In this document: positions 1 to 64,000 of the stretch, piece by piece
How positions within the stretch are numbered: the stretch's first letter is position 1
Layout of the letters: each line of letters opens with the position of its first letter
Assembly (NCBI RefSeq): GCF_009930815.1
Contig: NZ_CP022222.1
Location: 1,158,501-1,222,500 of the forward strand
Direction of reading: 5' to 3'
Source: Bradyrhizobium sp. CCBAU 051011
GTDB lineage: Bacteria; Pseudomonadota; Alphaproteobacteria; Rhizobiales; Xanthobacteraceae
Length of the DNA: 64,000 nt
Notes under the pieces: generated by a model
Seen by the model: only the letters and a program-made list of their open reading frames with translations
Database searches by the model: none
What the model was told of the DNA's origin: nothing
Program-made: the position numbers and the translations under genes

Positions 1-307
1 GGATCATTGCCCCGATCTGGTAGCGCGTCGCCCACAACGCAGCACCATCGGCAGTGAGGGTCGATTTGCGCGACTGGTAGAGCTGCAAATCGATCGCCCG
101 GACAACGCCGGCAAGGGCGAGAAGCGCGACACAGGCCCAGATGAGATCGCTTCCGGTCTTCAGCGCGGTCATGGCCGCGGTGATCGTCGCGAAGACGATG
201 CCCACATGCACCGTGCCCGGAGTTTCGAAGAGCGAATCGATCAACGCCGCGCGGATGGACGGCGGTGTCTCCTGCTCGGGTAATTCTCGCTGATCGGCAA
301 GCTGCAT
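1..307 (-). CDS. Partial membrane protein, possibly the N-terminus of a GGDEF/EAL protein
   Basis: An open frame starts at an ATG at 307 and runs off the left edge of the window, giving about 102 residues without a stop. The protein opens with an acidic, proline-rich stretch (MQLADQRELPEQE), followed by two hydrophobic segments at about residues 34-48 and 54-68 (VGIVFATITAAMTAL and ACVALLALAGVV). This two-helix N-terminus resembles the membrane anchor of bradyrhizobial GGDEF/EAL cyclic-di-GMP proteins, which is recognition from memory and not proof. It lies downstream of tolB in the same direction, where pal is usual, but a strong terminator separates it from the tol operon. The catalytic part is outside the window. 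Confidence 0.5.
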   Translation of the reverse strand, partial: MQLADQRELPEQETPPSIRAALIDSLFETPGTVHVGIVFATITAAMTALKTGSDLIWACVALLALAGVVRAIDLQLYQSRKSTLTADGAALWATRYQIGAMI

Positions 308-406
308 TTCGGGCGCACGTCCTTTGGGATTAGACGTTGTACCTATCGCAGGTGAAGTCTTTCTGAGGGAACATCGTTAGCGAGACATTGCTATCGATTG
401 GTAAAC

Positions 407-435
407 GAAAAAATTTGCCCGCAAAATCAGCGGGC
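407..435 (-). terminator. Rho-independent terminator of the tol operon
   Basis: Read on the minus strand, a perfect 6-bp stem (GCCCGC/GCGGGC) with a 7-nt loop is followed by AAATTTTTT. It lies about 50 nt past the tolB stop codon, so it should end the tolQRAB transcript before the next gene. Confidence 0.8.
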
Positions 436-485
436 TAGGCAATGTTTGCCGATTAACGATTGTGCTCCCGCGCGAGCGGGTTCCA

Positions 486-1841
486 TCAGGACAATAGCGG
501 CGACCATGCGGGGTCGGAGGCGAAACCGGGCGTTGGCACCCGCAATTCGTTACGACCTGAGATGTCGACCGTGTACAGCGACGGCCCGCCGCTGCCGCCG
601 GGATCGCGGAAGAACATGACGACCCGCCCGTTCGGCGCAAACGTCGGCCCCTCATTGTGGAAGCCGGAGGTGAGGATGCGTTCGCCCGAACCGTCGGTCT
701 TCATGATGCCGATGGCGAATGCGCCGCCGCCCTGCTTGGTGAAGGCGATGTAGTCGCCGCGCGGCGACCAGACCGGCGTCGAGTAGCTGCCCTCACCGAA
801 CGAGATGCGCTGCGCGCCGCCGCCATTGGCCGGCATCACGTAGATCTGCGGCTTGCCGCCGCGATCGGATTCGAAACAGATCCGGCTGCCGTCGGGCGAA
901 TAGGACGGCGAGGTGTCGATCGCCGGCGTATCGGTCAGCCGTGTCGTCGATTTCGAGCGCAGGTCCATTACGAACAGGTTCGAGTTGCCGCCCTGCTGCA
1001 GGCTCATGATGATGCGCTGACCATCCGGCGAGAACCGCGGCGAGAACGACATGCCGGGGAAGTTGCCGACGATCTCGCGCTGCCCGGTCTCGACGTTGAA
1101 CAGATAGACGCGCGGATCGCCCTGGCCGAACTCCATGTAGGTGATCTCTTGCGTCGACGGCGAGAAGCGCGGCGTCAGCACCAGGTCGGAGCCCTTGGTG
1201 AGATAGCGAACGTTGGCGCCGTCCTGATCCATCAGTGCCAGCCGCTTGACGCGGCGCTCCTTCGATCCGGTCTCGTCGACGAACACGACGCGGCTGTCGA
1301 AATAGCCCTTTTCACCGGTCGCGCGCTCGTAGATCTGGTCCGAGATAATATGCGCGATCCGCCGCCAATATTCCGGCGAGGTGAAATATTGCTGGCCCGC
1401 GAGCTGCTGGTTGGTGTTGACGTCCCAGAGACGGAATTCAGCCTTGAGGCGGCCGTCGCCCTGCCGAGTCATACGGCCGGTCACCAGATAGGTTGCATTG
1501 ATCTGCTTCCAGCTCTGAAAGGTCGGCGGGTTGTCGGGATTGCTGATGCGCTCGATGAAGGCGGCCGGATCGATCGGCGCGAACAGCCCGCTGCGCTTGA
1601 GGTTGTTGGTGATGACCTGCGCCACGCCGACGCCGACCTCGGCATCGCCAGGCGTGCCCGCGACGAAATTCGGGATCGCGATCGGCTGCGGGGTGAACTC
1701 GCCCTCGGGAATTACGATCCGCTTCGGCGCTTGCGCAAAGGCATTACCGCCGGCGACCGCGCCAAGTGCCGCCATTCCGGCAATGATCTGACGGCGGCTC
1801 GGGCGATACAGCATGTTCGGCAATCCATCTTTGTCAGTCAT
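486..1841 (-). CDS. tolB: Tol-Pal system translocation protein TolB
   Basis: TolB is the periplasmic beta-propeller protein of the Tol-Pal complex, which constricts the outer membrane at division and contacts Pal and TolA. The 451-residue length fits the family. After the signal region comes the TolB N-terminal alpha/beta domain (about residues 40-170), then WD40-like TolB repeats with the typical pattern [15 protein letters not shown] and [11 protein letters not shown] (residues 200-440). The signal peptide carries SRRQIIAG before a hydrophobic stretch ending AFAQA, resembling a twin-arginine signal. An internal ATG at 1811 would put this signal right at the N-terminus. It is the last gene of tolQRAB; pal does not follow it within the window. 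Confidence 0.96.
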
Positions 1842-1901
1842 CGCTTCAAACTTTGCTCATATCTGTCATTGCCAACGGGTGTCCGCCACGTGACAAAACC
1901 G

Positions 1902-2837
1902 TTAGACTTTTTCCTTGAACACCGGCGAGAAATATTTCCACTCTTCGTAGAAGGCCGCCGGCAGCTTATATGGCTGGCATTCGATGATCGCGCGCAATGC
2001 GCTTTCCTGATAGACGCGAAGGAAGGGCGTCGCCGGCGTTCCCTCAGGAACCGGCGAGCCTTCGAGCGTGCCGTCGCGCTTCAGGCGAATGGCAAATGCC
2101 GCTTCAGGCCTCTGCGACTCGATCCCGCCATAGGGTTTCTTCCAGCATCGCTCGACCTGGCGCTGGAACATTGAACCCCAGGTCGCGGAATTGTCCGCGG
2201 CCGTGCCCTTGGCAAGGCCCAGCGCCGCGTTGGAATTCAGCGTGTCGCCGGTCGTGGCCTGGCGCGTCGGATCACGCTTGTCGAGCAGGGCCGCGATCTG
2301 GTTCTGATCGAAGTGCCGTTCCACGATCCGTTGCTTCGGCGGCTCCGGCGGCGGCTTGGCGGCCTGCACCGGCGGCTTCGGCGGCGGCTTCTTCTCTTCC
2401 TTCTTGATGGTGTCGCCGATCTGATCGACCTTCGGCGGATCGGGCTTTTTCTCGACCGGCTTCGGCTCTTCCTTCGGCTTCTCGACGACCTTCGGCGGGT
2501 CGGGTTTCTTCTCGACCGGCTTCTCCTCGACCTTCGGCTGAGGCGGCGGCGCGGTCTCGGTCACCACGGGCGCCTTCTCGGTGATCTTGCCGACGGCGTC
2601 ATCGACGGGCTTGGCTTCGGCGACCTTCTCGACCAGCGGCTTCGGGTTTTCCTTCTTGCCGGTCTTCATGCCGGCCATCACCTTGGCAAGCTCTTTGGAG
2701 TCAACCACATCGACCGCAACCGACTCTTCCGGCGGCATTTCGAGCGCCTTGGTCGAGAACGACAGCATCACCCACCCCAGCACGAACAAGTGCAAGGCAA
2801 CCGATGCCATCACCGTCTTGTCGACCTTGATCTTCAC
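1902..2837 (-). CDS. tolA: Cell envelope integrity protein TolA (TonB C-terminal type)
   Basis: TolA links the inner-membrane TolQR motor to TolB and Pal. The 311-residue protein has one N-terminal membrane helix (about residues 9-30, VMASVALHLFVLGWVMLSF). A long charged Pro/Lys/Glu-rich stalk follows (residues 60-175, with repeated KKPDPPK and VEKP blocks). The folded C-terminal domain (about 195-311) has paired cysteines. The start codon is GTG, preceded by a GGGAAAA stretch. It sits between tolR and tolB with short gaps, as in other Proteobacteria. The stalk is low-complexity, so comparison should rely on the two ends. Confidence 0.93.
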   Translation of the reverse strand: MKIKVDKTVMASVALHLFVLGWVMLSFSTKALEMPPEESVAVDVVDSKELAKVMAGMKTGKKENPKPLVEKVAEAKPVDDAVGKITEKAPVVTETAPPPQPKVEEKPVEKKPDPPKVVEKPKEEPKPVEKKPDPPKVDQIGDTIKKEEKKPPPKPPVQAAKPPPEPPKQRIVERHFDQNQIAALLDKRDPTRQATTGDTLNSNAALGLAKGTAADNSATWGSMFQRQVERCWKKPYGGIESQRPEAAFAIRLKRDGTLEGSPVPEGTPATPFLRVYQESALRAIIECQPYKLPAAFYEEWKYFSPVFKEKV

Positions 2838-2882
2838 TCGAGTTTTCCCGCTCCCCGTCAGCCATCCTACGCCATTACATGC

Positions 2883-3359
2883 TCAGGAGCCCTGCTCCGG
2901 CACGATGACGATATTCGCCTTGAACCCCGCCGTCCGAATATACCCCAATAATTTCATCATATCCGTGTAACAGACGTCCTTGTCGCCCCGCAGGTATACC
3001 ACGCGCTCGGCCTCCGATCTGGTCTCCTTGATCGCCGTGATCTTGGGCAGGAGCTCATTGGCCGGAATCAGCGTATCCCCGAGGTAGAGCTCGACGTTTG
3101 AATTGCAGGTACCGCCGGTGCGCTTGACCGACAATGTCAGCGGCGGCGCATTCGCCTGGATCTGCTTGCCGCCACCGGCAACCGGCAGGTCGATATCGAT
3201 GCTGGACGTCATCAACGGCGCCGCCACCATGAAGATGATGAGCAGCACCAGCATCACGTCAACCATCGGCGTGACGTTGATCTCCGCCATCACGGCGGCA
3301 CGACGCCGGCCGCGGCGTCCGCCGCCACCGCCTGCCGAACCTGCCATGTTCATCGCCAT
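2883..3359 (-). CDS. tolR: TolR, ExbD/TolR family proton-channel subunit
   Basis: TolR forms the inner-membrane proton-driven motor together with TolQ. The 158-residue protein has an arginine-rich cytoplasmic N-terminus with a glycine run, then one membrane helix (residues 34-52, VDVMLVLLIIFMVAAPL). The conserved aspartate of the ExbD/TolR helix is visible in the MVDVMLVL motif. The periplasmic domain follows and ends in LLGYIRTAGFKANIVI, typical of the family. It lies 37 nt downstream of tolQ and upstream of tolA. Identification is firm from length, topology and neighbours. Confidence 0.95.
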   Translation of the reverse strand: MAMNMAGSAGGGGGRRGRRRAAVMAEINVTPMVDVMLVLLIIFMVAAPLMTSSIDIDLPVAGGGKQIQANAPPLTLSVKRTGGTCNSNVELYLGDTLIPANELLPKITAIKETRSEAERVVYLRGDKDVCYTDMMKLLGYIRTAGFKANIVIVPEQGS

Positions 3360-3396
3360 GATCGTGATCTCACGCTGCGCTCGTCATGTGCCGTCC

Positions 3397-4110
3397 TCAC
3401 GCCCGCTCGTCGATCTGGCGGGACAGGATGGCGGAAAACTCGTCGGCAAAGCCTTCCAGCCGCTGCGCCTGCCGATTCACCTCGGACGTGAATTTATTGT
3501 AGAAAATGGTCGCGGGGATGGCGGCGATAAGACCGATAGCGGTCGCAAACAGCGCTTCCGCGATGCCGGGCGCGACCACTGCCAATGAAGTGTTTTTCGA
3601 AGCCGCGATCGACTGGAAGCTCGACATGATGCCCCAAACGGTTCCGAACAGGCCGACGAACGGACCCGCCGAACCGACCGTCGCCAGCACCAGCAGCCGC
3701 CGCTCCAGCCGTTCGACTTCGCGGGCGATGGAGACGTTCATCACCTTCTCGATCCGCATCTGCAGGCCGGCAAAGGAGCGCGTCTGGCTCTCGAACGAGC
3801 GCTTCCACTCACGCATCGCGGCGACGAAGCACGCCGCCATCGATTGCGTCGGCTTTGCCGACAGCGCGCGGTAAAGCTCCTCGATTGACTGCCCCGACCA
3901 GAACGCCTGTTCGAAGCGGTCCATCGCACGCTTGGTGCGCGAATAAAGGAAAATCTTGTCGATCGCGATCGCCCACACCCAGACCGAGCAGGCGAGAAGG
4001 CCCAGCATGACCGTTTTGACGACCCAGTGGGCCTGCATGAACAGCGAGATCAGCGACACATCGGCCGCGATCATCGGCAAAGCTGACGGCGCCACGTCGG
4101 CGGGATTCAT
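3397..4110 (-). CDS. tolQ: TolQ, MotA/TolQ/ExbB family proton-channel protein
   Basis: TolQ is the multispanning subunit of the TolQR proton channel. The chosen start (MNPADVAPS) gives 237 residues, the usual size, and has an AGAGAGGATA-like ribosome site (GAGAGGA) about 9 nt upstream; the frame stays open further but that extension has no hydrophobic or conserved content. Three membrane segments lie at about residues 25-45, 140-160 and 175-195. The third region shows GLFGTVWGIMSSFQ and GIAEALFATAIGLIAAIPA, the MotA/TolQ/ExbB signatures. It is the first gene of tolQRAB. Its usual upstream neighbour ybgC is about 29 kb away, at 33133. Confidence 0.96.
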   Translation of the reverse strand: MNPADVAPSALPMIAADVSLISLFMQAHWVVKTVMLGLLACSVWVWAIAIDKIFLYSRTKRAMDRFEQAFWSGQSIEELYRALSAKPTQSMAACFVAAMREWKRSFESQTRSFAGLQMRIEKVMNVSIAREVERLERRLLVLATVGSAGPFVGLFGTVWGIMSSFQSIAASKNTSLAVVAPGIAEALFATAIGLIAAIPATIFYNKFTSEVNRQAQRLEGFADEFSAILSRQIDERA

Positions 4111-4599
4111 AAGCGGTATCCTCTCAACGCAAGTGTCCCTAATTCCTCCGGGAGCAAATGGCTGCCGGTTCCACAGCCGCGCGTCGAGCGCGGCGATTTG
4201 CGCCAGCGCGAGAAGCCTCTCTTGTGTCGCATGGGGGGCCCGCCGAAAGCCGGGCTCTGCTTCCCCTGCCAACATGTCAAAACGAGGGCTGTCCGCGCGT
4301 CATTCCGTCCCTAACCAGACGCTAAGCTTGGTTAACTTTAGGTTACCAAAGGGAAATCCAACAGCCGGAAATCCAGCCAAGCCGGGCGGTTAGGAGCCGG
4401 GAACCGGGTTCCATGAGACGTTCCCGACCGATTGTGCTGGGCCGGTAGCCGCTGCCCTTTCGGGCGGCCCGAAGCGTAGCCTCCTCAGGGTGGCAAGTCG
4501 CCAGTTCTCTCTGCGTCATTGCGAGCCGACGGGTGGATACAGTTTCGCATTCTCGCGTCGCTGATCGCCCGAGGTTTGTATTTTCTTCGTCGCCCTCTC
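4111..4599. other. Intergenic region upstream of tolQ
   Basis: About 490 nt without a convincing gene. It must contain the tolQ promoter on the minus strand; GGTTAAC and GGTTACC half-sites near 4330-4345 are the only notable short repeats. From about 4540 the text (cgcccgaggtttgtatt, cttcgtcgccctctcc) reads like the left part of the dispersed repeat whose right part resumes after the IS110 element. Confidence 0.5.
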
Positions 4600-4763
4600 C
4601 AATCAGAGCAACTGTGCTGGAAGTAGCCCGGTGATCGGCCGGCCTCAAGGCTGGCGCTGGCGCGCCCCCGCCTACGGCGGCTGCGGCCTTGACCCCGCCC
4701 GTTCACCGGTCTGTCGGCTTTGCAAGCGCTCGGTCGCGGAACCGATCGCGGTGGGCGCGCTCG

Positions 4764-5726
4764 TCAGCTCAACGCGTAACGGCTGGGATCCCATTTCTGC
4801 CGTCGTGCGATCATGGTGTTGAGGATGATGATCAGCTTGCGCATGCCGGCGATGATGGCAATCTTCGGCTCTTTTCCTTTGGCAATCAGGCGCTGATAGT
4901 AGGCCTTCAGCACGGGATTGTTCAGCGTGGCTGCGCCAACACAGGGCATGTAGATGGCGTTACGGACCCAGCGGCGGCCTCCCTTGATGTGGCGCTCGCC
5001 GCGGCGCTTTCCGCTGTCGTCGTCATAGGGGGCGACCCCGATCAAGGCCGCGGCGATCTTGTTGCTCACCTGACCAAGCTCCGGCATTCCTGCAAGGAGG
5101 TTTGCCGAACTCGTCTCGGCGAACCCCGGCACACTCTCGATGATCTCGGCGCGTTCCGCAAAATCCGGCATGGACTTGATTTTGGCGCAGATGGCGGCCT
5201 CGAGCTTGGCAATCTCGCAGGCCAGGTTCTTCAAGATGCGGGCATGCGCCTTCTGCACCAATCCCGGCGCGGCATGCTCGCTTTGGCTGACCAAGCGCAT
5301 CCTAAAATCAATCAGGCTTAAGCGCGCCTTTACGAGTGCCTGCAGCTCCTCTTGTGCCGCATCGTGTTTCTGGCCCGGCGCATCGCTGAATGTCTCGGCG
5401 AACCAGGCAATCATCTCGGCATCGATCGTATCGTTCTTGGCCAGCCGTCCGGCTGATAGCGCGAAGCTGCGGACCCGTTTGGGGTCGACGATCCGAACTT
5501 CGATGCCGGCGTCGCGCAGCACCTTGGCCCAGGCACGCTCATAGCCGCCACTCGCCTCCATCACCGCCTTGTTCGCCTGGTGCTTGCGAAGCCAGGCGAC
5601 CAGCTTACGGTGCCCCTGGGTCGTGCTCGGGAGGGTTTGCCGTAATCCCAACGCACGAATGCACGCATCCACCTTGTCCTTGGCGACATCGATACCCACG
5701 ACAACATGAGCATTTTGTGCCATCAT
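4764..5726 (-). CDS. IS110 family transposase
   Basis: A DEDD-type transposase of about 320 residues. The N-terminal RuvC-like DEDD domain opens with VVVGIDVAKDKVDACI and continues with VMEASGGYE and RVRSFALSAGRLAKNDTIDAEMIA in separated blocks, holding the acidic residues. The C-terminal transposase_20 domain has ESVPGFAETSS and the serine region GVAPYDDDSGKRRGERHIKGG. The chosen start (MMAQNAH) follows GGAAGGGAG with good spacing; the open frame continues 14 codons further without support. The gene appears intact, so the element may still move. The second IS110 transposase at 37468 differs in sequence and is another element. Confidence 0.93.
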   Translation of the reverse strand: MMAQNAHVVVGIDVAKDKVDACIRALGLRQTLPSTTQGHRKLVAWLRKHQANKAVMEASGGYERAWAKVLRDAGIEVRIVDPKRVRSFALSAGRLAKNDTIDAEMIAWFAETFSDAPGQKHDAAQEELQALVKARLSLIDFRMRLVSQSEHAAPGLVQKAHARILKNLACEIAKLEAAICAKIKSMPDFAERAEIIESVPGFAETSSANLLAGMPELGQVSNKIAAALIGVAPYDDDSGKRRGERHIKGGRRWVRNAIYMPCVGAATLNNPVLKAYYQRLIAKGKEPKIAIIAGMRKLIIILNTMIARRQKWDPSRYALS

Positions 5727-5912
5727 CCACTCCCTTCCTTGCTCGGTTCGGGCTCGAAGCCCTTGCAACTGTTCGGGTTGAGGAAGACACCGGAGCTGTC
5801 CCTCGCTCTGACACAGGCTCGGTCGCCTTTGGGCGCAACGGGCTCAGTTCCAGCAACGGGCGGTTGGTGCGCAACCGCCCGTTCGCACATTCTGACAGAT
5901 TTCCTGGACACA
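5727..5912 (-). ncRNA. Candidate IS110 bridge-RNA region with a perfect 12-bp hairpin
   Basis: The non-coding DNA between the transposase start and the inferred element end contains AACGGGCGGTTG and its exact complement CAACCGCCCGTT (5855-5866 and 5872-5883) around a 5-nt loop. IS110-group elements are known to encode a structured guide (bridge) RNA at this side of the transposase. That this stretch is transcribed and has target- and donor-binding loops is inference. Confidence 0.4.
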
Positions 5913-6350
5913 AGGGCGCAGGGAAGACCGGGTGCGCGCTGCACCCGCGGTCTCGTGTGCCGTTGCGCATAAGGAAAACGCACACGAGCATACAGGTACA
6001 GCGGAAACACTCCGGCCTTCCCTGCGCAATGGCTTTACGGCTTACTTCGTGCTCTCCCCGGAGAACGGCTCTTTTGCCTCCGTCATCCCTGAGAAGCTTC
6101 GCTTCTTAAGAACTTAACGCCAGCACCGCGGCGTCCGAACCACACGACTTCGCCGTACGCCTCACGTCACGTACGTCGTCGTGACATCAGCGTCCATCGC
6201 ATCTCACCGCACGTTCGTGACGATCGCGAAGCGCCCCTCATCTTGCCGTGAGACGGGCGGAGTTATGCGACTGATTTGCCCAACCTGTTAAGCGGAATAT
6301 TTTTGATTCCCGGGCTTGACACGATTTCGGAAAATCAGAATTGATTTGCC
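5913..6350. repeat. Right part of a dispersed structured repeat interrupted by the IS110 element
   Basis: No gene is supported here. The DNA contains nested inverted repeats: GCGCAGGGAAGACCGG (5916-5931) pairs with CCGGCCTTCCCTGCGC (6012-6027). Inside it lie GGGTGC/GCACCC (5930-5946) and CTCGTGTG/CACACGAG (5952-5959, 5981-5988). TGATTTGCCC occurs twice (about 6271 and 6343). I recognise the text as a frequent non-coding bradyrhizobial repeat, from memory only. Confidence 0.55.
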
Positions 6351-6384
6351 CTACCCTGCGCTCACCCGGGCTACGCGGCCGTGC

Positions 6385-7152
6385 TCAGACGGAGACCTTT
6401 GGCTCCGGGCAATTGGTCAATCGCGCTGGCACCCCGACCGCGGTGCAGCCGGGCGGCACGTCATGCTCGACGACCGCACCGGCGCCGATCTTGGCGAAAT
6501 CGCCGATGCTGACATTGCCGATAATGGTCGAGCCGCCGCCGAGATAAACGCCCCTGCCGATCTTTGGCGCGCGGTCCGGCTCCGAAGTCTTGCGGCCGAT
6601 GGTGACGTTCTGCAGGATCGTCACCTCGTCGCCGATCACGGCAAAGGCGCCGATGATGATGCCGGTGGCGTGGTCGAGAAACACCGACGTGCCGATCACG
6701 GCCGAGGGGTGAATGCTGACCTGAAGCTGATCGGACGACAGGCTTTGCAGCAAGAGTGCGAGATCGTTACGGCCTTGACGCCAGAGCCAGCCGGAGACGC
6801 GAAAGGCCTGCAGCGCGACATACCCCTTGAAGTTCAACAGCGGCGGCAGCAGCGTCGTCTTCGCGGGATCATGAACGGCGATGCACTGCAGATCGCGGCT
6901 CGCCGCGTCGATCAGGTCGGGCGAAGCCGCAAAGGCGTCACGTGCAAGCTGGGCAACGTGCTTCCGATCGGCCGGGCTCTTGCCGAGCCGATCACCGAGC
7001 TGGTGTGACAATGCACTGCCGAAATCGGGCTGATCGAGGATGGCGGATGACAGCGCCGCGCCGAATACCGGGTCGCGTGCCACCGCGCTCGTCGCTTCAC
7101 GCCGGACGGACTCCCAGAGTTGATCAACCGGTGCAGTTCCGTCTGGAATCAT
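6385..7152 (-). CDS. cysE: Serine O-acetyltransferase
   Basis: The enzyme acetylates L-serine with acetyl-CoA, the first committed step of cysteine synthesis in the cytoplasm. The 255-residue protein has the all-helical SATase N-terminal domain (about residues 10-130). The left-handed beta-helix of hexapeptide repeats follows (150-245): IHPSAVIGTSVFLDHATGIIIG, GDEVTILQNVTIG and GVYLGGGSTIIGNVSIGDFAKIGAGAVV in successive coils. The catalytic His/Asp pair lies in FLDHATG. It ends CTAVGVPAR, typical for the family. It stands alone, bordered by repeats on both sides, with no cysteine gene beside it. Confidence 0.94.
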   Translation of the reverse strand: MIPDGTAPVDQLWESVRREATSAVARDPVFGAALSSAILDQPDFGSALSHQLGDRLGKSPADRKHVAQLARDAFAASPDLIDAASRDLQCIAVHDPAKTTLLPPLLNFKGYVALQAFRVSGWLWRQGRNDLALLLQSLSSDQLQVSIHPSAVIGTSVFLDHATGIIIGAFAVIGDEVTILQNVTIGRKTSEPDRAPKIGRGVYLGGGSTIIGNVSIGDFAKIGAGAVVEHDVPPGCTAVGVPARLTNCPEPKVSV

Positions 7153-7235
7153 GGCCGCCTCGGAAGTAGTGCTGCCCGCGCAATATAGGCCATCAGCGAG
7201 AAAGCGCCAGCAGCGCGTTCATGCCGGCCTTGTGA

Positions 7236-7330
7236 GAGGCATCCACGTCCTTCGTTACGCGTCTGCAAGAAAGACGTGGATGCCGAGACGTCTCGCGCGA
7301 AGACGCGCTTCGCGCTCTTGCCCGGCCATG
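7236..7330. repeat. Interspersed palindromic repeat (CATCCACGTC/GACGTGGATG type)
   Basis: The intergenic DNA contains CATCCACGTC (about 7240) and its complement GACGTGGATG (about 7273), followed by GCGCGAAGACGCGCTTCGCGC and CCCGGCCATGAC. The same words recur between ruvC and ruvA (39332-39414), which marks a dispersed family. Confidence 0.6.
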
Positions 7331-7349
7331 ACGAACCTAGTGCATGAGA

Positions 7350-7724
7350 TCAGTCGAAACGTGCGTTGATCGTTTTCCCGTCCGGCCCGGTAAGCTGAAC
7401 AGCCCCCTTGACGGTCTGTGGAACGGCTACACCGGCTTTTCCGGCAAGCGCGCCCGACTCGCTCAGGCGCAGTTCGATCCTCTCCACCTTGCCGCCAATC
7501 TGAAAAATGGCAACGCCCTTGAATCCGGCGGCACTCATCGGCTTTTCGTCGGCGTCGCTGACGAAGATCTCCACACTGTCGCCATTGGTTATGAGTTCGG
7601 CGTGGTAAGGCTTTGCTTCCGCCATCCGCCCGCCATGCGGCCCTTTCGCTGAGTGAGCGCCGGCCGGCGAGGCCACTAGTGCCATCAGAAGCGCAAGACG
7701 AAGGACAATGGCTTTGTGTCTCAT
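7350..7724 (-). CDS. Small exported protein of the metal-efflux operon
   Basis: A 124-residue protein with a signal peptide (MRHKAIVLRLALLMALVASPAGA) and a mature part starting HSAKGPHGG. The body shows HAELITNGDSVEIFVSDADEKP and resembles the N-terminal domain of the adjacent efflux adaptor (FELVAVARGDSIDIYV), so the two probably share an Ig-like periplasmic fold. It is the last gene of the minus-strand operon, 26 nt after the RND pump gene, which suggests a role in periplasmic metal handling. I do not recognise a named family; the function is inferred from context. Confidence 0.75.
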   Translation of the reverse strand: MRHKAIVLRLALLMALVASPAGAHSAKGPHGGRMAEAKPYHAELITNGDSVEIFVSDADEKPMSAAGFKGVAIFQIGGKVERIELRLSESGALAGKAGVAVPQTVKGAVQLTGPDGKTINARFD

Positions 7725-7750
7725 GTGAATTCTTCCTTTTCAGCTTTGCG

Positions 7751-10700
7751 TCAGTAGGAGTGAGCCGCGGCGGTTGCCTTGCCGGTTTCGTCGGCCTGCC
7801 GTTGCAACAAGCGCGCAAGCGGCTTTTTCCCGAACCACAGGAACAGCACCGGTGTCACGACGGTATCGAGCAGTGTCGCGCTGATGAGGCCGCCGAAGAT
7901 CGTCACGGCAACGGGATGGAGAATCTCCTTGCCCGATTCATCGGCGCCGATCAAAAGCGGCACCAGTGCCACCCCCGCCGAAAGCGCCGTCATCAACACC
8001 GGCGTCATCCGTTCGAGGCTTCCCCGGATGACCAGCTCTCTTCCGAATTCCACGCCGTCCTGCAGCGCCAGGTTGATGTAGTGACTGATCTTGAGGATGC
8101 CGTTACGCGCGGCGATGCCGGTAAGCGTGACAAACCCGACCAGGCTCGCAACCGAGAGCGGCTGATCGGTGATGGCCAGCGCGGCAACCGATCCGATCAA
8201 GGCGAGTGGAATGCCGCCCATGATGATCAGCGCCAGCACCGCGGACCGATAGCGGCTGTAGAGGATCGCGAAGATCAGGGAGAGCGAGACGAGCGCCAGA
8301 ATGCCGATGGTCCGGCTCGCTTCTTCCTGCGCCTGGAACGTTCCTTCGAGGCTTGCGGTCACGCCCGGTGGCAGTCTCGTCGCCTGCAGCTCGCCGCGAA
8401 TCCCCTCGACCAGCTTCGCCATGTCAACCTTGGCATCCGAATTGGCGAGGATGACGATGCGCCGCCGTCCATTTTCTCTCAGGATCTGATTGGGTCCGTC
8501 GGTCTCCGTGATATCGGCGATCTGCCGCGCCGGTATCCAGCCGGTCGGCGTCTTGATCAGGAGATCGCCGAGCTTCTCCGTGGTTCGCAGACGGTCCGGC
8601 AGGCGCATGACAACATCGAAGCGGCGATAGCCGTCGACGACGCGCGATATCACCCGGCCGCTCGACAGCCGCGACAATTGCTCGACCACCGCGCCCGGCT
8701 GAACGCCGTACAGTGCTGCACGGGTATAATTGACGCGGATTTCAAGCTGGGGGATTCGCACCTGCTTTTCGACCTGAAGGTCCTTGATGCCGGGCAGACC
8801 GGCGATCCGGCTGCGGATTTCCTCCGCGGTACCGCGAAGGATGTCGAGATCCTCGCCGAACAGCTTCAAGGCGATCTCCGCGCGGACACCGGAGAGCAGG
8901 TGATCGAGCCGATGCGAGATCGGCTGTCCAACGTTGACGGATAGCGGCAGGACAGCGAGGCGCGAACGGATGTCGGCAACGATGTCCGGCTTCGCACGAT
9001 CCGAATGCTTCAAGGCGACATCGAGCTCGGAGGAATGCACGCCTTCGGCATGCTCATCCAGTTCGGCGCGGCCGGTCCTTCGGCCGATGCTGATCACCTC
9101 CGGGACGTCCAGCAGCAGCCGTTCGGCGATTGCGCCGACGCGGTTCGATTCTGCGAGTGAAACGCCGGGATTGAAGGCGAGGTTGATGGTGAACGTGCCT
9201 TCGTTAAACGCGGGCAGGAAGGCACGCTTGAGCTGGAATGCGCCCCATCCCGCCGCCGCTACCGCGATCAAGGTCAGCGCCAGCAGAAGTTTTCCGCGGG
9301 CGAACGCAGCATCAAGGGCGGCACGGTTGATTCGCTTGAGTCGTCGCACCAGCCAGCTTTCGCCCTCGGCCATGCGTTTTGCGCCCGGCAGCAGGTAATA
9401 GGCCATGACCGGCGTAAGCGTGATCGAGACCACGAGGCTTGCGAGGATCGAAATAATGTAGGCCTGGCCGAGCGGGGCGAACAGGCGTCCTTCAACGCCG
9501 GAGAGCGCGAACAGCGGCACGAACACCAGCACGATGATCGTCGTCGCATAGACGATGCCGGAACGGACTTCGCTGGAGGCGGCAACAACGACTTCGAACA
9601 CGCTCCGTGGATTGCCCTGCTCCCGGTTTTCCCGTAAGCGCCGAAAGATATTTTCGACGTCGACCACGGCGTCATCGACAAGCTCGCCGATGGCAATCGC
9701 AAGGCCGCCGAGCGTCATCGTGTTGATCGACAGGCCGAAGAGCTTGAAAATGATGGCCGTGGTCAGGATCGAAACGGGGATGGCCGTCAGCGAGATCGCC
9801 GTCGTACGCCAATTGAGAAGGAATGCGAACAGGATGACCGAGACGACAACCGCCGCCTCAATCAGAACCCGGCCAACGTTACGGAGCGAGTTCTCGATGA
9901 AATCCGCCTGGCGAAACACGATTTCGCCAGCCTTGACGCCAGGCGGAAGTGACGGCTCGAGTTCCGAAAGCGCCTGCTCGATCTGACCGGTCAGCCGCAC
10001 GGTATCGACGCCGGGTTGCTTTTCAACCGAGACGATGACGGCGGGCTTGCTCATGTGTCCGGCATCGCCGCGCTTGATCTTGGGCGCGAAGTCGACATCG
10101 GCGACCTGACGCATGTAGACCGGCCGCCCGTCGATGGTGGCCACGACGATGCTGCGCAAATCCTCCAGGCTCGTCGTTCGCCCGATATTCCGGATCAGGT
10201 ATTCGCGGGCGTTGTGGTCGGTGAAGCCGCCGCCGGTATTGGTTCCGAACTGGGCGAGCGCGAGCTCGAGCTGTTCGTAGGTCACGGACAGCGCGCGCAA
10301 CGCGGAGGGCTGCGGCGCAATCCGATATTGCCTGACTTCTCCACCGATCGGGATCACCTGCGCGACGCCGGGGATGGCGAGCAGGCGCGGCCTGATCGTG
10401 AAGTCGGCGATCTCGCGCACTTCCATCGGCGAGGCCGTCGTCGAGGTGACGGCGACGAGAAGTATCTGCCCCATGATCGAGCTGATCGGGGCGATCTGCG
10501 AGGTGACATTGAGGGGAAGCTGGCTTTGCACACGGGCCAGACGCTCGGCCACGAGCTGCCGGTTGCGGTAGATATCCGTTCCCCAGTCGAACTCGACGTA
10601 GACGATCGAAAGCCCGATTCCCGAAACCGAACGAACGCGGCTGACACCGGGAACGCCGTTCATCTGCGTTTCGATCGGAAATGTGATGAGTTGCTCGACC

Positions 10701-10879
10701 TCTGGCGGCGCGTAGCCTTCGGACTCCGTCATGATCGTGACGGTCGGCCGGTTAAGGTCCGGGAAGACGTCGACGGGGAGTTGTCGGGCGGTGTAGGCGC
10801 CGAGAACCACGAGGAGGCCCGCCAAGGCCAGCACGAACAGCCGGTTGCGGAGGGAGGCGCTGACGAGAAGCGAAAACAT
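7751..10879 (-). CDS. Heavy-metal efflux RND transporter (CzcA/CusA family)
   Basis: A 1042-residue inner-membrane RND pump that uses proton import to expel metal cations. It has the full RND architecture: helix 1 (about residues 12-30), a periplasmic porter domain, helices 2-6 (about 340-500), helix 7, a second porter domain and helices 8-12 (about 860-1020). The helix-4 signature reads AIGELVDDAVVDVEN. This keeps the essential acidic residues but lacks the DFG motif of zinc/cobalt CzcA and is not the AIGAMVDAA form of copper CusA; it recalls the HME group of unassigned metal. It lies 14 nt after the adaptor gene. No outer-membrane channel gene is in the operon. Confidence 0.94.
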   Translation of the reverse strand: MFSLLVSASLRNRLFVLALAGLLVVLGAYTARQLPVDVFPDLNRPTVTIMTESEGYAPPEVEQLITFPIETQMNGVPGVSRVRSVSGIGLSIVYVEFDWGTDIYRNRQLVAERLARVQSQLPLNVTSQIAPISSIMGQILLVAVTSTTASPMEVREIADFTIRPRLLAIPGVAQVIPIGGEVRQYRIAPQPSALRALSVTYEQLELALAQFGTNTGGGFTDHNAREYLIRNIGRTTSLEDLRSIVVATIDGRPVYMRQVADVDFAPKIKRGDAGHMSKPAVIVSVEKQPGVDTVRLTGQIEQALSELEPSLPPGVKAGEIVFRQADFIENSLRNVGRVLIEAAVVVSVILFAFLLNWRTTAISLTAIPVSILTTAIIFKLFGLSINTMTLGGLAIAIGELVDDAVVDVENIFRRLRENREQGNPRSVFEVVVAASSEVRSGIVYATTIIVLVFVPLFALSGVEGRLFAPLGQAYIISILASLVVSITLTPVMAYYLLPGAKRMAEGESWLVRRLKRINRAALDAAFARGKLLLALTLIAVAAAGWGAFQLKRAFLPAFNEGTFTINLAFNPGVSLAESNRVGAIAERLLLDVPEVISIGRRTGRAELDEHAEGVHSSELDVALKHSDRAKPDIVADIRSRLAVLPLSVNVGQPISHRLDHLLSGVRAEIALKLFGEDLDILRGTAEEIRSRIAGLPGIKDLQVEKQVRIPQLEIRVNYTRAALYGVQPGAVVEQLSRLSSGRVISRVVDGYRRFDVVMRLPDRLRTTEKLGDLLIKTPTGWIPARQIADITETDGPNQILRENGRRRIVILANSDAKVDMAKLVEGIRGELQATRLPPGVTASLEGTFQAQEEASRTIGILALVSLSLIFAILYSRYRSAVLALIIMGGIPLALIGSVAALAITDQPLSVASLVGFVTLTGIAARNGILKISHYINLALQDGVEFGRELVIRGSLERMTPVLMTALSAGVALVPLLIGADESGKEILHPVAVTIFGGLISATLLDTVVTPVLFLWFGKKPLARLLQRQADETGKATAAAHSY

Positions 10880-10893
10880 CGCGACGTCTCCCT

Positions 10894-12546
10894 TCAGCGT
10901 ACGTGTTCAAGGAGCTCTGCTCCTTGCGAGACGATACGTTTGCCGGGCGCAACGCCTGACATGATCAACACGTTCTCGCCGTCGAGCGGCTCCGCGCGTA
11001 CGCTCCTCGGCGCGAACCGCTCAGGCCCGACATGCTCATAGACGAAGTCCTGACCGTTCGAGCCGCGGACGAGGCTGGTGCGCGGGACCGCGATTCCTTC
11101 CTTCTCGTCCCGAGTCGGGACGAGAACGGTCAGGAACTGTCCTGCCCTCAGGCCGGCGGTATCGCCAATGATCGAAAAGTGCACCGGAACCGACTGACTG
11201 CGATCGGCAAAGCCGGCGCCGCGATATTCAAGCTCGAGGCTCCTGCCGGAATAGGTCGTGGCGCGCGCGGTCTTGACGCCTTCGATCGTCTCAAAGCTCA
11301 ATGCTTCGACCCAGAGACGCGACGGATCGACAATGTTGAACACGATCGAACTCGGCTGCACGATTTGTCCGGCGACCGCGGTGCCTTCCGCAATCACGCC
11401 GGCCACCGGAGCGACGAGGGGTTCGGGTTCGCGCCGGGCCTTCTCAATCGAAGCTCGGCGGTCGCGCAAGCCCTCGAGCTCAAGGCGGGCCTCCTCAAGC
11501 TGGGTGCGGGATACGGCCCCGCCTGCCGCGAGCTGCTCGTAGCGCGCCACGCGCCGCTCCACGATCGAGATCTGCTGGTCCAACTCACCCTGACGCTGGC
11601 GCATGTCGGACAGATCGATGGCCTGCAGGGGCGGCGTGACGTAGCCCAGGATATCGCCCTGCTTCACGCGCGTGCCGAGACGGGGAAAACCGTCCGGCGA
11701 TGCCGACAGCCTGCCACCGACGGCGGATTGCACGTAACCGCTGGCGGCCGGGTCCGGAATGATGCGACCTGGAAGCTCGGCGACCTTGGGATGACGCGCC
11801 TTCTCAGTCACCAGCGATCGCAGGGCAAAAATGCGCTGGATGGACTTCGGAACGAACACCGTGCCATCCGACAGGCGTTGGGCACGCTCCTCTGAATTTG
11901 CCCTGATCGCGACCTGCTCCTTTTCCTCCTCATGACCATGGCCTTCATGGGCGTTTCCTTCTCCCGCTCCGCTGACGAGTGCCATGCAGGCCAGCACGAC
12001 GAGAGCCAAGCGGCGGCGCAGAACGGCCGCTGCCACAAGCAGACCGGCAATGAAGCCGCCGCCGACGAGCAAAATCGTGCGCAGGACAGGCGACCATTCG
12101 AGATGCGCAACCGGCGAGGAAGATTTCTGAGCTGGCGTTTCGATGGTAACCGGCAAGATGTCGGTCAGGTTCTTGGCCGTGATCGAAACGACAAGATCGG
12201 TTCGGCCCCCCTTGGAAAGCCAGGGAGCCGGCAGCCGATAGGCACCATCCGGCTGCTCGCTCGGCGTGGCAGGTCCTGCAGGCGTCTCAACGACCAGGCT
12301 GGCGCCGGTTACCGGCTCATTGGTCGCGAAACGGTCGACATAGATGTCGATGCTGTCGCCGCGAGCGACTGCAACCAGTTCAAACTCTGCGGAGACGGCT
12401 TCGCCGCGCGGCGTAGCGCTAACGCTCGCCTGCGGTTCATCCGTGTGATCATGGCCTTCATGGGCCGGCGTGGCCGTTAGCGTGGCGCAGGTCGCAACAA
12501 CGGCAACGGCGATGGCGCATGAAATGCGCCGAAACTTTCGAAACAT
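10894..12546 (-). CDS. RND efflux periplasmic adaptor with extra N-terminal His-rich domain
   Basis: This is the membrane-fusion partner of the RND pump. The start MFRKFRRIS follows GTGAGGA and gives 550 residues, longer than usual adaptors (about 350-400). The N-terminal third is extra: a signal sequence, a HEGHDH motif, an Ig-like domain (about residues 45-150), a membrane helix (about 165-190), and a second His-rich motif HEGHGHEEE. The usual adaptor follows: beta-barrel and lipoyl parts around LPGRIIPDPAASGYVQ and APVAGVIAEGTAVAGQ, with a coiled-coil hairpin between them (QRQGELDQQISIVERR onward). The His clusters suggest metal binding. Confidence 0.88.
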   Translation of the reverse strand: MFRKFRRISCAIAVAVVATCATLTATPAHEGHDHTDEPQASVSATPRGEAVSAEFELVAVARGDSIDIYVDRFATNEPVTGASLVVETPAGPATPSEQPDGAYRLPAPWLSKGGRTDLVVSITAKNLTDILPVTIETPAQKSSSPVAHLEWSPVLRTILLVGGGFIAGLLVAAAVLRRRLALVVLACMALVSGAGEGNAHEGHGHEEEKEQVAIRANSEERAQRLSDGTVFVPKSIQRIFALRSLVTEKARHPKVAELPGRIIPDPAASGYVQSAVGGRLSASPDGFPRLGTRVKQGDILGYVTPPLQAIDLSDMRQRQGELDQQISIVERRVARYEQLAAGGAVSRTQLEEARLELEGLRDRRASIEKARREPEPLVAPVAGVIAEGTAVAGQIVQPSSIVFNIVDPSRLWVEALSFETIEGVKTARATTYSGRSLELEYRGAGFADRSQSVPVHFSIIGDTAGLRAGQFLTVLVPTRDEKEGIAVPRTSLVRGSNGQDFVYEHVGPERFAPRSVRAEPLDGENVLIMSGVAPGKRIVSQGAELLEHVR

Positions 12547-12616
12547 AGCGGTCGTCCTCACTCGAGATTCATGCCGCGAGACACGCCACGCAGGCGCGCT
12601 CACACGGATTCGGCAC

Positions 12617-13027
12617 TCAGAGGGAGGTTCTTGGAGGACGCTCGAAAGATTCCGGCGCGCGGCGTATCCCCGCTTGCGAAGGCGGAAAACTCAGGCGCGA
12701 GACAATCTGCAGATAAGGAATCGACAGTGAGGCGCTTGGAAGTCCTGAGGGGCAACACGGGCCGGAGGCCGAGGAGCAGCATCCGCCCAGACACGGCCTT
12801 TCCGGGGATGCCTGATCCCCATCCTGGTTCAGCTTCACCTCCACTGCGGCGGAGAGAACGGCCTGGTGATCGGTGCTTACCATCGCGATGGATGCAACAG
12901 CCGCGTGATGCACGGCCTGATGTTGATGATGGCCCGAATGGGCGTAGGCTGCAGATGGACCAAACGACAGCACGGCCAAAACGACCGCCGTCCCGACCAT
13001 TCGCAGGATCATCCCAAGGAACACCAT
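12617..13027 (-). CDS. Small exported His- and Cys-rich protein upstream of the metal pump
   Basis: The chosen start (MVFLGMILRMVG) gives about 136 residues; the frame is open 10 codons further to 13057. A hydrophobic signal segment ends in AYAHS, followed by a histidine cluster (HSGHHQHQAVHH) and later a cysteine cluster (CLGGCCSSASGPCCPSG). Such residues could bind soft metals. It is the first gene of the operon with the adaptor, pump and small exported protein, about 70 nt upstream of the adaptor. I recognise no named family; periplasmic metal binding is inference from composition and context. Confidence 0.65.
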   Translation of the reverse strand: MVFLGMILRMVGTAVVLAVLSFGPSAAYAHSGHHQHQAVHHAAVASIAMVSTDHQAVLSAAVEVKLNQDGDQASPERPCLGGCCSSASGPCCPSGLPSASLSIPYLQIVSRLSFPPSQAGIRRAPESFERPPRTSL

Positions 13028-13089
13028 TGGTCGATTATACGACGGACGCCACCGCAATTACAAACCGTTCGAGGGTCGCCGTCTGCGCG

Positions 13090-13130
13090 GACAAAAACAA
13101 ACCGCCCACCTGCGCATCGCAGATGGGCGG
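13090..13130 (-). terminator. Rho-independent terminator of the DUF2852 gene
   Basis: On the minus strand a 13-bp stem with one mismatch (arms 13102-13114 and 13118-13130, loop of 3) is followed by TTTGTTTTTGT. It lies about 65 nt after the stop codon of the DUF2852 gene and insulates the metal operon from it. Confidence 0.8.
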
Positions 13131-13196
13131 CTGTATCCGCCGTCAGGCGTCATGGGGGCATCACGCCTGCGGCTGAACTTCACGTAGTGTTGACAC

Positions 13197-13682
13197 TCAG
13201 CCCTGCTGCGGCTGGTCGTTCGGCGGGGTCGGGCGCTGCTTGTGCTGCGCCATGAACTGGTCGAACTCTTCCTTGTCCCTGGCGTGGCGCAGGCGGTCGA
13301 GGAAATTCCTGAACTCGACCTGCTCTTCCTCGAGCCGGCGCAGGGTTTCCATGCGGTACTCGTCGAAGGCGCGGTTGCCGCTCGAGGGCGGGCCGAAGCC
13401 GAAGCCGCCGAAACCACGGCGCTCCATGCGGTTGCGCATCCGGTCCATCTTGTACTGCATCCGCTCCATCTTGTTCTGCCAGCGGTCTCCGTGGCTCCAG
13501 CAACCCATCTTTCTGCTCCCTAGTGTGAAAAAGAGGAGGGCGAGGCCGATCGGCCACCAGATGATGAAGCCGAGGATGGTCACCACGATCCAGCCGGGGT
13601 GCCAGGGGCTCTCAAGCATATTCGGGCGATAGTTCTCTTCCGTCGGGCCGCGCCATCGATTGACATCTGCGGTGTAGGCCAT
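13197..13682 (-). CDS. DUF2852 family membrane protein
   Basis: The start MAYTADVNRW follows GGAGAGGGAA closely and gives 161 residues. The protein has one or two membrane segments (about residues 28-52, WIVVTILGFIIWWPIGLALLFF). A long, strongly charged cytoplasmic tail with coiled-coil character follows (WQNKMERMQYKMDRMRNRMERR, then EYRMETLRRLEEEQ). The family's function is unknown. It is transcribed from its own promoter region, which carries a perfect 8-bp inverted repeat matching the site at the tetR gene just upstream. It is therefore probably repressed by that TetR protein. An earlier ATG at 13694 is possible. Confidence 0.8.
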   Translation of the reverse strand: MAYTADVNRWRGPTEENYRPNMLESPWHPGWIVVTILGFIIWWPIGLALLFFTLGSRKMGCWSHGDRWQNKMERMQYKMDRMRNRMERRGFGGFGFGPPSSGNRAFDEYRMETLRRLEEEQVEFRNFLDRLRHARDKEEFDQFMAQHKQRPTPPNDQPQQG

Positions 13683-13716
13683 TTCCCTCTCCATGACGGC
13701 GATCACGCCGTTGTGA

Positions 13717-13735
13717 ATGTAAATAACATTTACAT
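13717..13735. promoter_or_regulatory. Probable TetR operator upstream of the DUF2852 gene
   Basis: ATGTAAATAACATTTACAT is a perfect 8-bp inverted repeat with a 3-nt centre, 35 nt upstream of the DUF2852 start. It matches the sequence over the tetR start codon (14513-14531) at 14 of 19 positions, including both outer half-sites except one base. Confidence 0.7.
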
Positions 13736-13791
13736 ACCTAAACCATCCCGCGTTTTTGTCAAGCGCGCAGCTGACCGCACGCTGCAAAAAT

Positions 13792-14514
13792 TTATCTGGG
13801 GTTGCCCCAGGGACCCGAAGAGCCGCCGGCCGGGGGAACGGGCGGCGGGCCGGACGGCTTCTGGTCCGAAGCCCGGCGATCGGTCGGGAAGCCAAGGCCG
13901 CGCAGATAGATCAGCACCTGCGCTTCCAGGAGGTCCTCCGGCGACATCGGCAATTTGCGCCGCGCGCCATCGCCGCGGCCGAACAGCGAGGCCACGCCGT
14001 GCGCCATCGACCAGATGTGCAACGCCATCATCATCGCCGGCGGCCGCGGCACGCCGGGCGGCGACATCGCCGCCAGCCGTTCGGCCGCCGCGCGGATGAG
14101 GGCAAAGGCGCGTTCGCTCGCGGCCATCAAGGTCGGATTGGCTTCGATGGGAATGCCGGATTCAAACATCGCCGAATAGAACGCGGGCTCGTTGCGGGCA
14201 AACGCCAGATAGGCTTTGCCGACCCGTTCGAACGCCGTGACGGTATCCGGGCGCCCATCGTCCCAGGCTTGCGTGAGCAAGGCCTCGAACTGCTCAAAGC
14301 CGCGCTGGGCGATCGAGGACAGCAGTTCATCGCGGTCGCGGAAATGCCGGTACGGCGCGGCGGGGCTGACGCCGGCCATCCGCGCCGCGTCCGCAAAGGT
14401 GAAACCGGCCGGGCCCTTCTGCGAAATCAGATCGAGCGCTGCCTGCAGCAATGCCTCTTTCAGATTGCCGTGATGGTAGCCACGCTCGCCGCGGCGATCC
14501 TTTTGCCAACTCAT
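13792..14514 (-). CDS. TetR/AcrR family regulator (WHG-domain type)
   Basis: A one-component repressor of 240 residues. The N-terminal helix-turn-helix (about residues 15-60) reads HGNLKEALLQAALDLISQKG, then FTFADAARMAGVSPAAPYRHF. The ligand domain (70-200) has AYLAFARNEPAFYSAMFESG and the WSMAHGVASL region typical of TetR proteins with a WHG-type C-terminal domain. It ends in a proline/glycine-rich tail. The start codon is inside a palindromic site like the one in front of the DUF2852 gene, which points to autorepression. The frame stays open upstream to 14907, but this is unlikely to be translated because the operator lies here. Confidence 0.9.
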   Translation of the reverse strand: MSWQKDRRGERGYHHGNLKEALLQAALDLISQKGPAGFTFADAARMAGVSPAAPYRHFRDRDELLSSIAQRGFEQFEALLTQAWDDGRPDTVTAFERVGKAYLAFARNEPAFYSAMFESGIPIEANPTLMAASERAFALIRAAAERLAAMSPPGVPRPPAMMMALHIWSMAHGVASLFGRGDGARRKLPMSPEDLLEAQVLIYLRGLGFPTDRRASDQKPSGPPPVPPAGGSSGPWGNPR

Positions 14515-14531
14515 GTGAACGATCTTTACAT
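14513..14531. promoter_or_regulatory. Probable autoregulatory TetR operator over the tetR start codon
   Basis: ATGTGAACGATCTTTACAT is a degenerate form of the palindrome at 13717. It overlaps the ATG of the tetR gene. Matching sites at the regulator and at the next gene are what TetR autoregulation normally looks like. Confidence 0.6.
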
Positions 14532-14611
14532 GAGTGGGGCGCAAAGAGTCACTTATTTTGCGCCGTTCATGAAGGTTAACGGCGTGCGGAACGCCGCAAA
14601 ATTCCAATTTC

Positions 14612-14977
14612 TTAACCGCCCGGGATGGGGAGGACCGGCATGATCTCCACCCGCTCGCCCGGAAAAATCGCAAAATGCGGATGGTTCTCGAACAGTTTCG
14701 CGGCCGCCTCATGTGAAGCGGCCCGCACCACCGTGAAGGCGCCCATTTCGTTGCTGATGTCAGCAATACCGTTTGAATCGACCTTCTTGGTCCTGCCGAG
14801 CGGGCCCCCCATGGCGTCGATCGCCGCCTGGTGCTTTTCGACCCAAGCCTTCCACGCCGCGATCCCCTGCTGCTCCCTGGCGTGCCGCTCAGCCTCGGGC
14901 AGAGCATTCCAGGCCGCCATTTTCGTACTGGTCTTGCTGCCGAGGAAGACAGCGAGGAACGTGTCGTTGGTGCTCAT
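14612..14977 (-). CDS. Small YciI-like / DUF1330-like protein
   Basis: A 121-residue soluble protein with a strong ribosome site (GGGAGGAG) before the ATG. It contains GSKTSTKMAAWNALPEAERHAREQQG and FTVVRAASHEAAAKLFENHPHF, and ends PGERVEIMPVLPIPGG. The ferredoxin-like beta-alpha-beta pattern recalls YciI-type proteins. It lies just upstream of the tetR gene and downstream of two clear YciI genes, all on the minus strand. Catalytic function is unknown. Its promoter region has no good copy of the ECF motif found before neighbouring genes. Confidence 0.75.
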   Translation of the reverse strand: MSTNDTFLAVFLGSKTSTKMAAWNALPEAERHAREQQGIAAWKAWVEKHQAAIDAMGGPLGRTKKVDSNGIADISNEMGAFTVVRAASHEAAAKLFENHPHFAIFPGERVEIMPVLPIPGG

Positions 14978-15056
14978 GAGGTTTCTCCTCCCTTGCGGTT
15001 GACGGATCGACGATCAACTCTCGACTTGACGGCTGCGCTTCGAAGCAGGCCAAAAC

Positions 15057-15482
15057 TCACCGCGCCCGGTGTTGATTTCCTTTCTGCAATTCCTCGAAGC
15101 CGGCGGCCGCCTGCTGCACTTCCTCGGAGAAATCGCCGATCTCCTGCACCTGGCGGATTTCGATGATTTCGTTCTCGCTGGCCGGGCATTTTTTCGCCCA
15201 GGCGATTGCCTCCTCGCGCGACTTCACGTTGATCATCCAGTAGCCGCCGAGCACTTCCTTTGCTTCCGTGAAGGGGCCGTCCGTGACAACAGGCTTGCCG
15301 GTGGCGAAGGAAACCCGCGCGCCCATCGACGGCGGATGCAGGCCATCGAGCGCGATCAGCACGCCGGCCTCCTTCAGCGCCTCGTTGTACTTCATCATCG
15401 CCTTGACGCGCTCCGGGTCGAGCTGGACGTCGGGTGGCGCGGTCTCGTAGCCGAGGGGAATCATCAGCATCATGAATCGCAT
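15057..15482 (-). CDS. YciI/DGPF family protein
   Basis: A 141-residue protein of the YciI fold, with the start MRFMMLMIPLGYE after AAGGA. The family hallmark DGPFTEAKEVLGGYWMI lies at about residues 67-83, and EIIEIRQVQEIGDFSEEV near the C-terminus is typical of the DGPF subgroup. DGPF proteins are known companions of ECF41/ECF42 sigma factors, though no enzymatic reaction is established for them. This gene follows another YciI gene with a 164-nt gap holding inverted repeats, so it may have its own promoter. Confidence 0.9.
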   Translation of the reverse strand: MRFMMLMIPLGYETAPPDVQLDPERVKAMMKYNEALKEAGVLIALDGLHPPSMGARVSFATGKPVVTDGPFTEAKEVLGGYWMINVKSREEAIAWAKKCPASENEIIEIRQVQEIGDFSEEVQQAAAGFEELQKGNQHRAR

Positions 15483-15534
15483 GGTGGGATCCTTGCTCTG
15501 TTGTCGTCATTCCGGGGCGCGCAAAAGCGCGAAC

Positions 15535-15640
15535 TACGGTGCGCGATTGCGCACTGGAGAATCTGGAGATTGTGTAGCGAGATTCTCAGGTGCGCATTGC
15601 GCACCTTAGTTCGATGCTTCGCATCGCCCGGATTGACGGT
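15535..15640. repeat. Interspersed palindromic repeat between two YciI genes
   Basis: The gap holds GGTGCGCGATTGCGCAC and AGGTGCGCATTGCGCACCT-type palindromes, then GTTCGATGCTTCGCATCG. The last word recurs at about 55143 between gap and pgk, so it belongs to a dispersed repeat family. Confidence 0.6.
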
Positions 15641-15646
15641 GGGCCC

Positions 15647-16063
15647 TTACTTCTTCGCCGCTTGCGCGCGCAGCCGCTCTTCCTGTTCGCGCAGTTCGGG
15701 GGTGAGCGCTTCGCCGAAATCTTCCGCCGCGAACACCTGGCGAATTTCGACCTCGTCGCCATCCAGGAACGGCGCGCGCTTCATCCACGCGATCGCATCA
15801 TCCAGCGATTTGGTGTTGATCAGCCAGAAGCCGGCAACGAGGTCGCCCGAGAGCGGGAACGGACCGCGGCTGGCGCTGCCCTGCCCGCCCTGATATTTGA
15901 TCCGCGCGCCCTTCGAGGTCGGATGCAGGCCCTCGCCCGCCTCCATCACGCCGGCCTTGACCAGCTCTTCGTTGAACTTGCCCATCGCGGCCAGCAGTTC
16001 CGTACTCGGCATCACGCCGGCTTCCGTATCCTTGCTCGCCTTCACAATCACCATGAATCGCAT
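15647..16063 (-). CDS. YciI/DGPF family protein under the ECF-type promoter
   Basis: A 138-residue YciI-fold protein starting MRFMVIVKASKDTEAG after a GGAG site. It aligns with its neighbour through EELVKAGVMEAGEGLHPTSKG, WLINTKSLDDAIAWMKRAPF and EVEIRQVFAAEDFGEAL. The DGPF motif itself is changed: the equivalent position reads SRGPFPLSGDL. It has the bipartite ECF motif about 60 nt upstream, so it is a probable target of the ECF42-type sigma factor at 26903. Biochemical function is unknown. The two YciI genes here are probably duplicates. Confidence 0.9.
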   Translation of the reverse strand: MRFMVIVKASKDTEAGVMPSTELLAAMGKFNEELVKAGVMEAGEGLHPTSKGARIKYQGGQGSASRGPFPLSGDLVAGFWLINTKSLDDAIAWMKRAPFLDGDEVEIRQVFAAEDFGEALTPELREQEERLRAQAAKK

Positions 16064-16120
16064 TGTCGTGCTCCGTTATATCTCGCTGGGCGGCTACCCT
16101 TCGTCCGCCTTCATCAACAA

Positions 16121-16149
16121 GACGAGCGGGGTTTTACGGCACCGACATG
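16121..16149 (-). promoter_or_regulatory. ECF-type promoter for the YciI gene at 15647
   Basis: On the minus strand TGTCGG, 17 nt, CGTC, followed by TTG. It is the same bipartite motif, with identical spacing, as before four other units in the window. Confidence 0.7.
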
Positions 16150-16192
16150 TCGGGAAAAATTATTTCGGAAGTAATTTGACCGGCAAGCCGGT

Positions 16193-16561
16193 CTATGGCT
16201 GCTGCCTGACGAACTTGCCATCCTGGTAGGAGGCGCCGAAGTAGACGTCGATGCGCTTCACCTTGTCGCCATCGAAGACGAAGAACTCGGTATTGCGGAA
16301 ACTCTTTCCGCCCTTCGCGGTACAGCGATAGGTCACAAAGGCGGCATCGCCGTCGACGAAAATTCGCTCCAGCTCGTGCCGTTCGATCCAGTCGCTGTTC
16401 TGCCAGCAGCGCGCGAAATAGGTCGCCTTGTCGATATTGTCATCGAACGGGCTGGTGAAGCGGAATTCGTCGCTAAAGGCATCCGCGACGAACTTGCGAT
16501 CGTTGGACAGATAGGCTGCAAATATCTTGCGGATCGTGTCTGCCCTGTTGGCTTCGGCCAT
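16193..16561 (-). CDS. SnoaL-like / nuclear transport factor 2-fold protein
   Basis: The start MAEANRAD follows AGGGAG at good spacing and gives 122 residues; the upstream TTG start is unlikely. The cone-shaped NTF2 fold is suggested by IRKIFAAYLSNDRKFVADAF at the start, FRFTSPFDD, and AFVTYRCTAKGGKSFRNTEFF near the C-terminus. Such proteins are often isomerases, cyclases or simple ligand binders; the substrate is unknown. It lies 14 nt after the GST gene and is probably co-transcribed with it from the ECF-type promoter at 17250. Confidence 0.85.
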   Translation of the reverse strand: MAEANRADTIRKIFAAYLSNDRKFVADAFSDEFRFTSPFDDNIDKATYFARCWQNSDWIERHELERIFVDGDAAFVTYRCTAKGGKSFRNTEFFVFDGDKVKRIDVYFGASYQDGKFVRQQP

Positions 16562-16575
16562 CCGGCACTCCCTAC

Positions 16576-17229
16576 TCAATTTTCCTTGGGCACCATCTGG
16601 AAATACGGCTCGGCTTCCCGGAGCACGCGTGCGAAGGAAGGCCGCGCCTTCAGACGCTCAAGATAGGAAGCAAGGTGCCTCTGCGTATCGCCGAACGGCT
16701 CGGCCATGTTGCCGTAGAACAGCGACGGCGCGGCGGCGCAATCGGCGAGCGTGAAATCTGCCCCCATCGCCCAGCCGCCGCCGGCCATCTGCTGCTCGAT
16801 CATGGCATAGGAAGTCCGCAACTGCGCCCTCGCCTCCTCGACGCCGTGCGGATCGCGCTTTCCTTCCGGACGCAAGCGGTCGACCATGATCTTCTGCATC
16901 GGCAGATGCACATAGAGATCATAGAAGCGGTCGCGCAGCCGCGTCTGTAACGCCCTGTCCGGATCGGTTGGGATCAGCCGCGTCCGGCTGCCAGGGTGGC
17001 GGTCGAGATATTCGACGATGATGCTGGACTCCGGAACAATCTCGCCTCGCGCGTCATCCTGCAGCACCGGAAACTTGCCGATCCCCCACAGCTTCACCAG
17101 CGCGGCCCGGTCGCCCGGGTTGCCGAGATCGACCAGGTTCGGCGTGAACGGGATGTCGTTCTCGTAGAGCGCGATCAGCGCCTTCCAGCAGAACGAGGCG
17201 AGCGGGTGGAAATGCAGCGTGAGCGACAT
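16576..17229 (-). CDS. Glutathione S-transferase family protein
   Basis: A cytosolic GST of 217 residues with start MSLTLHFHPLASFCWK, where the Ser/Cys near residue 12 marks the active-site region. The thioredoxin-like domain (1-80) has GIGKFPVLQDD and the glutathione-binding PESSIIVEYLD. The all-helical domain (90-210) ends GADFTLADCAAAPSLFY, the conserved N-capping region. Its promoter region has the five-copy ECF motif, and the SnoaL-like gene follows. It probably conjugates or reduces electrophiles during stress; the substrate is unknown. The longer frame to 17286 is not supported. Confidence 0.92.
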   Translation of the reverse strand: MSLTLHFHPLASFCWKALIALYENDIPFTPNLVDLGNPGDRAALVKLWGIGKFPVLQDDARGEIVPESSIIVEYLDRHPGSRTRLIPTDPDRALQTRLRDRFYDLYVHLPMQKIMVDRLRPEGKRDPHGVEEARAQLRTSYAMIEQQMAGGGWAMGADFTLADCAAAPSLFYGNMAEPFGDTQRHLASYLERLKARPSFARVLREAEPYFQMVPKEN

Positions 17230-17249
17230 GGAAAACTCCCGGTTAACAA

Positions 17250-17276
17250 GACGACCCGCAACCCCGCGCGCCGACA
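17250..17276 (-). promoter_or_regulatory. ECF-type promoter for the GST-SnoaL operon
   Basis: On the minus strand TGTCGG, 17 nt, CGTC, then TTGTT. The CGTCTTGTT end is identical to that of the YciI promoter at 16121. It lies about 20 nt upstream of the GST start codon, so the leader would be very short. Confidence 0.7.
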
Positions 17277-17290
17277 TTTGCCCCAAATGA

Positions 17291-17842
17291 TTAGTTTGCG
17301 GCAGCCGGCACGTAGCGGAGGATCACGACGCCGGTCGACAACGGCCGGCTGTCGATCAGCTTCAGCTTGACCTTCTCGCCCTGCTTGAACAACGGCGTGC
17401 CGCCGCCAAGAATGACGGGGTTGACCGCGATGCGGAACTCGTCGATCAGGCCATGCGGAATCAGGCTGCTGGCGAGATCGGCGCTGCCGAACAGAAAGAT
17501 GTCCTTGGCGCTGTCGCGCTTCAGCCTGGCGACGGTGCCGGCCGCGTCGCCCTCGAACATCTGCGTGTTGTTCCAATCGGACTTCTTCACCGTGCGCGAG
17601 AAAACGAATTTCGGCGCAGCGTTCATGAAATCGGCGATCTCGCCGGTCGCGCTCGGCCAATGGTTCGCCATCAATTCATAGGTGACGCGGCCGAACAGCA
17701 ATCCACCGGCGGCGTTCAACTGCTCGATCGAGAACTGCTCCAGTTCTTTGCCCCAGACGTCGGAATGGAAGGAAATGTCGCGGTTCGGGCCTTCAACGAA
17801 GCCGTCCAGCGTCATCAGGTTCCACATGATCAGTTTCGCCAT
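17291..17842 (-). CDS. Dihydrofolate reductase family protein (RibD C-terminal fold)
   Basis: A 183-residue protein starting MAKLIMWNLMTLDGFVEG behind a strong GGAGGA site. The RibD_C/DHFR-like fold shows LLFGRVTYELMA near residue 50, FVFSRTVKKSDW, DIFLFGSADLASSLI and the C-terminal ILGGGTPLF. Such proteins are NADPH-dependent reductases of mostly unknown substrate; it is not the housekeeping folA. The HxlR regulator is divergent across a 114-nt gap with inverted repeats, so it is probably regulated by that protein. The open frame extends to 18187 only because it shadows the regulator. Confidence 0.9.
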   Translation of the reverse strand: MAKLIMWNLMTLDGFVEGPNRDISFHSDVWGKELEQFSIEQLNAAGGLLFGRVTYELMANHWPSATGEIADFMNAAPKFVFSRTVKKSDWNNTQMFEGDAAGTVARLKRDSAKDIFLFGSADLASSLIPHGLIDEFRIAVNPVILGGGTPLFKQGEKVKLKLIDSRPLSTGVVILRYVPAAAN

Positions 17843-17873
17843 CGCGTTCCTCCTTTTCAAAACCGATTGCATT

Positions 17874-17908
17874 TTGCAACTGGTTGTATCCTGGGGCAAC
17901 CGGTGCAA
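17874..17908. promoter_or_regulatory. Probable HxlR operator in the divergent promoter region
   Basis: An imperfect inverted repeat has arms TTGCAACTGGTTG and CAACCGGTGCAA with a 10-nt centre. It lies between the start codons of the DHFR-like gene and the HxlR gene, where the regulator would control both. Confidence 0.6.
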
Positions 17909-17956
17909 TATTGCAAGCAGTTTTTTTGGCCGCCCTGATCCCGCCTGGAACCGAAC

Positions 17957-18454
17957 ATGACCGACATCAGCCGCTCCGGCTGCCCGATCAATCTCTCGCT
18001 GGAAGTGCTCGGCGATAAATGGAGCCTTTTGATCATCCGCGACATGATGTTCGGCAACCGGCGGCATTTTCGCGAGTTGCTGACCAAATCGGAGGAAGGC
18101 ATCTCCTCCAACATTCTCGCCGACCGGCTGAAGACCTTGCTCGACGAGGGCGTCATCACCCGCGAGGACGATCCGACGCACAAGCAAAAGGGAATCTACT
18201 CGCTCACCGAGCAGGGCATCGAGTTGCTTCCCGTTCTCGCGCAGATGGCGGCGTGGGGTTACAAATATCTGCCGGTCAGCGAAGAACTCGGCATCCGCGC
18301 TCGGCTGCTCAGCGAGGGCGGACCGAAACTATGGGCGGAGTTCATGGATGAGTTGCGCGAGGCTCATCTCGGCACGAAGCGGCGCAAGCGAATCGGTCCA
18401 TCGGTCGGCGAGCGATTGCAGGCGGCGTATGAGAGCGTGGTGCGCCGCAAGTAA
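17957..18454 (+). CDS. HxlR family transcriptional regulator
   Basis: A 165-residue winged-helix regulator. The core is typical: CPINLSLEVLGDKWSLLIIRDMM at the start, RHFRELLTKSEEGISSNILADRL as the recognition helix region, then EDDPTHKQKGIYSLTEQG. A single cysteine at residue 9, at the position used for redox or electrophile sensing in several HxlR proteins, is present. It is divergent from a reductase gene and a palindrome lies between them, so it most likely controls that gene in response to a reactive compound. The inducer is not known. Confidence 0.92.
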   Translation: MTDISRSGCPINLSLEVLGDKWSLLIIRDMMFGNRRHFRELLTKSEEGISSNILADRLKTLLDEGVITREDDPTHKQKGIYSLTEQGIELLPVLAQMAAWGYKYLPVSEELGIRARLLSEGGPKLWAEFMDELREAHLGTKRRKRIGPSVGERLQAAYESVVRRK

Positions 18455-18683
18455 GTCGTGTCCGACTTGATTCCACACCGTGCGTTGCGCTCGTACAGCG
18501 CGTGGCGCCGCGCCGATATATCCTGCAAATCTATGTTTTTACAATGAAATCCGTCATTCTACGGAGAACACCGTTAACGCATTCTTCTTTCCTTCAGATC
18601 AAATGTACCATTCTGGGGCGACAAGGCTCGAACTGGCATTGATCACAGCCTCGCCATTTCCACCACATTGGACGGGGTCACTC

Positions 18684-20360
18684 GTGTTTCAATTTCTCAA
18701 GAATTCGTCTTCAGACAAGGCGCTGGCTGATGCGCTCGGCCGCTCGCAGGCCGTGATCGAATTCGGCACGGACGGCACTATCCTCACCGCCAACGACAAT
18801 TTCCTCAAAGCCCTCGGCTACACGCTCGGCGAAATCCAGGGCAAGCATCACAGCATGTTCGTCGACCCGTCCGAGCGCGACAGCGCGGCCTACCGCGAAT
18901 TCTGGGCGGCGCTGAAGCGCGGAGAATACCAGTCCGCCGAATACAAGCGGATCGGCAAGGGCGGAAAGGAAGTCTGGATTCAGGCGTCCTACAACCCTGT
19001 CCTCGACGGCAGCGGCAAGCCTTGCAAGGTCGTGAAGTTCGCCACCGACATCACCGAGCGCAAGATCAAGAGCATGGAGGACTCCGGCCAGATCGCCGCG
19101 ATCAGCCGTGCACAGGCGGTCATCGCGTTCGAGATGGACGGCACCATCGTCACCGCCAACGAAAACTTCCTGAAGGCGATGGGCTACACGCTCGCCGAAA
19201 TCCAGGGCAAGCATCACAGCATGTTCGTCGCGCAGGCGGAGCGCGACAGCGCGGCCTACCGGCAGTTCTGGGCGAGCCTTAACCGCGGCGAACACCAGTC
19301 GGCCGAATACAAGCGGATCGGCAAGGGCGGCCGCGAAGTCTGGATCCTCGCCTCCTACAATCCCGTGCTCGACGAGAAGGGCAAGCCGTTCCGGGTGGTG
19401 AAGTTCGCCACCGACGTCACCAGCCAGAAGCTTGCGACCGCCGATCTCGCCGGCCAGATCGCCGCCATCGGCAAGTCGCAGGCGGTGATCGAATTCAACA
19501 TGGACGGCAGCATCATCGGCGCCAACCAGAACTTCCTCAAGACCGTCGGCTACTCGCTGGACGAAATCCGCGGCCGGCACCACAGCATGTTCGTCGACCA
19601 GGCCGAGCGCGACAGCGCGGCCTACCGCGAATTCTGGGCGGCGCTCAACCGCGGCGAATACCAGGCCGCCGAATACAAGCGGATCGGCAAGAACGGCAAG
19701 GAAATCTGGATCCAGGCGTCCTACAATCCGATCCTCGATCTCAACGGCAAGCCGTTCAAGGTGGTGAAATACGCCACCGACACCACCGCGCAGGTGCTGG
19801 TTCGGATGGGCAATGAGCGCGTGCGCGGCATGATGGAATCGGTCGCCGCGGGCGCGGAGGAATTGAACACCTCGGTGCGGGAAATCTCGGAGGCCATGAC
19901 CAAGTCGCGCGAGACGGCATCGACCGCGGTCGAGCGGGTCGAGGCGGCCGACGCCCAGGCCAAGCGCCTGAACGAGGCGGCGCAGGCGATGAGCGGCATC
20001 GTGGAACTGATCGGCAACATCACAGGTCAGATCAACCTGCTGGCGCTGAACGCGACGATCGAATCGGCGCGCGCCGGCGAAGCAGGCCGCGGCTTTGCCG
20101 TGGTGGCGTCCGAGGTCAAGAACCTCGCCACTCAGGCCAAGCAGGCGACCGACAAGATCGGGCACGAGATCGGCAATCTCAATGGCATCTCCGGCGACGT
20201 CGTCGGCGCGCTCGACAGCATCAAGCAGGCGATCCAGGGCGTCAGCGAATATGTCACCGCGACCGCCGCCGCAGTCGAGGAACAGAGCACGGTGACCAGC
20301 GAGATGTCCTCCAGCATGCAACGCGCCGCTGCGGAGGCAAAGGCGATCGCGCAGCGCTAA
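18684..20360 (+). CDS. Soluble methyl-accepting chemotaxis protein with three tandem PAS domains
   Basis: A cytoplasmic chemoreceptor of 558 residues from a GTG start ([13 protein letters not shown]); earlier starts in the frame add no conserved sequence. Three PAS domains follow each other with an exact period of 122 residues, each with AVIEF-DG, NFLKA-GY, HHSMFV and SAAYREFW. The signalling domain (about residues 375-558) has the hairpin [31 protein letters not shown]. There is no membrane segment. The N-terminal PAS domains probably bind a cofactor or small ligand. A terminator follows. No other chemotaxis gene is adjacent, though two further receptors lie at 41-44 kb. Confidence 0.93.
18720..19817 (+). 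repeat. Three tandem 366-bp repeats encoding PAS domains
   Basis: The same coding unit occurs three times at a constant 366-bp period, as shown by CAGGCC/CGGTGATCG words at 18747, 19113 and 19479. Runs such as GACAGCGCGGCCTACCG are identical in all copies, so the duplications are recent or kept alike by gene conversion. Confidence 0.9.
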
Positions 20361-20385
20361 AGTTTCAGACATCGCCATCGGCTTG

Positions 20386-20420
20386 ATCCGATACGGGATG
20401 ACCGCCCGTATCGGATTTTT
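20386..20420 (+). terminator. Rho-independent terminator of the PAS-MCP gene
   Basis: A perfect 12-bp stem (ATCCGATACGGG/CCCGTATCGGAT, loop of 7) is followed by a run of T, starting 26 nt after the stop codon. Confidence 0.9.
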
Positions 20421-20510
20421 GCATGCCGAATTCTGCATCGCTGGCGCCGCGACACGCATCAGCGCTTGCGCTATAGGAGCGGGAAATCTCTCTCGCCAAC
20501 GGACCCGTCC

Positions 20511-21299
20511 ATGCCCCCCTCCCCGCAAAAAACTGCTCTCGTCACCGGCGCCGCGCGCGGCATCGGGCTTGCGACGGCAAAGCGCTTTCTCGCCGAGGGC
20601 TGGCAGGTGGCGCTGCTCGACATCGAGGGCGAGTTGCTCGACCGCGTGGTGGCCGCGCTCGCCGACCCCGACAATACGCTGGCGCTGCATTGCGACGTCT
20701 CCGATGCAGGCGCGGTGGCCAAGGCCATGGCAGCGGTGAGCGGCCGGTTCAGCCGGCTCGACGCGCTGGTCAACAATGCCGGCATTGCGGTGTTCGTGCC
20801 GTTGCTCGACACGTCCGATGAAGACTGGAACCGGATTCTGGCGGTCAACCTCACCGGTCCGTTCCTATGCACCAAGGCGGCGGCACCCTTGATGCGCGAG
20901 CATGGCGGCGGCGCGATCGTCAACATCACGTCCATTTCGGCGGTGCGTGCTTCCACCCTGCGCTCGGCCTACGGCACCAGCAAAGCCGGGCTTGCGCATC
21001 TGACTAAGCAGCTCGCGGTGGAACTGGCTTCGCTCGGCATTCGCGTCAACGCCGTGGCGCCGGGACCGGTCGAAACCGCGATGGCAAAGCAGGTGCATAC
21101 GCCGGAAATCCGCGCCGACTACCATGACGCCATCCCCCTCAACCGCTACGGCCTCGAAGAGGAACTGGCGGAGGCGATCTTCTTCCTGTGCAGCGAGCGC
21201 TCGAGCTACATCACCGGGCAGATTCTCGCCGTCGATGGCGGCTTCGACGCCGCCGGTATCGGCCTGCCGACGTTGCGCGGTCAGCGGCGCAACGGGTAG
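20511..21299 (+). CDS. Short-chain dehydrogenase/reductase (SDR)
   Basis: A classical NAD(P)-dependent SDR of 262 residues. The Rossmann motif TGAARGIG is near the N-terminus, NNAG follows at about residue 85, and the catalytic set is Ser in ITSISAVRA, then Tyr and Lys in YGTSKAG. The C-terminal SSYITGQILAVDGGF is typical of the FabG-like subfamily. The acidic residue after the second strand (LLDIEG) suggests NAD preference. The ATG at 20511 is chosen because the only upstream start is a TTG inside poorly conserved sequence. The gene stands alone; the substrate is unknown. Confidence 0.92.
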   Translation: MPPSPQKTALVTGAARGIGLATAKRFLAEGWQVALLDIEGELLDRVVAALADPDNTLALHCDVSDAGAVAKAMAAVSGRFSRLDALVNNAGIAVFVPLLDTSDEDWNRILAVNLTGPFLCTKAAAPLMREHGGGAIVNITSISAVRASTLRSAYGTSKAGLAHLTKQLAVELASLGIRVNAVAPGPVETAMAKQVHTPEIRADYHDAIPLNRYGLEEELAEAIFFLCSERSSYITGQILAVDGGFDAAGIGLPTLRGQRRNG

Positions 21300-21338
21300 T
21301 TCCGTAGTATCTTTGTCAAATCGTGGAGGGAGTTTTGT

Positions 21339-21476
21339 TTAGCGCGAGACCGTGCGCAGCAGCACGGGCTTTTCCGGCGGAACATCCGAATTGAGACCCG
21401 GCAGTCCCAAGGCGAACGCCGTCACGAGCAGCAAGACGCCCGCGCAGATCGTGCTGAGAAAAAGATGATCCATCAT
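21339..21476 (-). CDS. Small single-helix membrane protein, unknown function
   Basis: A 45-codon frame reads MMDHLFLSTICAGVLLLVTA, then FALGLPGLNSDVPPEKP and a basic end. It has one hydrophobic helix (residues 5-25) and a short polar tail. It lies downstream of cobC in the same direction, with a 160-nt gap, and no clear ribosome site is seen. It resembles the many unannotated small membrane proteins of rhizobia. Translation is not proven. Confidence 0.4.
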   Translation of the reverse strand: MMDHLFLSTICAGVLLLVTAFALGLPGLNSDVPPEKPVLLRTVSR

Positions 21477-21639
21477 CGGGCGTCAACGAATGACCGTACT
21501 TTTCGTTCCGGGCATCGGCTGCCCTCCACCTGCGGCACTCGTGAATGTGGAAAGACCTGTTCCCCTTACCCGGCGCAGCGCGCCGACCTCTCCCCGCATC
21601 CGCGGCATTGAACCATTGCGCAAGATATTTCGCGCGGCA

Positions 21640-22203
21640 TTACTTGTTCACCGCAACCACGCGCCAGCCGTTATCGAGCCGGTCGACCCGGGTCAGGGAC
21701 AGCGGATCGATCACAAAGCGCAGCGCCTGCTCGGGCTTAAGATCGAGCGCGATGGCGAGCACGGCCCGGATGGTGCCTGAATGCACGACGAGGATCACCT
21801 CGCCTGCGGGCAGCAGCGCAAGCCCTGCCCGCGCGCGATCGATCTGGTCGATGAAACTTTCGCCGCCGGGCGGCCGGTTGCCGGCGGGCGATTTCCAGAA
21901 ATCGTGATAGGCCGAACCGAGTTCGCGTTCGAGTTCGCTGTGACGCTGTCCGGTCCACGCGCCAAAGTCCTGTTCGCGAAAGGCCGGCTGATCGACCGGA
22001 TCGAGACCGAGCTTTTCGGCGGTCTCGCGCGTGCGACGGGCCGGACTGCACACCGCCAAGGCACTCGCCGGCAAGCGTGCCTTCAGCGCCGCAAAGGCTG
22101 TGGCATCGCCAAGATCGGCCGGCGCGTCGGGGCCGTGGATCACGCCGCGCGGTCCGTCAACCGGCGCATGGCGGATCAGCCAGAGATTTGTTTCCGTGCT
22201 CAA
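21640..22203 (-). CDS. cobC: Histidine phosphatase, probable alpha-ribazole phosphatase
   Basis: A 187-residue phosphoglycerate-mutase-fold phosphatase. The catalytic RHG-type motif is RHAPVDGPRG near residue 11, CSPARRTRETAE holds the second arginine, and VVHSGTIRAVLA the second histidine. CobC removes the phosphate of alpha-ribazole-5'-phosphate in the lower-ligand branch of cobalamin synthesis. The assignment rests on the 4-nt overlap with cobS upstream and on divergent cobT. By sequence alone it could be another member of the histidine phosphatase family. Confidence 0.87.
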   Translation of the reverse strand: MSTETNLWLIRHAPVDGPRGVIHGPDAPADLGDATAFAALKARLPASALAVCSPARRTRETAEKLGLDPVDQPAFREQDFGAWTGQRHSELERELGSAYHDFWKSPAGNRPPGGESFIDQIDRARAGLALLPAGEVILVVHSGTIRAVLAIALDLKPEQALRFVIDPLSLTRVDRLDNGWRVVAVNK

Positions 22204-22955
22204 GGCGCCAATCTCGCTGCAAGCAGGACCAGGATTGCGGTTTCCGCGACCTGCTCGGCGCCGCCCAATACGTCACCGGTCTGGCCGCCGATCTGCCGCA
22301 GCGCCAGCCACGCCACGGCAAACGCGGTGATGCCGGCCGCAACCGCGGCAAGAAGCGCGTTGCTCCACGGCAGAGACAACAGCGCGATGAGCAGCGCAAG
22401 GCCGGCAGCGATTGCCGCCGTCGCCGCATCGGGTTGGCCGGCGTTGCGGGCCAGCCCATCCTTGCGCGCATAGGGCAGCTGCAGGGACATCGCGGGCAAT
22501 ATGCCGCGCCCTAGTGCGTGCGCGGCGATCAAACCCGGCACGACCTGGCCGTCCGGAATTGCCGCCAGCGCGGACAATTTTGCGGCAAAGCTCACCAGCA
22601 GAATCATGGCACCGTAGGTGCCGAGCCGGCTGTCGCGCATGATCTCCAGCCTCGATTCGCGGTCGCGGCCGCCGCCGAATCCGTCGGCAATGTCGGCGAG
22701 GCCATCCTCGTGCAGCGCGCCGGTCAGGATCGCGCTGCCGCCGAGCGCCAGCGCAGCCGCCGCGAGATCGGGCACGCCGACGGATCGCAGGCCGAGACAC
22801 AACAATCCCACCACAGCGCCGATCAGCGCGCCAACGACAGGAAACATCCGGTGCGCGCGCACGAAATTTGGCGGCATGGCGCCGTCCGGATGCGGCATCG
22901 GCAATCGCGTCAGGAACGCGACGGCGGTTTTGAAGTCGTCGAACCATTCATTCAT
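22200..22955 (-). CDS. cobS: Adenosylcobinamide-GDP ribazoletransferase
   Basis: CobS is the integral membrane enzyme that joins adenosylcobinamide-GDP and alpha-ribazole in the last step of cobalamin assembly. The 251-residue protein has the family N-terminus FKTAVAFLTRLPMPHPDG, the active-site acid region HEDGLADIADGFGGGRDRE, and about six hydrophobic segments. The preceding motif ALALGGSAILTGALHEDG is typical. It overlaps the start of cobC by 4 nt and is divergent from cobT across 54 nt, so the lower-ligand pathway is grouped here. No cobalamin riboswitch is seen in this short gap. Confidence 0.95.
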   Translation of the reverse strand: MNEWFDDFKTAVAFLTRLPMPHPDGAMPPNFVRAHRMFPVVGALIGAVVGLLCLGLRSVGVPDLAAAALALGGSAILTGALHEDGLADIADGFGGGRDRESRLEIMRDSRLGTYGAMILLVSFAAKLSALAAIPDGQVVPGLIAAHALGRGILPAMSLQLPYARKDGLARNAGQPDAATAAIAAGLALLIALLSLPWSNALLAAVAAGITAFAVAWLALRQIGGQTGDVLGGAEQVAETAILVLLAARLAP

Positions 22956-23009
22956 GGAGATGTCCGGAGATTCGTTCTAGCGTGCGGCCCCATCCGAGGC
23001 GAGAATCGC

Positions 23010-24026
23010 ATGAAGTTCGACAGTCTAGACGACATCCGCACCTTCTGTCGCGACTTGCCGCGCGGTGACCACCGGCTAGCTGACAGCGCCGCGCGGCGGC
23101 AGCAGAATTTGACAAAGCCGCCTGAAAGCCTCGGGCGCCTCGAAGAACTCGCGATCTGGCTGGCGCAATGGCAGGGTCGCGAGATGCCGCGGCTGGAGCG
23201 CGTGACCATCACGGTCTTCGCCGGCAATCACGGCGTCGCCGCGCGCGGCGTCTCGGCCTATCCATCAGCCGTCACCGCGCAGATGGTGGCGAATTTTTCA
23301 GCCGGTGGCGCGGCGATCAACCAGATCGCAAAGGCCGCTTCCGCCGAGCTTTGCGTGGTGCCGATCGAACTCAACCATCCGACGCGCGATTTCACCGAGG
23401 CTGCAGCGATGGACGAAGGAGAATTTCTCAGCGCAGTCGATGCCGGCTATCGCTCCGTACCCGGGGATTGCGACCTGCTTGCGGTCGGCGAAATGGGCAT
23501 CGCGAATACGACGGCGGCGGCAACGCTATGCGCGGCCCTGCTCGGCGGCGGCGCGGCGCGCTGGGCCGGCCGCGGCACCGGCGTCGACGATGACGGCCTG
23601 GCGCGCAAGCGCGCGGCGATCGAGACGGCGCTGACTTTCCATCGCGATATTCTCGGCGACCCGCTGGCGGTGGCAGCAGCCCTTGGCGGCCGCGAGCTCG
23701 CGGCGATCGCCGGCGCCGTGCTCGCCGCCCGTCAGCATAAGGTTCCAGTGCTGCTCGATGGCTTCGTGGCAACGTCAGCAGTACTGCCGCTCACGCGTCT
23801 CGAGGCGAGCGCGCTCGATCATTGCCGTGCCGGGCATGTTTCCTCCGAATCCGGCCACCGCGAGCTCCTGCGCGAACTGAAGCTTGATCCGCTGCTCGAT
23901 CTGAACATGCGGCTCGGCGAAGCGTCGGGCGCAGGTGTCGCGATCCTGCTGGCGCGCGCGGCGCTGGCCTGCCACACCGGGATGGCAACCTTTGCGCAGG
24001 CCGGGGTCTCCGGCGCGGATGTTTGA
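23010..24026 (+). CDS. cobT: Nicotinate-nucleotide--dimethylbenzimidazole phosphoribosyltransferase
   Basis: CobT makes alpha-ribazole-5'-phosphate from nicotinate mononucleotide and dimethylbenzimidazole. The 338-residue length is right. Conserved blocks include KPPESLGRLEELAIWLA, TVFAGNHGVAARGVSAYPS, GEMGIANTTAAA, DGFVATSAVLPL and the catalytic-glutamate region LDLNMRLGEASGAGVA near residue 305. The ATG at 23010 starts the conserved part; the open frame before it overlaps cobS on the other strand and is a shadow. With cobS and cobC it completes the lower-ligand branch. Confidence 0.96.
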   Translation: MKFDSLDDIRTFCRDLPRGDHRLADSAARRQQNLTKPPESLGRLEELAIWLAQWQGREMPRLERVTITVFAGNHGVAARGVSAYPSAVTAQMVANFSAGGAAINQIAKAASAELCVVPIELNHPTRDFTEAAAMDEGEFLSAVDAGYRSVPGDCDLLAVGEMGIANTTAAATLCAALLGGGAARWAGRGTGVDDDGLARKRAAIETALTFHRDILGDPLAVAAALGGRELAAIAGAVLAARQHKVPVLLDGFVATSAVLPLTRLEASALDHCRAGHVSSESGHRELLRELKLDPLLDLNMRLGEASGAGVAILLARAALACHTGMATFAQAGVSGADV

Positions 24027-24089
24027 CGAAACCTTGCCACATATCTCGGCGTAACTGCCGGGAGGGCAGTGCTGCCGAGGGAGCTGCGG

Positions 24090-24527
24090 ATGCAAAGGGC
24101 GGTTATCAAGCTAATCGTTGTCGCCGCCGCGCTGCCTGCGGCGATCCTGCCGGTGCGGGCCGAGATCCGCATTCTCGCCAGCCCCGGCGGCCAAGTCGGG
24201 CCGTTTCTCGAACTGTTCGATCGCGTACGCCAATCCGGCGAACGGGTGGTGATCGACGGGCCATGCCTGTCGGCGTGCACACTGGTGCTGATGACTATAC
24301 CGGAAGAGCGGATCTGCGTGACCCGCCGCGCGGTGCTGGGATTTCACGCCGCGCGCTCGATCGACGGCCGCGGCCGCATCTATGCGGAACCGGAAGCCTC
24401 GCGCGCGGTGCACGCAGCCTATCCGGCGCCGGTACGGGACTGGATCGCCCGACGCGGCGGATTGACGTCGCGGCTGCTCTTGTTGCGCGGGCGCGAGCTC
24501 GCCGCGATCTATCCAAGGTGCAGATGA
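24090..24527 (+). CDS. Exported protein with ClpP/crotonase-like motif
   Basis: The start MQRAVIKL follows GGGAG and gives 145 residues. A signal peptide ends at LPVRA-EIR. The mature part reads ILASPGGQVGPFLELFDRVRQSG and VVIDGPCLSACTLVL, where SAC is the serine-containing motif of periplasmic ClpP-like proteins of COG3904 type. FHAARSIDG could hold a second active-site region. Similar proteins are common next to unrelated genes in rhizobia and have no known substrate. A palindromic repeat follows directly and may act as its terminator. Confidence 0.78.
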   Translation: MQRAVIKLIVVAAALPAAILPVRAEIRILASPGGQVGPFLELFDRVRQSGERVVIDGPCLSACTLVLMTIPEERICVTRRAVLGFHAARSIDGRGRIYAEPEASRAVHAAYPAPVRDWIARRGGLTSRLLLLRGRELAAIYPRCR

Positions 24528-24529
24528 TT

Positions 24530-24618
24530 GTAGGGTGGGTTAGCGAAGCGTAACCCACCGAAGTCTCGATGCGCGGCTGGTCCGGCGGTGGGTTACGGCT
24601 TCGCCTAACCCACCCTAC
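24530..24618. repeat. Long inverted repeat (GTAGGGTGGGTTAGCG type)
   Basis: GTAGGGTGGGTTAGCGAAGC at 24530 is matched by the complementary text ending CCTAACCCACCCTAC at 24618, and each half is itself partly palindromic. It forms an extended cruciform between two convergent genes. This is a common bradyrhizobial interspersed repeat by recognition. Confidence 0.75.
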
Positions 24619-24631
24619 GGCACCCTACGAA

Positions 24632-25045
24632 TTACATCCCTTCCTTCGGGGAATTCACCATCCAGGGAATGCCGAACTTGTCGACGCACATGCCAAAACC
24701 GTTGGAGAAGAAGGTCTTGCCGAACGGCATCCGCACCGTGCCGCCTTCGGCCAGCGCATTGAATCGGCGCTCGGCATCCGCGGGATCCTCGACCGCGAGC
24801 GCCACCGAAATACCCTGCGGCTGATGGTAATCGCCCGGCGTCGCGTCTGATGCCATCAGCACCTCGCCGTCGATGGTGACGCGGGCATGCATGATCTTGG
24901 TTTTCCAGTCCGCCGGGATCGGCATCTCGGCGGGGCCGTCGCCGTAGGGCATCTTCGCCTCGATCCGGGCGCCGAGCGCCTTTTGATAGTAGTTCAGCGC
25001 TTCCTCGCAATTGCCGTTGAAGAAAAGATAGGGATTGACCTGCAT
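24632..25045 (-). CDS. VOC family protein (PhnB-like glyoxalase fold)
   Basis: A 137-residue protein of the PhnB-like VOC subgroup, with an AAGGAG ribosome site. It has the start VNPYLFFNGNCEEALNYY, KMPYGDGPAEMP, HARVTIDGEVLMASDA and the C-terminal FGMCVDKFGIPWMVN. The subgroup has paired beta-alpha-beta-beta-beta modules; a metal is not always bound and the substrate is usually unknown. It lies 167 nt downstream of the SRPBCC gene in the same direction and may belong to the DoxX-SRPBCC transcript. No ECF motif lies directly upstream. Confidence 0.9.
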   Translation of the reverse strand: MQVNPYLFFNGNCEEALNYYQKALGARIEAKMPYGDGPAEMPIPADWKTKIMHARVTIDGEVLMASDATPGDYHQPQGISVALAVEDPADAERRFNALAEGGTVRMPFGKTFFSNGFGMCVDKFGIPWMVNSPKEGM

Positions 25046-25212
25046 CGCTGGCTCCTTGGGTTTGACAGTGACGTTCCCCGGACGCTGCGCAGTGCGTTAG
25101 CGCGCGCTGCCGTTCCGGGGGTCCATCGGTGGGTCACGGTCTGCGGCGTACCGTTACCGGAGGTGCGTTGCATCGCCTAGGCTGCGCCGCGTCCGCCGCA
25201 CGATAGCGGCGC

Positions 25213-25749
25213 TCATTTTTCGGTGAGCGTCTTCAGATTGGCGAGACCGGCTTCGAAGTCCCGGCCGATCATGCGGTCCAGATTCATGAACACCTGTATC
25301 AACTTGGACATGAAGTTGGCCGGTCCATACATCAGCCACGTGACATGAGTGGCATCGCCCTGCGGCAGCATTGTGAACTCGGCGGTGTTGTGGCCTTCGA
25401 ACGGAGTAAAGAAATCGAGCTTGATGACGATCTTCGACGGCGCCGTGCTTTCGAGGATCTCCATGCGGCCGGAGCCGACATTCTTGTCGCCGTCCCAGGC
25501 GTAGACGGCGCCCTTGCCGCGCTCGGCGCCCTCATAGCTGCGCTTCATTGCGGGGTCCTTGTTTTCATAGGGCGACCATTTCAGCCATTGATGAAAATCA
25601 GAGATCAGCGGGAAGATCGTTTCCGGCGGCGCCTTGATGCGGATCGCGCGCTCTACGCGGAGCGTGCTCGGTTTGGTCGCGGCGATCGCGAGAACGGCTG
25701 CGACGGCGACGGCAAGTATGATGGCGATGATGGCAATGACTTCGAGCAT
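25213..25749 (-). CDS. Membrane-anchored SRPBCC (START-like) family protein
   Basis: The start MLEVIAIIAIILAV has GGAG six nt upstream and gives 178 residues (an ATG four codons earlier is possible). A single hydrophobic helix (residues 1-24) anchors the protein. The Bet v1-like ligand cavity domain follows: VERAIRIKAPPETIFPLISDFHQWLKWSPYE, SGRMEILESTAPSKIV and TMLPQGDATHVTWLMYGP. The end DRMIGRDFEAGLANLKTL is typical of polyketide-cyclase-like SRPBCC proteins. It is 37 nt downstream of the DoxX gene and probably shares its ECF-type promoter. The ligand is unknown. Confidence 0.9.
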   Translation of the reverse strand: MLEVIAIIAIILAVAVAAVLAIAATKPSTLRVERAIRIKAPPETIFPLISDFHQWLKWSPYENKDPAMKRSYEGAERGKGAVYAWDGDKNVGSGRMEILESTAPSKIVIKLDFFTPFEGHNTAEFTMLPQGDATHVTWLMYGPANFMSKLIQVFMNLDRMIGRDFEAGLANLKTLTEK

Positions 25750-25786
25750 GTTCGGCTCCATGGCGGAAAATTTTCGTTAAAACACG

Positions 25787-26200
25787 TCAGCGGCGGAAGG
25801 GGATCAGGCCACGCAGATTGCGATCCCGCAGCCATAGCCCACCCCACAGCATCAGGCCGAGGTAGAGCCCGAACAGCGTGTGCGTAAACAAGGGGCTGTC
25901 GATCCGGACATGCGAGGCGATCGCGCCGCCGAGATAGCCGGTGAGCAGGATCGCGCCGAGGATAGAGGTCGGCGGAATGGCGTAGAGCAAGGTGCAGACG
26001 ATGGTGATGGCGCCGAGGCCGCGCATCATCGCGTCGCTCGAACCGTACCCCATCCGGTCCATGGTTTCCGTGACGATCGGCCATGGCACCAGCTTGATGG
26101 CGCCGTCGACCATCAGGAACAGGATGACGAGGCCGGACAGGATGCGGCCAACCCAGCGTGCGGGATTGGAGACGGGCGCAGTCTCGGTGATGATGGTCAT
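25787..26200 (-). CDS. DoxX family membrane protein
   Basis: The start MTIITETAPVSNPARW gives 137 residues with four hydrophobic segments (about 20-38, 60-78, 83-100 and 110-128). The family features are GRILSGLVILFLMVDGAIKLV at the start and TGYLGGAIASHVRIDSPLF near the third helix. DoxX-like proteins are membrane oxidoreductase components or redox-linked proteins of poorly known role. The upstream frame (to 26314) covers the promoter and is not coding. An exact ECF-type promoter lies about 40 nt upstream. It heads the unit DoxX-SRPBCC-(VOC). Confidence 0.9.
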   Translation of the reverse strand: MTIITETAPVSNPARWVGRILSGLVILFLMVDGAIKLVPWPIVTETMDRMGYGSSDAMMRGLGAITIVCTLLYAIPPTSILGAILLTGYLGGAIASHVRIDSPLFTHTLFGLYLGLMLWGGLWLRDRNLRGLIPFRR

Positions 26201-26238
26201 GATGGACCCCGTTGTCTTGAATGGCGGTTCGAATTCAA

Positions 26239-26267
26239 GACGAGCGAGGCGGGCGGAAACCGACAGG
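26239..26267 (-). promoter_or_regulatory. ECF-type promoter for the DoxX-SRPBCC operon
   Basis: On the minus strand CCTGTCGG, 17 nt, CGTC, then TTGAATTC. The first eight bases plus TTTCCG are identical to the copy before the VOC gene (30502), as is CCTCGCT just before CGTC. Confidence 0.75.
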
Positions 26268-26418
26268 GGCTTGCATTTTTTTCGCGCTGGACCGCGACGA
26301 AAGACCTCAGTCATCCCTTCTGGATGGTGTGAGCTGCTTCATATCAGAAGCGAGCAGGCAGGAAGCAATACTACCTTTGCGTGATCTTCATCCGTTGTCC
26401 AATAGAGGTAGAATAGCG

Positions 26419-26856
26419 ATGGCCCGTTCAAAATCGCCAATGACGGCAGCGAAGCGAATGATGCTCGTGATCCCCTGCGGCTTGGCCTTGTGCTTTGCCG
26501 TTTCCGATTCGGCCTCTGCCAGCATGCTCGTTGGCTGGTGGGGCGGTAAGTGGTCGTGCAATATCGACGGCCGTTCGGCCCGCATGAGGTGGACTCCAGT
26601 AGAGGCCGGAGTCAACATGTGTGACGAGAATGGTCGGAACTGCGTCAGAAACGACAGGCTACGATGGCTGGGCGGTTTTTCCGACAATGGCTCGCGTGAG
26701 GTGAGACTGACCGACGCACGTGAGGGATCGCGAGGCGGGCTCAACTTCCGTCATGCCGACGGCAATCATTGGTATTTGGCTAAACCCGCAGGCAATAAGG
26801 CCACAGGCTGGACCACCTGGAATGGTCGGCGCTATCCGCTGTCGTGCTGGCGATAG
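26419..26856 (+). CDS. Exported protein, DUF6006-like
   Basis: A 145-residue protein whose ATG at 26419 follows AGAGGT. A signal peptide ends near SDSASASM. The mature part is rich in Trp and Gly, with GWWGGKWSCNIDGRSARMRW, DENGRNCVRNDRLRWLGGF, HWYLAKPAGNKATGWTTWNG and the final YPLSCWR. Four cysteines suggest two disulphides. The pattern resembles the DUF6006 family of small secreted proteins, with no known function. It is on the plus strand, opposite to the surrounding ECF-type units. Confidence 0.75.
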   Translation: MARSKSPMTAAKRMMLVIPCGLALCFAVSDSASASMLVGWWGGKWSCNIDGRSARMRWTPVEAGVNMCDENGRNCVRNDRLRWLGGFSDNGSREVRLTDAREGSRGGLNFRHADGNHWYLAKPAGNKATGWTTWNGRRYPLSCWR

Positions 26857-26902
26857 ATGTCGTGGGCATGCTTCAAAACCCCTTGTGGGAGAAGGAAAGA
26901 GG

Positions 26903-28174
26903 CTACTTCCCTGCCTTCTTGCCGCGGGGCTGGCTGTCGCGCTGCAGGCGGTCGAGGTGCATGCGGATGTGGGCGGCTTCGGCCGACGTGTTCGCCAGCG
27001 CAATGGCGCGGTCGAAGGCGGTGCGGGCCTCCTCGTTGCGGCCTAGCTGCATCAGGAAGGCACCGCGCACGCCGAAGTAATGGAAATAGTTCGAGAGGCG
27101 CTGGCCTAAGGGCTCGATCATGTCGAGCGCGGCCTCCGGCCCTTTCACCTTGGACACCGCAACCGCACGGTTCAGCGTCACCACCGGCGATGGCTGCATG
27201 ATCTCCAGCGCGCCATAGAGCAGGTCGATCTGGGTCCAGTCGGTATCCTCAGGCTTTTCGGCGCGGGCATGCAGCGCCGCGATCGCGGCCTGCACCTGGT
27301 ACGGCCCGCTGCGGCGATGGCGCATCGCCTTGTCGATCAGCGCCAGCCCCTCGGCGATCATCGGCTTGTTCCAGAGCGACCGGTCCTGATCGTCGAGCAG
27401 GATCACCGCGCCGTCGGCATCGAACCGCGCCGCGGAGCGCGCATGCTGCAGCAACAACAGCGCCGTGAGCCCCATGATCTCCGGCTCGCTCTGGAACAGC
27501 CGCAGCAAGAGCCGCGCCAGGCGAATGGCTTCCTCGCACAGCGGCGAGCGAATTTCAGCGGTGTCGCCTGAGGCCGAATAGCCCTCGTTGAAGATCAAAT
27601 AGATCATGGCGGCGACAGAGGTGAGGCGCTCGGAGCGCTCCACCGCGCCCGGCGTTTCGAACGGCACATCGGCATCGGCAACGCGCGCCTTTGCCCGGGT
27701 AATGCGCTGCTCCATGGCGGCTTCCGAGACCAGGAAGGCGCGCGCGATCTGCTTGACCGTGAGCCCCGAGACGATCCGCAACGCGAGCGCAATCTGCTGC
27801 GTCGCCGGCAGGTCCGGATGGCAGCAGATGAACAGCAGCCGCAGGATGTCGTCGCGGTAGTGCGAGCCGTCGAGGCGCTCGGCAAGCTGTTCCTCGGCGT
27901 CGTCGAGGTCGGAGATCGCCTCGTCCTCCGGCAGCGCCTCCTGCTTCTTGCTCCGCCTGATGTCGTCGATCGCGACATTGCGCCCGACCATGATCAGCCA
28001 CGCCGCGGGATCGCGCGGCGGGCCGTTCTGCGGCCAGCTCCTCAGCGCCCGCAGGCAGGCGTTCTGGAATGCTTCCTCGGCGGTATCGAGATTGCGGAAG
28101 TAACGCAGCAACGCACCGACCGCCTGGGGGCGAGCCGAAGTCAGCGCGGCATCGATCCAGGCGGTATCGGTCAT
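26903..28174 (-). CDS. ECF42-type RNA polymerase sigma factor with C-terminal extension
   Basis: A 423-residue sigma factor of the ECF42 type. Sigma region 2 (about residues 10-80) has AEEAFQNACLRALRSW and WLIMVGRNVAIDDIRR. Region 4 (about 115-170) has LALRIVSGLTVKQIARAFLVSEAAMEQRI. A long C-terminal extension (175-423) contains LIFNEGYSAS, typical of ECF41/42-like proteins, and TPR-like helices (FDRAIALANTSAEAAHIRMHLDRL). Group 42 genes have no classical anti-sigma factor and pair with DGPF proteins. The DGPF gene overlaps it by 4 nt upstream, and the operon has its own ECF-type promoter. Confidence 0.93.
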   Translation of the reverse strand: MTDTAWIDAALTSARPQAVGALLRYFRNLDTAEEAFQNACLRALRSWPQNGPPRDPAAWLIMVGRNVAIDDIRRSKKQEALPEDEAISDLDDAEEQLAERLDGSHYRDDILRLLFICCHPDLPATQQIALALRIVSGLTVKQIARAFLVSEAAMEQRITRAKARVADADVPFETPGAVERSERLTSVAAMIYLIFNEGYSASGDTAEIRSPLCEEAIRLARLLLRLFQSEPEIMGLTALLLLQHARSAARFDADGAVILLDDQDRSLWNKPMIAEGLALIDKAMRHRRSGPYQVQAAIAALHARAEKPEDTDWTQIDLLYGALEIMQPSPVVTLNRAVAVSKVKGPEAALDMIEPLGQRLSNYFHYFGVRGAFLMQLGRNEEARTAFDRAIALANTSAEAAHIRMHLDRLQRDSQPRGKKAGK

Positions 28175-28539
28175 GGCTGCACGCTCCCCGGCCTGAACAC
28201 GCCGACAGGGCGGATCTCATAAGCGCCACCGGGATTGGCTGCGCCCAGATCCCGCGCTACCTCGACCGCCTCGTCGAGATTCTTGCAGTCGACGACATAG
28301 AAGCCGAGCAACTGCTCCTTGGTTTCGGCATAGGGTCCGTCGAGTACCAGCGGCGGATCGTCCTTGCGCAGCGTGGTCGCCGCCGTCGTCGGCAATAGCC
28401 GCGCCACCGGGCCGAGCCGGCCCTGCTTGGCGAGTTTTTCCTGTACGACCGCAAGCTTCGTCATGACCGCGGCGTCCTGTTCCTTGGTCCAGGAACCGAC
28501 ATGGTCTTCGTCGTGATAGCAAAGGATGGCGTAAAGCAT
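28171..28539 (-). CDS. YciI/DGPF protein, partner of the ECF42 sigma factor
   Basis: A 122-residue YciI-fold protein with the diagnostic LVLDGPYAETKEQLLGFYV block (about residues 64-82) and the start MLYAILCYHDEDHVGSW. Its stop overlaps the sigma-factor start (ATGA), so the two are translationally coupled. In the ECF42 group this arrangement is conserved, with DGPF genes as the usual direct targets. Whether the DGPF protein senses a signal or acts as an enzyme is not established. Its promoter matches the motif found before four other units. Confidence 0.93.
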   Translation of the reverse strand: MLYAILCYHDEDHVGSWTKEQDAAVMTKLAVVQEKLAKQGRLGPVARLLPTTAATTLRKDDPPLVLDGPYAETKEQLLGFYVVDCKNLDEAVEVARDLGAANPGGAYEIRPVGVFRPGSVQP

Positions 28540-28567
28540 GGCGGCAAAGCATCTCCGTTGTCATGAT

Positions 28568-28596
28568 GACGAACGATTATGCCCGGAGCCGACAGG
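28568..28596 (-). promoter_or_regulatory. ECF-type promoter of the DGPF-ECF42 operon (autoregulatory)
   Basis: On the minus strand CCTGTCGG, 17 nt, CGTC, then ATCATGAC; the copy at 30502 has CGTCTTCATGAC. Presence before the sigma operon itself implies positive autoregulation. Confidence 0.75.
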
Positions 28597-28621
28597 GGCG
28601 TCGAAGAAATTTTGAGATGTT

Positions 28622-28837
28622 TCAGGGACCGATGATCGGAGGCGGCGGCGGATTGAAGTGCCGGCAGGTGTGGACGATCGCCTTGGAACAAAGGCTGCAC
28701 ACGGCGAGAACCAGAAGGAAGGTCTTTGCCGTTCTCCAGAAGGCTTCGATCCCGGTGATGCCCCTGCTGCGGCTGTTCCGCCAGGAAAGCGCCAGCGAGA
28801 CCGCTACCACTGCGGCAATGACAGCCGCTATCACCAT
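28622..28837 (-). CDS. Small hypothetical membrane protein with uncertain start
   Basis: A 71-residue frame from an internal ATG reads MVIAAVIAAVVAVSLALSW, then a short basic loop and LLVLAVCSLCSKAIVH, followed by HFNPPPPPIIGP. That gives two hydrophobic helices. The best ribosome site in the area (AGGGAGG, then ATG at about 28876) is in a different frame and ends after 15 codons, so either the true start is not canonical or a frameshift separates them. It is upstream of the DGPF promoter. I recognise no family. Confidence 0.45.
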   Translation of the reverse strand: MVIAAVIAAVVAVSLALSWRNSRSRGITGIEAFWRTAKTFLLVLAVCSLCSKAIVHTCRHFNPPPPPIIGP

Positions 28838-28975
28838 GACAAGCCATGATTGGCGCGGAACGGCATCAATTTGCGCATCTGAAGCCTCCCTTGCTGGATC
28901 AAAGGAGGCTAGAGAAGCGGTTCGATCCGCGATGTGAGACGGGTCACGCCGGATGGCGAGGCGAAAGGAATGGCA

Positions 28976-29941
28976 ATGACGAAGGGTGCGCTCGCGCTGC
29001 TGGTGCATGGCGGGACTGAAAACTGGTCGCCACAGCGCTGGAAGGACCGGTTCGACGAAGTTTGCGCGGGGCGGCCCGTGCTGCAATTGCCGAGCACGTC
29101 GTTCGACCCGGCCGATGTACATTACGCCGCGGTGTGGAAGCCACAGCCGGGCGAGCTTGCCGCCTTTCCCAATCTGCGCGTCATCTTCAATCTCGGCGCC
29201 GGCGTCGATGCGCTGATGGCCGATCGTTCATTGCCCGACGTGCCGCTGGTGCGCGTCGCCGTCACCGACCTGACCGCGCGGATGACCGAATATGTCGTGC
29301 TGCATGTGTTGATGCATCACCGACAGGAACTCTATTTGCGGGAGTCGCAGCGCGAAAAACGCTGGGCGCCGAAATCGCAATGGGCGGCGGGGGCTGTTAC
29401 CGTCGGCATCATGGGGCTTGGCACGCTCGGCGCCGATGCCGCCGACGTGCTGCGGCGCCTCGGCTTCCGCGTCTGTGGCTGGAGCCGAAGCCCCAAGGCC
29501 ATCGACGGCATCGATTGCTTTCATGGCGAAGCACAGTTCGACGCGTTCCTGCGGCGAACCGACATCCTGGTCTGCCTGCTGCCGCTGACGCCGGAGACGC
29601 GACACATTCTCAATCGCGACGTTTTCAGGAAACTGAACCGGACCAGCCCGCTCGGCGCGCCGGTCGTGATCAACGCCGGCCGCGGCGGCCTGCAGAACGA
29701 GGCCGACATCCTGCAATGCCTCGACGACGGCACGCTCGGTGGCGCCTCGCTCGACGTCTACGCGACCGAGCCGTTGCCCGCCGACAGCCGGTTCTGGACC
29801 CACCCAAAAGTGGTACTGACCCCGCACAACGCCGCCGACACCGATCCAGACGAGATATCAAAATATGTCGCGCAGCAGATCGCACGGTTTGAGGCCGGCG
29901 GGGCACTGGAGAATGTGGTGGATCGCGGACGGGGGTATTGA
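28976..29941 (+). CDS. D-isomer-specific 2-hydroxyacid dehydrogenase (GhrA-like)
   Basis: A 321-residue NAD(P)-dependent reductase of the glyoxylate/hydroxypyruvate reductase A type. The start MTKGALALLVHGG has AAAGGA six nt upstream. The nucleotide fold (about residues 135-160) has VGIMGLGTLGADAADVLRRLGF and CGWSRSPK. Catalytic positions are the Arg in VINAGRGG, the Glu in YATEPLP and the His in VLTPHNAADTDP. It probably reduces glyoxylate or hydroxypyruvate. It is alone on the plus strand, with a common inverted repeat after it that may end its transcript. Confidence 0.92.
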   Translation: MTKGALALLVHGGTENWSPQRWKDRFDEVCAGRPVLQLPSTSFDPADVHYAAVWKPQPGELAAFPNLRVIFNLGAGVDALMADRSLPDVPLVRVAVTDLTARMTEYVVLHVLMHHRQELYLRESQREKRWAPKSQWAAGAVTVGIMGLGTLGADAADVLRRLGFRVCGWSRSPKAIDGIDCFHGEAQFDAFLRRTDILVCLLPLTPETRHILNRDVFRKLNRTSPLGAPVVINAGRGGLQNEADILQCLDDGTLGGASLDVYATEPLPADSRFWTHPKVVLTPHNAADTDPDEISKYVAQQIARFEAGGALENVVDRGRGY

Positions 29942-29945
29942 TCTC

Positions 29946-30032
29946 CGTCATTGCGAGCGAAGCGAAGCAATCCATCTCTCCACACGTGCGGATGGATGGA
30001 TTGCTTCGTCGCTTGCGCTCCTCGCAATGACG
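29946..30032. repeat. Inverted repeat of the CGTCATTGCGAGCGAAGCGAAG type
   Basis: CGTCATTGCGAGCGAAGCGA at 29946 is complementary to GCGCTCCTCGCAATGACG at its right end, with CAATCCA and TGGATTG inside. This repeat type is widespread in Proteobacteria. It separates two convergent genes and may serve as a terminator. Confidence 0.75.
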
Positions 30033-30038
30033 GAGCCC

Positions 30039-30467
30039 CTACCCCTTCGCCGGAAGATTGTGCGCAAAGCTCCAGGAATGGCCGAACGGGTCCATGATGC
30101 GGGCGTAGCGGTCGCCCCAGAATGAATCCCACGGCTCCAGCGTGACGGTGGCGCCGGCGTCCTTCGCGCGCTTCACGGCGGCATCGCAGTTCTCGACTTC
30201 GAGATGCATGGTAACCGAGGTGCCTTTGATCTGGTCGGGCGGAAACACCGCGTCCACGCCGTGGGAGCCGCGATGCTCGGGAAAGTCGTCCATGACGAAA
30301 ATCCGCGCGCCGTTGACGCGGATCTCCGAATGCATCAGCCGCCTGCCGTCCTCGGCCGGCATCCGCATGGTTTCGGTGGCGCCGAGCGCCTTCTTGTAGA
30401 ACTCGAGCGCGGCGTTCGCGTCGCGAACGACGAGATGGGGGGTGACGATCTGGACGGGTTCGGTCAT
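30039..30467 (-). CDS. VOC family protein (PhnB-like) under the ECF-type promoter
   Basis: A 142-residue VOC protein starting MTEPVQIVTPHLVVRD. It has ANAALEFYKKALGA, HSEIRVNGARIFVMDDFPEH, TMHLEVENCDAAVKRAKDAG and the C-terminal RYARIMDPFGHSWSFA. The pattern is the PhnB-like subgroup, usually without a known reaction. The promoter motif upstream is nearly identical to that of the DoxX operon, which makes it a probable ECF42 target. A TetR gene lies upstream in the same direction but has its own start region. Confidence 0.92.
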   Translation of the reverse strand: MTEPVQIVTPHLVVRDANAALEFYKKALGATETMRMPAEDGRRLMHSEIRVNGARIFVMDDFPEHRGSHGVDAVFPPDQIKGTSVTMHLEVENCDAAVKRAKDAGATVTLEPWDSFWGDRYARIMDPFGHSWSFAHNLPAKG

Positions 30468-30501
30468 TTCGAGGTTCCTCCTTTTTGGAGCACGTCATGA
30501 A

Positions 30502-30530
30502 GACGAGCGAGGAAACCGGAAACCGACAGG
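30502..30530 (-). promoter_or_regulatory. ECF-type promoter for the VOC gene
   Basis: On the minus strand CCTGTCGG, 17 nt, CGTC, then TTCATGAC, about 35 nt upstream of the start codon. It matches the DoxX copy at nearly every position from CCTGTCGGTTTCCG to the CGTC box. Confidence 0.75.
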
Positions 30531-30554
30531 GCACAGCAACGCAGGGACGACCGA

Positions 30555-31211
30555 TTATTTCGCCGCCCCGACCATCACGCCGATCGCGCCGTTGACGAGC
30601 GCTTCGAGCTCCTTGCGCGGCGTCCTGGCGCGGGCACGGATCGCGATCGTGTGAATGGTGGCGGAGGCAAGTTGCGCCAGCACGATCGCGTCGGCGCTCT
30701 CCGGTAGCTCGCCCTTCTCCTTGGCGAGCCGGAAACAGCGGGCAAAAGCCTTGTCGAGTTCGGCAAAGCCTTCCAGCACCATGGCGCGGATATCGGGATC
30801 GTGCACCGCCTCGGAAGCCGCGGTCATCACCGTGAAGCAGCCGCGCGGGCCGGATTCGCCGGACAAATAGATGTCGAGCGCCACCGCATAGATGCGCTCC
30901 AGGCGCCGGCGGATCGGCAGCTCATCCCTGAAAATGTTTCCCATCGCGACCCGCGCATCCTCGCGATAGCGCCGGTAGCTCTTGATGAAGAGTTCGCGCT
31001 TGTCGCCGAACGCGCCATAGAGGCTCGGCCGGTTCATGCCGGTGGCGGCGGAGAGATCGTCCAGCGATGTCGCCGCAAAGCCGTCCTTGCGAAACAGGTC
31101 AAGCGCCTTGCCGAGCGCCACGTCCGGCTCGTAGGCGCGCGGGCGGCCGCGGCGCTTGGGCGCGACAGGTGCATCGATCCGGGGAACCGGGGGCCTTCTT
31201 TTTTGTACCAT
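30555..31211 (-). CDS. TetR/AcrR family regulator
   Basis: A 218-residue TetR protein. A basic, proline-rich N-terminus (VQKRRPPVPRIDAPVAPKRRGRPRAY) precedes the helix-turn-helix FAATSLDDLSAATGMNRPSLYGAFGDKRELF. The ligand domain has SGPRGCFTVMTAASEAVHD and a helical end. It is divergent from a GST gene, with an imperfect palindrome between the two start codons, so it probably controls that GST. Group: TetR proteins of the ComR/AcrR style with 'GRPR' N-terminus. The inducer is unknown. Confidence 0.92.
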   Translation of the reverse strand: MVQKRRPPVPRIDAPVAPKRRGRPRAYEPDVALGKALDLFRKDGFAATSLDDLSAATGMNRPSLYGAFGDKRELFIKSYRRYREDARVAMGNIFRDELPIRRRLERIYAVALDIYLSGESGPRGCFTVMTAASEAVHDPDIRAMVLEGFAELDKAFARCFRLAKEKGELPESADAIVLAQLASATIHTIAIRARARTPRKELEALVNGAIGVMVGAAK

Positions 31212-31217
31212 TTCGCA

Positions 31218-31240
31218 ATAAATTCCTTGACCGGATTTAT
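31218..31240. promoter_or_regulatory. Possible TetR operator between tetR and the divergent GST gene
   Basis: An imperfect inverted repeat has outer arms ATAAA/TTTAT and inner TCC/GGA around a TTGACC centre. It lies 7 nt upstream of the tetR start and about 75 nt from the GST start. Confidence 0.45.
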
Positions 31241-31314
31241 ATTATGCGGGACGGTATAAAAATCAACCGACCCGGCCCAGACGGCGCGGTTGATCAACCG
31301 CCAAGGAGGCAACT

Positions 31315-31959
31315 ATGGATCTCTATTTCTCGCCGCTCGCCTGCTCGCTGGCGACTAGGATCGCGCTGTATGAAGCCGGCGCCGAGGCCAACTATCTCGA
31401 GGTCGACCCCAAGACCAAGGTGGTGCAGAAGGACGGCTCGGATTTCCGCGCGGTCAATCCGCTTGGGCTGGTGCCGACGCTGCGCACCGACGACGGGACG
31501 GTGCTGACGGAGAACGCGGCGATCCTGCAATATGTCGCCGATCGATTTCCAACGGCCGGCATCTCGGCCAACTCCGCTGAAGAGCGCAGCCGCCTGCATC
31601 AATGGCTCTGCTTCATCGGCACCGAACTGCACAAGGCGCTGTTTGTGCCGCTGCTCGACAAGACGGCGCCGCAGGATGCGAAGACCTATGCGCTCACCAA
31701 GAACCTGTCGCGGCTCGACTATCTCGAGAACTACCTGAAGGGCCGTGAATTCCTGCTCGATCACTTCAGCGTGGCGGACGCCTATCTCGTCACCATCATC
31801 AACTGGACGATGGCGACGCCGCCGGTCGAACTGGCGAAATGGCCAAACGTGAAGGCCTATTACGAACGACTGCGCGCCCGCCCAAGCATCGCGAAGGCGA
31901 CCGCCGAGGAGTTCGAATTGTACAAGGCCGAACTCGCGCGGCACAAGGCGGCGGCGTAA
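31315..31959 (+). CDS. Glutathione S-transferase (beta-class-like)
   Basis: A 214-residue GST with an excellent ribosome site (AAGGAGG). The start MDLYFSPLACSLATRIALYEAG has the conserved cysteine of beta-class GSTs at residue 10. The glutathione site continues with NPLGLVPTLRTDDGTVLTENAAIL. The C-terminal helical domain has FLLDHFSVADAYLVTIINW. It is divergent from a TetR gene that probably regulates it. A perfect hairpin follows the stop codon. The role is likely detoxification; the substrate is unknown. Confidence 0.93.
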   Translation: MDLYFSPLACSLATRIALYEAGAEANYLEVDPKTKVVQKDGSDFRAVNPLGLVPTLRTDDGTVLTENAAILQYVADRFPTAGISANSAEERSRLHQWLCFIGTELHKALFVPLLDKTAPQDAKTYALTKNLSRLDYLENYLKGREFLLDHFSVADAYLVTIINWTMATPPVELAKWPNVKAYYERLRARPSIAKATAEEFELYKAELARHKAAA

Positions 31960-31979
31960 GGCGTAGTTTACGAGAAAGC

Positions 31980-32015
31980 GCAGCCCGGATGGAGCGAAAG
32001 CTCCATCCGGGCTGC
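31980..32015. terminator. Perfect 16-bp hairpin with GAAA loop between convergent genes
   Basis: GCAGCCCGGATGGAGC and its exact complement flank a GAAA tetraloop. It lies 20 nt after the GST stop and 5 nt after the tetR stop of the opposite strand, so it can serve both. A T-run is missing, so it may act as an mRNA 3' stabiliser as well. The sequence resembles a common interspersed repeat. Confidence 0.6.
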
Positions 32016-32020
32016 GGATC

Positions 32021-32587
32021 TCACTCCGGCGGTGCCAGCAGCCGCTTCGTCAGTTCCGTCAACGCCCGGCGAAATATCGAAGCGTCCCCCCGCGCCCGCG
32101 CCAGCACCAGCGCGCCCTGAATGGTCAACAGCGCATCTTCCGCGCGCCGCTGCGCCTGGCTCTTGCTCAATCCTGACCGCCGCAACAGCGATACCAACGC
32201 CACCTGCCAGCGCGCAAAATAGCCATCGACCGCCTCGGCAAAAGCATCGCGCGCCGAGCCGAGCGCCACCAGTCCGACCAGGCAGACGCGATCGCCGGAA
32301 TGAAAATACTGGTCGACGCCCGCAATCATCGCGGCGATCGCGCGCGTGGGATCGTCGGCTTCGCGCAGGGGCGCAAAGATATTGAGCTCGAACCAGGCGT
32401 CGATCTCGGCCAGCACCTCAGCGGCCATCTGCTCCTTGCCGCCCGGAAACAGGTGATAAAGGCTGCCCTTGCCAAGCCCGGTGGCCTCCGTGATCAGCGT
32501 CAGCGAGGCGCCTTCATAGCCGTGGGCGCGAAATACCTCGCCGAGCGCGCGCAGCACCTCTGTGCGCTCGACGCCCTTCTTCAACAT
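32021..32587 (-). CDS. TetR/AcrR family regulator
   Basis: A 188-residue TetR protein. The helix-turn-helix is VFRAHGYEGASLTLITEATGLGKGSLYHLFPGGKEQM (about residues 15-55), followed by a ligand domain containing RVCLVGLVALGSARDAFAEAV, typical of the TetR_C_AcrR-like group. It lies 4 nt after the DUF1348 gene and is certainly co-transcribed with it. A perfect 16-bp palindrome in front of DUF1348 is the likely operator, giving autoregulation of the operon. Confidence 0.92.
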   Translation of the reverse strand: MLKKGVERTEVLRALGEVFRAHGYEGASLTLITEATGLGKGSLYHLFPGGKEQMAAEVLAEIDAWFELNIFAPLREADDPTRAIAAMIAGVDQYFHSGDRVCLVGLVALGSARDAFAEAVDGYFARWQVALVSLLRRSGLSKSQAQRRAEDALLTIQGALVLARARGDASIFRRALTELTKRLLAPPE

Positions 32588-32591
32588 CCGG

Positions 32592-33059
32592 TCATAGCGG
32601 GGTCTCGCTCAATCCCGCGACATCGGCGGGCCGGGGGCCCGGGGCCGGCCAGTGGAAGCGACGCTCGCTCTCCTTGATGGTGATGTCGTTGATGCTGGCC
32701 TCGCGCCGTCGCATCAATCCGTGCTCGTCGAACTCCCACTGCTCGTTGCCATAGGAGCGATGCCACTGCCCGGCATCGTCGTGCCATTCATACTGGAAGC
32801 GCACCGCGATGCGGTTCTGGTCGAACGCCCAGAGGTCCTTGATCAGGCGATAGTCGTGCTCCCTGGCCCATTTGCGGGTGAGGAATTCGACGATGGCCTC
32901 GCGGCCCTGGAAGAACTCGGAGCGATTGCGCCAGCGGCTGTCCTCGGTATAGGCCAGCGACACCCGTACCGGATCGCGCGAGTTCCAGGCGTCCTCGGCC
33001 ATGCGCGCCTTTTGCGCGGCGGTTTCACGGGTGAAGGGCGGCAGCGGCGGACGCGACAT
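32592..33059 (-). CDS. DUF1348 / nuclear transport factor 2-like protein
   Basis: A 155-residue protein starting [30 protein letters not shown] behind CCGGAGA. The conserved core [30 protein letters not shown], then [22 protein letters not shown] and [12 protein letters not shown], is the DUF1348 signature (SnoaL-like fold). The biochemical function is unknown. It shares an operon with the TetR gene downstream and has an operator-like palindrome just upstream. Confidence 0.92.
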
Positions 33060-33090
33060 GACAATTTCTCCGGATTGGCGATGCGGAGAT

Positions 33091-33106
33091 TGTACCGATC
33101 GGTACA
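33091..33106. promoter_or_regulatory. TetR operator-like palindrome upstream of the DUF1348-tetR operon
   Basis: TGTACCGATCGGTACA is a perfect 16-bp palindrome 32 nt upstream of the DUF1348 start codon. Its form (TNNACCGATCGGTNNA) is typical of TetR-family operators. Confidence 0.75.
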
Positions 33107-33132
33107 GAGAGTCAATCCGCAGATTATTCCAC

Positions 33133-33585
33133 TTATTCCGCCAGATCCGCCTTCATCAACAGCCGCAGCGATCTCGGGATCGGCTTCGCTCGCCCCTCGC
33201 TGATGAAGGCGACGCGCACCTCGGCCTTGACCAGCACCTCGTCGGCGCGCCGCACCTCCTGCGCCAGCGTGATCGAGGCGCCCTTCACCGCGACCGGCCA
33301 CGTCACGACGTCGAGCACATCGTCCATCCGCGCGGGGCGCAGAAAATCGAGCTCCATCGAGCGCACCACGAAGGCAAAGCCCGGTGTTTCCTCCTGCGCC
33401 TGTTCGAACAGCGCGTGCTGGGAAGCGCCCATCAACCGCAGATGGTTGGTGCGCCCGCGCTCCATGAAGCGCAGGTAATTGGCGTGATAGACGATGCCGG
33501 AAAAATCGGTGTCCTCGTAATAGACACGGACCTGCATGTGATGGCGGCCATCGCGGATCTCGCCGTCGAGAATGGGTAATGTCAC
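33133..33585 (-). CDS. ybgC: Tol-Pal associated acyl-CoA thioesterase YbgC
   Basis: A hotdog-fold thioesterase of 150 residues from a GTG start. The catalytic signature [25 protein letters not shown] with the Asp/His/Asn set lies at about residues 24-48, and [18 protein letters not shown] follows. YbgC is normally the gene directly upstream of tolQ and acts on phospholipid or acyl-CoA substrates at the membrane. Here it sits near ruvB, 29 kb from tolQ, in the same orientation, which implies that the cluster has been split. Confidence 0.94.
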
Positions 33586-33653
33586 TTGCGGTTCCTGACG
33601 CGCTGGAAAGCACTGGTTTTGCGCAAATCCAGCAGGTGCGCAAGCGCTGGCGG

Positions 33654-34565
33654 CTATGCCACCGCCGGCCTTGCCGCACCCAGCGTCACCAGCACGATCT
33701 CCGGCGGCACGCCAAGGCGGAACGGCATGATGCTGCAGCCGAGGCCGCCGGAGACGACGACGTCGCAGTTCATCTTGATGTGGCCATAGGCGAGCTGCTG
33801 TCCGGACGGTGAGATCGGCGACCAGCCGAGCATCCGCACCTGGCCGCCATGGGTATGGCCGGAGAGCTGCAGCGCGACGCGCGAGGGCACGCGCCGGGCG
33901 ATGTCGGGCTCGTGCGCCATCAGAACCACGGGCGCATCGTCGGTGACCTTCGCCAGCGTCGCGCCGAGATCATCGACGCCGATGCGCTTGAGCGGCCGGA
34001 AGCGGCGCGCCGGCATGTAAGCGAGCTGGTCGCCGAGACCTGCCAGCCAGAACGAGTGGCCATTCTTGCTGAGCTTCTTGGCGTCGTTTTCGTAAACGGG
34101 AATGCCGACGGCTTCGAGCGCGCGGCCCGCGCTCGGCAGCCCCTGCCCCTCGCGCTGCACGGTCTTGTCTTCCCACCAGTCGTGATTGCCGAGCACCGCA
34201 TGCACGCCGAGCGGCGCCTTCAATCCCGCCAGCACCGCCGCCCATTCGGCATCGGGGATGATGCGCGTCACCTTGCGATGTCCGGTCACATAGTCGCCGA
34301 GCATGACGACGATGTCAGGTTTGAGCGCATTGGTGCGTTCGACGATGTCGCGGATGTGATCGACCGACATCCAGGGATCGCAGGCATGGAGGTCGGCGAT
34401 GGCAGCGATCTTGAGCTTGAGCCCGGCCGGCCATTGCGGCGGCGAGACGTTGTACCTGGTGACGCGAAGTCGGACGACCGGCGCGCTGAATCCATAAGCG
34501 GTGGTGGAGACGCCCAGCGCGCCCAATCCACCCATGCCCTTTAGAAAATGACGGCGTGTTAACAT
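33654..34565 (-). CDS. Tat-exported metallophosphoesterase
   Basis: The start MLTRRHFLKGMGGLGALG, a textbook twin-arginine signal, gives 303 residues. The calcineurin-like metal-site motifs are all present: IAAIADLHACDP (D-x-H), VVMLGDYVTG (GD), VLGNHDWW (GNHD), then LMAHEPD and LSGHTHGGQV (GH-x-H). Such exported enzymes of the YkuE-like group hydrolyse phosphodiesters, lipid or cell-wall substrates outside the cytoplasm. The upstream part of the frame to 34655 is not supported. It lies between ybgC and the DUF6869 gene, all on the minus strand. Confidence 0.92.
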   Translation of the reverse strand: MLTRRHFLKGMGGLGALGVSTTAYGFSAPVVRLRVTRYNVSPPQWPAGLKLKIAAIADLHACDPWMSVDHIRDIVERTNALKPDIVVMLGDYVTGHRKVTRIIPDAEWAAVLAGLKAPLGVHAVLGNHDWWEDKTVQREGQGLPSAGRALEAVGIPVYENDAKKLSKNGHSFWLAGLGDQLAYMPARRFRPLKRIGVDDLGATLAKVTDDAPVVLMAHEPDIARRVPSRVALQLSGHTHGGQVRMLGWSPISPSGQQLAYGHIKMNCDVVVSGGLGCSIMPFRLGVPPEIVLVTLGAARPAVA

Positions 34566-34659
34566 GTGATCCAATCGTGATGCACCGCCAACATGGTGGC
34601 GGATTGAGCCCGAATTGCGGTCCGTTTGTGCAGAACGCCAGCAGAGCTCCAGCAACTTC

Positions 34660-35529
34660 TCACCAGCGGTTCTGCCCTACCAGAGCATCCAGCCGCGCCT
34701 TCAGTTCCTCCGGCGCGCGATAATACCAGACGCCGCCGAGCAAATCGTGGAAGCGCTTGTTGGCGGCAGCCTCGCGCTCGATGCGGTCGATGGTCTCCAT
34801 GCTGATGACGTCCTCGAGCGGACCTGCCGCTAGCAGCGACAGCAACACCGGATTGGCCTCGATCTTCAGGATCTCGACGATCAAGTCGATAGCCTTATCG
34901 GGGTACTCCTCCCGGAGATCACGCTCGTAGTCCATCATGGCAAAGAAATTGTTGTCGCGGTCGCGCTCGGATTTCGAACATTGCTCGACCCAGGCGTGCG
35001 CCAGTTCGGCCACCGACATCGCCTCACAATCGAGCGGGCGTTTTGGCGTGCGGCGCGCGCGATCGTCGGCGCGCCAGCCCTTGCTGTCGGCAATCGCCTC
35101 GATGCGGCGCTTGAGCGGCTCATCGGGACCGAAGTGAATTCCGCCGAGCAGCCAGCGCAGTGCGGCATTCTGTTTCGCCTCGGCCTCGATCCGCTCGATC
35201 GCGGCGTCGCCATGCGCATAGAGCAGCGACAGCATGAACTTGTCGTTGAGCTGCATGATGGTCGGCTTGTCTTTCTCGGATCGCAGCACTTCGAGCGCGA
35301 GGTCGAACGCGCGGTCCGGCCACTTGTGCGGCAGATGGTCGAAATAGAGGATCGCCGCCCAGGCGGCGCCGGTCTGGTCGCGACGGCTCAGGCGCTGCAA
35401 CGCGCCCCACATCGAGGCCAGTTCCGGCATCGGCATGGCATCGAGGAAGGTCTCGGTATCGTCGGGCGTCGCCAGTTCCGGCGCCGCCGTGATCAGGGCC
35501 ATCATGTCAGCGTCTTCGGTCGAAGCCAT
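34660..35529 (-). CDS. DUF6869-like protein with an internal duplication
   Basis: A soluble, acidic protein of 289 residues (start MASTEDADMM, with TGGAG upstream; a GTG four codons before is possible). Two halves of about 120 residues align: WPDRAFDLALEVLRSEKDKP with YPDKAIDLIVEILKIEANP, then AAIERIEAEAKQN with ETIDRIEREAAAN and LLGGIHFG with LLGGVWYY. This is the pattern of the DUF6869 family, of unknown function. It lies between ruvB and the phosphoesterase gene, with no sign of shared function. Confidence 0.82.
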   Translation of the reverse strand: MASTEDADMMALITAAPELATPDDTETFLDAMPMPELASMWGALQRLSRRDQTGAAWAAILYFDHLPHKWPDRAFDLALEVLRSEKDKPTIMQLNDKFMLSLLYAHGDAAIERIEAEAKQNAALRWLLGGIHFGPDEPLKRRIEAIADSKGWRADDRARRTPKRPLDCEAMSVAELAHAWVEQCSKSERDRDNNFFAMMDYERDLREEYPDKAIDLIVEILKIEANPVLLSLLAAGPLEDVISMETIDRIEREAAANKRFHDLLGGVWYYRAPEELKARLDALVGQNRW

Positions 35530-35621
35530 CGGTATCTGCACTCCAGGGCGAGCAAAGCTAGGCGCTCAGCGCTAGACGTTTTGCCCTTAGTGCATCTCTG
35601 GAATGATCGGGTTCGAAGGGC

Positions 35622-36671
35622 TCAATCGTCGCTGTCGCCGTTGCCGAACAGGCCGAACTGCGCAGGATCGCGCGCGGGTTCCGCGAGGCCGAGGTGGCGG
35701 AAGGCGTGCGAGGTGAGCAGCCGACCGCGCGGGGTGCGCTGCAGATAGCCGCACTGGATGAGATACGGCTCGATGATGTCCTCGATCGCGTCGCGCGGTT
35801 CCGACAGCGCCGCCGCCATGGTTTCGACGCCGACCGGGCCGCCGCCGTAGTTCATTGCGATCGTCGTGAGATAGCGCCGGTCCATGGCGTCCAGGCCTGC
35901 GGCATCGACTTCCAGTGCGCTCAGCGCGTGGTCCGCGATGGCGCGGTCGACGGAGCTTGCATCCGCTGCGGAAGCAAAATCGCGCACGCGGCGAAGCAGG
36001 CGCCCCGCGATGCGCGGCGTGCCGCGGGCACGGCGTGCGATCTCGTTGGCGCCGTCGGCCGTCATGCCGATGTTGAGCACGCGGGCGCCGCGGCTGACGA
36101 TCTTCTCCAGCTCTTCCTCGGTGTAGAAATTCAGCCGGATCGGAATGCCGAAACGGTCGCGCAGCGGATTGGTCAACAGCCCCGCGCGCGTGGTGGCGCC
36201 AACGAGCGTGAATTTCGCCAACTCAATCTTGACCGAACGCGACGCCGGCCCCTCGCCGATGATGAGGTCGAGTTGAAAATCCTCCATTGCGGGATAGAGC
36301 ACTTCCTCGACCGCCGGGCTGAGGCGATGGATTTCGTCGATGAACAGAACATCGCGCTCTTCGAGATTGGTGAGCAGCGCCGCGAGATCGCCGGCCTTGG
36401 CGATCACGGGACCCGAGGTGGCGCGAAAGCCGACGCCGAGTTCGCGCGCGACGATTTGCGCCAGCGTGGTCTTGCCAAGTCCGGGAGGGCCGACGAACAG
36501 CACGTGATCCAGCGCCTCGCCCCGCTTGCGCGCCGCCTCGATGAAGATCGAGAGATTTTTTCGCGCCTGCGCCTGGCCGACGAACTCCGACAGCAGTTGC
36601 GGGCGCAGCGCGGTGTCGCCGACGTCGTCGGAACGGCGCTCGGGCGTGACGATGCGGGAGGGGGTGTTCAC
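35622..36671 (-). CDS. ruvB: Holliday junction branch-migration ATPase RuvB
   Basis: RuvB is the hexameric AAA+ motor of the RuvABC resolvasome. The 349 residues include [21 protein letters not shown], Walker [14 protein letters not shown], Walker [10 protein letters not shown], and the sensor and arginine-finger region [19 protein letters not shown]. The C-terminal winged helix has [18 protein letters not shown] and [14 protein letters not shown]. The start is GTG, overlapping the TGA of the deaminase-like gene by 4 nt (GTGA). ruvA lies 2 kb upstream, beyond an IS110 element, so ruvB is expressed separately or through the deaminase gene. Confidence 0.97.
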
Positions 36672-37087
36672 TCGTTGCCCCTGCGGTACTTGTTGGGCAG
36701 AAGCTCGTCGATAGTGACGACCTTCGGCTCGCGGCCATTGTCGGGAACGATGACCTGCGCCTTGGTGTCGTAATCGTGGATCAGCTCGCGGCAGATGCCG
36801 CAGGGCGATACAACGGCGATATTGCCGCGCTCATCCGGCTTGGGATGGCGCACGGCGACGATGGTCTCGATGCCGCGATCGCCGGTTTCGGTGATGGCGC
36901 GGCCGATGGCAATTGCTTCGGCGCAGACGGCGATGCGGCCGATATAGGCGTCGATATTCACGCCGGTGACGATGCGGCCGTCGCGGGTGCGCAGCGCAGC
37001 GCCGACCTCCTGCCAGTCGTTGCGATAACGCCGGCTGATCGCGTCAGTCGCGGCGGCGATCAGTTCTTTGTCTTTTTCGCTCAACAT
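36668..37087 (-). CDS. Cytidine deaminase-like protein coupled to ruvB
   Basis: A 139-residue protein of the cytidine deaminase fold. The zinc-site motifs are CAEAIAIG (C-A-E, catalytic glutamate) and [14 protein letters not shown] (P-C-x-x-C), with the substrate-contact part [20 protein letters not shown] before them. The absence of a classical N-x-E-N motif leaves open whether cytidine, blasticidin-like compounds or another base is the substrate. Its stop codon overlaps the ruvB GTG start, so it is translationally coupled with a DNA-repair gene. No similar link is known to me. Confidence 0.88.
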
Positions 37088-37439
37088 GGCGGAAATGCAT
37101 TCCTTGGTAGGTCAGTGGCGATCGTAGATCGTGGGCTGGCAAAGGCAGGTCTCGCGCCGTGCCCACCATCCGGTTAATACATTAAATGGTGGGCACGCTT
37201 CGCTTTGCCCACCCTTCTGTAACGGGCCTCGATTAGTCAATCCCTTTGCGTTGTCCGCCCGCCGGGGTCTCGCTTCTGTACGGGGTCGGCGCAGGGCCGC
37301 CACCTGATGGGGTTGGAAGAGGATAGGTCGACCAATCTACGTTGTGCGTGCTCACGAGGGCGACCTGGTGGGCAACGGCCTGACCTGATCCATCGTCCCG
37401 GCGAAGGGACTTCGCTTCGAGAAGGCCTGGTGTTGTGAC
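37088..37439. other. Intergenic region with a palindrome, before the deaminase gene
   Basis: About 350 nt without a supported gene. It contains the perfect pair CGTGCCCACCAT (37157-37168) and ATGGTGGGCACG (37185-37196), continued by CTTCGCTTTGCCCACC, an interspersed repeat type of this genus. Downstream-end DNA of the IS110 element probably begins somewhere after 37250. Confidence 0.5.
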
Positions 37440-38643
37440 CCGCCCGAAAACTGTTGTGTCTCTCCTGTTAGGCTGCGGCAGCAGCGGCGTTAAAGGGTGT
37501 TCCGTCGGCGAGCATGCGATGCATGATCACCGCGAGCCGGCGCGCCAGCGCCACTTTGGCTTTGTTCGTGCCGGCGCGCCGTTTGATCCGCATGGCCCAG
37601 CTCTTCAATTGCGAACAGCCTTTGACCGGCTTGGTCAGCATGACGTTGGCGGCTTCGTAAAGCACCGTGCGCACCGAAGCATCACCGATCTTGCTGATCC
37701 GGCCGGTGTAGTCGGTCTCGCCGGATTGATGCTTCTTCGGGGTCAACCCGAAATGGGCTCCTGCCTGCTTCGACGATTTGAACCGGGCTGGATCGTCGAT
37801 CGCGCTGGCATAGGTTAGCGCCACGATTGGGCCGACCGCCGGGACTGACGTCAGCAGCCGTGCTTGCATGTCGGATCGCACCATCCTGCGGATCTGCTTC
37901 TCGAAGGCTGCGAACTCGGCCCGCAGCACTGTTCGCACCGCTAGCAGCGCCTTGGCGATCGTTTGCAGGTGCGGGTGGCCCGCCACGAGCTCCTCGATCC
38001 GTCCCGCGAACGTCTGCCCGGTCGTCTTGCCAACCTTCAGGCCAAAACCGCGCAGGATCCCGCGCAGACTGTTCTCCACGTCGTGAAGCTTCGATTGCAC
38101 CAGCTTGCGCGCCGTCAGCAGCGATCGGGTCTCTTGCGCACTCATCGATTTGCAATGCACTGGCCGGAACCAGCCCAGCCGCATCAGTTGCGCGATGCCG
38201 CGGGCATCGTTGCGATCCGACTTGACCGGCATCGCCTCGAACGCCTTCCGCACGTGCCGCGTCTCCAGCAGTTCCACGGCAAGGCCGGCTATCTTCATGG
38301 CCGCAAACAGCCATTGCGACAATGGTCCGGCCTCCAGCCCGATCCGCTCCAGGCCGAAGCCCAGCGAACCGAACCAGGCGATTAGGGCTTGCGGCTCGCT
38401 CGCCACCTTGGCCTCGCGCACGATCTTGCCATTGGCGTCGACAACGCACACGCTCGAGCATTCCAATGACACGTCGATTCCGGCATAATGCTCCATGGTC
38501 GTCTCTCCTTGATGCTTGGAGCGAGGCTCATCCCTCTGACTCCGTAACACCATCAATGTGAGGGACGACCGCCCGCCTTCCAGGCAGGTCGCGCGAAGCG
38601 CGCCACCCAACACCGCCGTAGCAAGCGCGGCTTGCCTGGAGGG
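37440..38643 (-). mobile_element. Second IS110-family element, inserted in the ruv region
   Basis: The element carries one transposase gene and lies between ruvA and the deaminase-ruvB pair. Boundaries are estimated and could be further out on the left. The 147 nt upstream of the transposase hold the inverted pair CCTTCCAGGCA (38576-38586) and TGCCTGGAGGG (38633-38643), plus TCCCTC/GAGGGA, so a structured RNA region is plausible there too. No terminal inverted repeats are seen. Confidence 0.65.
37468..38496 (-). CDS. IS110 family transposase
   Basis: The start MEHYAGIDVSLECSSVCVVD lies behind AAGGAGAGAC and gives 342 residues; the longer open frame to 39378 is an antisense shadow of ruvA. 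The DEDD domain has GIDVS, GLEAGPLSQWL and KSDRNDARGIAQLM. The C-terminal domain has LTSVPAVGPIVALTYASAI and the serine motif GLTPKKHQSGETDYTG. It differs clearly from the transposase at 4764, so it belongs to a second IS110 subgroup. The gene is intact. Confidence 0.93.
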   Translation of the reverse strand: MEHYAGIDVSLECSSVCVVDANGKIVREAKVASEPQALIAWFGSLGFGLERIGLEAGPLSQWLFAAMKIAGLAVELLETRHVRKAFEAMPVKSDRNDARGIAQLMRLGWFRPVHCKSMSAQETRSLLTARKLVQSKLHDVENSLRGILRGFGLKVGKTTGQTFAGRIEELVAGHPHLQTIAKALLAVRTVLRAEFAAFEKQIRRMVRSDMQARLLTSVPAVGPIVALTYASAIDDPARFKSSKQAGAHFGLTPKKHQSGETDYTGRISKIGDASVRTVLYEAANVMLTKPVKGCSQLKSWAMRIKRRAGTNKAKVALARRLAVIMHRMLADGTPFNAAAAAA

Positions 38644-38681
38644 TGGACCGGGGCCCGTTACCCCATCTACGGCCTCAACGC

Positions 38682-39299
38682 TCATTTCGCCAATTCCTTC
38701 AGGCCCAGCCGGATAAGCTGCGCGGTCTCGGCATTCTCGCCCGCACTGCGCGAGGCGGCGGCAATGGCGGCGGCCGCCTGCGGCTGGCCGTAGCCGAGAT
38801 TGACCAGCGCCGAGATCGCATCGGTGACCGGGCGCGGCGCGCGGTCGTTGTCGATGGCGCCGGCGAGATGCACCACGGCCGGGTCGACATTGGCAAACGC
38901 GGGCGCCTTGTCCTTCAACTCGGACACGATGCGCTCGGCGACTTTCGGGCCGACGCCCGGCGTGCGCGACACCGCAGCCTTGTCGCGCAGCGCAATCGCA
39001 TTGGCGAGTTCGGACGGCGGCAAGGTGCCAAGCACGGCAAGCGCGACCTTGGCGCCGACGCCCTGCACGGTCTGCAGCAGGCGAAACCATTCGCGCTCGG
39101 TGTCGGTGCGAAAACCGAACAGCTTTATTTGATCTTCGCGAACGTACGTCTCGATCGACAGTACCGCGGCCTCGCCGGGCGACGGCAACGCCTGCAGCGT
39201 GCGCGAGGAGCAATGCACCTGATAGCCGACGCCGCCGACATCGAGGATGACAAAATCCTCGCCGTAGGAATCGATCAGGCCCTTGAGCTTGCCGATCAT
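38682..39299 (-). CDS. ruvA: Holliday junction DNA helicase subunit RuvA
   Basis: RuvA binds four-way junctions and positions RuvB. The 205-residue length is normal. It has the OB-fold start [31 protein letters not shown], a tandem helix-hairpin-helix region [20 protein letters not shown] and [19 protein letters not shown], and the C-terminal RuvB-binding helices ([17 protein letters not shown]). It lies downstream of ruvC with a 136-nt repeat between, and upstream of the IS110 element, so its link to ruvB is interrupted. Confidence 0.97.
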
Positions 39300-39331
39300 G
39301 CTGGTGACCCGCAGACGATGGAGATTTCGTC

Positions 39332-39414
39332 ATGGCCGGGCTTGTCCCGGCCATCCACGTCTCCTGCATCGACGACAAAAGACGTGGATGCCCGGCACAA
39401 GGCCGGGCATGACG
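39332..39414. repeat. Interspersed palindromic repeat between ruvC and ruvA
   Basis: GTCATGGCCGGGCTTGTCCC with CATCCACGTC is matched by GACGTGGATGCCCGGCAC and GGCCGGGCATGAC. The words are shared with 7236-7330 and with the spacer between gap and pgk (55061-55083). Confidence 0.7.
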
Positions 39415-39435
39415 GGTTGGAGATGTATCGACCGA

Positions 39436-39963
39436 TCATAGGCTCGCCACCTTCAGCCGCAGCGCCGCGCCCTGGCGGTGATGCGCGTGCGTGATCGCAA
39501 TCGCCAGCGCGTCCGCAGCGTCGGCGGATTTCGGTTCGGCCTTCGGCAGCAAAATTTTCAGCATCACGGCGATCTGGTTCTTGTCGGCGTGTCCGGCGCC
39601 GACCACGGTCTTCTTCACCTGATTGGGCGCATATTCCGCAACGGCAATACCGAGCATCGCGGGCGCCAGCATGGCGACGCCGCGGGCCTGCCCGAGTTTC
39701 AGCGTCGCGACGCCGTCCTTGTTGACGAAGGTCTGTTCGACCGCGGCCTCGGCGGGGCGGAAATCGCCGAGGACTGTGGCGAGCCCCTCATGGATCGCGA
39801 GCAGGCGGCTGGCCAGCGGCAGATCGTCCGGCGGCTCGACCGAGCCGCAGCCGATGAAGACCAGGCGGTTGCCCTCGGTCTCGATCACGCCCCAGCCGGT
39901 GCGGCGCAGGCCGGGGTCGATACCGATGATCCGGACGGGGTGGCGAATCGGTGGGGATGTCAT
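39436..39963 (-). CDS. ruvC: Crossover junction endodeoxyribonuclease RuvC
   Basis: RuvC cuts Holliday junctions with RuvAB. The start [25 protein letters not shown] gives 175 residues. Catalytic acidic residues are in [12 protein letters not shown] (Asp), [11 protein letters not shown] (Glu) and the C-terminal [17 protein letters not shown] (Asp pair). The upstream part of the frame (to 40137) covers a repeat and is not coding. It lies downstream of yebC in the same direction, the order seen in many Proteobacteria. Confidence 0.97.
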
Positions 39964-40048
39964 GGCGTAGTGATAACGCCAGAGCCGGGTGAACGAAACA
40001 TAAAGAGAACGGAAATCCCCTGCCCGTGGGGCCTGCCCCGCGCTCCGC

Positions 40049-40150
40049 TCGTCATCCCCGCGAAAGCGGGATCCAGTATGCCGTGGCTTCTCGGCATAAC
40101 GTCGCCGCCTCTGGAATACTGGATCGCCCGGTCTCAAGGCCGGGCGACGA
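40049..40150. repeat. Interspersed repeat between yebC and ruvC
   Basis: GTCATCCCCGCGAAAGCGGG with ATCCAGTAT and later ATACTGGATCGCCCGG, AAGGCCGGGCGACGAC form an inverted repeat. A variant of the same text is present at 49937-50040 next to the 5-FTHF cyclo-ligase gene. Confidence 0.65.
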
Positions 40151-40180
40151 CAGCGGAGTGTGGAGGCGCAAGGGACGAAC

Positions 40181-40927
40181 CTACCCGCCCATCTTGGCGA
40201 CGAGGGCGTCGGAGATCTCGAAATTGGCGTAGACGTTCTGGACGTCGTCGTGCTCGTTGAGGAGGTCCATCAGCTTCAACAGCTTCTCGCCGGTCTCATC
40301 ATCAACCGACACCGTGTTCTGCGGCTTCCAGGTCAGCGCCGCCTTGCGGGCTTCGCCGAACTTGGCTTCCAGCGCTTTTGCCACCTCGCGAAAGGTTTCC
40401 TGCGAGGCGTAGATCTCGTGGCCGCTTTCGCTGGATGCGACGTCATCGGCGCCGGCTTCGATCGCGGCTTCCAGCATGGCGTCGTCGGAGGCGACGCTGG
40501 CGTCATATTCGATGATGCCGGTGCGATCGAACATGAAGGCGACCGAGCCGGTTTCGCCGAGATTGCCGCCGGACTTGGTGAAGTAGGAGCGGATGTCGGA
40601 AGCGGCGCGGTTGCGGTTATCGGTCAGCGCCTCGACGATCACGGCGACTCCGCCGGGGCCATAGCCCTCGTAGCGGATTTCGTCATAGCTCTCGCTCTCG
40701 CCGCCAGTCGCCTTCTTGATGGCGCGCTCGATATTGTCCTTCGGCATGTTCTCCTGGCGCGCCGCGATCACGGCCGCGCGCAGCCGCGGGTTCATAGCCG
40801 GGTCGGGGGTCCCGAGCTTGGCCGCGACCGTGATTTCGCGCGCCAGCTTGCCGAACAGTTTTGACTTCTGGGCATCCTGCCGGCCCTTGCGGTGCATGAT
40901 GTTCTTGAATTGGGAATGGCCGGCCAT
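40181..40927 (-). CDS. yebC: YebC/PmpR family DNA-binding protein
   Basis: A 248-residue YebC-family protein, reported to regulate transcription and, in recent work on the family, to help ribosomes at difficult sequences. The start [36 protein letters not shown] is diagnostic. [25 protein letters not shown] and the [27 protein letters not shown] block follow. The length is standard. It lies upstream of ruvC in the same direction, the order conserved in many bacteria. Confidence 0.96.
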
Positions 40928-41127
40928 GCGAGGTCTCTTGGATTCGTCCAGGGGATGCGGGGGTTGAAGCGCGGCCTTATAGGCCCAGAATCGGCCGAAA
41001 TCAAAGGTTTACGGCCCCTTCGGGTATGGCAGTACTGCCGTGCGACGAAATATCAGGCAGTTGTTAACCATGACTTCATGCTCGGATGAGAGGATTTTGC
41101 ACCGATCCTCAACTGTTAAGAGACGTC

Positions 41128-42885
41128 ATGGCCTTCGGATTGTTCAAAAAGCAGGCCCCGGGACCGGTCGCACCTGCCGTCCAGCCCAAGGCCCAGACGG
41201 CTTCGACCCCGGCGGAAACCACCTCCGGCGATGGCGATTCGGCCAAGGCGATCCTCGAACTGCTGGAGCTCGAACTCGGCGCGATGATCCGCCAGCTCGA
41301 GCGCGCGGCCAATTCGGTCGCCGGCGGCGCCGAGGCGACGGCTGCGACCCTCTCGACCATCCGCCAGCGCACCAATGCCCTGACCGACCGCACCAGCGCC
41401 GCACAGGGCACGGCGACGACCTTTTCGCACGCCGCCGACAAGTTCACCCAGTCGGCGCAGGGAATCGGATCCCAGGTGCGCGACGCCGGCAAGCTCGCCG
41501 ATCAGGCCAGCGAGGCCGCCCGCGAAGCCAGCGTTAACGTCGATCGCCTCAGGGAATCATCGGCGGCGATCGGCAACGTCGTCAACCTGATTGCCCAGAT
41601 CGCGCGGCAGACCACGCTGCTGGCGCTCAATTCCACCATCGAGGCCGCGCGCGCCGGCGAGGCCGGACGCGGTTTCGCCGTAGTTGCCACCGAGGTAAAG
41701 GCACTCGCGGTGCAGACCCAGAACGCCACGGAAGAAATCACCAAGAAGATCGAGGCGCTGCAGCGCGACGCTGCGGGCTCGGTCGATGCCGTGCATCGCA
41801 TCACGCAGTCGATCGAGGCGATCCGCCCGGTGTTCGAGAACGTCAACGGCGCGGTCGCCGAACAGAACGCCACCACCGGCGAGATGGCCGACAATGCAGC
41901 CTCCGCCTCCTCCTTCATCGCCTCGGTCGGCGACAGCGCCGGCGAAATCGACAACGCGACCAAGGAAGCCGAGGCCCATGGCGAAAGCGTCGCCAAGGCT
42001 GGACGGGCCGTTACTGCGTTCGCGCAGAAGCTCAAATCGCGCTGCGCCGTGCTGCTGCGTCAGGGCGGACACACCGAGCGCCGCGAGCCGCAAAAGCTGC
42101 CTTGCAGCCTCAAGATCGAAATCCAGACGCCACGCGGCGTGATATCGGCGCCGGTCTACGAGATTTCGATGGATGGCATCCTGATCAGCGGGCCCGATGC
42201 CGACAGGCTGGCGCAGGGCCAGAGTTTCGATGCGACGCTGCAGGATGTCGGCGCCTGCCGCATTCGCGTCAGTGAGCGCTCGAAGGCCGGCACGCAGGCA
42301 CGGTTCGAGCGGACCAATGCCGCGCTGACCGAGAAGATCGAAGACAAGCTGTTTTCGATCCAGGACGACAACACCGAGGCGGTTACCCGCGCGATGGAAG
42401 CCGGCGCGGCGCTGAAGAAGATTTTCGAGAACGGCGTCAACAGCGGCGCCATCTCGATGGAAGACATGTTCGACACCAACTATGTCGAGATCGCAGGCAG
42501 CAACCCGGTGCAATATCGCACCAGGATTCTGGACTGGGCCGACCGCGCGCTGCCGCCGTTCCAGGAAGCGTTCCTCGCCAAGGATTCGCGAATGGCGTTC
42601 TGCGCCATGATCGACACCAACGGCTATCTGCCCGTGCACAACAAGATCTATTCGCATCCGCAGCGGCCGGGCGACGTCACGTGGAACACCGCCAACTGCC
42701 GCAACCGCCGCATCTTCAACGATCCCGCGGGACTTGCCGCCGGGCGCAACCAGCGCGCCTATCTGATCCAGAGCTACGCCCGCGACATGGGCAACGGTAA
42801 CACGGTGATGATGCGCGAGATCGACGTGCCGATCCGCGTTCACGGCCGCCACTGGGGCGGGTTCCGCACGGCCTACCGGCTCTAG
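41128..42885 (+). CDS. Soluble chemoreceptor with PilZ-like and C-terminal sensor-like modules
   Basis: The start MAFGLFKKQAPGPVAP gives 585 residues with no membrane helix. The signalling domain (about residues 45-310) holds [34 protein letters not shown] PilZ-like stretch follows (about 325-405: ERREPQKLPCSLKIEI and VYEISMDGILISG), which would suggest cyclic-di-GMP input. The last 150 residues (FDTNYVEIAGSNPVQY, GYLPVHNK, ANCRNRRIFND and GRHWGGFRTAYRL) form a module repeated in the next gene. It opens a receptor pair; no che gene is adjacent. Confidence 0.9.
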   Translation: MAFGLFKKQAPGPVAPAVQPKAQTASTPAETTSGDGDSAKAILELLELELGAMIRQLERAANSVAGGAEATAATLSTIRQRTNALTDRTSAAQGTATTFSHAADKFTQSAQGIGSQVRDAGKLADQASEAAREASVNVDRLRESSAAIGNVVNLIAQIARQTTLLALNSTIEAARAGEAGRGFAVVATEVKALAVQTQNATEEITKKIEALQRDAAGSVDAVHRITQSIEAIRPVFENVNGAVAEQNATTGEMADNAASASSFIASVGDSAGEIDNATKEAEAHGESVAKAGRAVTAFAQKLKSRCAVLLRQGGHTERREPQKLPCSLKIEIQTPRGVISAPVYEISMDGILISGPDADRLAQGQSFDATLQDVGACRIRVSERSKAGTQARFERTNAALTEKIEDKLFSIQDDNTEAVTRAMEAGAALKKIFENGVNSGAISMEDMFDTNYVEIAGSNPVQYRTRILDWADRALPPFQEAFLAKDSRMAFCAMIDTNGYLPVHNKIYSHPQRPGDVTWNTANCRNRRIFNDPAGLAAGRNQRAYLIQSYARDMGNGNTVMMREIDVPIRVHGRHWGGFRTAYRL

Positions 42886-43008
42886 TGCGCTCTCGGCTCT
42901 AGTGCGCTCTCAGGCAAGACTCCAAGGCGCGAATCACATTCTAAACTTGGAATTGGAATGCGATCACTGCGGTGGGCCGATCATCGGCTCCGACTGGAGA
43001 AAGCTCTG

Positions 43009-44433
43009 ATGTCCGTTGTGCAGCGTGCAGTCCTGGACACGCAATCCAACCAGACACTGGCCGAACGGCTCATTGACCAGCTTGCCGACCGCATCGGCGG
43101 GCTCGGCGTGGAACTTGCCGATATCGCCGGCAACGTCCAGGAGGTCGCGAGCCGCGTCGCGAACCAGTCGGAGCGGTTCCACCACCTGCAGGAGACGGCC
43201 GAGACGATGGTCTCGGCCAACCGCGACATCGCCAACGCATCGCAGGCAGTGCAATCGACCACGTCCGCAGCCGTCGTAGAGATCGTTCAGTCGCGCAGTG
43301 CGGTGGATGCGGCCGTCCAGCACATCGCCGAACTCGTCGAAGCGGTCGGCCGCATCGAGGCCCGGCTTAGCGCCGTCGGCTCGGCGCTGTCGCAGGTTGC
43401 AAAAGTTTCCGGCTCGATCGAGGCGATTGCGAAGCAGACGAACCTCTTGGCGCTCAATGCCACGATCGAGGCAGCGCGCGCCGGAACCGCCGGCCGCGGC
43501 TTTGCCGTGGTCGCGAGCGAAGTGAAGAACCTGGCCGAGGGGACTCGCCAGGCCACGCAGCAGATTTCCGACACTATGCGCGATCTCGACGGCCAGATCG
43601 GCAGCCTGATCGGCGAGAGCAGCGACGCCTCGCTCCGCGCCAAGAGCGCCGGTGAAGGCGCACAAGAGATCAGCGGTATCATCGCGCGCGTGCACCAGGG
43701 TATCGCGTCCGTAGGCCAGGAGATCGACGGCGTCGCCAGGGCCGCGACGTCCAATCTCGGCCATTGCGACACTGTGATCACCGAGCTCAGCGAACTCGCC
43801 AAGGGCGTCGACCTGTCCTCGCGCGATCTCAAGCACGCGGACGACCGGGTGGCAAAGCTGCTCGAGACCTCCGAAGGGTTGATCGCGCTGATCGCCGACA
43901 GCGGCGTCGAGACCTCGGATGCACCGCTGATCCGCGTCGTCGTCGACACCGCCAAGCGCATCTCGACCGAGTTCGAGGCCGCGATCGACCGCGGCGAGAT
44001 CACGCTCGACCAGTTCATGGACGAGAAGTACCGCGAGATATCCGGCACCGATCCCAAGCAGTATCTCACCAATTACGTCGACTTCACCGACCGCGTGCTG
44101 CCCGAGATCCAGGATCCCATCCAGAAATCCGATCCGCGCATCGTGTTCTGCGTCGCCTGGGCCAAAGGCGGCTATCTGCCGACCCACAATCCGAACTACC
44201 GCCTGCCGCAGGGCCCCGATCCGGTCTGGAACAACGCCAATTGCCGCAACCGCCGCCTGTTCAACGACCGCGCGGTGAAGAAGGTGGCGGCGAACACAAA
44301 ACCGTTTCTGCTGCAGACCTACCGGCGCGACATGGGCGGCGGCAATTTCGTGTTGATGAAAGACCTGTCGTCACCGATCTTCATCCGCGGCCGCCACTGG
44401 GGCGCCTTCCGGATGGGTTTTCGGCAGAACTAA
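43009..44433 (+). CDS. Soluble chemoreceptor with the same C-terminal module
   Basis: The start [15 protein letters not shown] has GGAG upstream and gives 474 residues without membrane helices. The signalling domain (about residues 25-300) contains [33 protein letters not shown]. The C-terminal module (about 320-474) matches the preceding receptor: [52 protein letters not shown] and [11 protein letters not shown]. The PilZ-like part of the neighbour is missing. The module resembles Cache-type sensor ends of other proteobacterial receptors, so it may bind a ligand in the cytoplasm. Confidence 0.9.
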
Positions 44434-44468
44434 CTCATAATCGGTTGTGTGTCCTGGCCTCGACATGC

Positions 44469-44510
44469 GGGCGCCGTCACTGGGGCGACGCCATGGCCTA
44501 CAGGCTGTAA
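44469..44510 (+). pseudogene. Relic of a third chemoreceptor 3' end
   Basis: The codons read GRRHWGDAMAYRL and stop, close to GRHWGGFRTAYRL at the end of the gene at 41128 (one Arg inserted, centre changed). The text lies 36 nt after the second receptor gene with no open frame of its own, so it looks like the tail of a duplicated and deleted copy. Confidence 0.6.
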
Positions 44511-44767
44511 TCGCACATTTCATCTAACCGCACGCGTCGCTTCGCGCGAATAGTCGCAGGCCGCCTGCAGAAAGCGCAGCGCGACGGCGTTTCTGTAGGG
44601 CCATCCAATCTCTTCGCCGTTGCAGACGCGTATCGTGGCGTGTGCCCGATCCGCAAAATCAGCATATCACATCCATCGCTTTTGCGCACGACAAACAGGC
44701 CGGTGAAAGTCATCGTACTGACGCGCGGATATGACATCCCCTAGCACCGAAGCAGGCGGAGACGAAA
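44511..44767. other. Intergenic region upstream of the aldehyde oxidoreductase operon
   Basis: About 250 nt without a supported gene. It should contain the promoter of the three-gene molybdoenzyme operon; no clear regulatory palindrome is seen. Confidence 0.5.
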
Positions 44768-45283
44768 ATGACGCATTCTGGGACAGCGGAGTCCAAAGCG
44801 ACGATCACCGCCGCGCTGGAGAAAATCCCGATCACACTGACTGTCAATGGCGCAGAGGTAAAGCTTTCAGTCGCGCCGTGGACGACGCTGCTGGATGCGC
44901 TGCGCGACCGTCTCGACCTGACCGGCACCAAGAAGGGCTGCGATCACGGCCAGTGCGGCGCCTGCACCGTGCTGGTCGACGGGCGGCGGATCAATTCCTG
45001 CCTGACGCTGGTGGTGATGAAGGAAGGCGCCGAGGTGACCACCGTCGAGGGCCTTGCACGCAACGGTGAACTGCACCCGCTGCAACAGGCCTTCATCGAT
45101 CACGACGCGTTTCAATGTGGCTATTGCACGTCGGGGCAGATCTGCTCGGCCGCCGGCCTGATCGCCGAGGGCAAGGCCAGGACGGCCGACGAGATCCGCG
45201 AACTGATGAGCGGCAACATCTGCCGCTGCGGCGCCTATCCGAACATCGTGGCGGCGATTCAGCAGGCGATGGAGCGATCATGA
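44768..45283 (+). CDS. Molybdenum aldehyde oxidoreductase, 2Fe-2S subunit (PaoA/YagT-like)
   Basis: The small subunit of a xanthine-oxidase-family enzyme, 171 residues, with GGAGACGAAA before the ATG. It carries both iron-sulphur clusters: the ferredoxin-like motif [18 protein letters not shown] with a fourth cysteine in NSCLTL, and the second C-x2-C, C-x-C set in QCGYCTSGQ and [10 protein letters not shown]. Unlike E. coli PaoA it has no Tat signal: the N-terminus is short and polar ([19 protein letters not shown]). The complex is therefore predicted to be cytoplasmic. Its stop overlaps the start of the FAD subunit gene (ATGA). Confidence 0.94.
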
Positions 45284-46296
45284 CCCCGTTTCAATACACG
45301 CGCGCCAGCGACATCGCCGACGCCATCAAGCAGATCGCCGCAGACCCATCCGCCAAATTCGTCGCGGGCGGCACCAACCTGATCGACCTGATCAAGTACG
45401 ATGTCGCGACGCCTACCCGGCTGATCGACATCTCACGCCTGCCGCTCAGGAACGTGGAGGAGACCGCGACCGGCGGCGTTCTGATCGGGGCGCTGGTCCC
45501 AAACACCGACCTCGCCTACCATCCGCTGATCGAAGCGCGCTATCCGCTACTGTCACGGTCAATTCTGGCTGGTGCGTCGCAGCAGTTGCGCAACATGGCG
45601 TCGACCGGCGGCAATCTCGTGCAGCGGACGCGCTGCTTCTATTTCTATGACGCGACGACGCCATGCAACAAGCGCGAACCGGGCAGCGGCTGTTCGGCAA
45701 TCGACGGCATCAACCGCATCAATGCAATCCTCGGTACGAGCGAATCCTGCATCGCCACCCATCCCTCCGACATGTGTGTAGCGCTCGCCGTTCTGGAAGC
45801 GATCGTGCATGTCACAGGTCCGGCCGGAGCGCGCACCATTGCATTCGCGGATTTCCACCGCCTGCCCGACAACACACCGCAGATCGACACCAATCTGGAG
45901 CCCGACGAGATCATCACGGCAATCGAACTGCCGGCAAAAGGTTTCAGCACGAACTACTCCTACCTGAAGATCCGCGATCGCCTGTCCTATGCGTTCGCGC
46001 TGGTATCGGTGGCGGCAGCGCTCGAGCTTGACGGCGACACGATCAAGGAGGCGCGCCTAGCGCTCGGGGGCGTGGCGCACAAACCATGGCGCAGTTCGGC
46101 GGCCGAAGTCGTTCTGCGTGGCCAGCGCGCTGATGCCAGCACATTTGCGAACGCCGCAGACATCCTGCTGCGCGGCGCCAGGGGTTTCGGACACAACGAC
46201 TTCAAGATCGGCCTGGCGCGGCGCGCCATCGTGCGGACGCTTGATCAGGCTGCGCGAGGCACGCCGCAGTCGATCTCCGACAAGAAAATACGGTGA
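45280..46296 (+). CDS. Molybdenum aldehyde oxidoreductase, FAD subunit (PaoB/YagS-like)
   Basis: The flavin subunit, 338 residues. FAD-binding segments are KFVAGGTNLIDLIKYDV at the N-terminus and NMASTGGNLVQRTRC. A cysteine-containing loop follows (CFYFYDATTPCNKREPGSGC, later ESCIATHPSDMC), matching the additional 4Fe-4S cluster of PaoB and 4-hydroxybenzoyl-CoA reductase. The C-terminal CO-dehydrogenase-like domain (about 220-330) has LSYAFALVSVAAAL. Coupled by overlap to both neighbours in the operon. It passes electrons between the molybdenum site and an acceptor not identified here. Confidence 0.94.
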   Translation: MTPFQYTRASDIADAIKQIAADPSAKFVAGGTNLIDLIKYDVATPTRLIDISRLPLRNVEETATGGVLIGALVPNTDLAYHPLIEARYPLLSRSILAGASQQLRNMASTGGNLVQRTRCFYFYDATTPCNKREPGSGCSAIDGINRINAILGTSESCIATHPSDMCVALAVLEAIVHVTGPAGARTIAFADFHRLPDNTPQIDTNLEPDEIITAIELPAKGFSTNYSYLKIRDRLSYAFALVSVAAALELDGDTIKEARLALGGVAHKPWRSSAAEVVLRGQRADASTFANAADILLRGARGFGHNDFKIGLARRAIVRTLDQAARGTPQSISDKKIR

Positions 46297-48509
46297 ATGC
46301 AATGGCAAGCTACATCGGAACAGCGACGTCCCGTGTCGACGGCCGGGCCAAGGTTACCGGCGAAGCCAAATATGCCGGCGAGTTCAACGTTCCCGGTCTC
46401 GTCCACGGCTATGTCGTCGAGTCGGTCATCCCGAAGGGGCGGATCGTGCGCATCGACACCAGCGGCGCGCTGGGCATTGCGGGCGTGATCGACGTGCTCA
46501 CCCACCACAATCGACCGCCAATGGCCGACAAGGATGACGCCTACAAGGACGAGGTCGCGCCCGAGAAGGGTTCGCCCTACCGCCCGCTCTACGACGACAG
46601 GATCCAGTTCACCGGACAGCCGGTCGCGCTGGTGCTGGCGGAAGATTGGGAAACAGCGCGCGTCGCCGCCTCGCAGGTGAGGATCGAATACCAGAAGGAG
46701 CCGCACGTCACCGACCTGCACGCAGAGCGCACCAGGGCGTATGCCATCGACACGCCGGAGAAGCCGCGCGGCGATGCCGAAAAGGCATTTGCGTCCGCCG
46801 CCGTCCGCCACGCGGCCGAATACACCATTCCGACCGAGCACCACAATCCGATGGAGTTGTTTGCCTCGACCGCGATCTGGGAGAACGGCCAGCTCACCGT
46901 CTACGACAAGACGCAAGGCGTGCAGAATGTCCAGCAGTATCTTTGCAAGGTTTTCAAGCTGCAGCCCAATGCGGTTCGTGTCATGTCGCCCTATATGGGT
47001 GGCGGTTTCGGCGCGGGCTTGCGTCCGCAATATCAGGTCGTGCTGGCCGTGCTGGGAGCTACCGCGCTCAAGCGCCCCGTCCGCGTCATGGTGACGAGGG
47101 CGCAGATGTATGCGCTCGGCTACCGGCCGGCGAGCATCGAACGGCTGGCGCTTGGCGCGAGCAGCAGCGGCACACTCGACTCAATGCAACATGAAGCCAT
47201 CGCCGTGACCTCGCAGTTCGAGGAATTTGCGCGCAACGACACCGGCTGGGGCAATCTGCTCTACAAGAGTCCCAACGCGAAATTCGAGCACAAACTCGTC
47301 AAGCTCGATCTGCCGACGTCCTGCGACATGCGGGCGCCGGGCGCTGCGACCGGCGTCTATGCGCTGGAATGCGCGATGGACGAACTTGCCATCGCGCTCA
47401 AGACCGATCCGGTGCAGCTACGGCTGCAATGCTATTCCGACCGCCATCAGGGCGAGGACCTTCCCTATACCAGCAAGCAACTTCGCGAGTGCTACGCGCA
47501 GGGCGCGGAGGTGTTTGGCTGGAACAAGCGCAACGCCGAGCCGCGCTCGATGCGCGACGGCAGCGAACTGGTCGGCTGGGGCATGGCATCCGGTGTATGG
47601 GAAGCGCTGCAGGTGCCGGCCACGGTCCGCATCGTGCTGACGGCGAACGGCCACGCCGAAGTGGCGACCGCCGCCTCCGATATCGGCACCGGAACCTACA
47701 CGATCATGGCGCAGGTGGCGGCCGACATGCTCGGCCTGCCGATCGACAATATCAGCGTCAAGCTCGGCGATTCCACCCTGCCGCAGTGTCCGGTGGAAGG
47801 CGGCTCGTGGATCGCATCATCCGTGTGCAACGCCATCGCGAATACCGCCCGCGCGGTTCGCGGCGACTTGCTGGAGCTTGCAAAGACGACGACGGATTCA
47901 CCGCTGTCGGGCGCCGGCGTAGACGACGTTGCGCTGATCGACGGCAAGATCGTCAGCAAGCGGGATGCAAGCCGCGCGGTCTCGATCGCAAGCGCGATGC
48001 AATCAGGCAAGGCCGAGCGCATCACGCGCGAGGAAACCAACCAGCCTTCCGAAGACAAGTCTCACGCGCGCAATGTGCACTCGGCGATCTTCGCCGAGGT
48101 CAAGGTCGACGAAGAGATCGGCATCATCCGCGTGACTCGCGTGGTCAAAGCCGTCGCCGCGGGCCGCATCCTCAACCCCAAGACGGCCCACAGCCAGGTC
48201 ATGGGCGGCGTGGTCTGGGGCATCGGCATGGCGCTGCACGAAGAAACACTCTACGACCATCGCTTCGGACGGGTGATGAACGCCAATATCGCCGAATACC
48301 ATGTGCCAGTGAATGCCGACATCCACGACATCAAGGTCATCTTCGTCGACGAACCGGACGAGATGGTCAACCCGCTCGGCATCAAGGGCCTCGGCGAGAT
48401 CGGCATCGTCGGCGTCGCGGCGGCGATCGCCAACGCGGTCAACCATGCAACGGGAAAGCGGGTGCGCGACCTGCCGATCACGCTGGACAAGGTGATTCAG
48501 TTCAATTGA
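46293..48509 (+). CDS. Molybdenum aldehyde oxidoreductase, molybdopterin-binding subunit (PaoC/YagR-like)
   Basis: The large catalytic subunit, 738 residues from a GTG overlapping the previous stop (an ATG three codons on is possible). The start SYIGTATSRVDGRAKVTGEAKYAGE, PTEHHNPMELFAS, and MGGGFGAGLRPQYQVVL are typical molybdopterin-contact regions. RAPGAATGVYALE and the C-terminal IKGLGEIGIVGVAAAIANAV give the active-site glutamate (GEIG). The size and the PaoB-like flavin subunit suggest an aromatic aldehyde oxidase. No PaoD or XdhC chaperone gene is adjacent, so maturation is encoded elsewhere. Confidence 0.94.
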   Translation: MNAMASYIGTATSRVDGRAKVTGEAKYAGEFNVPGLVHGYVVESVIPKGRIVRIDTSGALGIAGVIDVLTHHNRPPMADKDDAYKDEVAPEKGSPYRPLYDDRIQFTGQPVALVLAEDWETARVAASQVRIEYQKEPHVTDLHAERTRAYAIDTPEKPRGDAEKAFASAAVRHAAEYTIPTEHHNPMELFASTAIWENGQLTVYDKTQGVQNVQQYLCKVFKLQPNAVRVMSPYMGGGFGAGLRPQYQVVLAVLGATALKRPVRVMVTRAQMYALGYRPASIERLALGASSSGTLDSMQHEAIAVTSQFEEFARNDTGWGNLLYKSPNAKFEHKLVKLDLPTSCDMRAPGAATGVYALECAMDELAIALKTDPVQLRLQCYSDRHQGEDLPYTSKQLRECYAQGAEVFGWNKRNAEPRSMRDGSELVGWGMASGVWEALQVPATVRIVLTANGHAEVATAASDIGTGTYTIMAQVAADMLGLPIDNISVKLGDSTLPQCPVEGGSWIASSVCNAIANTARAVRGDLLELAKTTTDSPLSGAGVDDVALIDGKIVSKRDASRAVSIASAMQSGKAERITREETNQPSEDKSHARNVHSAIFAEVKVDEEIGIIRVTRVVKAVAAGRILNPKTAHSQVMGGVVWGIGMALHEETLYDHRFGRVMNANIAEYHVPVNADIHDIKVIFVDEPDEMVNPLGIKGLGEIGIVGVAAAIANAVNHATGKRVRDLPITLDKVIQFN

Positions 48510-48518
48510 GAGGACTTG

Positions 48519-49340
48519 TCAGCTCCAGAATCCCGGCACTGCCGGCTCGAGCCTGCCGCCGGCCCGCACCGGCGCAACGCGCAGCGCGAGGCCGGTGGCA
48601 TCATCGGTCTCGACTGCAACGCCACTGAGTGTCGCAACACCGGCCGCCGGTTCGAAGCGGGCTGACGGAATGCCCGTCGTGAAGCGCCGCAGCGGCTCCT
48701 CCTTCTGCATGCCGATGACAGAGTCATAGTCGCCGGTCATGCCCGCGTCGGTCATGTAGGCGGTACCGCCGGTGAGAATCTGGTGATCCGCGGTCGGCAC
48801 ATGGGTATGGGTGCCGACGACGAGGCTGGCGCGGCCGTCGCAGAAATAGCCGATGCCCTGCTTCTCGCTAGTCGCCTCGCCATGGAAATCGATCACGATC
48901 GCGTCCGCCGCCTCGCCGAGCGGACAGGCCTCGAGTTCGCGGTTGAGGACCTGAAACGGATCGTCGAACGGCGTCATGAAGACGCGGCCGATGGCGTTGA
49001 CGATGAGCGCACGCTTGCCGTTCTTGGTATCGACCAGCGCCGCACCGCGGCCCGGCGTGCCCTTGGGAAAGTTTGCGGGGCGGATCAGTTTTGGCGCACG
49101 CTCGATGAACACCAGCGCCTCGCGCTGATCCCAGGCGTGATTGCCGAGCGTGATGGCATCCGCGCCGGCATCGAGCAGTTCCTGATAGATCGTCTCGGTG
49201 ATGCCGAACCCGCCGGCGGAATTCTCGCCATTGACGACGACAAGATCGAGCGCCCAGTCCCTGATCATGCCGGGAAGATGTTCCGCGATTGCGGTACGGC
49301 CAGCGCGACCGACCACGTCGCCTACGAAAAGAATACGCAA
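48519..49340 (-). CDS. TIGR00282/YmdB family metallophosphoesterase
   Basis: A 273-residue phosphodiesterase from a TTG start (MRILFVGDVVGRAG). Metal-site motifs are FVGDVVGR, VVNGENSAGGFG, ITLGNHAWDQ and VVGTHTHVPTAD. Family members such as YmdB hydrolyse 2',3'-cyclic nucleotides and affect RNA turnover. It is convergent with the large molybdoenzyme subunit gene (9-nt gap) and follows the 5-FTHF cyclo-ligase gene by 3 nt, a pairing common in alphaproteobacteria. Confidence 0.94.
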   Translation of the reverse strand: MRILFVGDVVGRAGRTAIAEHLPGMIRDWALDLVVVNGENSAGGFGITETIYQELLDAGADAITLGNHAWDQREALVFIERAPKLIRPANFPKGTPGRGAALVDTKNGKRALIVNAIGRVFMTPFDDPFQVLNRELEACPLGEAADAIVIDFHGEATSEKQGIGYFCDGRASLVVGTHTHVPTADHQILTGGTAYMTDAGMTGDYDSVIGMQKEEPLRRFTTGIPSARFEPAAGVATLSGVAVETDDATGLALRVAPVRAGGRLEPAVPGFWS

Positions 49341-49343
49341 AGT

Positions 49344-49919
49344 TCAGCTCCGGAAATCGAACACTTTCTTTTCCGTTAGCACATAATCCAGCGCCACGTC
49401 GTGCGGCAGCGCGGGAACGGTTTTTATTTCCTGCACGGAAAAGGCGGCGCCGATCGCCGTGATCGCCTTGGCTTTTCGCAAATGCGCCAGCGTGAAGTCG
49501 TAATGTCCTGCACCATAGCCGATGCGGTGACCCTCGCGGTCGAACGCCGCCAGCGGCACCAGCATGATGTCGGGAATCAGTTCTTCGGCCGCAGGCGATG
49601 GTTCGAGGATGCCGAGCGGGCCCAGCATCAGGCGATCGTCGGGCGACCACGCGCGGAACGCCAGCGATTTTCCGCGCGACAGCACGGCCGGCAACGCGAG
49701 CTTTGCGCCCTGCCCGGCGAGCTTGCGCATCAGGGGCGCCGGATCGATCTCGCTGCGGATCGGCGAATATCCTGACACAACGAGGCCCGGCTCGATTCCA
49801 AATGGCAGGCCGCGCTTGGCGATCGCCTGCGCTGCAGCGGCGCGCTGCTCGTCGCTCAATGCGTCGCGCTTGGCGAGCGCTGTCGTGCGGAGGTCGGCTT
49901 TGGAGAGGGTTGTCGTCAT
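49344..49919 (-). CDS. 5-formyltetrahydrofolate cyclo-ligase
   Basis: The enzyme converts 5-formyl-THF to 5,10-methenyl-THF with ATP. The 191 residues include KADLRTTALAKRDALSDEQR, GLVVSGYSPIRSEIDPAPLM, LMLGPLGILEPSPAAEEL and the nucleotide-binding HRIGYGAGHYDFTL. It lies downstream of the 6S RNA, as in many Proteobacteria (zapA, 6S RNA, ygfA), and upstream of the YmdB-like gene. Read-through from 6S RNA is a known way of expressing it in other species and is possible here. Confidence 0.95.
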   Translation of the reverse strand: MTTTLSKADLRTTALAKRDALSDEQRAAAAQAIAKRGLPFGIEPGLVVSGYSPIRSEIDPAPLMRKLAGQGAKLALPAVLSRGKSLAFRAWSPDDRLMLGPLGILEPSPAAEELIPDIMLVPLAAFDREGHRIGYGAGHYDFTLAHLRKAKAITAIGAAFSVQEIKTVPALPHDVALDYVLTEKKVFDFRS

Positions 49920-49936
49920 GCCATGCTGCTCTTCGC

Positions 49937-50040
49937 CGTCATCACCCGCGAATGCGGGTGATCCAGTATTCCAGAGACTTCAGTGATTCAACCGAGACGC
50001 CGCGGCGTACTCGATACCCCGCATGCGCGGGGTATGACGG
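49937..50040. repeat. Interspersed repeat between 6S RNA and the cyclo-ligase gene
   Basis: GTCATCACCCGCGAATGCGG with GTGATCCAGTATTCCAGAGAC, then GATACCCCGCATGCGCGGGGT and ATGAC. The words ATCCAGTAT and CGCGAAxGCGGG are shared with 40049-40150. Confidence 0.65.
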
Positions 50041-50085
50041 GACGTGCGCGGGTAGGACAAAGTCACGAGCAAGAACAAACAAGAG

Positions 50086-50247
50086 TGCGAAGCCGCGATC
50101 GCCGTTGAAGCACTCGATCCCGGAGTTCCCTACGAAAGTAGGTGGGCACCATATGTCCGGATCCACGGACCCGGCCAGGGACAGTTCCCTAAAGGATCGA
50201 TAAGGCCCCGGGGATATATGGCTCCTGACGCACGACGCAGCTTCGCA
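50086..50247 (-). ncRNA. ssrS: 6S RNA
   Basis: 6S RNA mimics an open promoter and sequesters RNA polymerase. On the minus strand TGCGAAGC (5' end) pairs exactly with GCTTCGCA (3' end), giving about 162 nt, the usual size. Inside, GGAGCCATAT pairs with ATATGGTGCCC, enclosing a large central region with CCCCGGGGCC and TTTAGGGAACTGTCCCT. The place between zapA and the 5-FTHF cyclo-ligase gene is the conserved 6S neighbourhood. Ends are estimated from the closing stem. Confidence 0.8.
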
Positions 50248-50327
50248 AGAACCAATGTAAGGGTTGTGGGCGGAAACCGCCAGCGGTAACGCGCGACACT
50301 TGTGCTCATCCTTAGATTGCGCTCCAC

Positions 50328-50901
50328 TTCACCCTCCCCTGGAGGGGGAGGGTCGTTCGCACTCGGCGATGCGCAGCATCGTCGATGCGAGCGGGGTGGG
50401 GTGATCTATCCGCGAGCGAGATCGACATGATTTCAACGGCTATCCGCCGCGCAGCAGCAAAGAAGCTGCGCGCCAATACGACGCCGCACGAACGCATTCT
50501 CTGGCGGGCCCTGAAAGAGCTGCCGATAGAAGGTACGCATTTCCGTCGGCAGGCGCCGATCGGTCAGTATGTTGTGGACTTTTTCTGTCCAGCGAAGCGT
50601 CTGATCATCGAGCTCGATGGCGGACATCACGACGATGACGCAACCGCCGAGCGCGACAGCGAAAGGCAAGCTTGGCTGGAGCAGGAAGGCTATCGTGTCA
50701 TCCGCTTCTGGAATTCGGATGTGAGTGCGGATCTCAATGCAGTGATGGAGAAGATTTACGTGGAGGTATATGGGGCGCGTGAAGCAGAGGCCCTTCGCCT
50801 CAGACACCATCGACGACGATAGACTGTCACCCCACCCCGCCGCTACGCGGCGACCCCAAGAGCGAGCTTCGCTCGTCTCGACCCCTCCAGGGGAGGGTAA
50901 A
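50328..50901. repeat. DUF559 cassette with nested inverted repeats
   Basis: The outer pair is TTCACCCTCCCCTGGAGGGG at 50328 and ACCCCTCCAGGGGAGGGTAAA at 50881. The inner pair is GAGCGGGGTGGGGTGATC at 50390 and TGTCACCCCACCCCGC at 50825. They frame the endonuclease gene completely. The unit separates zapA from 6S RNA, normally close neighbours. Confidence 0.75.
50427..50822 (+). CDS. DUF559 (Vsr-like) endonuclease-fold protein
   Basis: A 131-residue protein starting MISTAIRRAAAKKLRANTTPHERILWRAL. The PD-(D/E)xK-like core is present: FRRQAPIGQYVVDFFCPAKRLIIELDGGHH, with D in VVDFF and E-x-D in IELDGG, then YRVIRFWNSDV. DUF559 proteins resemble the very-short-patch-repair nuclease and are often linked to mobile DNA; the substrate is unknown. 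It is on the plus strand, opposite to zapA and 6S RNA, inside nested inverted repeats, which suggests recent insertion of the cassette. Confidence 0.88.
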   Translation: MISTAIRRAAAKKLRANTTPHERILWRALKELPIEGTHFRRQAPIGQYVVDFFCPAKRLIIELDGGHHDDDATAERDSERQAWLEQEGYRVIRFWNSDVSADLNAVMEKIYVEVYGAREAEALRLRHHRRR

Positions 50902-50923
50902 GAACGAGCGCTAATGGCGCATT

Positions 50924-51307
50924 TCACCCGATTGCGACGCCGTTGCCGATGGTGCGGTTGATCACCTGCGTGGTCTTTTCGATGCGGTCGGCGGCGGCGT
51001 TGAGGGCGTTGGCGACGGCCACTTGGGTGGCCTTGGCGCGGTCGGCGGCGGCCGTGCGAACGTTGCGCAGGGTTTCGAGTTCGCCCTCCAGCGCGCGAAT
51101 GCGCGCGTTGGCATCGACCAGTTCGTCGCACACCGTCAGCGCGGCCATCACCGTCAGCCGCGCATCGCCGATCTCGCCGAACTTGCCGCGCAACTCTCCG
51201 ACCCGCGATTCCAGGCTCTCGGCGAGTTTGAGGAGCCGCACTTCCTGCCCTTCCTCGCAGGCCATGCGGTACTGCCGGCCGTTGATGGTGACGTTGATGT
51301 GGCTCAT
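50924..51307 (-). CDS. zapA: Cell division protein ZapA
   Basis: ZapA bundles FtsZ filaments at the division ring. The 127-residue protein begins MSHINVTINGRQYRMACEEGQEVRLLKLAESLESRV, the family signature. DARLTVMAALTVCDELVDAN and a coiled-coil C-terminal half (ARIRALEGELETLRN onward) follow. It overlaps the DUF4164 gene upstream by 4 nt. Its normal downstream partner, 6S RNA, follows after the DUF559 cassette. Confidence 0.95.
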   Translation of the reverse strand: MSHINVTINGRQYRMACEEGQEVRLLKLAESLESRVGELRGKFGEIGDARLTVMAALTVCDELVDANARIRALEGELETLRNVRTAAADRAKATQVAVANALNAAADRIEKTTQVINRTIGNGVAIG

Positions 51308-51624
51308 TCATCCTCTCCGGCGTCGAGCACCGCGCGGATGGTGCCGATCGCGGCATCGAGTTTTTCTGATATCTCGCGATTGGCCCGCTCCAGCCTGCGC
51401 GTCTTCACCAGCGAGCCGTCGAGTTCGTCGGCAAGACGCGAGCGATCGGCGCCGAGCGCCTGGATCCGGCTCGCCAGTTCGTTCTCGTCGCGGTCGGCAT
51501 CGCGCCGCCGCTCGGCCGCAGCCTCGAGCGCGTCGAGTGCCAGCATCAGGCGCCGAGTGGCGACATCGATGTCGACTTGGACCGGCTCGGCATTGCCGAT
51601 ACCGTTAGTGTGACGATCGCTCAT
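51304..51624 (-). CDS. DUF4164 family coiled-coil protein
   Basis: The start MSDRHTNGIGNAEPVQVDID gives 106 residues, nearly all predicted helix. ATRRLMLALDALEAAAERRRDADRDENELASRIQALGADRSRLADEL is a heptad-rich stretch (residues 20-65). It ends NREISEKLDAAIGTIRAVLD. DUF4164 genes sit directly before zapA in alphaproteobacteria, and this one overlaps it by 4 nt. A role in division is inferred from this context only. Confidence 0.88.
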   Translation of the reverse strand: MSDRHTNGIGNAEPVQVDIDVATRRLMLALDALEAAAERRRDADRDENELASRIQALGADRSRLADELDGSLVKTRRLERANREISEKLDAAIGTIRAVLDAGEDE

Positions 51625-51911
51625 GAGAGACAGCGCGCACCTTCGCGTGAGCCCGCCGGACGGCAGCAAAATCCGCGGTTCGGCAAGCGGTTAGAGCCCG
51701 AAATTTACGTGGCAAGCGAGCCGAGCGCAACGCCGACGCGAAGCTATGCACTGCTAAGCAACTTTTTGGACCGGAAGGGCGTTTCCCCGCCTTGGACTCG
51801 GGGGGATTGAGGTGCTATCCAGCCCGCACTTTCCCCTAAGCACGCCCGTATTCCGGCCTTCGCCCGGTACGTACCCCTAACCAAGCACCTCATTTCAGGC
51901 GGATTTTCATC
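51625..51911. other. Divergent promoter region between DUF4164-zapA and tkt
   Basis: About 290 nt without a supported gene. It must hold both the zapA-operon and tkt promoters. No riboswitch or strong palindrome is recognised. Confidence 0.5.
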
Positions 51912-53897
51912 ATGACGCAAGTCGATCACACCCGTATGGCCAATGCGATTCGCGGGCTTGCCATGGATGCCGTCGAAAAGGCGAAATCCGGCCATCCCGG
52001 CTTGCCGATGGGCGCTGCCGACATCGCGACCGTGCTGTTCACACAGTTCCTCAAATTCGATGCAACTGATCCGAACTGGCCGGACCGCGACCGCTTCGTG
52101 CTCTCGGCCGGACACGGCTCGATGCTGCTCTATGCCCTGCTGTACCTCACCGGCAACAAGGACATGACGCTCGACCAGATCAGGAATTTCCGCCAGCTCG
52201 GCTCCAAGACGCCGGGCCATCCTGAGAACTTCGAGACCAGCGGCGTCGAGACCACCACCGGCCCGCTCGGCCAGGGCATCGCCACCGCGGTAGGCATGGC
52301 GCTGGCGGAAAAGATGCTCGCCGCCGAGTTCGGCAAGAAGGTGGTCGGCCATCACACCTACGTGCTCGCCTCCGACGGCGACCTGATGGAAGGCGTGTCG
52401 CAGGAAGCGATCGCGCTGGCCGGGCACTGGAAGCTGAACAAGATGATCGTGCTGTATGACGATAACGGCATCTCGATCGACGGCCCGACCTCGCTCGCCG
52501 ATTCGGTCGATCAGGTGAAGCGCTTCAAGTCCGCCGGCTGGGCGGCGGAATTGATCGACGGCCATGATCCGAAGGCGATTGCCGCCGCGATCACCCGCGC
52601 GCAGAAATCCAACAAGCCGTCGTTGATCGCCTGCAAGACCACCATCGGCTATGGCGCGCCGACGCGGGCCGGCACGGCGAAGGCCCACGGCGAGGCGCTC
52701 GGCGCCGACGAGCTCAAGGGCGCCAAGGAAAAGCTCGGCATCTCGCTGGAAGCCTTCTCGGTACCTGACGATGTGCTGAAGGCATGGCGTGAGGCCGGCA
52801 GCCGTGGCGCTGCCGCGCGCCAGGAATGGGAAAGCGTTTTCGCCGAGCTCGGTCCCCGCAAGCGCGCCGAGTTTGAGCGGCGGATGCGGCACGAGCGGCC
52901 GGCCGCGCTGTCGAAGGCGCTGCGCGCGCACAAGAAGGCATTGCTGGAATCGCCGCAGAATGTCGCCACGCGGAAGTCCTCCGAATCCGCGATCGAGGCA
53001 ATTGCGGCCGCGATGCCGATGGAATTCCTCGCCGGCTCCGCCGACCTCACCGGCTCCAACAACAACAAGGCGAAATCGGCTGTCGCGTTCTCGGCCAAGA
53101 CGCCGAAGGGCCGCTTCATCCATTACGGCATCCGCGAGCACGGCATGGCCGCGGCGATGAACGGCATCTTCCTGCATGGCGGCTTCGCGCCGAACGGCGC
53201 GACCTTCCTGGTGTTCACGGACTATGCGCGGCCCGCGATGCGGCTTGCCGCGCTGATGGGCGCGGGCGTCGTCTATGTGATGACCCATGATTCCATCGGG
53301 CTCGGCGAGGATGGACCGACGCACCAGCCGGTGGAGCATCTCGCAGCACTTCGCGCCATTCCCAACATGCGCGTGTTCCGCCCCTGCGACGCCGTCGAGG
53401 TCGCCGAGTGCTGGGAGCTCGCGCTGAACCGTGTCGACGGTCCGACGGTGCTGGCGCTGACCCGCCAGAACCTGCCGCAACTGCGCACCAACGCGCCGAA
53501 CGATAACCCTTGCGCGCATGGCGCCTATGAACTGGTCGCAGCCCAGGGTGAGGCCAAGGTGTCGCTGTTCGCCTCGGGCTCCGAGGTCGAGGTCGCCGTG
53601 GCCGCCCAGAAGCAACTGGCTGAACGCGGCATCCCGTCGCGGGTGGTCTCGGTGCCCTCGCTGGAGCTGTTGCTGGCGCAGCCGGCGGACCGCCAGCAAG
53701 CCATCATCGGCAATGCACCGGTCAAGGTCGCCATTGAGGCCGCGGTACGGTGGGGCTGGGATGCCATCATCGGCCACGATGGTGAATTCGTGGGCATGCA
53801 CGGTTTCGGCGCCAGCGCGCCAGCCAAGGACCTTTTCAAGCACTTCGGAATTACCGCCGAGGCCGTCGTTAACGCTGCCGTGAAGGGCCTGGGCTGA
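51912..53897 (+). CDS. tkt: Transketolase
   Basis: The thiamine-diphosphate enzyme of the pentose phosphate and Calvin pathways, 661 residues. It has [31 protein letters not shown] at the start, [17 protein letters not shown], the ThDP motif [13 protein letters not shown]...DDN with Mg ligands, and [14 protein letters not shown]. The central [18 protein letters not shown] and [19 protein letters not shown] carry catalytic Glu and His residues. It heads the sugar-phosphate cluster. The long antisense frame here is a codon-bias shadow. Confidence 0.97.
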
Positions 53898-54037
53898 CGG
53901 TTGAGCTCTTGGGGAAAAAGGACTACCTAGACCCCCATCTTGACCGTTCCCGCCCGGCAGAACCGGGCGTTCCGCCGTAAGCCCCTCCGTGGAACGACTC
54001 CGCGGGGCCGGCACCGGCTATTAGAGGAGAGACCAGC

Positions 54038-55045
54038 ATGGCAATCCGCGTCGCGATCAACGGATTTGGCCGCATTGGCCGCAACGTGTTGCGGGCGATT
54101 GCGGAATCTGGCCGCAAGGATATCGAAGTGGTCGGGATCAACGATCTCGGCCCGGTCGAGACCAACGCCCACCTGCTGCGCTTCGACTCCGTGCATGGCC
54201 GCTTCCCCGGCACGGTGACCGTCGACGGCGACTCGCTCAGCCTCGGCAATGGCAAGATCAAGGTTTCCGCCGAGCGCGATCCGTCGAAGCTGCCGTGGAA
54301 GGCGCTGGGCGTCGACATCGCGCTGGAATGCACCGGCATTTTCACCGCCAAGGACAAGGCCTCCGCGCACCTGACCGCCGGCGCCAAGCGCGTGCTGGTC
54401 TCGGCGCCCGCCGACAATGCCGACGCGACCATCGTGTTCGGCGTCAATCATGACACCCTGACCAAGGATCATCTGGTCGTCTCCAACGGCTCCTGCACCA
54501 CCAACTGCCTGGCGCCGGTCGCCAAGGTCTTGAACGACACCGTCGGCATCGAGACGGGATTCATGACCACGATCCACGCCTACACCGGCGACCAGCCGAC
54601 GCTCGATACTCTGCACAAGGACCTCTATCGCGGCCGCGCCGCGGCGATGTCGATGATCCCGACCTCGACCGGCGCGGCGAAAGCGATTGGCCTCGTGCTC
54701 CCCGAGCTGAAGGGCAAGCTTGACGGCGTCGCGATCCGCGTGCCGACCCCGAACGTCTCGGTGGTCGACCTCAAGATCGTGGCCAAGCGCGCCACCGATG
54801 CCAAGGAAATCAACGCGGCGATGAAGCGCGCGTCCGAGCAGCAGCTCAAGGGCATCCTCGGCTACACTACTGCTCCGAACGTCTCGATCGACTTCAACCA
54901 CGATCCCCACTCGTCCACGTTCCACGAGGACCAGACCAAGGTGCAGAACGGCACGCTGGTGCGCGTGATGTCCTGGTACGACAACGAATGGGGTTTCTCC
55001 AACCGCATGGCCGACACGGCCGTTGCGATGGGGAAGCTGCTGTAA
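54038..55045 (+). CDS. gap: Type I glyceraldehyde-3-phosphate dehydrogenase
   Basis: GAPDH of 335 residues with AGGAGAG before the ATG. The NAD fold starts [16 protein letters not shown], the catalytic cysteine is in [15 protein letters not shown], and the catalytic histidine in [29 protein letters not shown] and [13 protein letters not shown] complete the signature. It may serve both glycolysis and the Calvin cycle. It is 140 nt after tkt and before pgk. A hairpin follows in the spacer. Confidence 0.97.
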
Positions 55046-55062
55046 GATTCTAGATGTCGTCA

Positions 55063-55170
55063 TGCCCGGCCTTGTGCCGGGCATTCTTGTTCCGTCATTC
55101 CGGGGTGGTCCGAAGGACCAGACCCGGAATCTCGAGATTCCGGGTTCGATGCTTCGCATCGCCCCGAAAT
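55063..55170 (+). repeat. Hairpins and interspersed repeat between gap and pgk
   Basis: TGCCCGGC/GCCGGGCA (55063-55083, loop of 5) precedes TTCTTGTT and could attenuate transcription after gap. CGTCATTCCGGGG with GATTCCGGGTTCGATGCTTCG and CCCGAAATGAC follows; GTTCGATGCTTCGCATCG also occurs at about 15610. Confidence 0.6.
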
Positions 55171-55195
55171 GACCGCCGAGAGTCCGAGCCCGCCC

Positions 55196-56392
55196 ATGAC
55201 AAAATCATTCCGCACCCTCGATGACGTCGACGTGAAGGGCAAGCGCGTGCTGCTGCGCGTCGACCTCAACGTGCCCATGGAGAACGGCCGCGTCACCGAC
55301 GCGACAAGGCTCGAGCGCGTCGCGCCGACCATCACCGAAATTTCCGACAAGGGCGGCAAGGTCATCCTGCTCGCCCATTTCGGCCGCCCGAAGGGGCGCG
55401 ATGCCAAGGATTCGCTCAAGCCCGTCGCGACGGCGCTGGGCGAGGTCATCAGGAAGCCGGTTGCGTTTGCCGACGACTGCATCGGCGAGGCCGCAGCCAA
55501 GGCCATCGCCGCCATGAAGGACGGCGACATCCTCTGCCTGGAGAACACCCGCTTCCACAAAGAGGAAGAGAAGAACGATCCGGCGTTCGTCGCCGAACTC
55601 GCCAAGCTCGGTGACATCTGGGTCAACGACGCATTCTCGGCCGCGCACCGTGCGCACGCTTCCACCGAAGGCCTCGGCCACAAGCTGCCGGCCTATGCCG
55701 GCCGCACCATGCAGGCCGAGCTCGACGCGCTCGGCAAGGCGCTGGAAGCGCCGACCAAGCCGGTCATCGCGGTCATCGGCGGTGCCAAGGTCTCGACCAA
55801 GATCGATCTGCTCGAAAACCTCGTGACCAAAGTCGATGCACTGGTGATCGGCGGCGGCATGGCCAACACCTTCCTGCACGCGCAGGGCGTCAGCGTCGGC
55901 AAGTCGCTGGCGGAGAAAGATCTCGCGGCAACCGCGCTGCGCATAATGGAAAAGGCCGAGGCCGCGAACTGCGCCATCATCCTCCCCGTTGATGCCGTGG
56001 TCGCCTATCACTTCGCGGCCAACTCGCCCTCGCATGCCTATGGCCTCGACGCCATTCCGGCCGACGGCATGATCCTCGATGTCGGCCCGCAATCGACCGC
56101 GCGCATTCACGCCGCGATCGATGACGCCAAGACATTGGTCTGGAACGGCCCGCTCGGCGCGTTCGAAATGACGCCGTTCGACCGTGGCACCATGGTAGCG
56201 GCGAAGCACGCCGCAGAGCGGACCAAGGCCAAGAAATTGATTTCGGTCGCCGGCGGCGGCGACACCGTCGCGGCGCTGAACCAGGCCGGTGTGGCCGACG
56301 ATTTTTCCTATGTTTCGACGGCCGGCGGCGCGTTTCTCGAATGGATGGAAGGGAAACCGTTGCCCGGCGTGGAAGTGCTGAAACAGCGTTAA
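55196..56392 (+). CDS. pgk: Phosphoglycerate kinase
   Basis: PGK interconverts 1,3-bisphosphoglycerate and 3-phosphoglycerate with ADP/ATP. The ATG at 55196 gives 398 residues, the standard size; the earlier start in the repeat adds nothing. Motifs are [43 protein letters not shown], the hinge region, [17 protein letters not shown] and the nucleotide loop [14 protein letters not shown]. It lies between gap and the class II aldolase gene in one direction. Confidence 0.97.
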
Positions 56393-56442
56393 ATCCAGAC
56401 TTGATGGGGCGCCACAGGCGCGGCAAATACAGGAGAATTTGA

Positions 56443-57510
56443 ATGGCTCGCATTACCTTGCGTCAACTGCTCGATCACGCGGCAGAGCACGATTACGGTG
56501 TGCCGGCGTTCAACATCAACAACATGGAGCAGGCGCTGGCCATCATGGAGGCCGCCTCCTCGCTCGATGCGCCCGTCATCATCCAGGCTTCGCGCGGCGC
56601 GCGCTCCTACGCCAATGACGTGATGCTCAAGCACATGATGGACGCCGTCACCGAAATCTATCCGCAGATTCCAGTCTGCGTGCATCTCGACCACGGCAAC
56701 GAGCCCGCGACCTGCATGACCGCAATCCAGGCCGGCTTCACTTCTGTCATGATGGACGGTTCACTGAAAGCCGACGGCAAGACTCCCGGCGACTGGGACT
56801 ACAATGTCGGCGTGACCAAGACCGTCACCGACATGGCCCATCTCGGCGGCATCTCGGTGGAAGGCGAACTCGGCGTGCTCGGCTCGCTCGAAACCGGCAT
56901 GGGCGACAAGGAAGACGGCCACGGCGCCGAAGGCAAGCTGTCGCACGACCAGCTCCTGACCAATCCCGACGAAGCCGTGAAGTTCGTGAAAGAGACCAAG
57001 GTCGACGCGCTGGCGATTGCGATGGGCACCTCGCACGGCGCCTACAAGTTCACCCGCAAGCCGGATGGCGACATCCTCGCCATGAACGTGATCGAGGAGA
57101 TCCATCGCAAACTGCCGAACACGCATCTGGTGATGCACGGCTCGTCCTCGGTGCCGCAGGATCTGCAGGAGATCATCAACGCCAATGGCGGCAAGATGAA
57201 GCCGACCTGGGGCGTGCCGGTGTCCGAAATCCAGCGCGGCATCAAGAACGGCGTGCGCAAGATCAACATCGACACCGACAACCGGATGGCGATGACCGGG
57301 CAGATCCGCAAGGTGCTGAAGGACAATCCGGAAGAGTTCGATCCGCGCAAATATCTGAAGCCCGCGATGGAAGCCATGGCCAAGCTGTGCAAGCAGCGGC
57401 TGCAGGAGTTCAATACCGCGGGGCAGGCCAGCAAGATCAAGAAGGTGCTGACGACGGCCGAAATGGCCAAGCGCTACACCAAGGGTGAGCTCGACCCCAA
57501 GATCGCCTGA
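56443..57510 (+). CDS. Class II fructose-bisphosphate aldolase (CbbA type)
   Basis: A zinc-dependent aldolase of 355 residues, acting on fructose- and sedoheptulose-bisphosphate in the Calvin-type subgroup. It begins [32 protein letters not shown]. Metal ligands lie in [14 protein letters not shown] (H-x-D-H), SVEGELG and [26 protein letters not shown] near the C-terminus is typical of the subgroup. An AGGAGAA site precedes the ATG. It follows pgk by 50 nt. A class I aldolase gene lies directly downstream. Confidence 0.96.
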
Positions 57511-57651
57511 AAAGGTCGCCTGACGAGGTCGCCTGAAGCGGCACCCGCGCGCCCAGCAAACACCCAAGGTGCGACGAACGTTTTCTAGGCAATTGCCCGA
57601 GAACCGCCTATTTTGGCCAGCAAGGGCATGATGTTTCCGGAGAACGTTCCC

Positions 57652-58677
57652 ATGAATCTTGCTGACCTCAACAAGGTTGCCCTCGCCATGGTCACCCCAG
57701 GCAAGGGCATTCTCGCCGCCGACGAATCCTCAGGGACGATCAAGAAGCGTTTCGACGCCATCAAGGTCGAATCGACAGAGGAGAACCGCCGCGACTATCG
57801 CGAGATGCTGTTCCGCTCCACCGAGGCGATGAGCAAGTATGTCTCGGGTGTGATCCTCTACGACGAGACCATCTGGCAGAATGCCAAGGACGGCACGCCG
57901 CTGGTTAAGCTGATCGAGCAGTCCGGCGCGATCCCCGGCATCAAAGTTGACGAAGGGACGCAGGCGCTGCCGCAGTGCCCGGGCGAACTGGTCACCGTCG
58001 GTCTCGACAAGCTCGCCGAGCGCCTGAAGAAATATTACGAGCGCGGCGCGCGCTTTGCCAAATGGCGCGCGGTGATCGATATCGGCAGCGGCATTCCGAC
58101 GATGACCGCGATCAGCGTCAACGCGCATGCGCTGGCGCGCTACGCCGCGCTGTGCCAGGCGGCGCAGATCGTTCCGATCGTCGAGCCGGAAGTGCTGATG
58201 GACGGCGATCACGATATCGATCGTTGCTATGACGTGACCCAGCGCGTGCTGAACAAAACGTTCCAGGAATTGCGGGTTCAGCGCGTCGAGCTCGAAGGCA
58301 TGGTGCTGAAGCCCAACATGGCCATCTCAGGCAAGAAGTGCGCGAAGCAAGCTCCCGTCGATGAAGTCGCGGAGAAGACCGTTCGCCTGTTGAAGAGCTG
58401 CGTTCCCGCCGCCGTGCCGGGCATCGCCTTCCTTTCCGGTGGACAATCCGACGAGGAAGCGACCGCGCATCTGGATGCCATGAACCGGATCGGCGGCCTG
58501 CCGTGGCGGCTGACCTTCTCGTATGGCCGCGCGCTGCAGGCGGCGCCGCAAAAGGCGTGGTCCGGCAAGGCCGAGAACGTCGCCGCAGGCCAGCGCGCGT
58601 TCACGCACCGTGCGCGAATGAATGCGCTGGCGAGCAAGGGCGAGTGGGAAACCGGCCTGGAAAAGAAGGTCGCCTAG
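57652..58677 (+). CDS. Class I fructose-bisphosphate aldolase
   Basis: A Schiff-base aldolase of 341 residues. The start MNLADLNKVALAMVTPGKGILAADESSGTIKKRFD has GGAGAA upstream (a TTG 13 codons earlier is weak). Family motifs are GVILYDETIWQ, GIKVDEGTQALPQCPGE, FAKWRAVIDIG and the lysine region LEGMVLKPNMAISG with the Schiff-base Lys. FLSGGQSDEEATAHLDAMN follows. The enzyme needs no metal, unlike its neighbour, so the pair gives two alternatives for the same step. Confidence 0.96.
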   Translation: MNLADLNKVALAMVTPGKGILAADESSGTIKKRFDAIKVESTEENRRDYREMLFRSTEAMSKYVSGVILYDETIWQNAKDGTPLVKLIEQSGAIPGIKVDEGTQALPQCPGELVTVGLDKLAERLKKYYERGARFAKWRAVIDIGSGIPTMTAISVNAHALARYAALCQAAQIVPIVEPEVLMDGDHDIDRCYDVTQRVLNKTFQELRVQRVELEGMVLKPNMAISGKKCAKQAPVDEVAEKTVRLLKSCVPAAVPGIAFLSGGQSDEEATAHLDAMNRIGGLPWRLTFSYGRALQAAPQKAWSGKAENVAAGQRAFTHRARMNALASKGEWETGLEKKVA

Positions 58678-58679
58678 AC

Positions 58680-59375
58680 TTGGCTACCAAACCTCTTCCG
58701 CCGCGCCCGGCGCCGCGCCTCTATCTCGCGACGCCTGAAGTGGACGATCCGTCTGAGCTCGCAAGTCAGCTCACCGAGCTGCTGGCCGTGGCTGACGTCG
58801 CGGCGGTGCTGCTGCGACTGAAGCAGACCGATCAAAAGACCATGACTTCCCGCGTGAAAACGCTGGCGCCGGCAATCCAGAATGCCGGCGCAGCGCTCCT
58901 GCTCGACGGCCATGTCGAACTGGTGGCGCGCGCCGGCGCCGACGGCGCGCATCTGAACGGACTTGCCACGCTGGAAGATGCCTGGCCAACCCTGAAGCCG
59001 GATCGCATTGCCGGCGTCGGCGGCCTTGCCACGCGGCACGATTCGATGGCCGCGGGCGAAGCGGGCGCCGATTACGTGCTGTTCGGCGAGCCCGATGCCA
59101 GGGGCCAGCGACCCTCGACGGAAGCAATTGCCGAGCGCCTGCAATGGTGGGACGAATTGTTCGAACCGCCCTGCGTCGGCTTTGCCACCTCGCGCGAGGA
59201 GGCTTTCGAATTTGCAGCAGCCGGGGCGGACTTCGTGCTCGCCGGCGATTTCATCTGGGCCGACCCGCGCGGCGCCAAGGCTGCGCTGATCGATGCCGCG
59301 CAGGCGATCGCGGAAGGATACGAAGCAACGTTCGGAAAGGCCAAACCCGGCGCCGATCAGGCCGGGCACGGATAA
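58680..59375 (+). CDS. ThiE-like thiamine phosphate synthase family protein
   Basis: A 231-residue TIM-barrel protein from a TTG start two nt after the aldolase stop. It has PAPRLYLATPEVDDP, AAVLLRLKQTD, GAALLLDGHVELVARAGADGAHL and YVLFGEPDARGQRPSTE, echoing the ThiE pattern. The phosphate-contact loops are not typical, and no other thiamine gene is nearby. The link to thiamine is therefore uncertain: it may act on another substrate or support transketolase through the cofactor. It is translationally close to the aldolase. Confidence 0.78.
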   Translation: MATKPLPPRPAPRLYLATPEVDDPSELASQLTELLAVADVAAVLLRLKQTDQKTMTSRVKTLAPAIQNAGAALLLDGHVELVARAGADGAHLNGLATLEDAWPTLKPDRIAGVGGLATRHDSMAAGEAGADYVLFGEPDARGQRPSTEAIAERLQWWDELFEPPCVGFATSREEAFEFAAAGADFVLAGDFIWADPRGAKAALIDAAQAIAEGYEATFGKAKPGADQAGHG

Positions 59376-59383
59376 CACCGGAT

Positions 59384-60484
59384 ATGAAACTGCTGCGTCC
59401 CATATTGCTGCTTGCCTGCCTCTCGATAACGATGGCCGGCGCCTCCGCGCAGGTCTCGCTGACGCCGCCTGCGGCGCAGCCACCGGCCGCAAGCCCGCCG
59501 GCGGCAAAAAAGGAAGCGCCGCCCAAGCCAAAGGCGCCGCCGGCCGCGAAGCAGCCTACGGCGTCGCCGAAGCCGGCGGCAGCACCCAAACCGGCGGCCA
59601 CGCCGACGCCCTTCCCTTCACCGACGGCCGCCTTCGAGGATCCGAACGCCGACCTCGTCTATGGCGCCTATCAGCGCGGCCTCTACAAGACCGCGTTCGA
59701 TCTCGCGACGACGCGCGCGCAATACAACGGTGACCCGAAGGCGATGACGATGCTGGGCGAGCTCTATGCCAACGGGCTCGGCGTCAAGCGCGATTATGCC
59801 AAGGCCGCCGATTGGTACCAGCGTGCGGCAGATGCCGGCGACCGGGAGGCCATGTTCGCGCTCGCCATGATGCGGCTGTCCGGCCGCGGCGGTAACACCA
59901 ATCGCGATCAGGCGGTGAAGCTCTTGGCTTCCTCCGCCAAGCTCGGCAACGCGAAGGCGGCCTACAATCTGGCGCTGCTCTATCTCGACGGCAACACGCT
60001 GCCGCAGGACGTGCGGCGCGCCGCCGAACTGCTGCGCGGCGCCGCCGACGCAGGCAACCCGGAGGCGCAATACGCGCTCGCGACCTTCTACAAGGAAGGC
60101 ACCGGCGTGCCGAAGGACCTCGACAAGGCGGTGCGGCTGCTGCAGGCGGCTGCGCTCGCCGACAATGTCGACGCCGAGGTCGAATACGCGATTGCACTCT
60201 ATAACGGCACCGGCACGCCCAGGAACCAGCCCGCGGCGGTCGCGCTGCTGCGCAAGGCGGCGCGACAGAACTCGCCGATCGCACAAAACCGCCTCGCGCG
60301 CGTGCTGATCAGCGGACAGGGGGCGCCGATGGACAAGATCGAAGGCCTGAAGTGGCACCTTGTCGCCAAGACCGCCGGCAAGGGCGACCCCGAGCTGGAC
60401 GAGCGGCTCTCGGAGCTCAGCCCCGAGGATCGCGCCAAGGTTCAGGAGGCGGCGAAGAAATGGACCGGCACCACCGGCAAATGA
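59384..60484 (+). CDS. Exported Sel1-repeat (TPR-like) protein
   Basis: A 366-residue protein with a signal peptide (MKLLRPILLLACLSITMAGASA), then a Pro/Ala/Lys-rich linker (about residues 25-85). Sel1 repeats fill the rest: AMTMLGELYANGLGVKRDYAKAADWYQRAAD, AMFALAMMRLSGRGG, AAYNLALLYLDGN and AQYALATFYKEGTGVPKDLDKAVRLL, in about six 36-residue units. Such proteins scaffold envelope or signalling complexes. It lies 8 nt after the ThiE-like gene, and the link with sugar metabolism is positional only. Confidence 0.9.
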   Translation: MKLLRPILLLACLSITMAGASAQVSLTPPAAQPPAASPPAAKKEAPPKPKAPPAAKQPTASPKPAAAPKPAATPTPFPSPTAAFEDPNADLVYGAYQRGLYKTAFDLATTRAQYNGDPKAMTMLGELYANGLGVKRDYAKAADWYQRAADAGDREAMFALAMMRLSGRGGNTNRDQAVKLLASSAKLGNAKAAYNLALLYLDGNTLPQDVRRAAELLRGAADAGNPEAQYALATFYKEGTGVPKDLDKAVRLLQAAALADNVDAEVEYAIALYNGTGTPRNQPAAVALLRKAARQNSPIAQNRLARVLISGQGAPMDKIEGLKWHLVAKTAGKGDPELDERLSELSPEDRAKVQEAAKKWTGTTGK

Positions 60485-60570
60485 CGCCTTGACGGCGGCA
60501 CGTCTGCAGGGCACCCAGTCCCTAACCCCTGACGGCATTGGGCCGTTCCCTCACACCACAAGCCCGCATC

Positions 60571-61365
60571 ATGCTCTATTCAGCCGTTATCAACGTCATG
60601 GTGAAAGCCGCGCGCCGCGCCGGCCGCAGCCTCAAGCGCGATCTCGGTGAGATCGAGCATCTGCAGGTGTCACTGAAGGGGCCGGCGAACTTCGTCAGCA
60701 AGGCCGACAAGCGCGCCGAGGAAATGCTGTACGAGGACCTCGCCAAGGCGCGGCCGGGCTATGGCTTCATCGGCGAGGAAGGCGGCACGCGCGAGGGCGC
60801 CGACAAGACCCACACCTGGATCGTCGACCCGCTCGACGGCACCACCAACTTCCTGCACGGCATCCCGCAATTCGCGATCTCGATCGGCTTGCGGCGCGAA
60901 GACACCATCATCGCCGGCGTGATCTACAACCCCGCCAATGACGAGCTCTACATCGCCGAGCGCGGCAAGGGCGCGTTCCTCAACGACCAGCGCCTGCGCG
61001 TCGCCGGCCGCCGCCAGCTCGACGAATGCGTCGTCGCCTGCGGCCTGCCGCATATCGGCCGCGGCGACCATGGACTGGCGCTGAAGGAAATGGCCGCGCT
61101 GCAAAACAAGGTCGCCGGCTTCCGCCGCTTCGGCGCCGCCTCCCTCGACCTCGCCTTCGTCGCCGCCGGTCGCCTTGACGGCTACTGGGAACGTAACCTG
61201 CAGCCCTGGGACATCGCAGCCGGGCAGATCATGGTGCGGGAAGCCGGCGGGACGATCTCGGGCATCGAGGGCAACGACGATCCGCTGAAGACCGGGCACG
61301 TGATCTGCGGCAACGAGTTCGTGCACGGGGAACTGGTGAAAATACTGAAGCCGCTGGAGAAGTAG
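60571..61365 (+). CDS. Inositol monophosphatase family protein (SuhB-like)
   Basis: A 264-residue Mg-dependent phosphatase. The start MLYSAVINVMVKAARRAGRSLKRD precedes KADKRAEEMLYEDL. Metal motifs are FIGEEGG, WIVDPLDGTTNFLHGIPQFAISI and the C-terminal WERNLQPWDIAAGQIMVREAGG. SuhB-like enzymes hydrolyse myo-inositol-1-phosphate; some also bind RNA polymerase. It is the last gene of the plus-strand cluster, 86 nt after the Sel1 gene. Confidence 0.94.
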   Translation: MLYSAVINVMVKAARRAGRSLKRDLGEIEHLQVSLKGPANFVSKADKRAEEMLYEDLAKARPGYGFIGEEGGTREGADKTHTWIVDPLDGTTNFLHGIPQFAISIGLRREDTIIAGVIYNPANDELYIAERGKGAFLNDQRLRVAGRRQLDECVVACGLPHIGRGDHGLALKEMAALQNKVAGFRRFGAASLDLAFVAAGRLDGYWERNLQPWDIAAGQIMVREAGGTISGIEGNDDPLKTGHVICGNEFVHGELVKILKPLEK

Positions 61366-61600
61366 GGCGACGTTTCCAAGCGACGCGCCGTCGCATCATC
61401 CGCGATCGGGGTGATGCAGCCTTCCGGAGGCGGCGGAAGGACACGGAGGAGCCTTAGCGCTCCCAGCCAAAATGCTCCCAGCCAAAATATTGAAAACAAC
61501 CCCATGCACAGTAGCCGGCACTCGTCGATTGCCGAAGTAGACATTTGACACGTCGGGCAAATCAGCGAGATAAGTCCATCATTCACCGAACGAAGCGATG
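61366..61600. other. Intergenic region after the sugar-phosphate cluster
   Basis: About 235 nt in which no gene is supported. Short direct repeats (GCTCCCAGCCAAAATGCTCCCAGCCAAAAT near 61457-61486) are visible and nothing else. Confidence 0.5.
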
Positions 61601-61834
61601 CTAACAAATCGTGCGGGGACCATAGGTCGCTGGCGGCTCGCGCGATGGCGCGCCTGAATGCAGGACCCAAACGATGCCATCGAGCACGCGGCGGTCATCT
61701 ACTCGCCGAACGCCGCGCGGCTTGTTCGGCAGCATCGGCTTAATGGCGGTCCACTCATGTTCGCTGAATTTCGTAGCGCATGATTCGAGGCTCCGGTTTC
61801 GAAGCTTGAATGACGTCCAGGGTAGCGCCATCAA
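61601..61834 (-). pseudogene. IS5-family transposase remnant
   Basis: A 77-residue minus-strand frame contains FSEHEWTAIKPMLPNKPRGVRRVDDRRVLDGIVWVLHSGAPSREPPATYGPRT, the N-terminal part of IS5-type transposases. It stops right after this block, where complete proteins continue with a helix and the DDE domain. The remainder of the element is missing on both sides, so it is a truncated relic. Confidence 0.8.
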
Positions 61835-62102
61835 TCCGCACCGGCCTCTAGCGAAGCCGCTAATGCTCTGAATTACTTCCGCTTTGGGGGCATAGCCGAA
61901 AATAGCCGGACTTGCCGCTGGGTCGCTCGCGTAGCGATTGACCCGAAGCGGACTTTGTCATTGCCCGGAGTTTTCGTTGACGCGTTTTCAATAGCGCTCC
62001 GAGAAAGCTGTTTAGCTCGTTAAGGTTGAGGCAATCGATTTATGCGATGGTCCGCCTACGACGTTTTAAGATGGTAATGGTTGGCACTAAGGATAATGTC
62101 TG
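61835..62102. other. Gene-poor spacer
   Basis: About 270 nt with no gene or strong structure; the stretch CCGCTGGGTCGCTCGCGTAG to GACCCGAAGCGG is weakly palindromic. Confidence 0.4.
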
Positions 62103-62396
62103 GTGTACTTAACTGCCTTTCTGATCGTGGCGGTCTTGAGTGCAGTGGTATCGCTTCGTCGATCCATGAATCTATCACGGAACTTTGAGCTGCTTGGCCC
62201 GGCCCAGCGGCGCGCAGTTCGGCGGCGTGCGATTTGGCCGGCAGGCTGCGGGCTAATTTGCGGGCTGTTGGGGTGGATCGTACTTCATTTTGTTCAAGAC
62301 AAACTTGTTATCTACGTGACAATCAATCTCACGGGGCTTAGTGCCGCTTTCTTCGGTGGCTGGTTTCTTGGCGTCATTTGGATGGATTGGGATTGA
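62103..62396 (+). CDS. Hypothetical small membrane protein
   Basis: A 97-residue frame from a GTG (MYLTAFLIVAVLSAVVSLRR) with AAGGA about 11 nt upstream. There are two or three hydrophobic segments (residues 2-18, about 48-62 and 75-93), separated by a basic loop (GPAQRRAVRRRAIW). The end is FFGGWFLGVIWMDWD. No family is recognised, and GC content around it is lower than in the main gene clusters, so it may be acquired DNA. Confidence 0.55.
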   Translation: MYLTAFLIVAVLSAVVSLRRSMNLSRNFELLGPAQRRAVRRRAIWPAGCGLICGLLGWIVLHFVQDKLVIYVTINLTGLSAAFFGGWFLGVIWMDWD

Positions 62397-62590
62397 AGCG
62401 CTGCGCTCAACGCAATGCAAAAAAAGTGCATCGGACTATGGCCGCCCACAAGCTACCGTGACTTCGGCATCGTCCTGTTGATGTCCGCTTCTGGCACTTT
62501 TGAGACATGCCCGGCTGTATCCCAAGAATGTCCGTTCACCGGGGTAGACCGGAAGTCGCCGTGGTCCGGCCAAACCGACGCTAATGACCC
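62397..62590. other. Spacer without a supported gene
   Basis: About 190 nt whose short frames (for example MSASGTFETCP) look like degenerate repeat text and not like a gene. Confidence 0.4.
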
Positions 62591-62748
62591 TGGCTGTGTA
62601 AAAACTCAAAAATCGAAACGCGACGAAGAATGATATTCTTCAGTTCGATCTCCGAGTTGAATCCGCTTGCGCGTTGAGCGACTAAAACGGTTTTGGACGA
62701 ATAACTTCTTCTATCGCGATTGAGCGTCTTCGCGTTTTCACACAGCCA
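62591..62748. repeat. MITE-like element with 17-bp terminal inverted repeats
   Basis: TGGCTGTGTAAAAACTC at the left and the complement of TGGCTGTGTGAAAACGC at the right match in 15 of 17 positions, 158 bp end to end. No gene lies inside. A target duplication is not evident. It is probably a non-autonomous derivative of an IS with these ends. Confidence 0.6.
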
Positions 62749-62858
62749 AGACCCAAACCGGACATGGCGGGCGCACCTGTAAGCTTAAGTACTATAAACT
62801 CAGCGAACCCAGATAGGTATCTGCCAAGGCCAATTGCAAAAGCAACGGAAATACGCAC

Positions 62859-63710
62859 ATGCAAGACCTTACCGGACGGACAGCCTTCATCACCGGAGCA
62901 GCATCAGGCATCGGGTTAGGGATCGCCACGGCGCTGTCGCAGGCGGGAGTGAAGGTCATGTTATGCGACATCGAGGAAGAGGCGTTAGCAACGGCGGTAG
63001 CGAAATTGAAACTTACCAACGCCGACGTTGACGGCGTGAGAGCGGATGTATCGCTTAAAGCAGACCTCCACGCCGCAGCGGATGCCACCGTGTCGCGCTA
63101 CGGAAAAGTCCATATTCTGGTCAACAATGCGGGGGTCGCCGGCGGCCGGGGTTATGGTCATTGGACAGATGCGGGTTGGAATTGGGTTCTCGACGTCAAT
63201 CTGATGTCGGTGATTTGGGGCATCGAGATATTCGGTCCGCTGATCGAGGCGCACGGCGAAGGAGGGCAAGTTGTTTCCACGGCGTCCGTCTTCGGGCTGA
63301 TCGCTGGAGGAAGTCCGCAGTATGATGTGACCAAATATGGAGTGGTGGCTCTGTCCGAAGGACTGCGGCCGGTGCTCGCGCCGCGGAAAATCGGGGTATC
63401 CGTCCTGTGTCCGGGCGTTGTCCGCACTCATATCTTTAATTTTCGTCGCAACGTGCCGCAGCGGATCGTCGAGAAGATCGGCAGTCCGCCGACGGAAGGA
63501 CCGATCGCCGATATTATCAAGGCACTCCAGGAGCGGATCAACAAATTTGGCATCGATCCGCTCTATGTCGGCGAACTGGTTCGCGAGGCAATCGAAAATG
63601 ACTGGCCCTACATCTTCACCGACACCGAGCACGAAGCCACGATCGACAGGCGCTTCGCCGCGATCAAGCAGGGCTTCGACCGCATCCGCGGAAGGACGCC
63701 GAGGCGTTAG
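62859..63710 (+). CDS. Short-chain dehydrogenase/reductase (SDR)
   Basis: A 283-residue classical SDR. The cofactor motif FITGAASGIGLGIA is at residues 9-22, DIEEEAL after the second strand suggests NAD, and NNAGVAGG lies at about 89. The catalytic set is Ser in STASVF and Tyr/Lys in YDVTKYG. The C-terminal part is longer than in FabG-type enzymes, with VREAIENDWPYIFTDTEHEATIDRRFAAIKQGFDRI. It lies after a gene-poor, IS-rich stretch. The substrate is unknown. Confidence 0.92.
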   Translation: MQDLTGRTAFITGAASGIGLGIATALSQAGVKVMLCDIEEEALATAVAKLKLTNADVDGVRADVSLKADLHAAADATVSRYGKVHILVNNAGVAGGRGYGHWTDAGWNWVLDVNLMSVIWGIEIFGPLIEAHGEGGQVVSTASVFGLIAGGSPQYDVTKYGVVALSEGLRPVLAPRKIGVSVLCPGVVRTHIFNFRRNVPQRIVEKIGSPPTEGPIADIIKALQERINKFGIDPLYVGELVREAIENDWPYIFTDTEHEATIDRRFAAIKQGFDRIRGRTPRR

Positions 63711-64000
63711 CTATCGCATCTGCTCACGGCCGATGTCTGCTGTTGGCACATAGCGTCGTTTCGCTGCTATGCAGCGCCACGTCGGCTATCGGGGGCATGG
63801 CGGACTCTGGCGCGGCGTCAGCCCGGCAACTTTATGGGTTCATGGACTGGATGCATCGGCCACCGCCTGCGCCAAGGCTTCTCGACGGCCCGAGGCCGCA
63901 AGTCCCGGCGAAGCGCTGCGTCGCAGGGTCACGGAGCATGACAGCGTCTATGACTTCACCGGCGCCGGCGGTCCATACGGCTCGGCCACGGCCCCCTCCT
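63711..64000. other. Right-end region, no gene supported
   Basis: About 290 nt to the window edge. A plus-strand frame ending SVYDFTGAGGPYGSATAPS is open at the edge, but I cannot link it to any family or find a good start. Confidence 0.4.

Follow-up and report, generated by a model that had tools for sequence, protein, structure and literature searches.

The ECF42 locus and its five predicted promoters

The window analysed here is a 64-kb stretch of the genome of Bradyrhizobium sp. CCBAU 051011. It contains the genes and predicted promoters below; products are named after Pfam matches, promoters come from a motif scan, and distances run from the last motif base to the start codon.

15647..16063, minus strand, YCII-domain protein
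16121..16147, minus strand, predicted promoter of the YCII gene, 57 nt ahead of its start (16063)
16193..16579, minus strand, SnoaL_2 protein, overlapping the GST stop
16576..17229, minus strand, glutathione S-transferase (GST)-like protein, 217 aa from ATG
17250..17276, minus strand, predicted promoter of GST-SnoaL, 20 nt ahead of the start (17229); 23 GST sites in 23/80 relatives' loci
24632..25045, minus strand, PhnB-like VOC protein (PF06983/PF00903), likely third gene of the DoxX operon
25213..25761, minus strand, SRPBCC (Polyketide_cyc2) protein
25787..26200, minus strand, DoxX-like protein (DoxX_2, PF13564)
26239..26265, minus strand, predicted promoter of the DoxX-SRPBCC-VOC run, 38 nt ahead of the start (26200); 34 DoxX sites in 34/80 relatives' loci
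26903..28174, minus strand, ECF42 sigma factor, 423 aa, with sigma70_r2, sigma70_r4_2 and a DUF6596/TPR-like C-terminal extension
28171..28539, minus strand, YCII/DGPF-type protein (PF03795; reads DGPY), first gene of the sigma operon
28568..28594, minus strand, predicted promoter of the DGPF-sigma operon, -35 TGTCGG (28589-28594) and -10 CGTC (28568-28571), 28 nt ahead of the start (28539)
30039..30467, minus strand, VOC/glyoxalase-superfamily protein (Glyoxalase)
30502..30528, minus strand, predicted promoter of the VOC gene, 34 nt ahead of the start (30467)

The sigma factor shows four features expected of ECF42 factors. Its only sigma domains are PF04542 and PF08281, that is sigma2 and sigma4 without sigma3, and the C-terminal extension of about 200 residues expected for the group matches DUF6596 (PF20239, 119.7 bits), with TPR_2 appearing there only below its cut-off. 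The adjacent gene at 28171-28539 encodes a PF03795 protein, one of two YCII proteins that Pfam finds in the window set, and a promoter of the TGTCG./CG(A,T)C form precedes the operon. The target families named in the original prediction agree with Pfam, except that the "DGPF" protein reads DGPY here and the DoxX-SRPBCC run continues with the PhnB-like VOC gene, whose place in the operon is likely from gene order and strand.

The motif TGTCGG-N17-CGTC occurs exactly five times in the window, on the minus strand only, at the five positions originally predicted. Shuffled windows contain 0.29 copies on average, and five were reached in 0/100 shuffles. The 17-nt spacing holds in 5/5 copies, the distances of 20-57 nt fall within the 15-60 nt first claimed, and the longer form proposed for three copies reads CCTGTCGG at DoxX, DGPF and VOC; all five fit TGTCGG-N16-TCGTC. 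When up to two mismatches are allowed in the window, the signal disappears (31 matches versus 30.2 expected).

Conservation of the motif in relatives

In 80 relatives' loci, the N17 spacing yields 227 sites, all of them on the sigma strand. Of these sites, 218 are found immediately ahead of a gene and 2 within one. At spacings 10-16 and 18-25 in the same loci, only 13/216 sites are upstream of genes and 191 are inside. In these loci the motif thus sits before genes rather than inside them; equal frequency in both places would have spoken against the original prediction. The recurring target families are YCII, DoxX, GST, SRPBCC, RibD_C, SnoaL and VOC; a target cluster of 4 (540 aa, sigma in a long frame) represents the DGPF-sigma operon itself, a cluster of 2 (330 aa) and five low-scoring singletons are probably spurious, and in this clustering no gene was assigned to 8 sites near a locus end. 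The sigma-operon promoter TGTCGG-N17-CGT[CT] is present in 77/80 orthologous operons (58 CGTC, 19 CGTT), and its spacer holds the conserved sequence GGGCATAATCG.

Sites across the genome

Since the motif halves are common in coding DNA, counting matches by spacing over the whole genome is uninformative (TGTCGG-N(12-22)-TCGTC gives 229 matches over 11 spacings, 14 at the right one), and position relative to genes is therefore the useful test. With an automatic gene caller, 14/34 sites are upstream of genes, versus 2/28 read at other spacings (Fisher p 0.003); one of the 14, L021, runs into the true start and is probably a chance match. The enrichment is weak once the window is left out (9/29 versus 2/28, p 0.04), and without two ku sites as well it is 7/27 (p 0.08). 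Ten further genome sites adjoin genes or what remains of them, which extends the predicted regulon beyond the window locus. Three of the ten are ku sites, and one of these ku copies is truncated. Relatives use a CGTT -10 variant at the sigma operon; in this genome, 0/30 sites of that variant are upstream of genes (32 matches, 30 read).

Among family genomes, those with a G-type sigma factor, as the window type is called below, carry 1.00 site per Mb (n=22), versus 0.49 in those without (n=39; one-sided p 0.004, or 0.007 with the present genome left out).

Three paralogs with three promoter dialects

The genome encodes three DUF6596 proteins, one of them the window sigma factor. All three are ECF42 paralogs, and each operon has a promoter of its own version: TGTCGG..CGTC for the window factor, TGTCGT..CGAC for the second and TGTCGA..CGTC for the third. 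TGTCGG-N17-CGTC accompanies the window-type sigma factor and not the two paralogs. In loci of the genus, TGTCGT is found in 26/26 T-type operons, with A as the third -10 base in every promoter seen, and TGTCGA in 2/2 A-type operons; G-type promoters end in GG in 80/80 cases, 77 of them as TGTCGG. The paralogs' form, TGTCGH-N16-TCGWC, lies upstream of genes at 5/52 sites in this genome, two of which are the paralogs' own operons.

A tree of 68 sigma factors from the family and class was labelled by promoter for 49 members. One clade (support 100/100) holds 22/23 G labels and another holds the 3 T labels; the remaining G label (L271) lies outside the G clade, its motif at an atypical distance. 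No recognisable promoter was found for 19/68 sigma factors, including 7/29 in the G clade, one of which has only 200 nt of upstream sequence. E155 and T159 occur in 22/22 labelled G-clade sigma factors, and E155 in 0/25 A/T-type factors. Within the G clade, L191 has Gln155/Ser159, and TGTCGG was not found upstream of it; L253 (Glu155/Val159) and L217 (Glu155) are unlabelled and lie outside the clade. Judged from these sequences, the sixth -35 base varies with the place of the sigma factor in the tree and with the Glu/Thr pair in the recognition helix. Because the residue-base pairing follows clades, the residues alone are not independent evidence for base choice. In a by-eye alignment Glu155 falls opposite R171 of sigmaE, the residue that touches template base -31, and a similar contact may exist here.

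An ECF42-like element at ku promoters

The ku gene serves DNA end joining (NHEJ). Of the close ku promoters read in the genus, 20/22 carry the ECF42 motif overlapping an EcfG-like promoter. With GGAAC and CTTGA as the only anchors, TGTC stands ahead of GGAAC in 20/20 anchored Bradyrhizobium ku promoters, and TCGT precedes the CTTGA block in the same 20, with variable flanks. ECF42 factors are present in 31/31 genus genomes. The EcfG consensus is GGAAC-N16-17-CGTT, and GGAAC-N18-TT is a looser form for S. meliloti RpoE2. GGAA[CT]-N16/17-[CG]GTT matches 0/30 genus ku loci, and the close ku subfamily fits only the looser form. Outside the genus, the ECF42 motif is found in 0/27 ku promoters read (28 loci, in one of which no start was located); in five such genomes with a G-type sigma factor (L334, L335, L336, L338, L342), GGAAC...TTGA is kept and TGTC is absent.

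Discussion

That an ECF42 sigma factor reads the five window promoters is well supported by these patterns. We consider it highly probable that the window encodes an ECF42 sigma factor of the G dialect. It would direct RNA polymerase to TGTCGG-N17-CGTC ahead of its own DGPF-sigma operon, where autoregulation is plausible, and would also serve the neighbouring DoxX-SRPBCC-VOC, GST-SnoaL and VOC units, a YCII gene and a few scattered genes, mostly of the same enzyme families, whose joint role would be detoxification. Going by published ECF42 work, the factor is probably controlled through its C-terminal DUF6596/TPR extension and the DGPF/YCII partner, and not through a membrane anti-sigma factor. 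Within the sigma4 recognition helix, Glu155 and Thr159 probably account for the preference for G as the sixth -35 base. Since the paralogs' own operons carry TGTCGT..CGAC and TGTCGA..CGTC, the three circuits are likely insulated, and the three sister factors may work without cross-talk.

All three paralogs could instead share one merged set of promoters, with the base differences as tolerated drift. ECF factors can tolerate single mismatches, and TGTCG-N17-CG is common to the three motifs; however, drift would blur a sixth -35 base that is constant per paralog group (26/26 T, 2/2 A, 80/80 GG), the third -10 base is A throughout the T-type promoters seen, and TGTCGH-N16-TCGWC is rarely upstream of genes beyond the paralogs' operons, which makes a merged regulon improbable. 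The motif might also bind a repressor or activator, and the conserved spacer GGGCATAATCG does show other constraints at the sigma-operon promoter. Such a role is very hard to reconcile with the rigid 17-nt spacing of the two blocks in a single orientation (227 to 0), and in S. meliloti two of three promoters are reported to have the motif as their -35 and -10 elements, ahead of the transcription start (PMC6180224).

Returning to the G-dialect sigma factor, the overlap at ku in this genus is apparently new and suggests dual control: in the composite promoter TGTCGGAAC-N14-CGTCTTGA the ECF42 element overlaps that of the general-stress factor EcfG, and either sigma factor could start ku transcription. 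There is a little less than an even chance that these sites are plain EcfG promoters whose likeness to the ECF42 motif is accidental or comes from an extended EcfG element. The 0/27 ku promoters outside the genus, five beside a G-type sigma factor, fit that reading, and ku is under EcfG control in S. meliloti. Yet TGTC and TCGT persist in 20/20 anchored Bradyrhizobium promoters despite variable flanks, and TGTC is no rule for EcfG-like sites, preceding 0/28 non-coding GGAAC-N16/17-CGTT sites (30 read of 230 matches). It is tempting to speculate, though we hold this history rather more likely wrong than right, that an ancestral ECF42 factor gave rise to three insulated Bradyrhizobium circuits when one base of the -35 element (A to G, A to T) and one of the -10 element changed, and that the G-dialect factor built a genus-wide detoxification regulon and captured ku through the composite promoter.

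It is still debated how sigma factors that arose by duplication keep off each other's promoters, and one genus here supplies three paralogs, each with a fixed promoter dialect, together with candidate residues. Poorly understood YCII, DoxX, SnoaL and VOC genes gain a shared putative regulator, and error-prone end joining in soil bacteria is proposed to receive input from a second sigma factor.

Comparison with known ECF42 systems

Three linked promoters of S. meliloti RpoE10, an ECF42 factor, share the window motif (PMC6180224 Table 1, from which we counted the N17 spacing). They precede the YCII-sigma operon, the SMc01149-SMc01148 operon (a hydrophobic-ligand domain and a glyoxalase-like protein) and the glyoxalase-like SMb20475, and the locus tags suggest a gene order, YCII-sigma-SRPBCC-VOC, similar to that of the window (PMC6180224). 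RpoE10 overexpression raised six genes, only four of them at least twofold, including the hydrophobic-ligand-domain gene, which we read as SRPBCC-like, and two glyoxalase-like genes (PMC6180224). The wider target set was therefore only partly new: DoxX, GST, SnoaL and a separate YCII gene are added, but SRPBCC-like and glyoxalase-like targets were known for RpoE10. An autoregulated circuit agrees with the motif ahead of the window sigma operon, although the equivalent YCII-rpoE10 operon, where the motif overlaps the mapped start, was unresponsive to RpoE10 overexpression (PMC6180224). Since the motif and part of the targets are published, the regulon appears to be related to a known one and larger than it (PMC6180224). 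Unlike the S. meliloti system, it also includes DUF899 and ku sites and coexists with two further ECF42 paralogs with other dialects.

The ECF42 motif of Streptomyces venezuelae is TGTCGA with CG(A/T)C. It would correspond to the A dialect, and the G and T dialects are variants seen here. The S. venezuelae factors (Sven_0747, 4377 and 7131; PMC8999054) resemble the window factor in their TPR-rich extension, YCII neighbour and several paralogs per cell. In the ECF specificity code, sigma2 and sigma4 residues predict the -10 and -35 bases (Todor 2020, via PMC8103513); compared with that code, Bradyrhizobium offers a natural three-way split of one ECF42 group inside one genome, which is apparently new.

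Promoter motif and target genes in the window

The original placing of five TGTCGG-N17-CGTC sites was exact in every position, all on the minus strand (chance expectation 0.29), and the motif-to-start-codon distances are 20 to 57 nt.

16121 (-), YCII gene
17250 (-), GST-SnoaL
26239 (-), DoxX-SRPBCC-VOC
28568 (-), operon of the DGPF-type gene and the sigma gene
30502 (-), VOC gene
26903..28174 (-), ECF42 sigma factor (window sigma), 423 aa

Pfam assigns the genes as originally described with two refinements: the motif of the "DGPF" protein reads DGPY, and a PhnB-like VOC gene comes after the DoxX-SRPBCC pair. In the sigma-operon promoter (window 28568-28594 and orthologs), the spacer itself is conserved (GGGCATAATCG); a CATAAT box within it may mark an overlapping housekeeping promoter, and an A/T tract, AAATTTCTT, lies upstream. 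An EcfG-like GGAAC-N16-CGTT site is located between the two cluster halves at 21485-21509 (-) (G000:C1:1179985-1180009 in the assembly).

Conservation of the sites in relatives

We examined the best 80 of 316 candidate loci around sigma orthologs (1.47 Mb). The exact N17 motif occurs 227 times on the sigma strand and 0 times on the opposite strand, against 3/5 (sigma strand/other) at spacing 16 and 8/3 at spacing 18; the most frequent control spacings, 13 and 24, give 46/10 and 41/9. The expectation that the motif precedes genes rather than lying inside them was borne out: 218 of the 227 N17 sites stand ahead of a called gene and 2 fall within one, while the 15 control spacings (10 to 25 without 17) yield 13 of 216 upstream and 191 inside, the sites not being independent events because the loci share kinship, a relatedness that the control spacings carry as well. 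Distinct sequences number 195 among the N17 sites and 163 among the controls.

The downstream genes encode YCII (90), DoxX (34), GST (23), SRPBCC (22), RibD_C (17), SnoaL (9) and VOC (6 and 3) proteins, with small groups making up the rest; Pfam confirmed the assignment for a single member from each of these eight clusters, and the remaining members were assigned by similarity. Like the sigma-operon protein, 53 of the 90 YCII proteins begin with ML. The sigma-operon promoter itself reads TGTCGG-N17-CGTC in 58/80 relatives and TGTCGG-N17-CGTT in 19/80, the other three being TGTAGG..CGTC (2) and CGTCGG..CGTT (1) with N17 kept. An inverted repeat, CGTTC-N6/7-GAACG, was seen by eye in CGTT-type orthologous sigma promoters (e.g. 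loci L122, L137 and L158), where it covers the -10 element and the likely transcription start.

Three promoter dialects and a candidate recognition code

The genome carrying the window encodes three DUF6596 sigmas, whose own-operon promoters read TGTCGG..CGTC (G dialect, window sigma), TGTCGT..CGAC (T) and TGTCGA..CGTC (A). Of the 68 ECF42 sigmas from family and class searches, 19 yielded no promoter label; the 49 labelled ones divide into 23 G, 22 A, 3 T and 1 TGTCAG. A maximum-likelihood tree gathers all but one of the G labels, 22 in number, into one 29-row clade (support 100/100) whose other 7 rows are unlabelled, and the three T labels into a single clade (support 100/100). The sole G label outside, L271, has an unusual distance and a CGTT box, and its TGTCGG match is probably not its promoter. 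A genus search, taking each genome's best match, contributed 28 new Bradyrhizobium loci, and in these TGTCGT-N17-CGAC is present in 26/26 T-type and TGTCGA-N17-CGTC in 2/2 A-type loci.

The sigma4 recognition helix of labelled G-clade factors reads x(M/I)EQR(I/L)TRAK, with E155 and T159 in 22/22. In A/T-type sigmas, position 155 is Ala, Ser or Gly (Glu in 0/25) and position 159 is mostly Val. The unlabelled exceptions are L191 inside the clade (Gln155, Ser159) and L253 and L217 outside it (both Glu155). In an alignment by eye to the sigmaE sequence, we take R157/R160 to match R173/R176; E155 then presumably falls opposite R171, and the sixth -35 base corresponds to position -31. Because this alignment was made by eye and the residues co-vary with clade, reading of the sixth -35 base by the E155/T159 pair is put forward as a prediction only. 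In sigmaE, R171 touches the base at -31 on the template strand, while G-35 is contacted by R173 and R176 (PMC6713349), and a position-specific ECF code is already in print (PMC8103513). R71, which accompanies a CGAC -10 in 9/10 sigmas, is a weaker hint of a -10 determinant, and the sigma comparison turned up no residue feature that tells the A dialect from the T dialect.

Sites across the genome and the family

Among named records, orthologs of the window sigma come mainly from Bradyrhizobium, with identity up to 98% (B. lablabi). The 9.1-Mb, single-contig genome holds 34 exact TGTCGG-N17-CGTC matches versus 17 for the reversed pattern. By an automatic coding caller that had been trained with relatives' long open frames, 14/34 sit just upstream of a gene, compared with 2/28 at other spacings (the 28 read being the first along the chromosome) and 0/30 for the CGTT variant (30 read of 32). 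At these strict patterns, only the G dialect has many sites before genes; TGTCGH-N16-TCGWC variants have 5/52, two being the paralogs' own operons. The 14 comprise the five window sites, one at 5768042 that overlaps a real start codon and is probably a chance match, and eight others; with two added by eye, 10 sites outside the window adjoin genes or remnants.

Motif sites outside the window (upstream by automatic caller unless noted)
447701, VOC gene
5919199, DUF899 gene
6095998, second DGPF-type YCII gene
6374219, another YCII gene
6682319, AHSA1/SRPBCC gene
6599612, GST, apparently frame-broken
2940700 and 5406469, two ku (DNA end-joining) genes
164349, truncated ku copy (by eye)
1517488, GST preceded by a RibD_C-like remnant (by eye; remnant from peptide reading)

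Leaving out the window's five sites, enrichment is weak (9/29 vs 2/28, p 0.04), and p is 0.08 when the two ku sites are also dropped. Across 61 family genomes, TGTCGG-N16-TCGTC occurs at 1.00 per Mb with a G-type sigma (n=22) versus 0.49 without (n=39; including G021, a genome with an unread partial sigma match), a difference with one-sided Mann-Whitney p 0.004 (0.007 without the window's genome) that is uncorrected for phylogeny and uses a G-type cut of at least 430 bits to the window sigma, picked after the promoters were known.

Possible composite ku promoters

The genus ku search covered one locus per genome in 30/31 genomes, and only that copy was read. The close subfamily (at least 87% identity; 22/30 loci) has TGTCGG-N17-CGTC in 20/22, and the motif is absent from 8/8 more distant genus ku genes. 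Promoters were anchored on GGAAC and CTTGA alone, which failed for L315 and L324; in the 20 anchored, TGTC before GGAAC and TCGT inside are invariant, with variable flanks and spacer. Outside the genus, the motif is present in 0/27 ku promoters read, G-type-sigma genomes included, and the closest of these retain GGAAC...TTGA and miss TGTC. This distribution fits the gain of a composite ku promoter in Bradyrhizobium, as judged from sequence. An extended element for EcfG, the general-stress sigma, might instead explain the ku sites; among EcfG-like sites in the window's genome, TGTC stands ahead of 0/28 non-coding ones (30 read of 230 matches).

Upstream of the second genus ku subfamily (L326-L333) lies sequence that is unrelated and conserved in part (GGTGGTAT...TGTTGCGTTT-like), in which no EcfG or ECF42 pattern was found. 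The truncated ku copy (G000:C1:162849-165875; L001/L064) has a nearly identical promoter region and seems to have arisen when the 2.94 Mb ku locus was duplicated in part.

Comparison with known systems

Neither the ku composite nor the three-way dialect across the genus turned up in the literature searched; some of this may already be published. The ECF42 factor RpoE10 of Sinorhizobium meliloti has the same motif as the window and overlapping targets, and its own operon did not respond to RpoE10 overexpression (PMC6180224). Given this shared motif and target overlap, the window regulon belongs to a known kind, of which it is a larger example.
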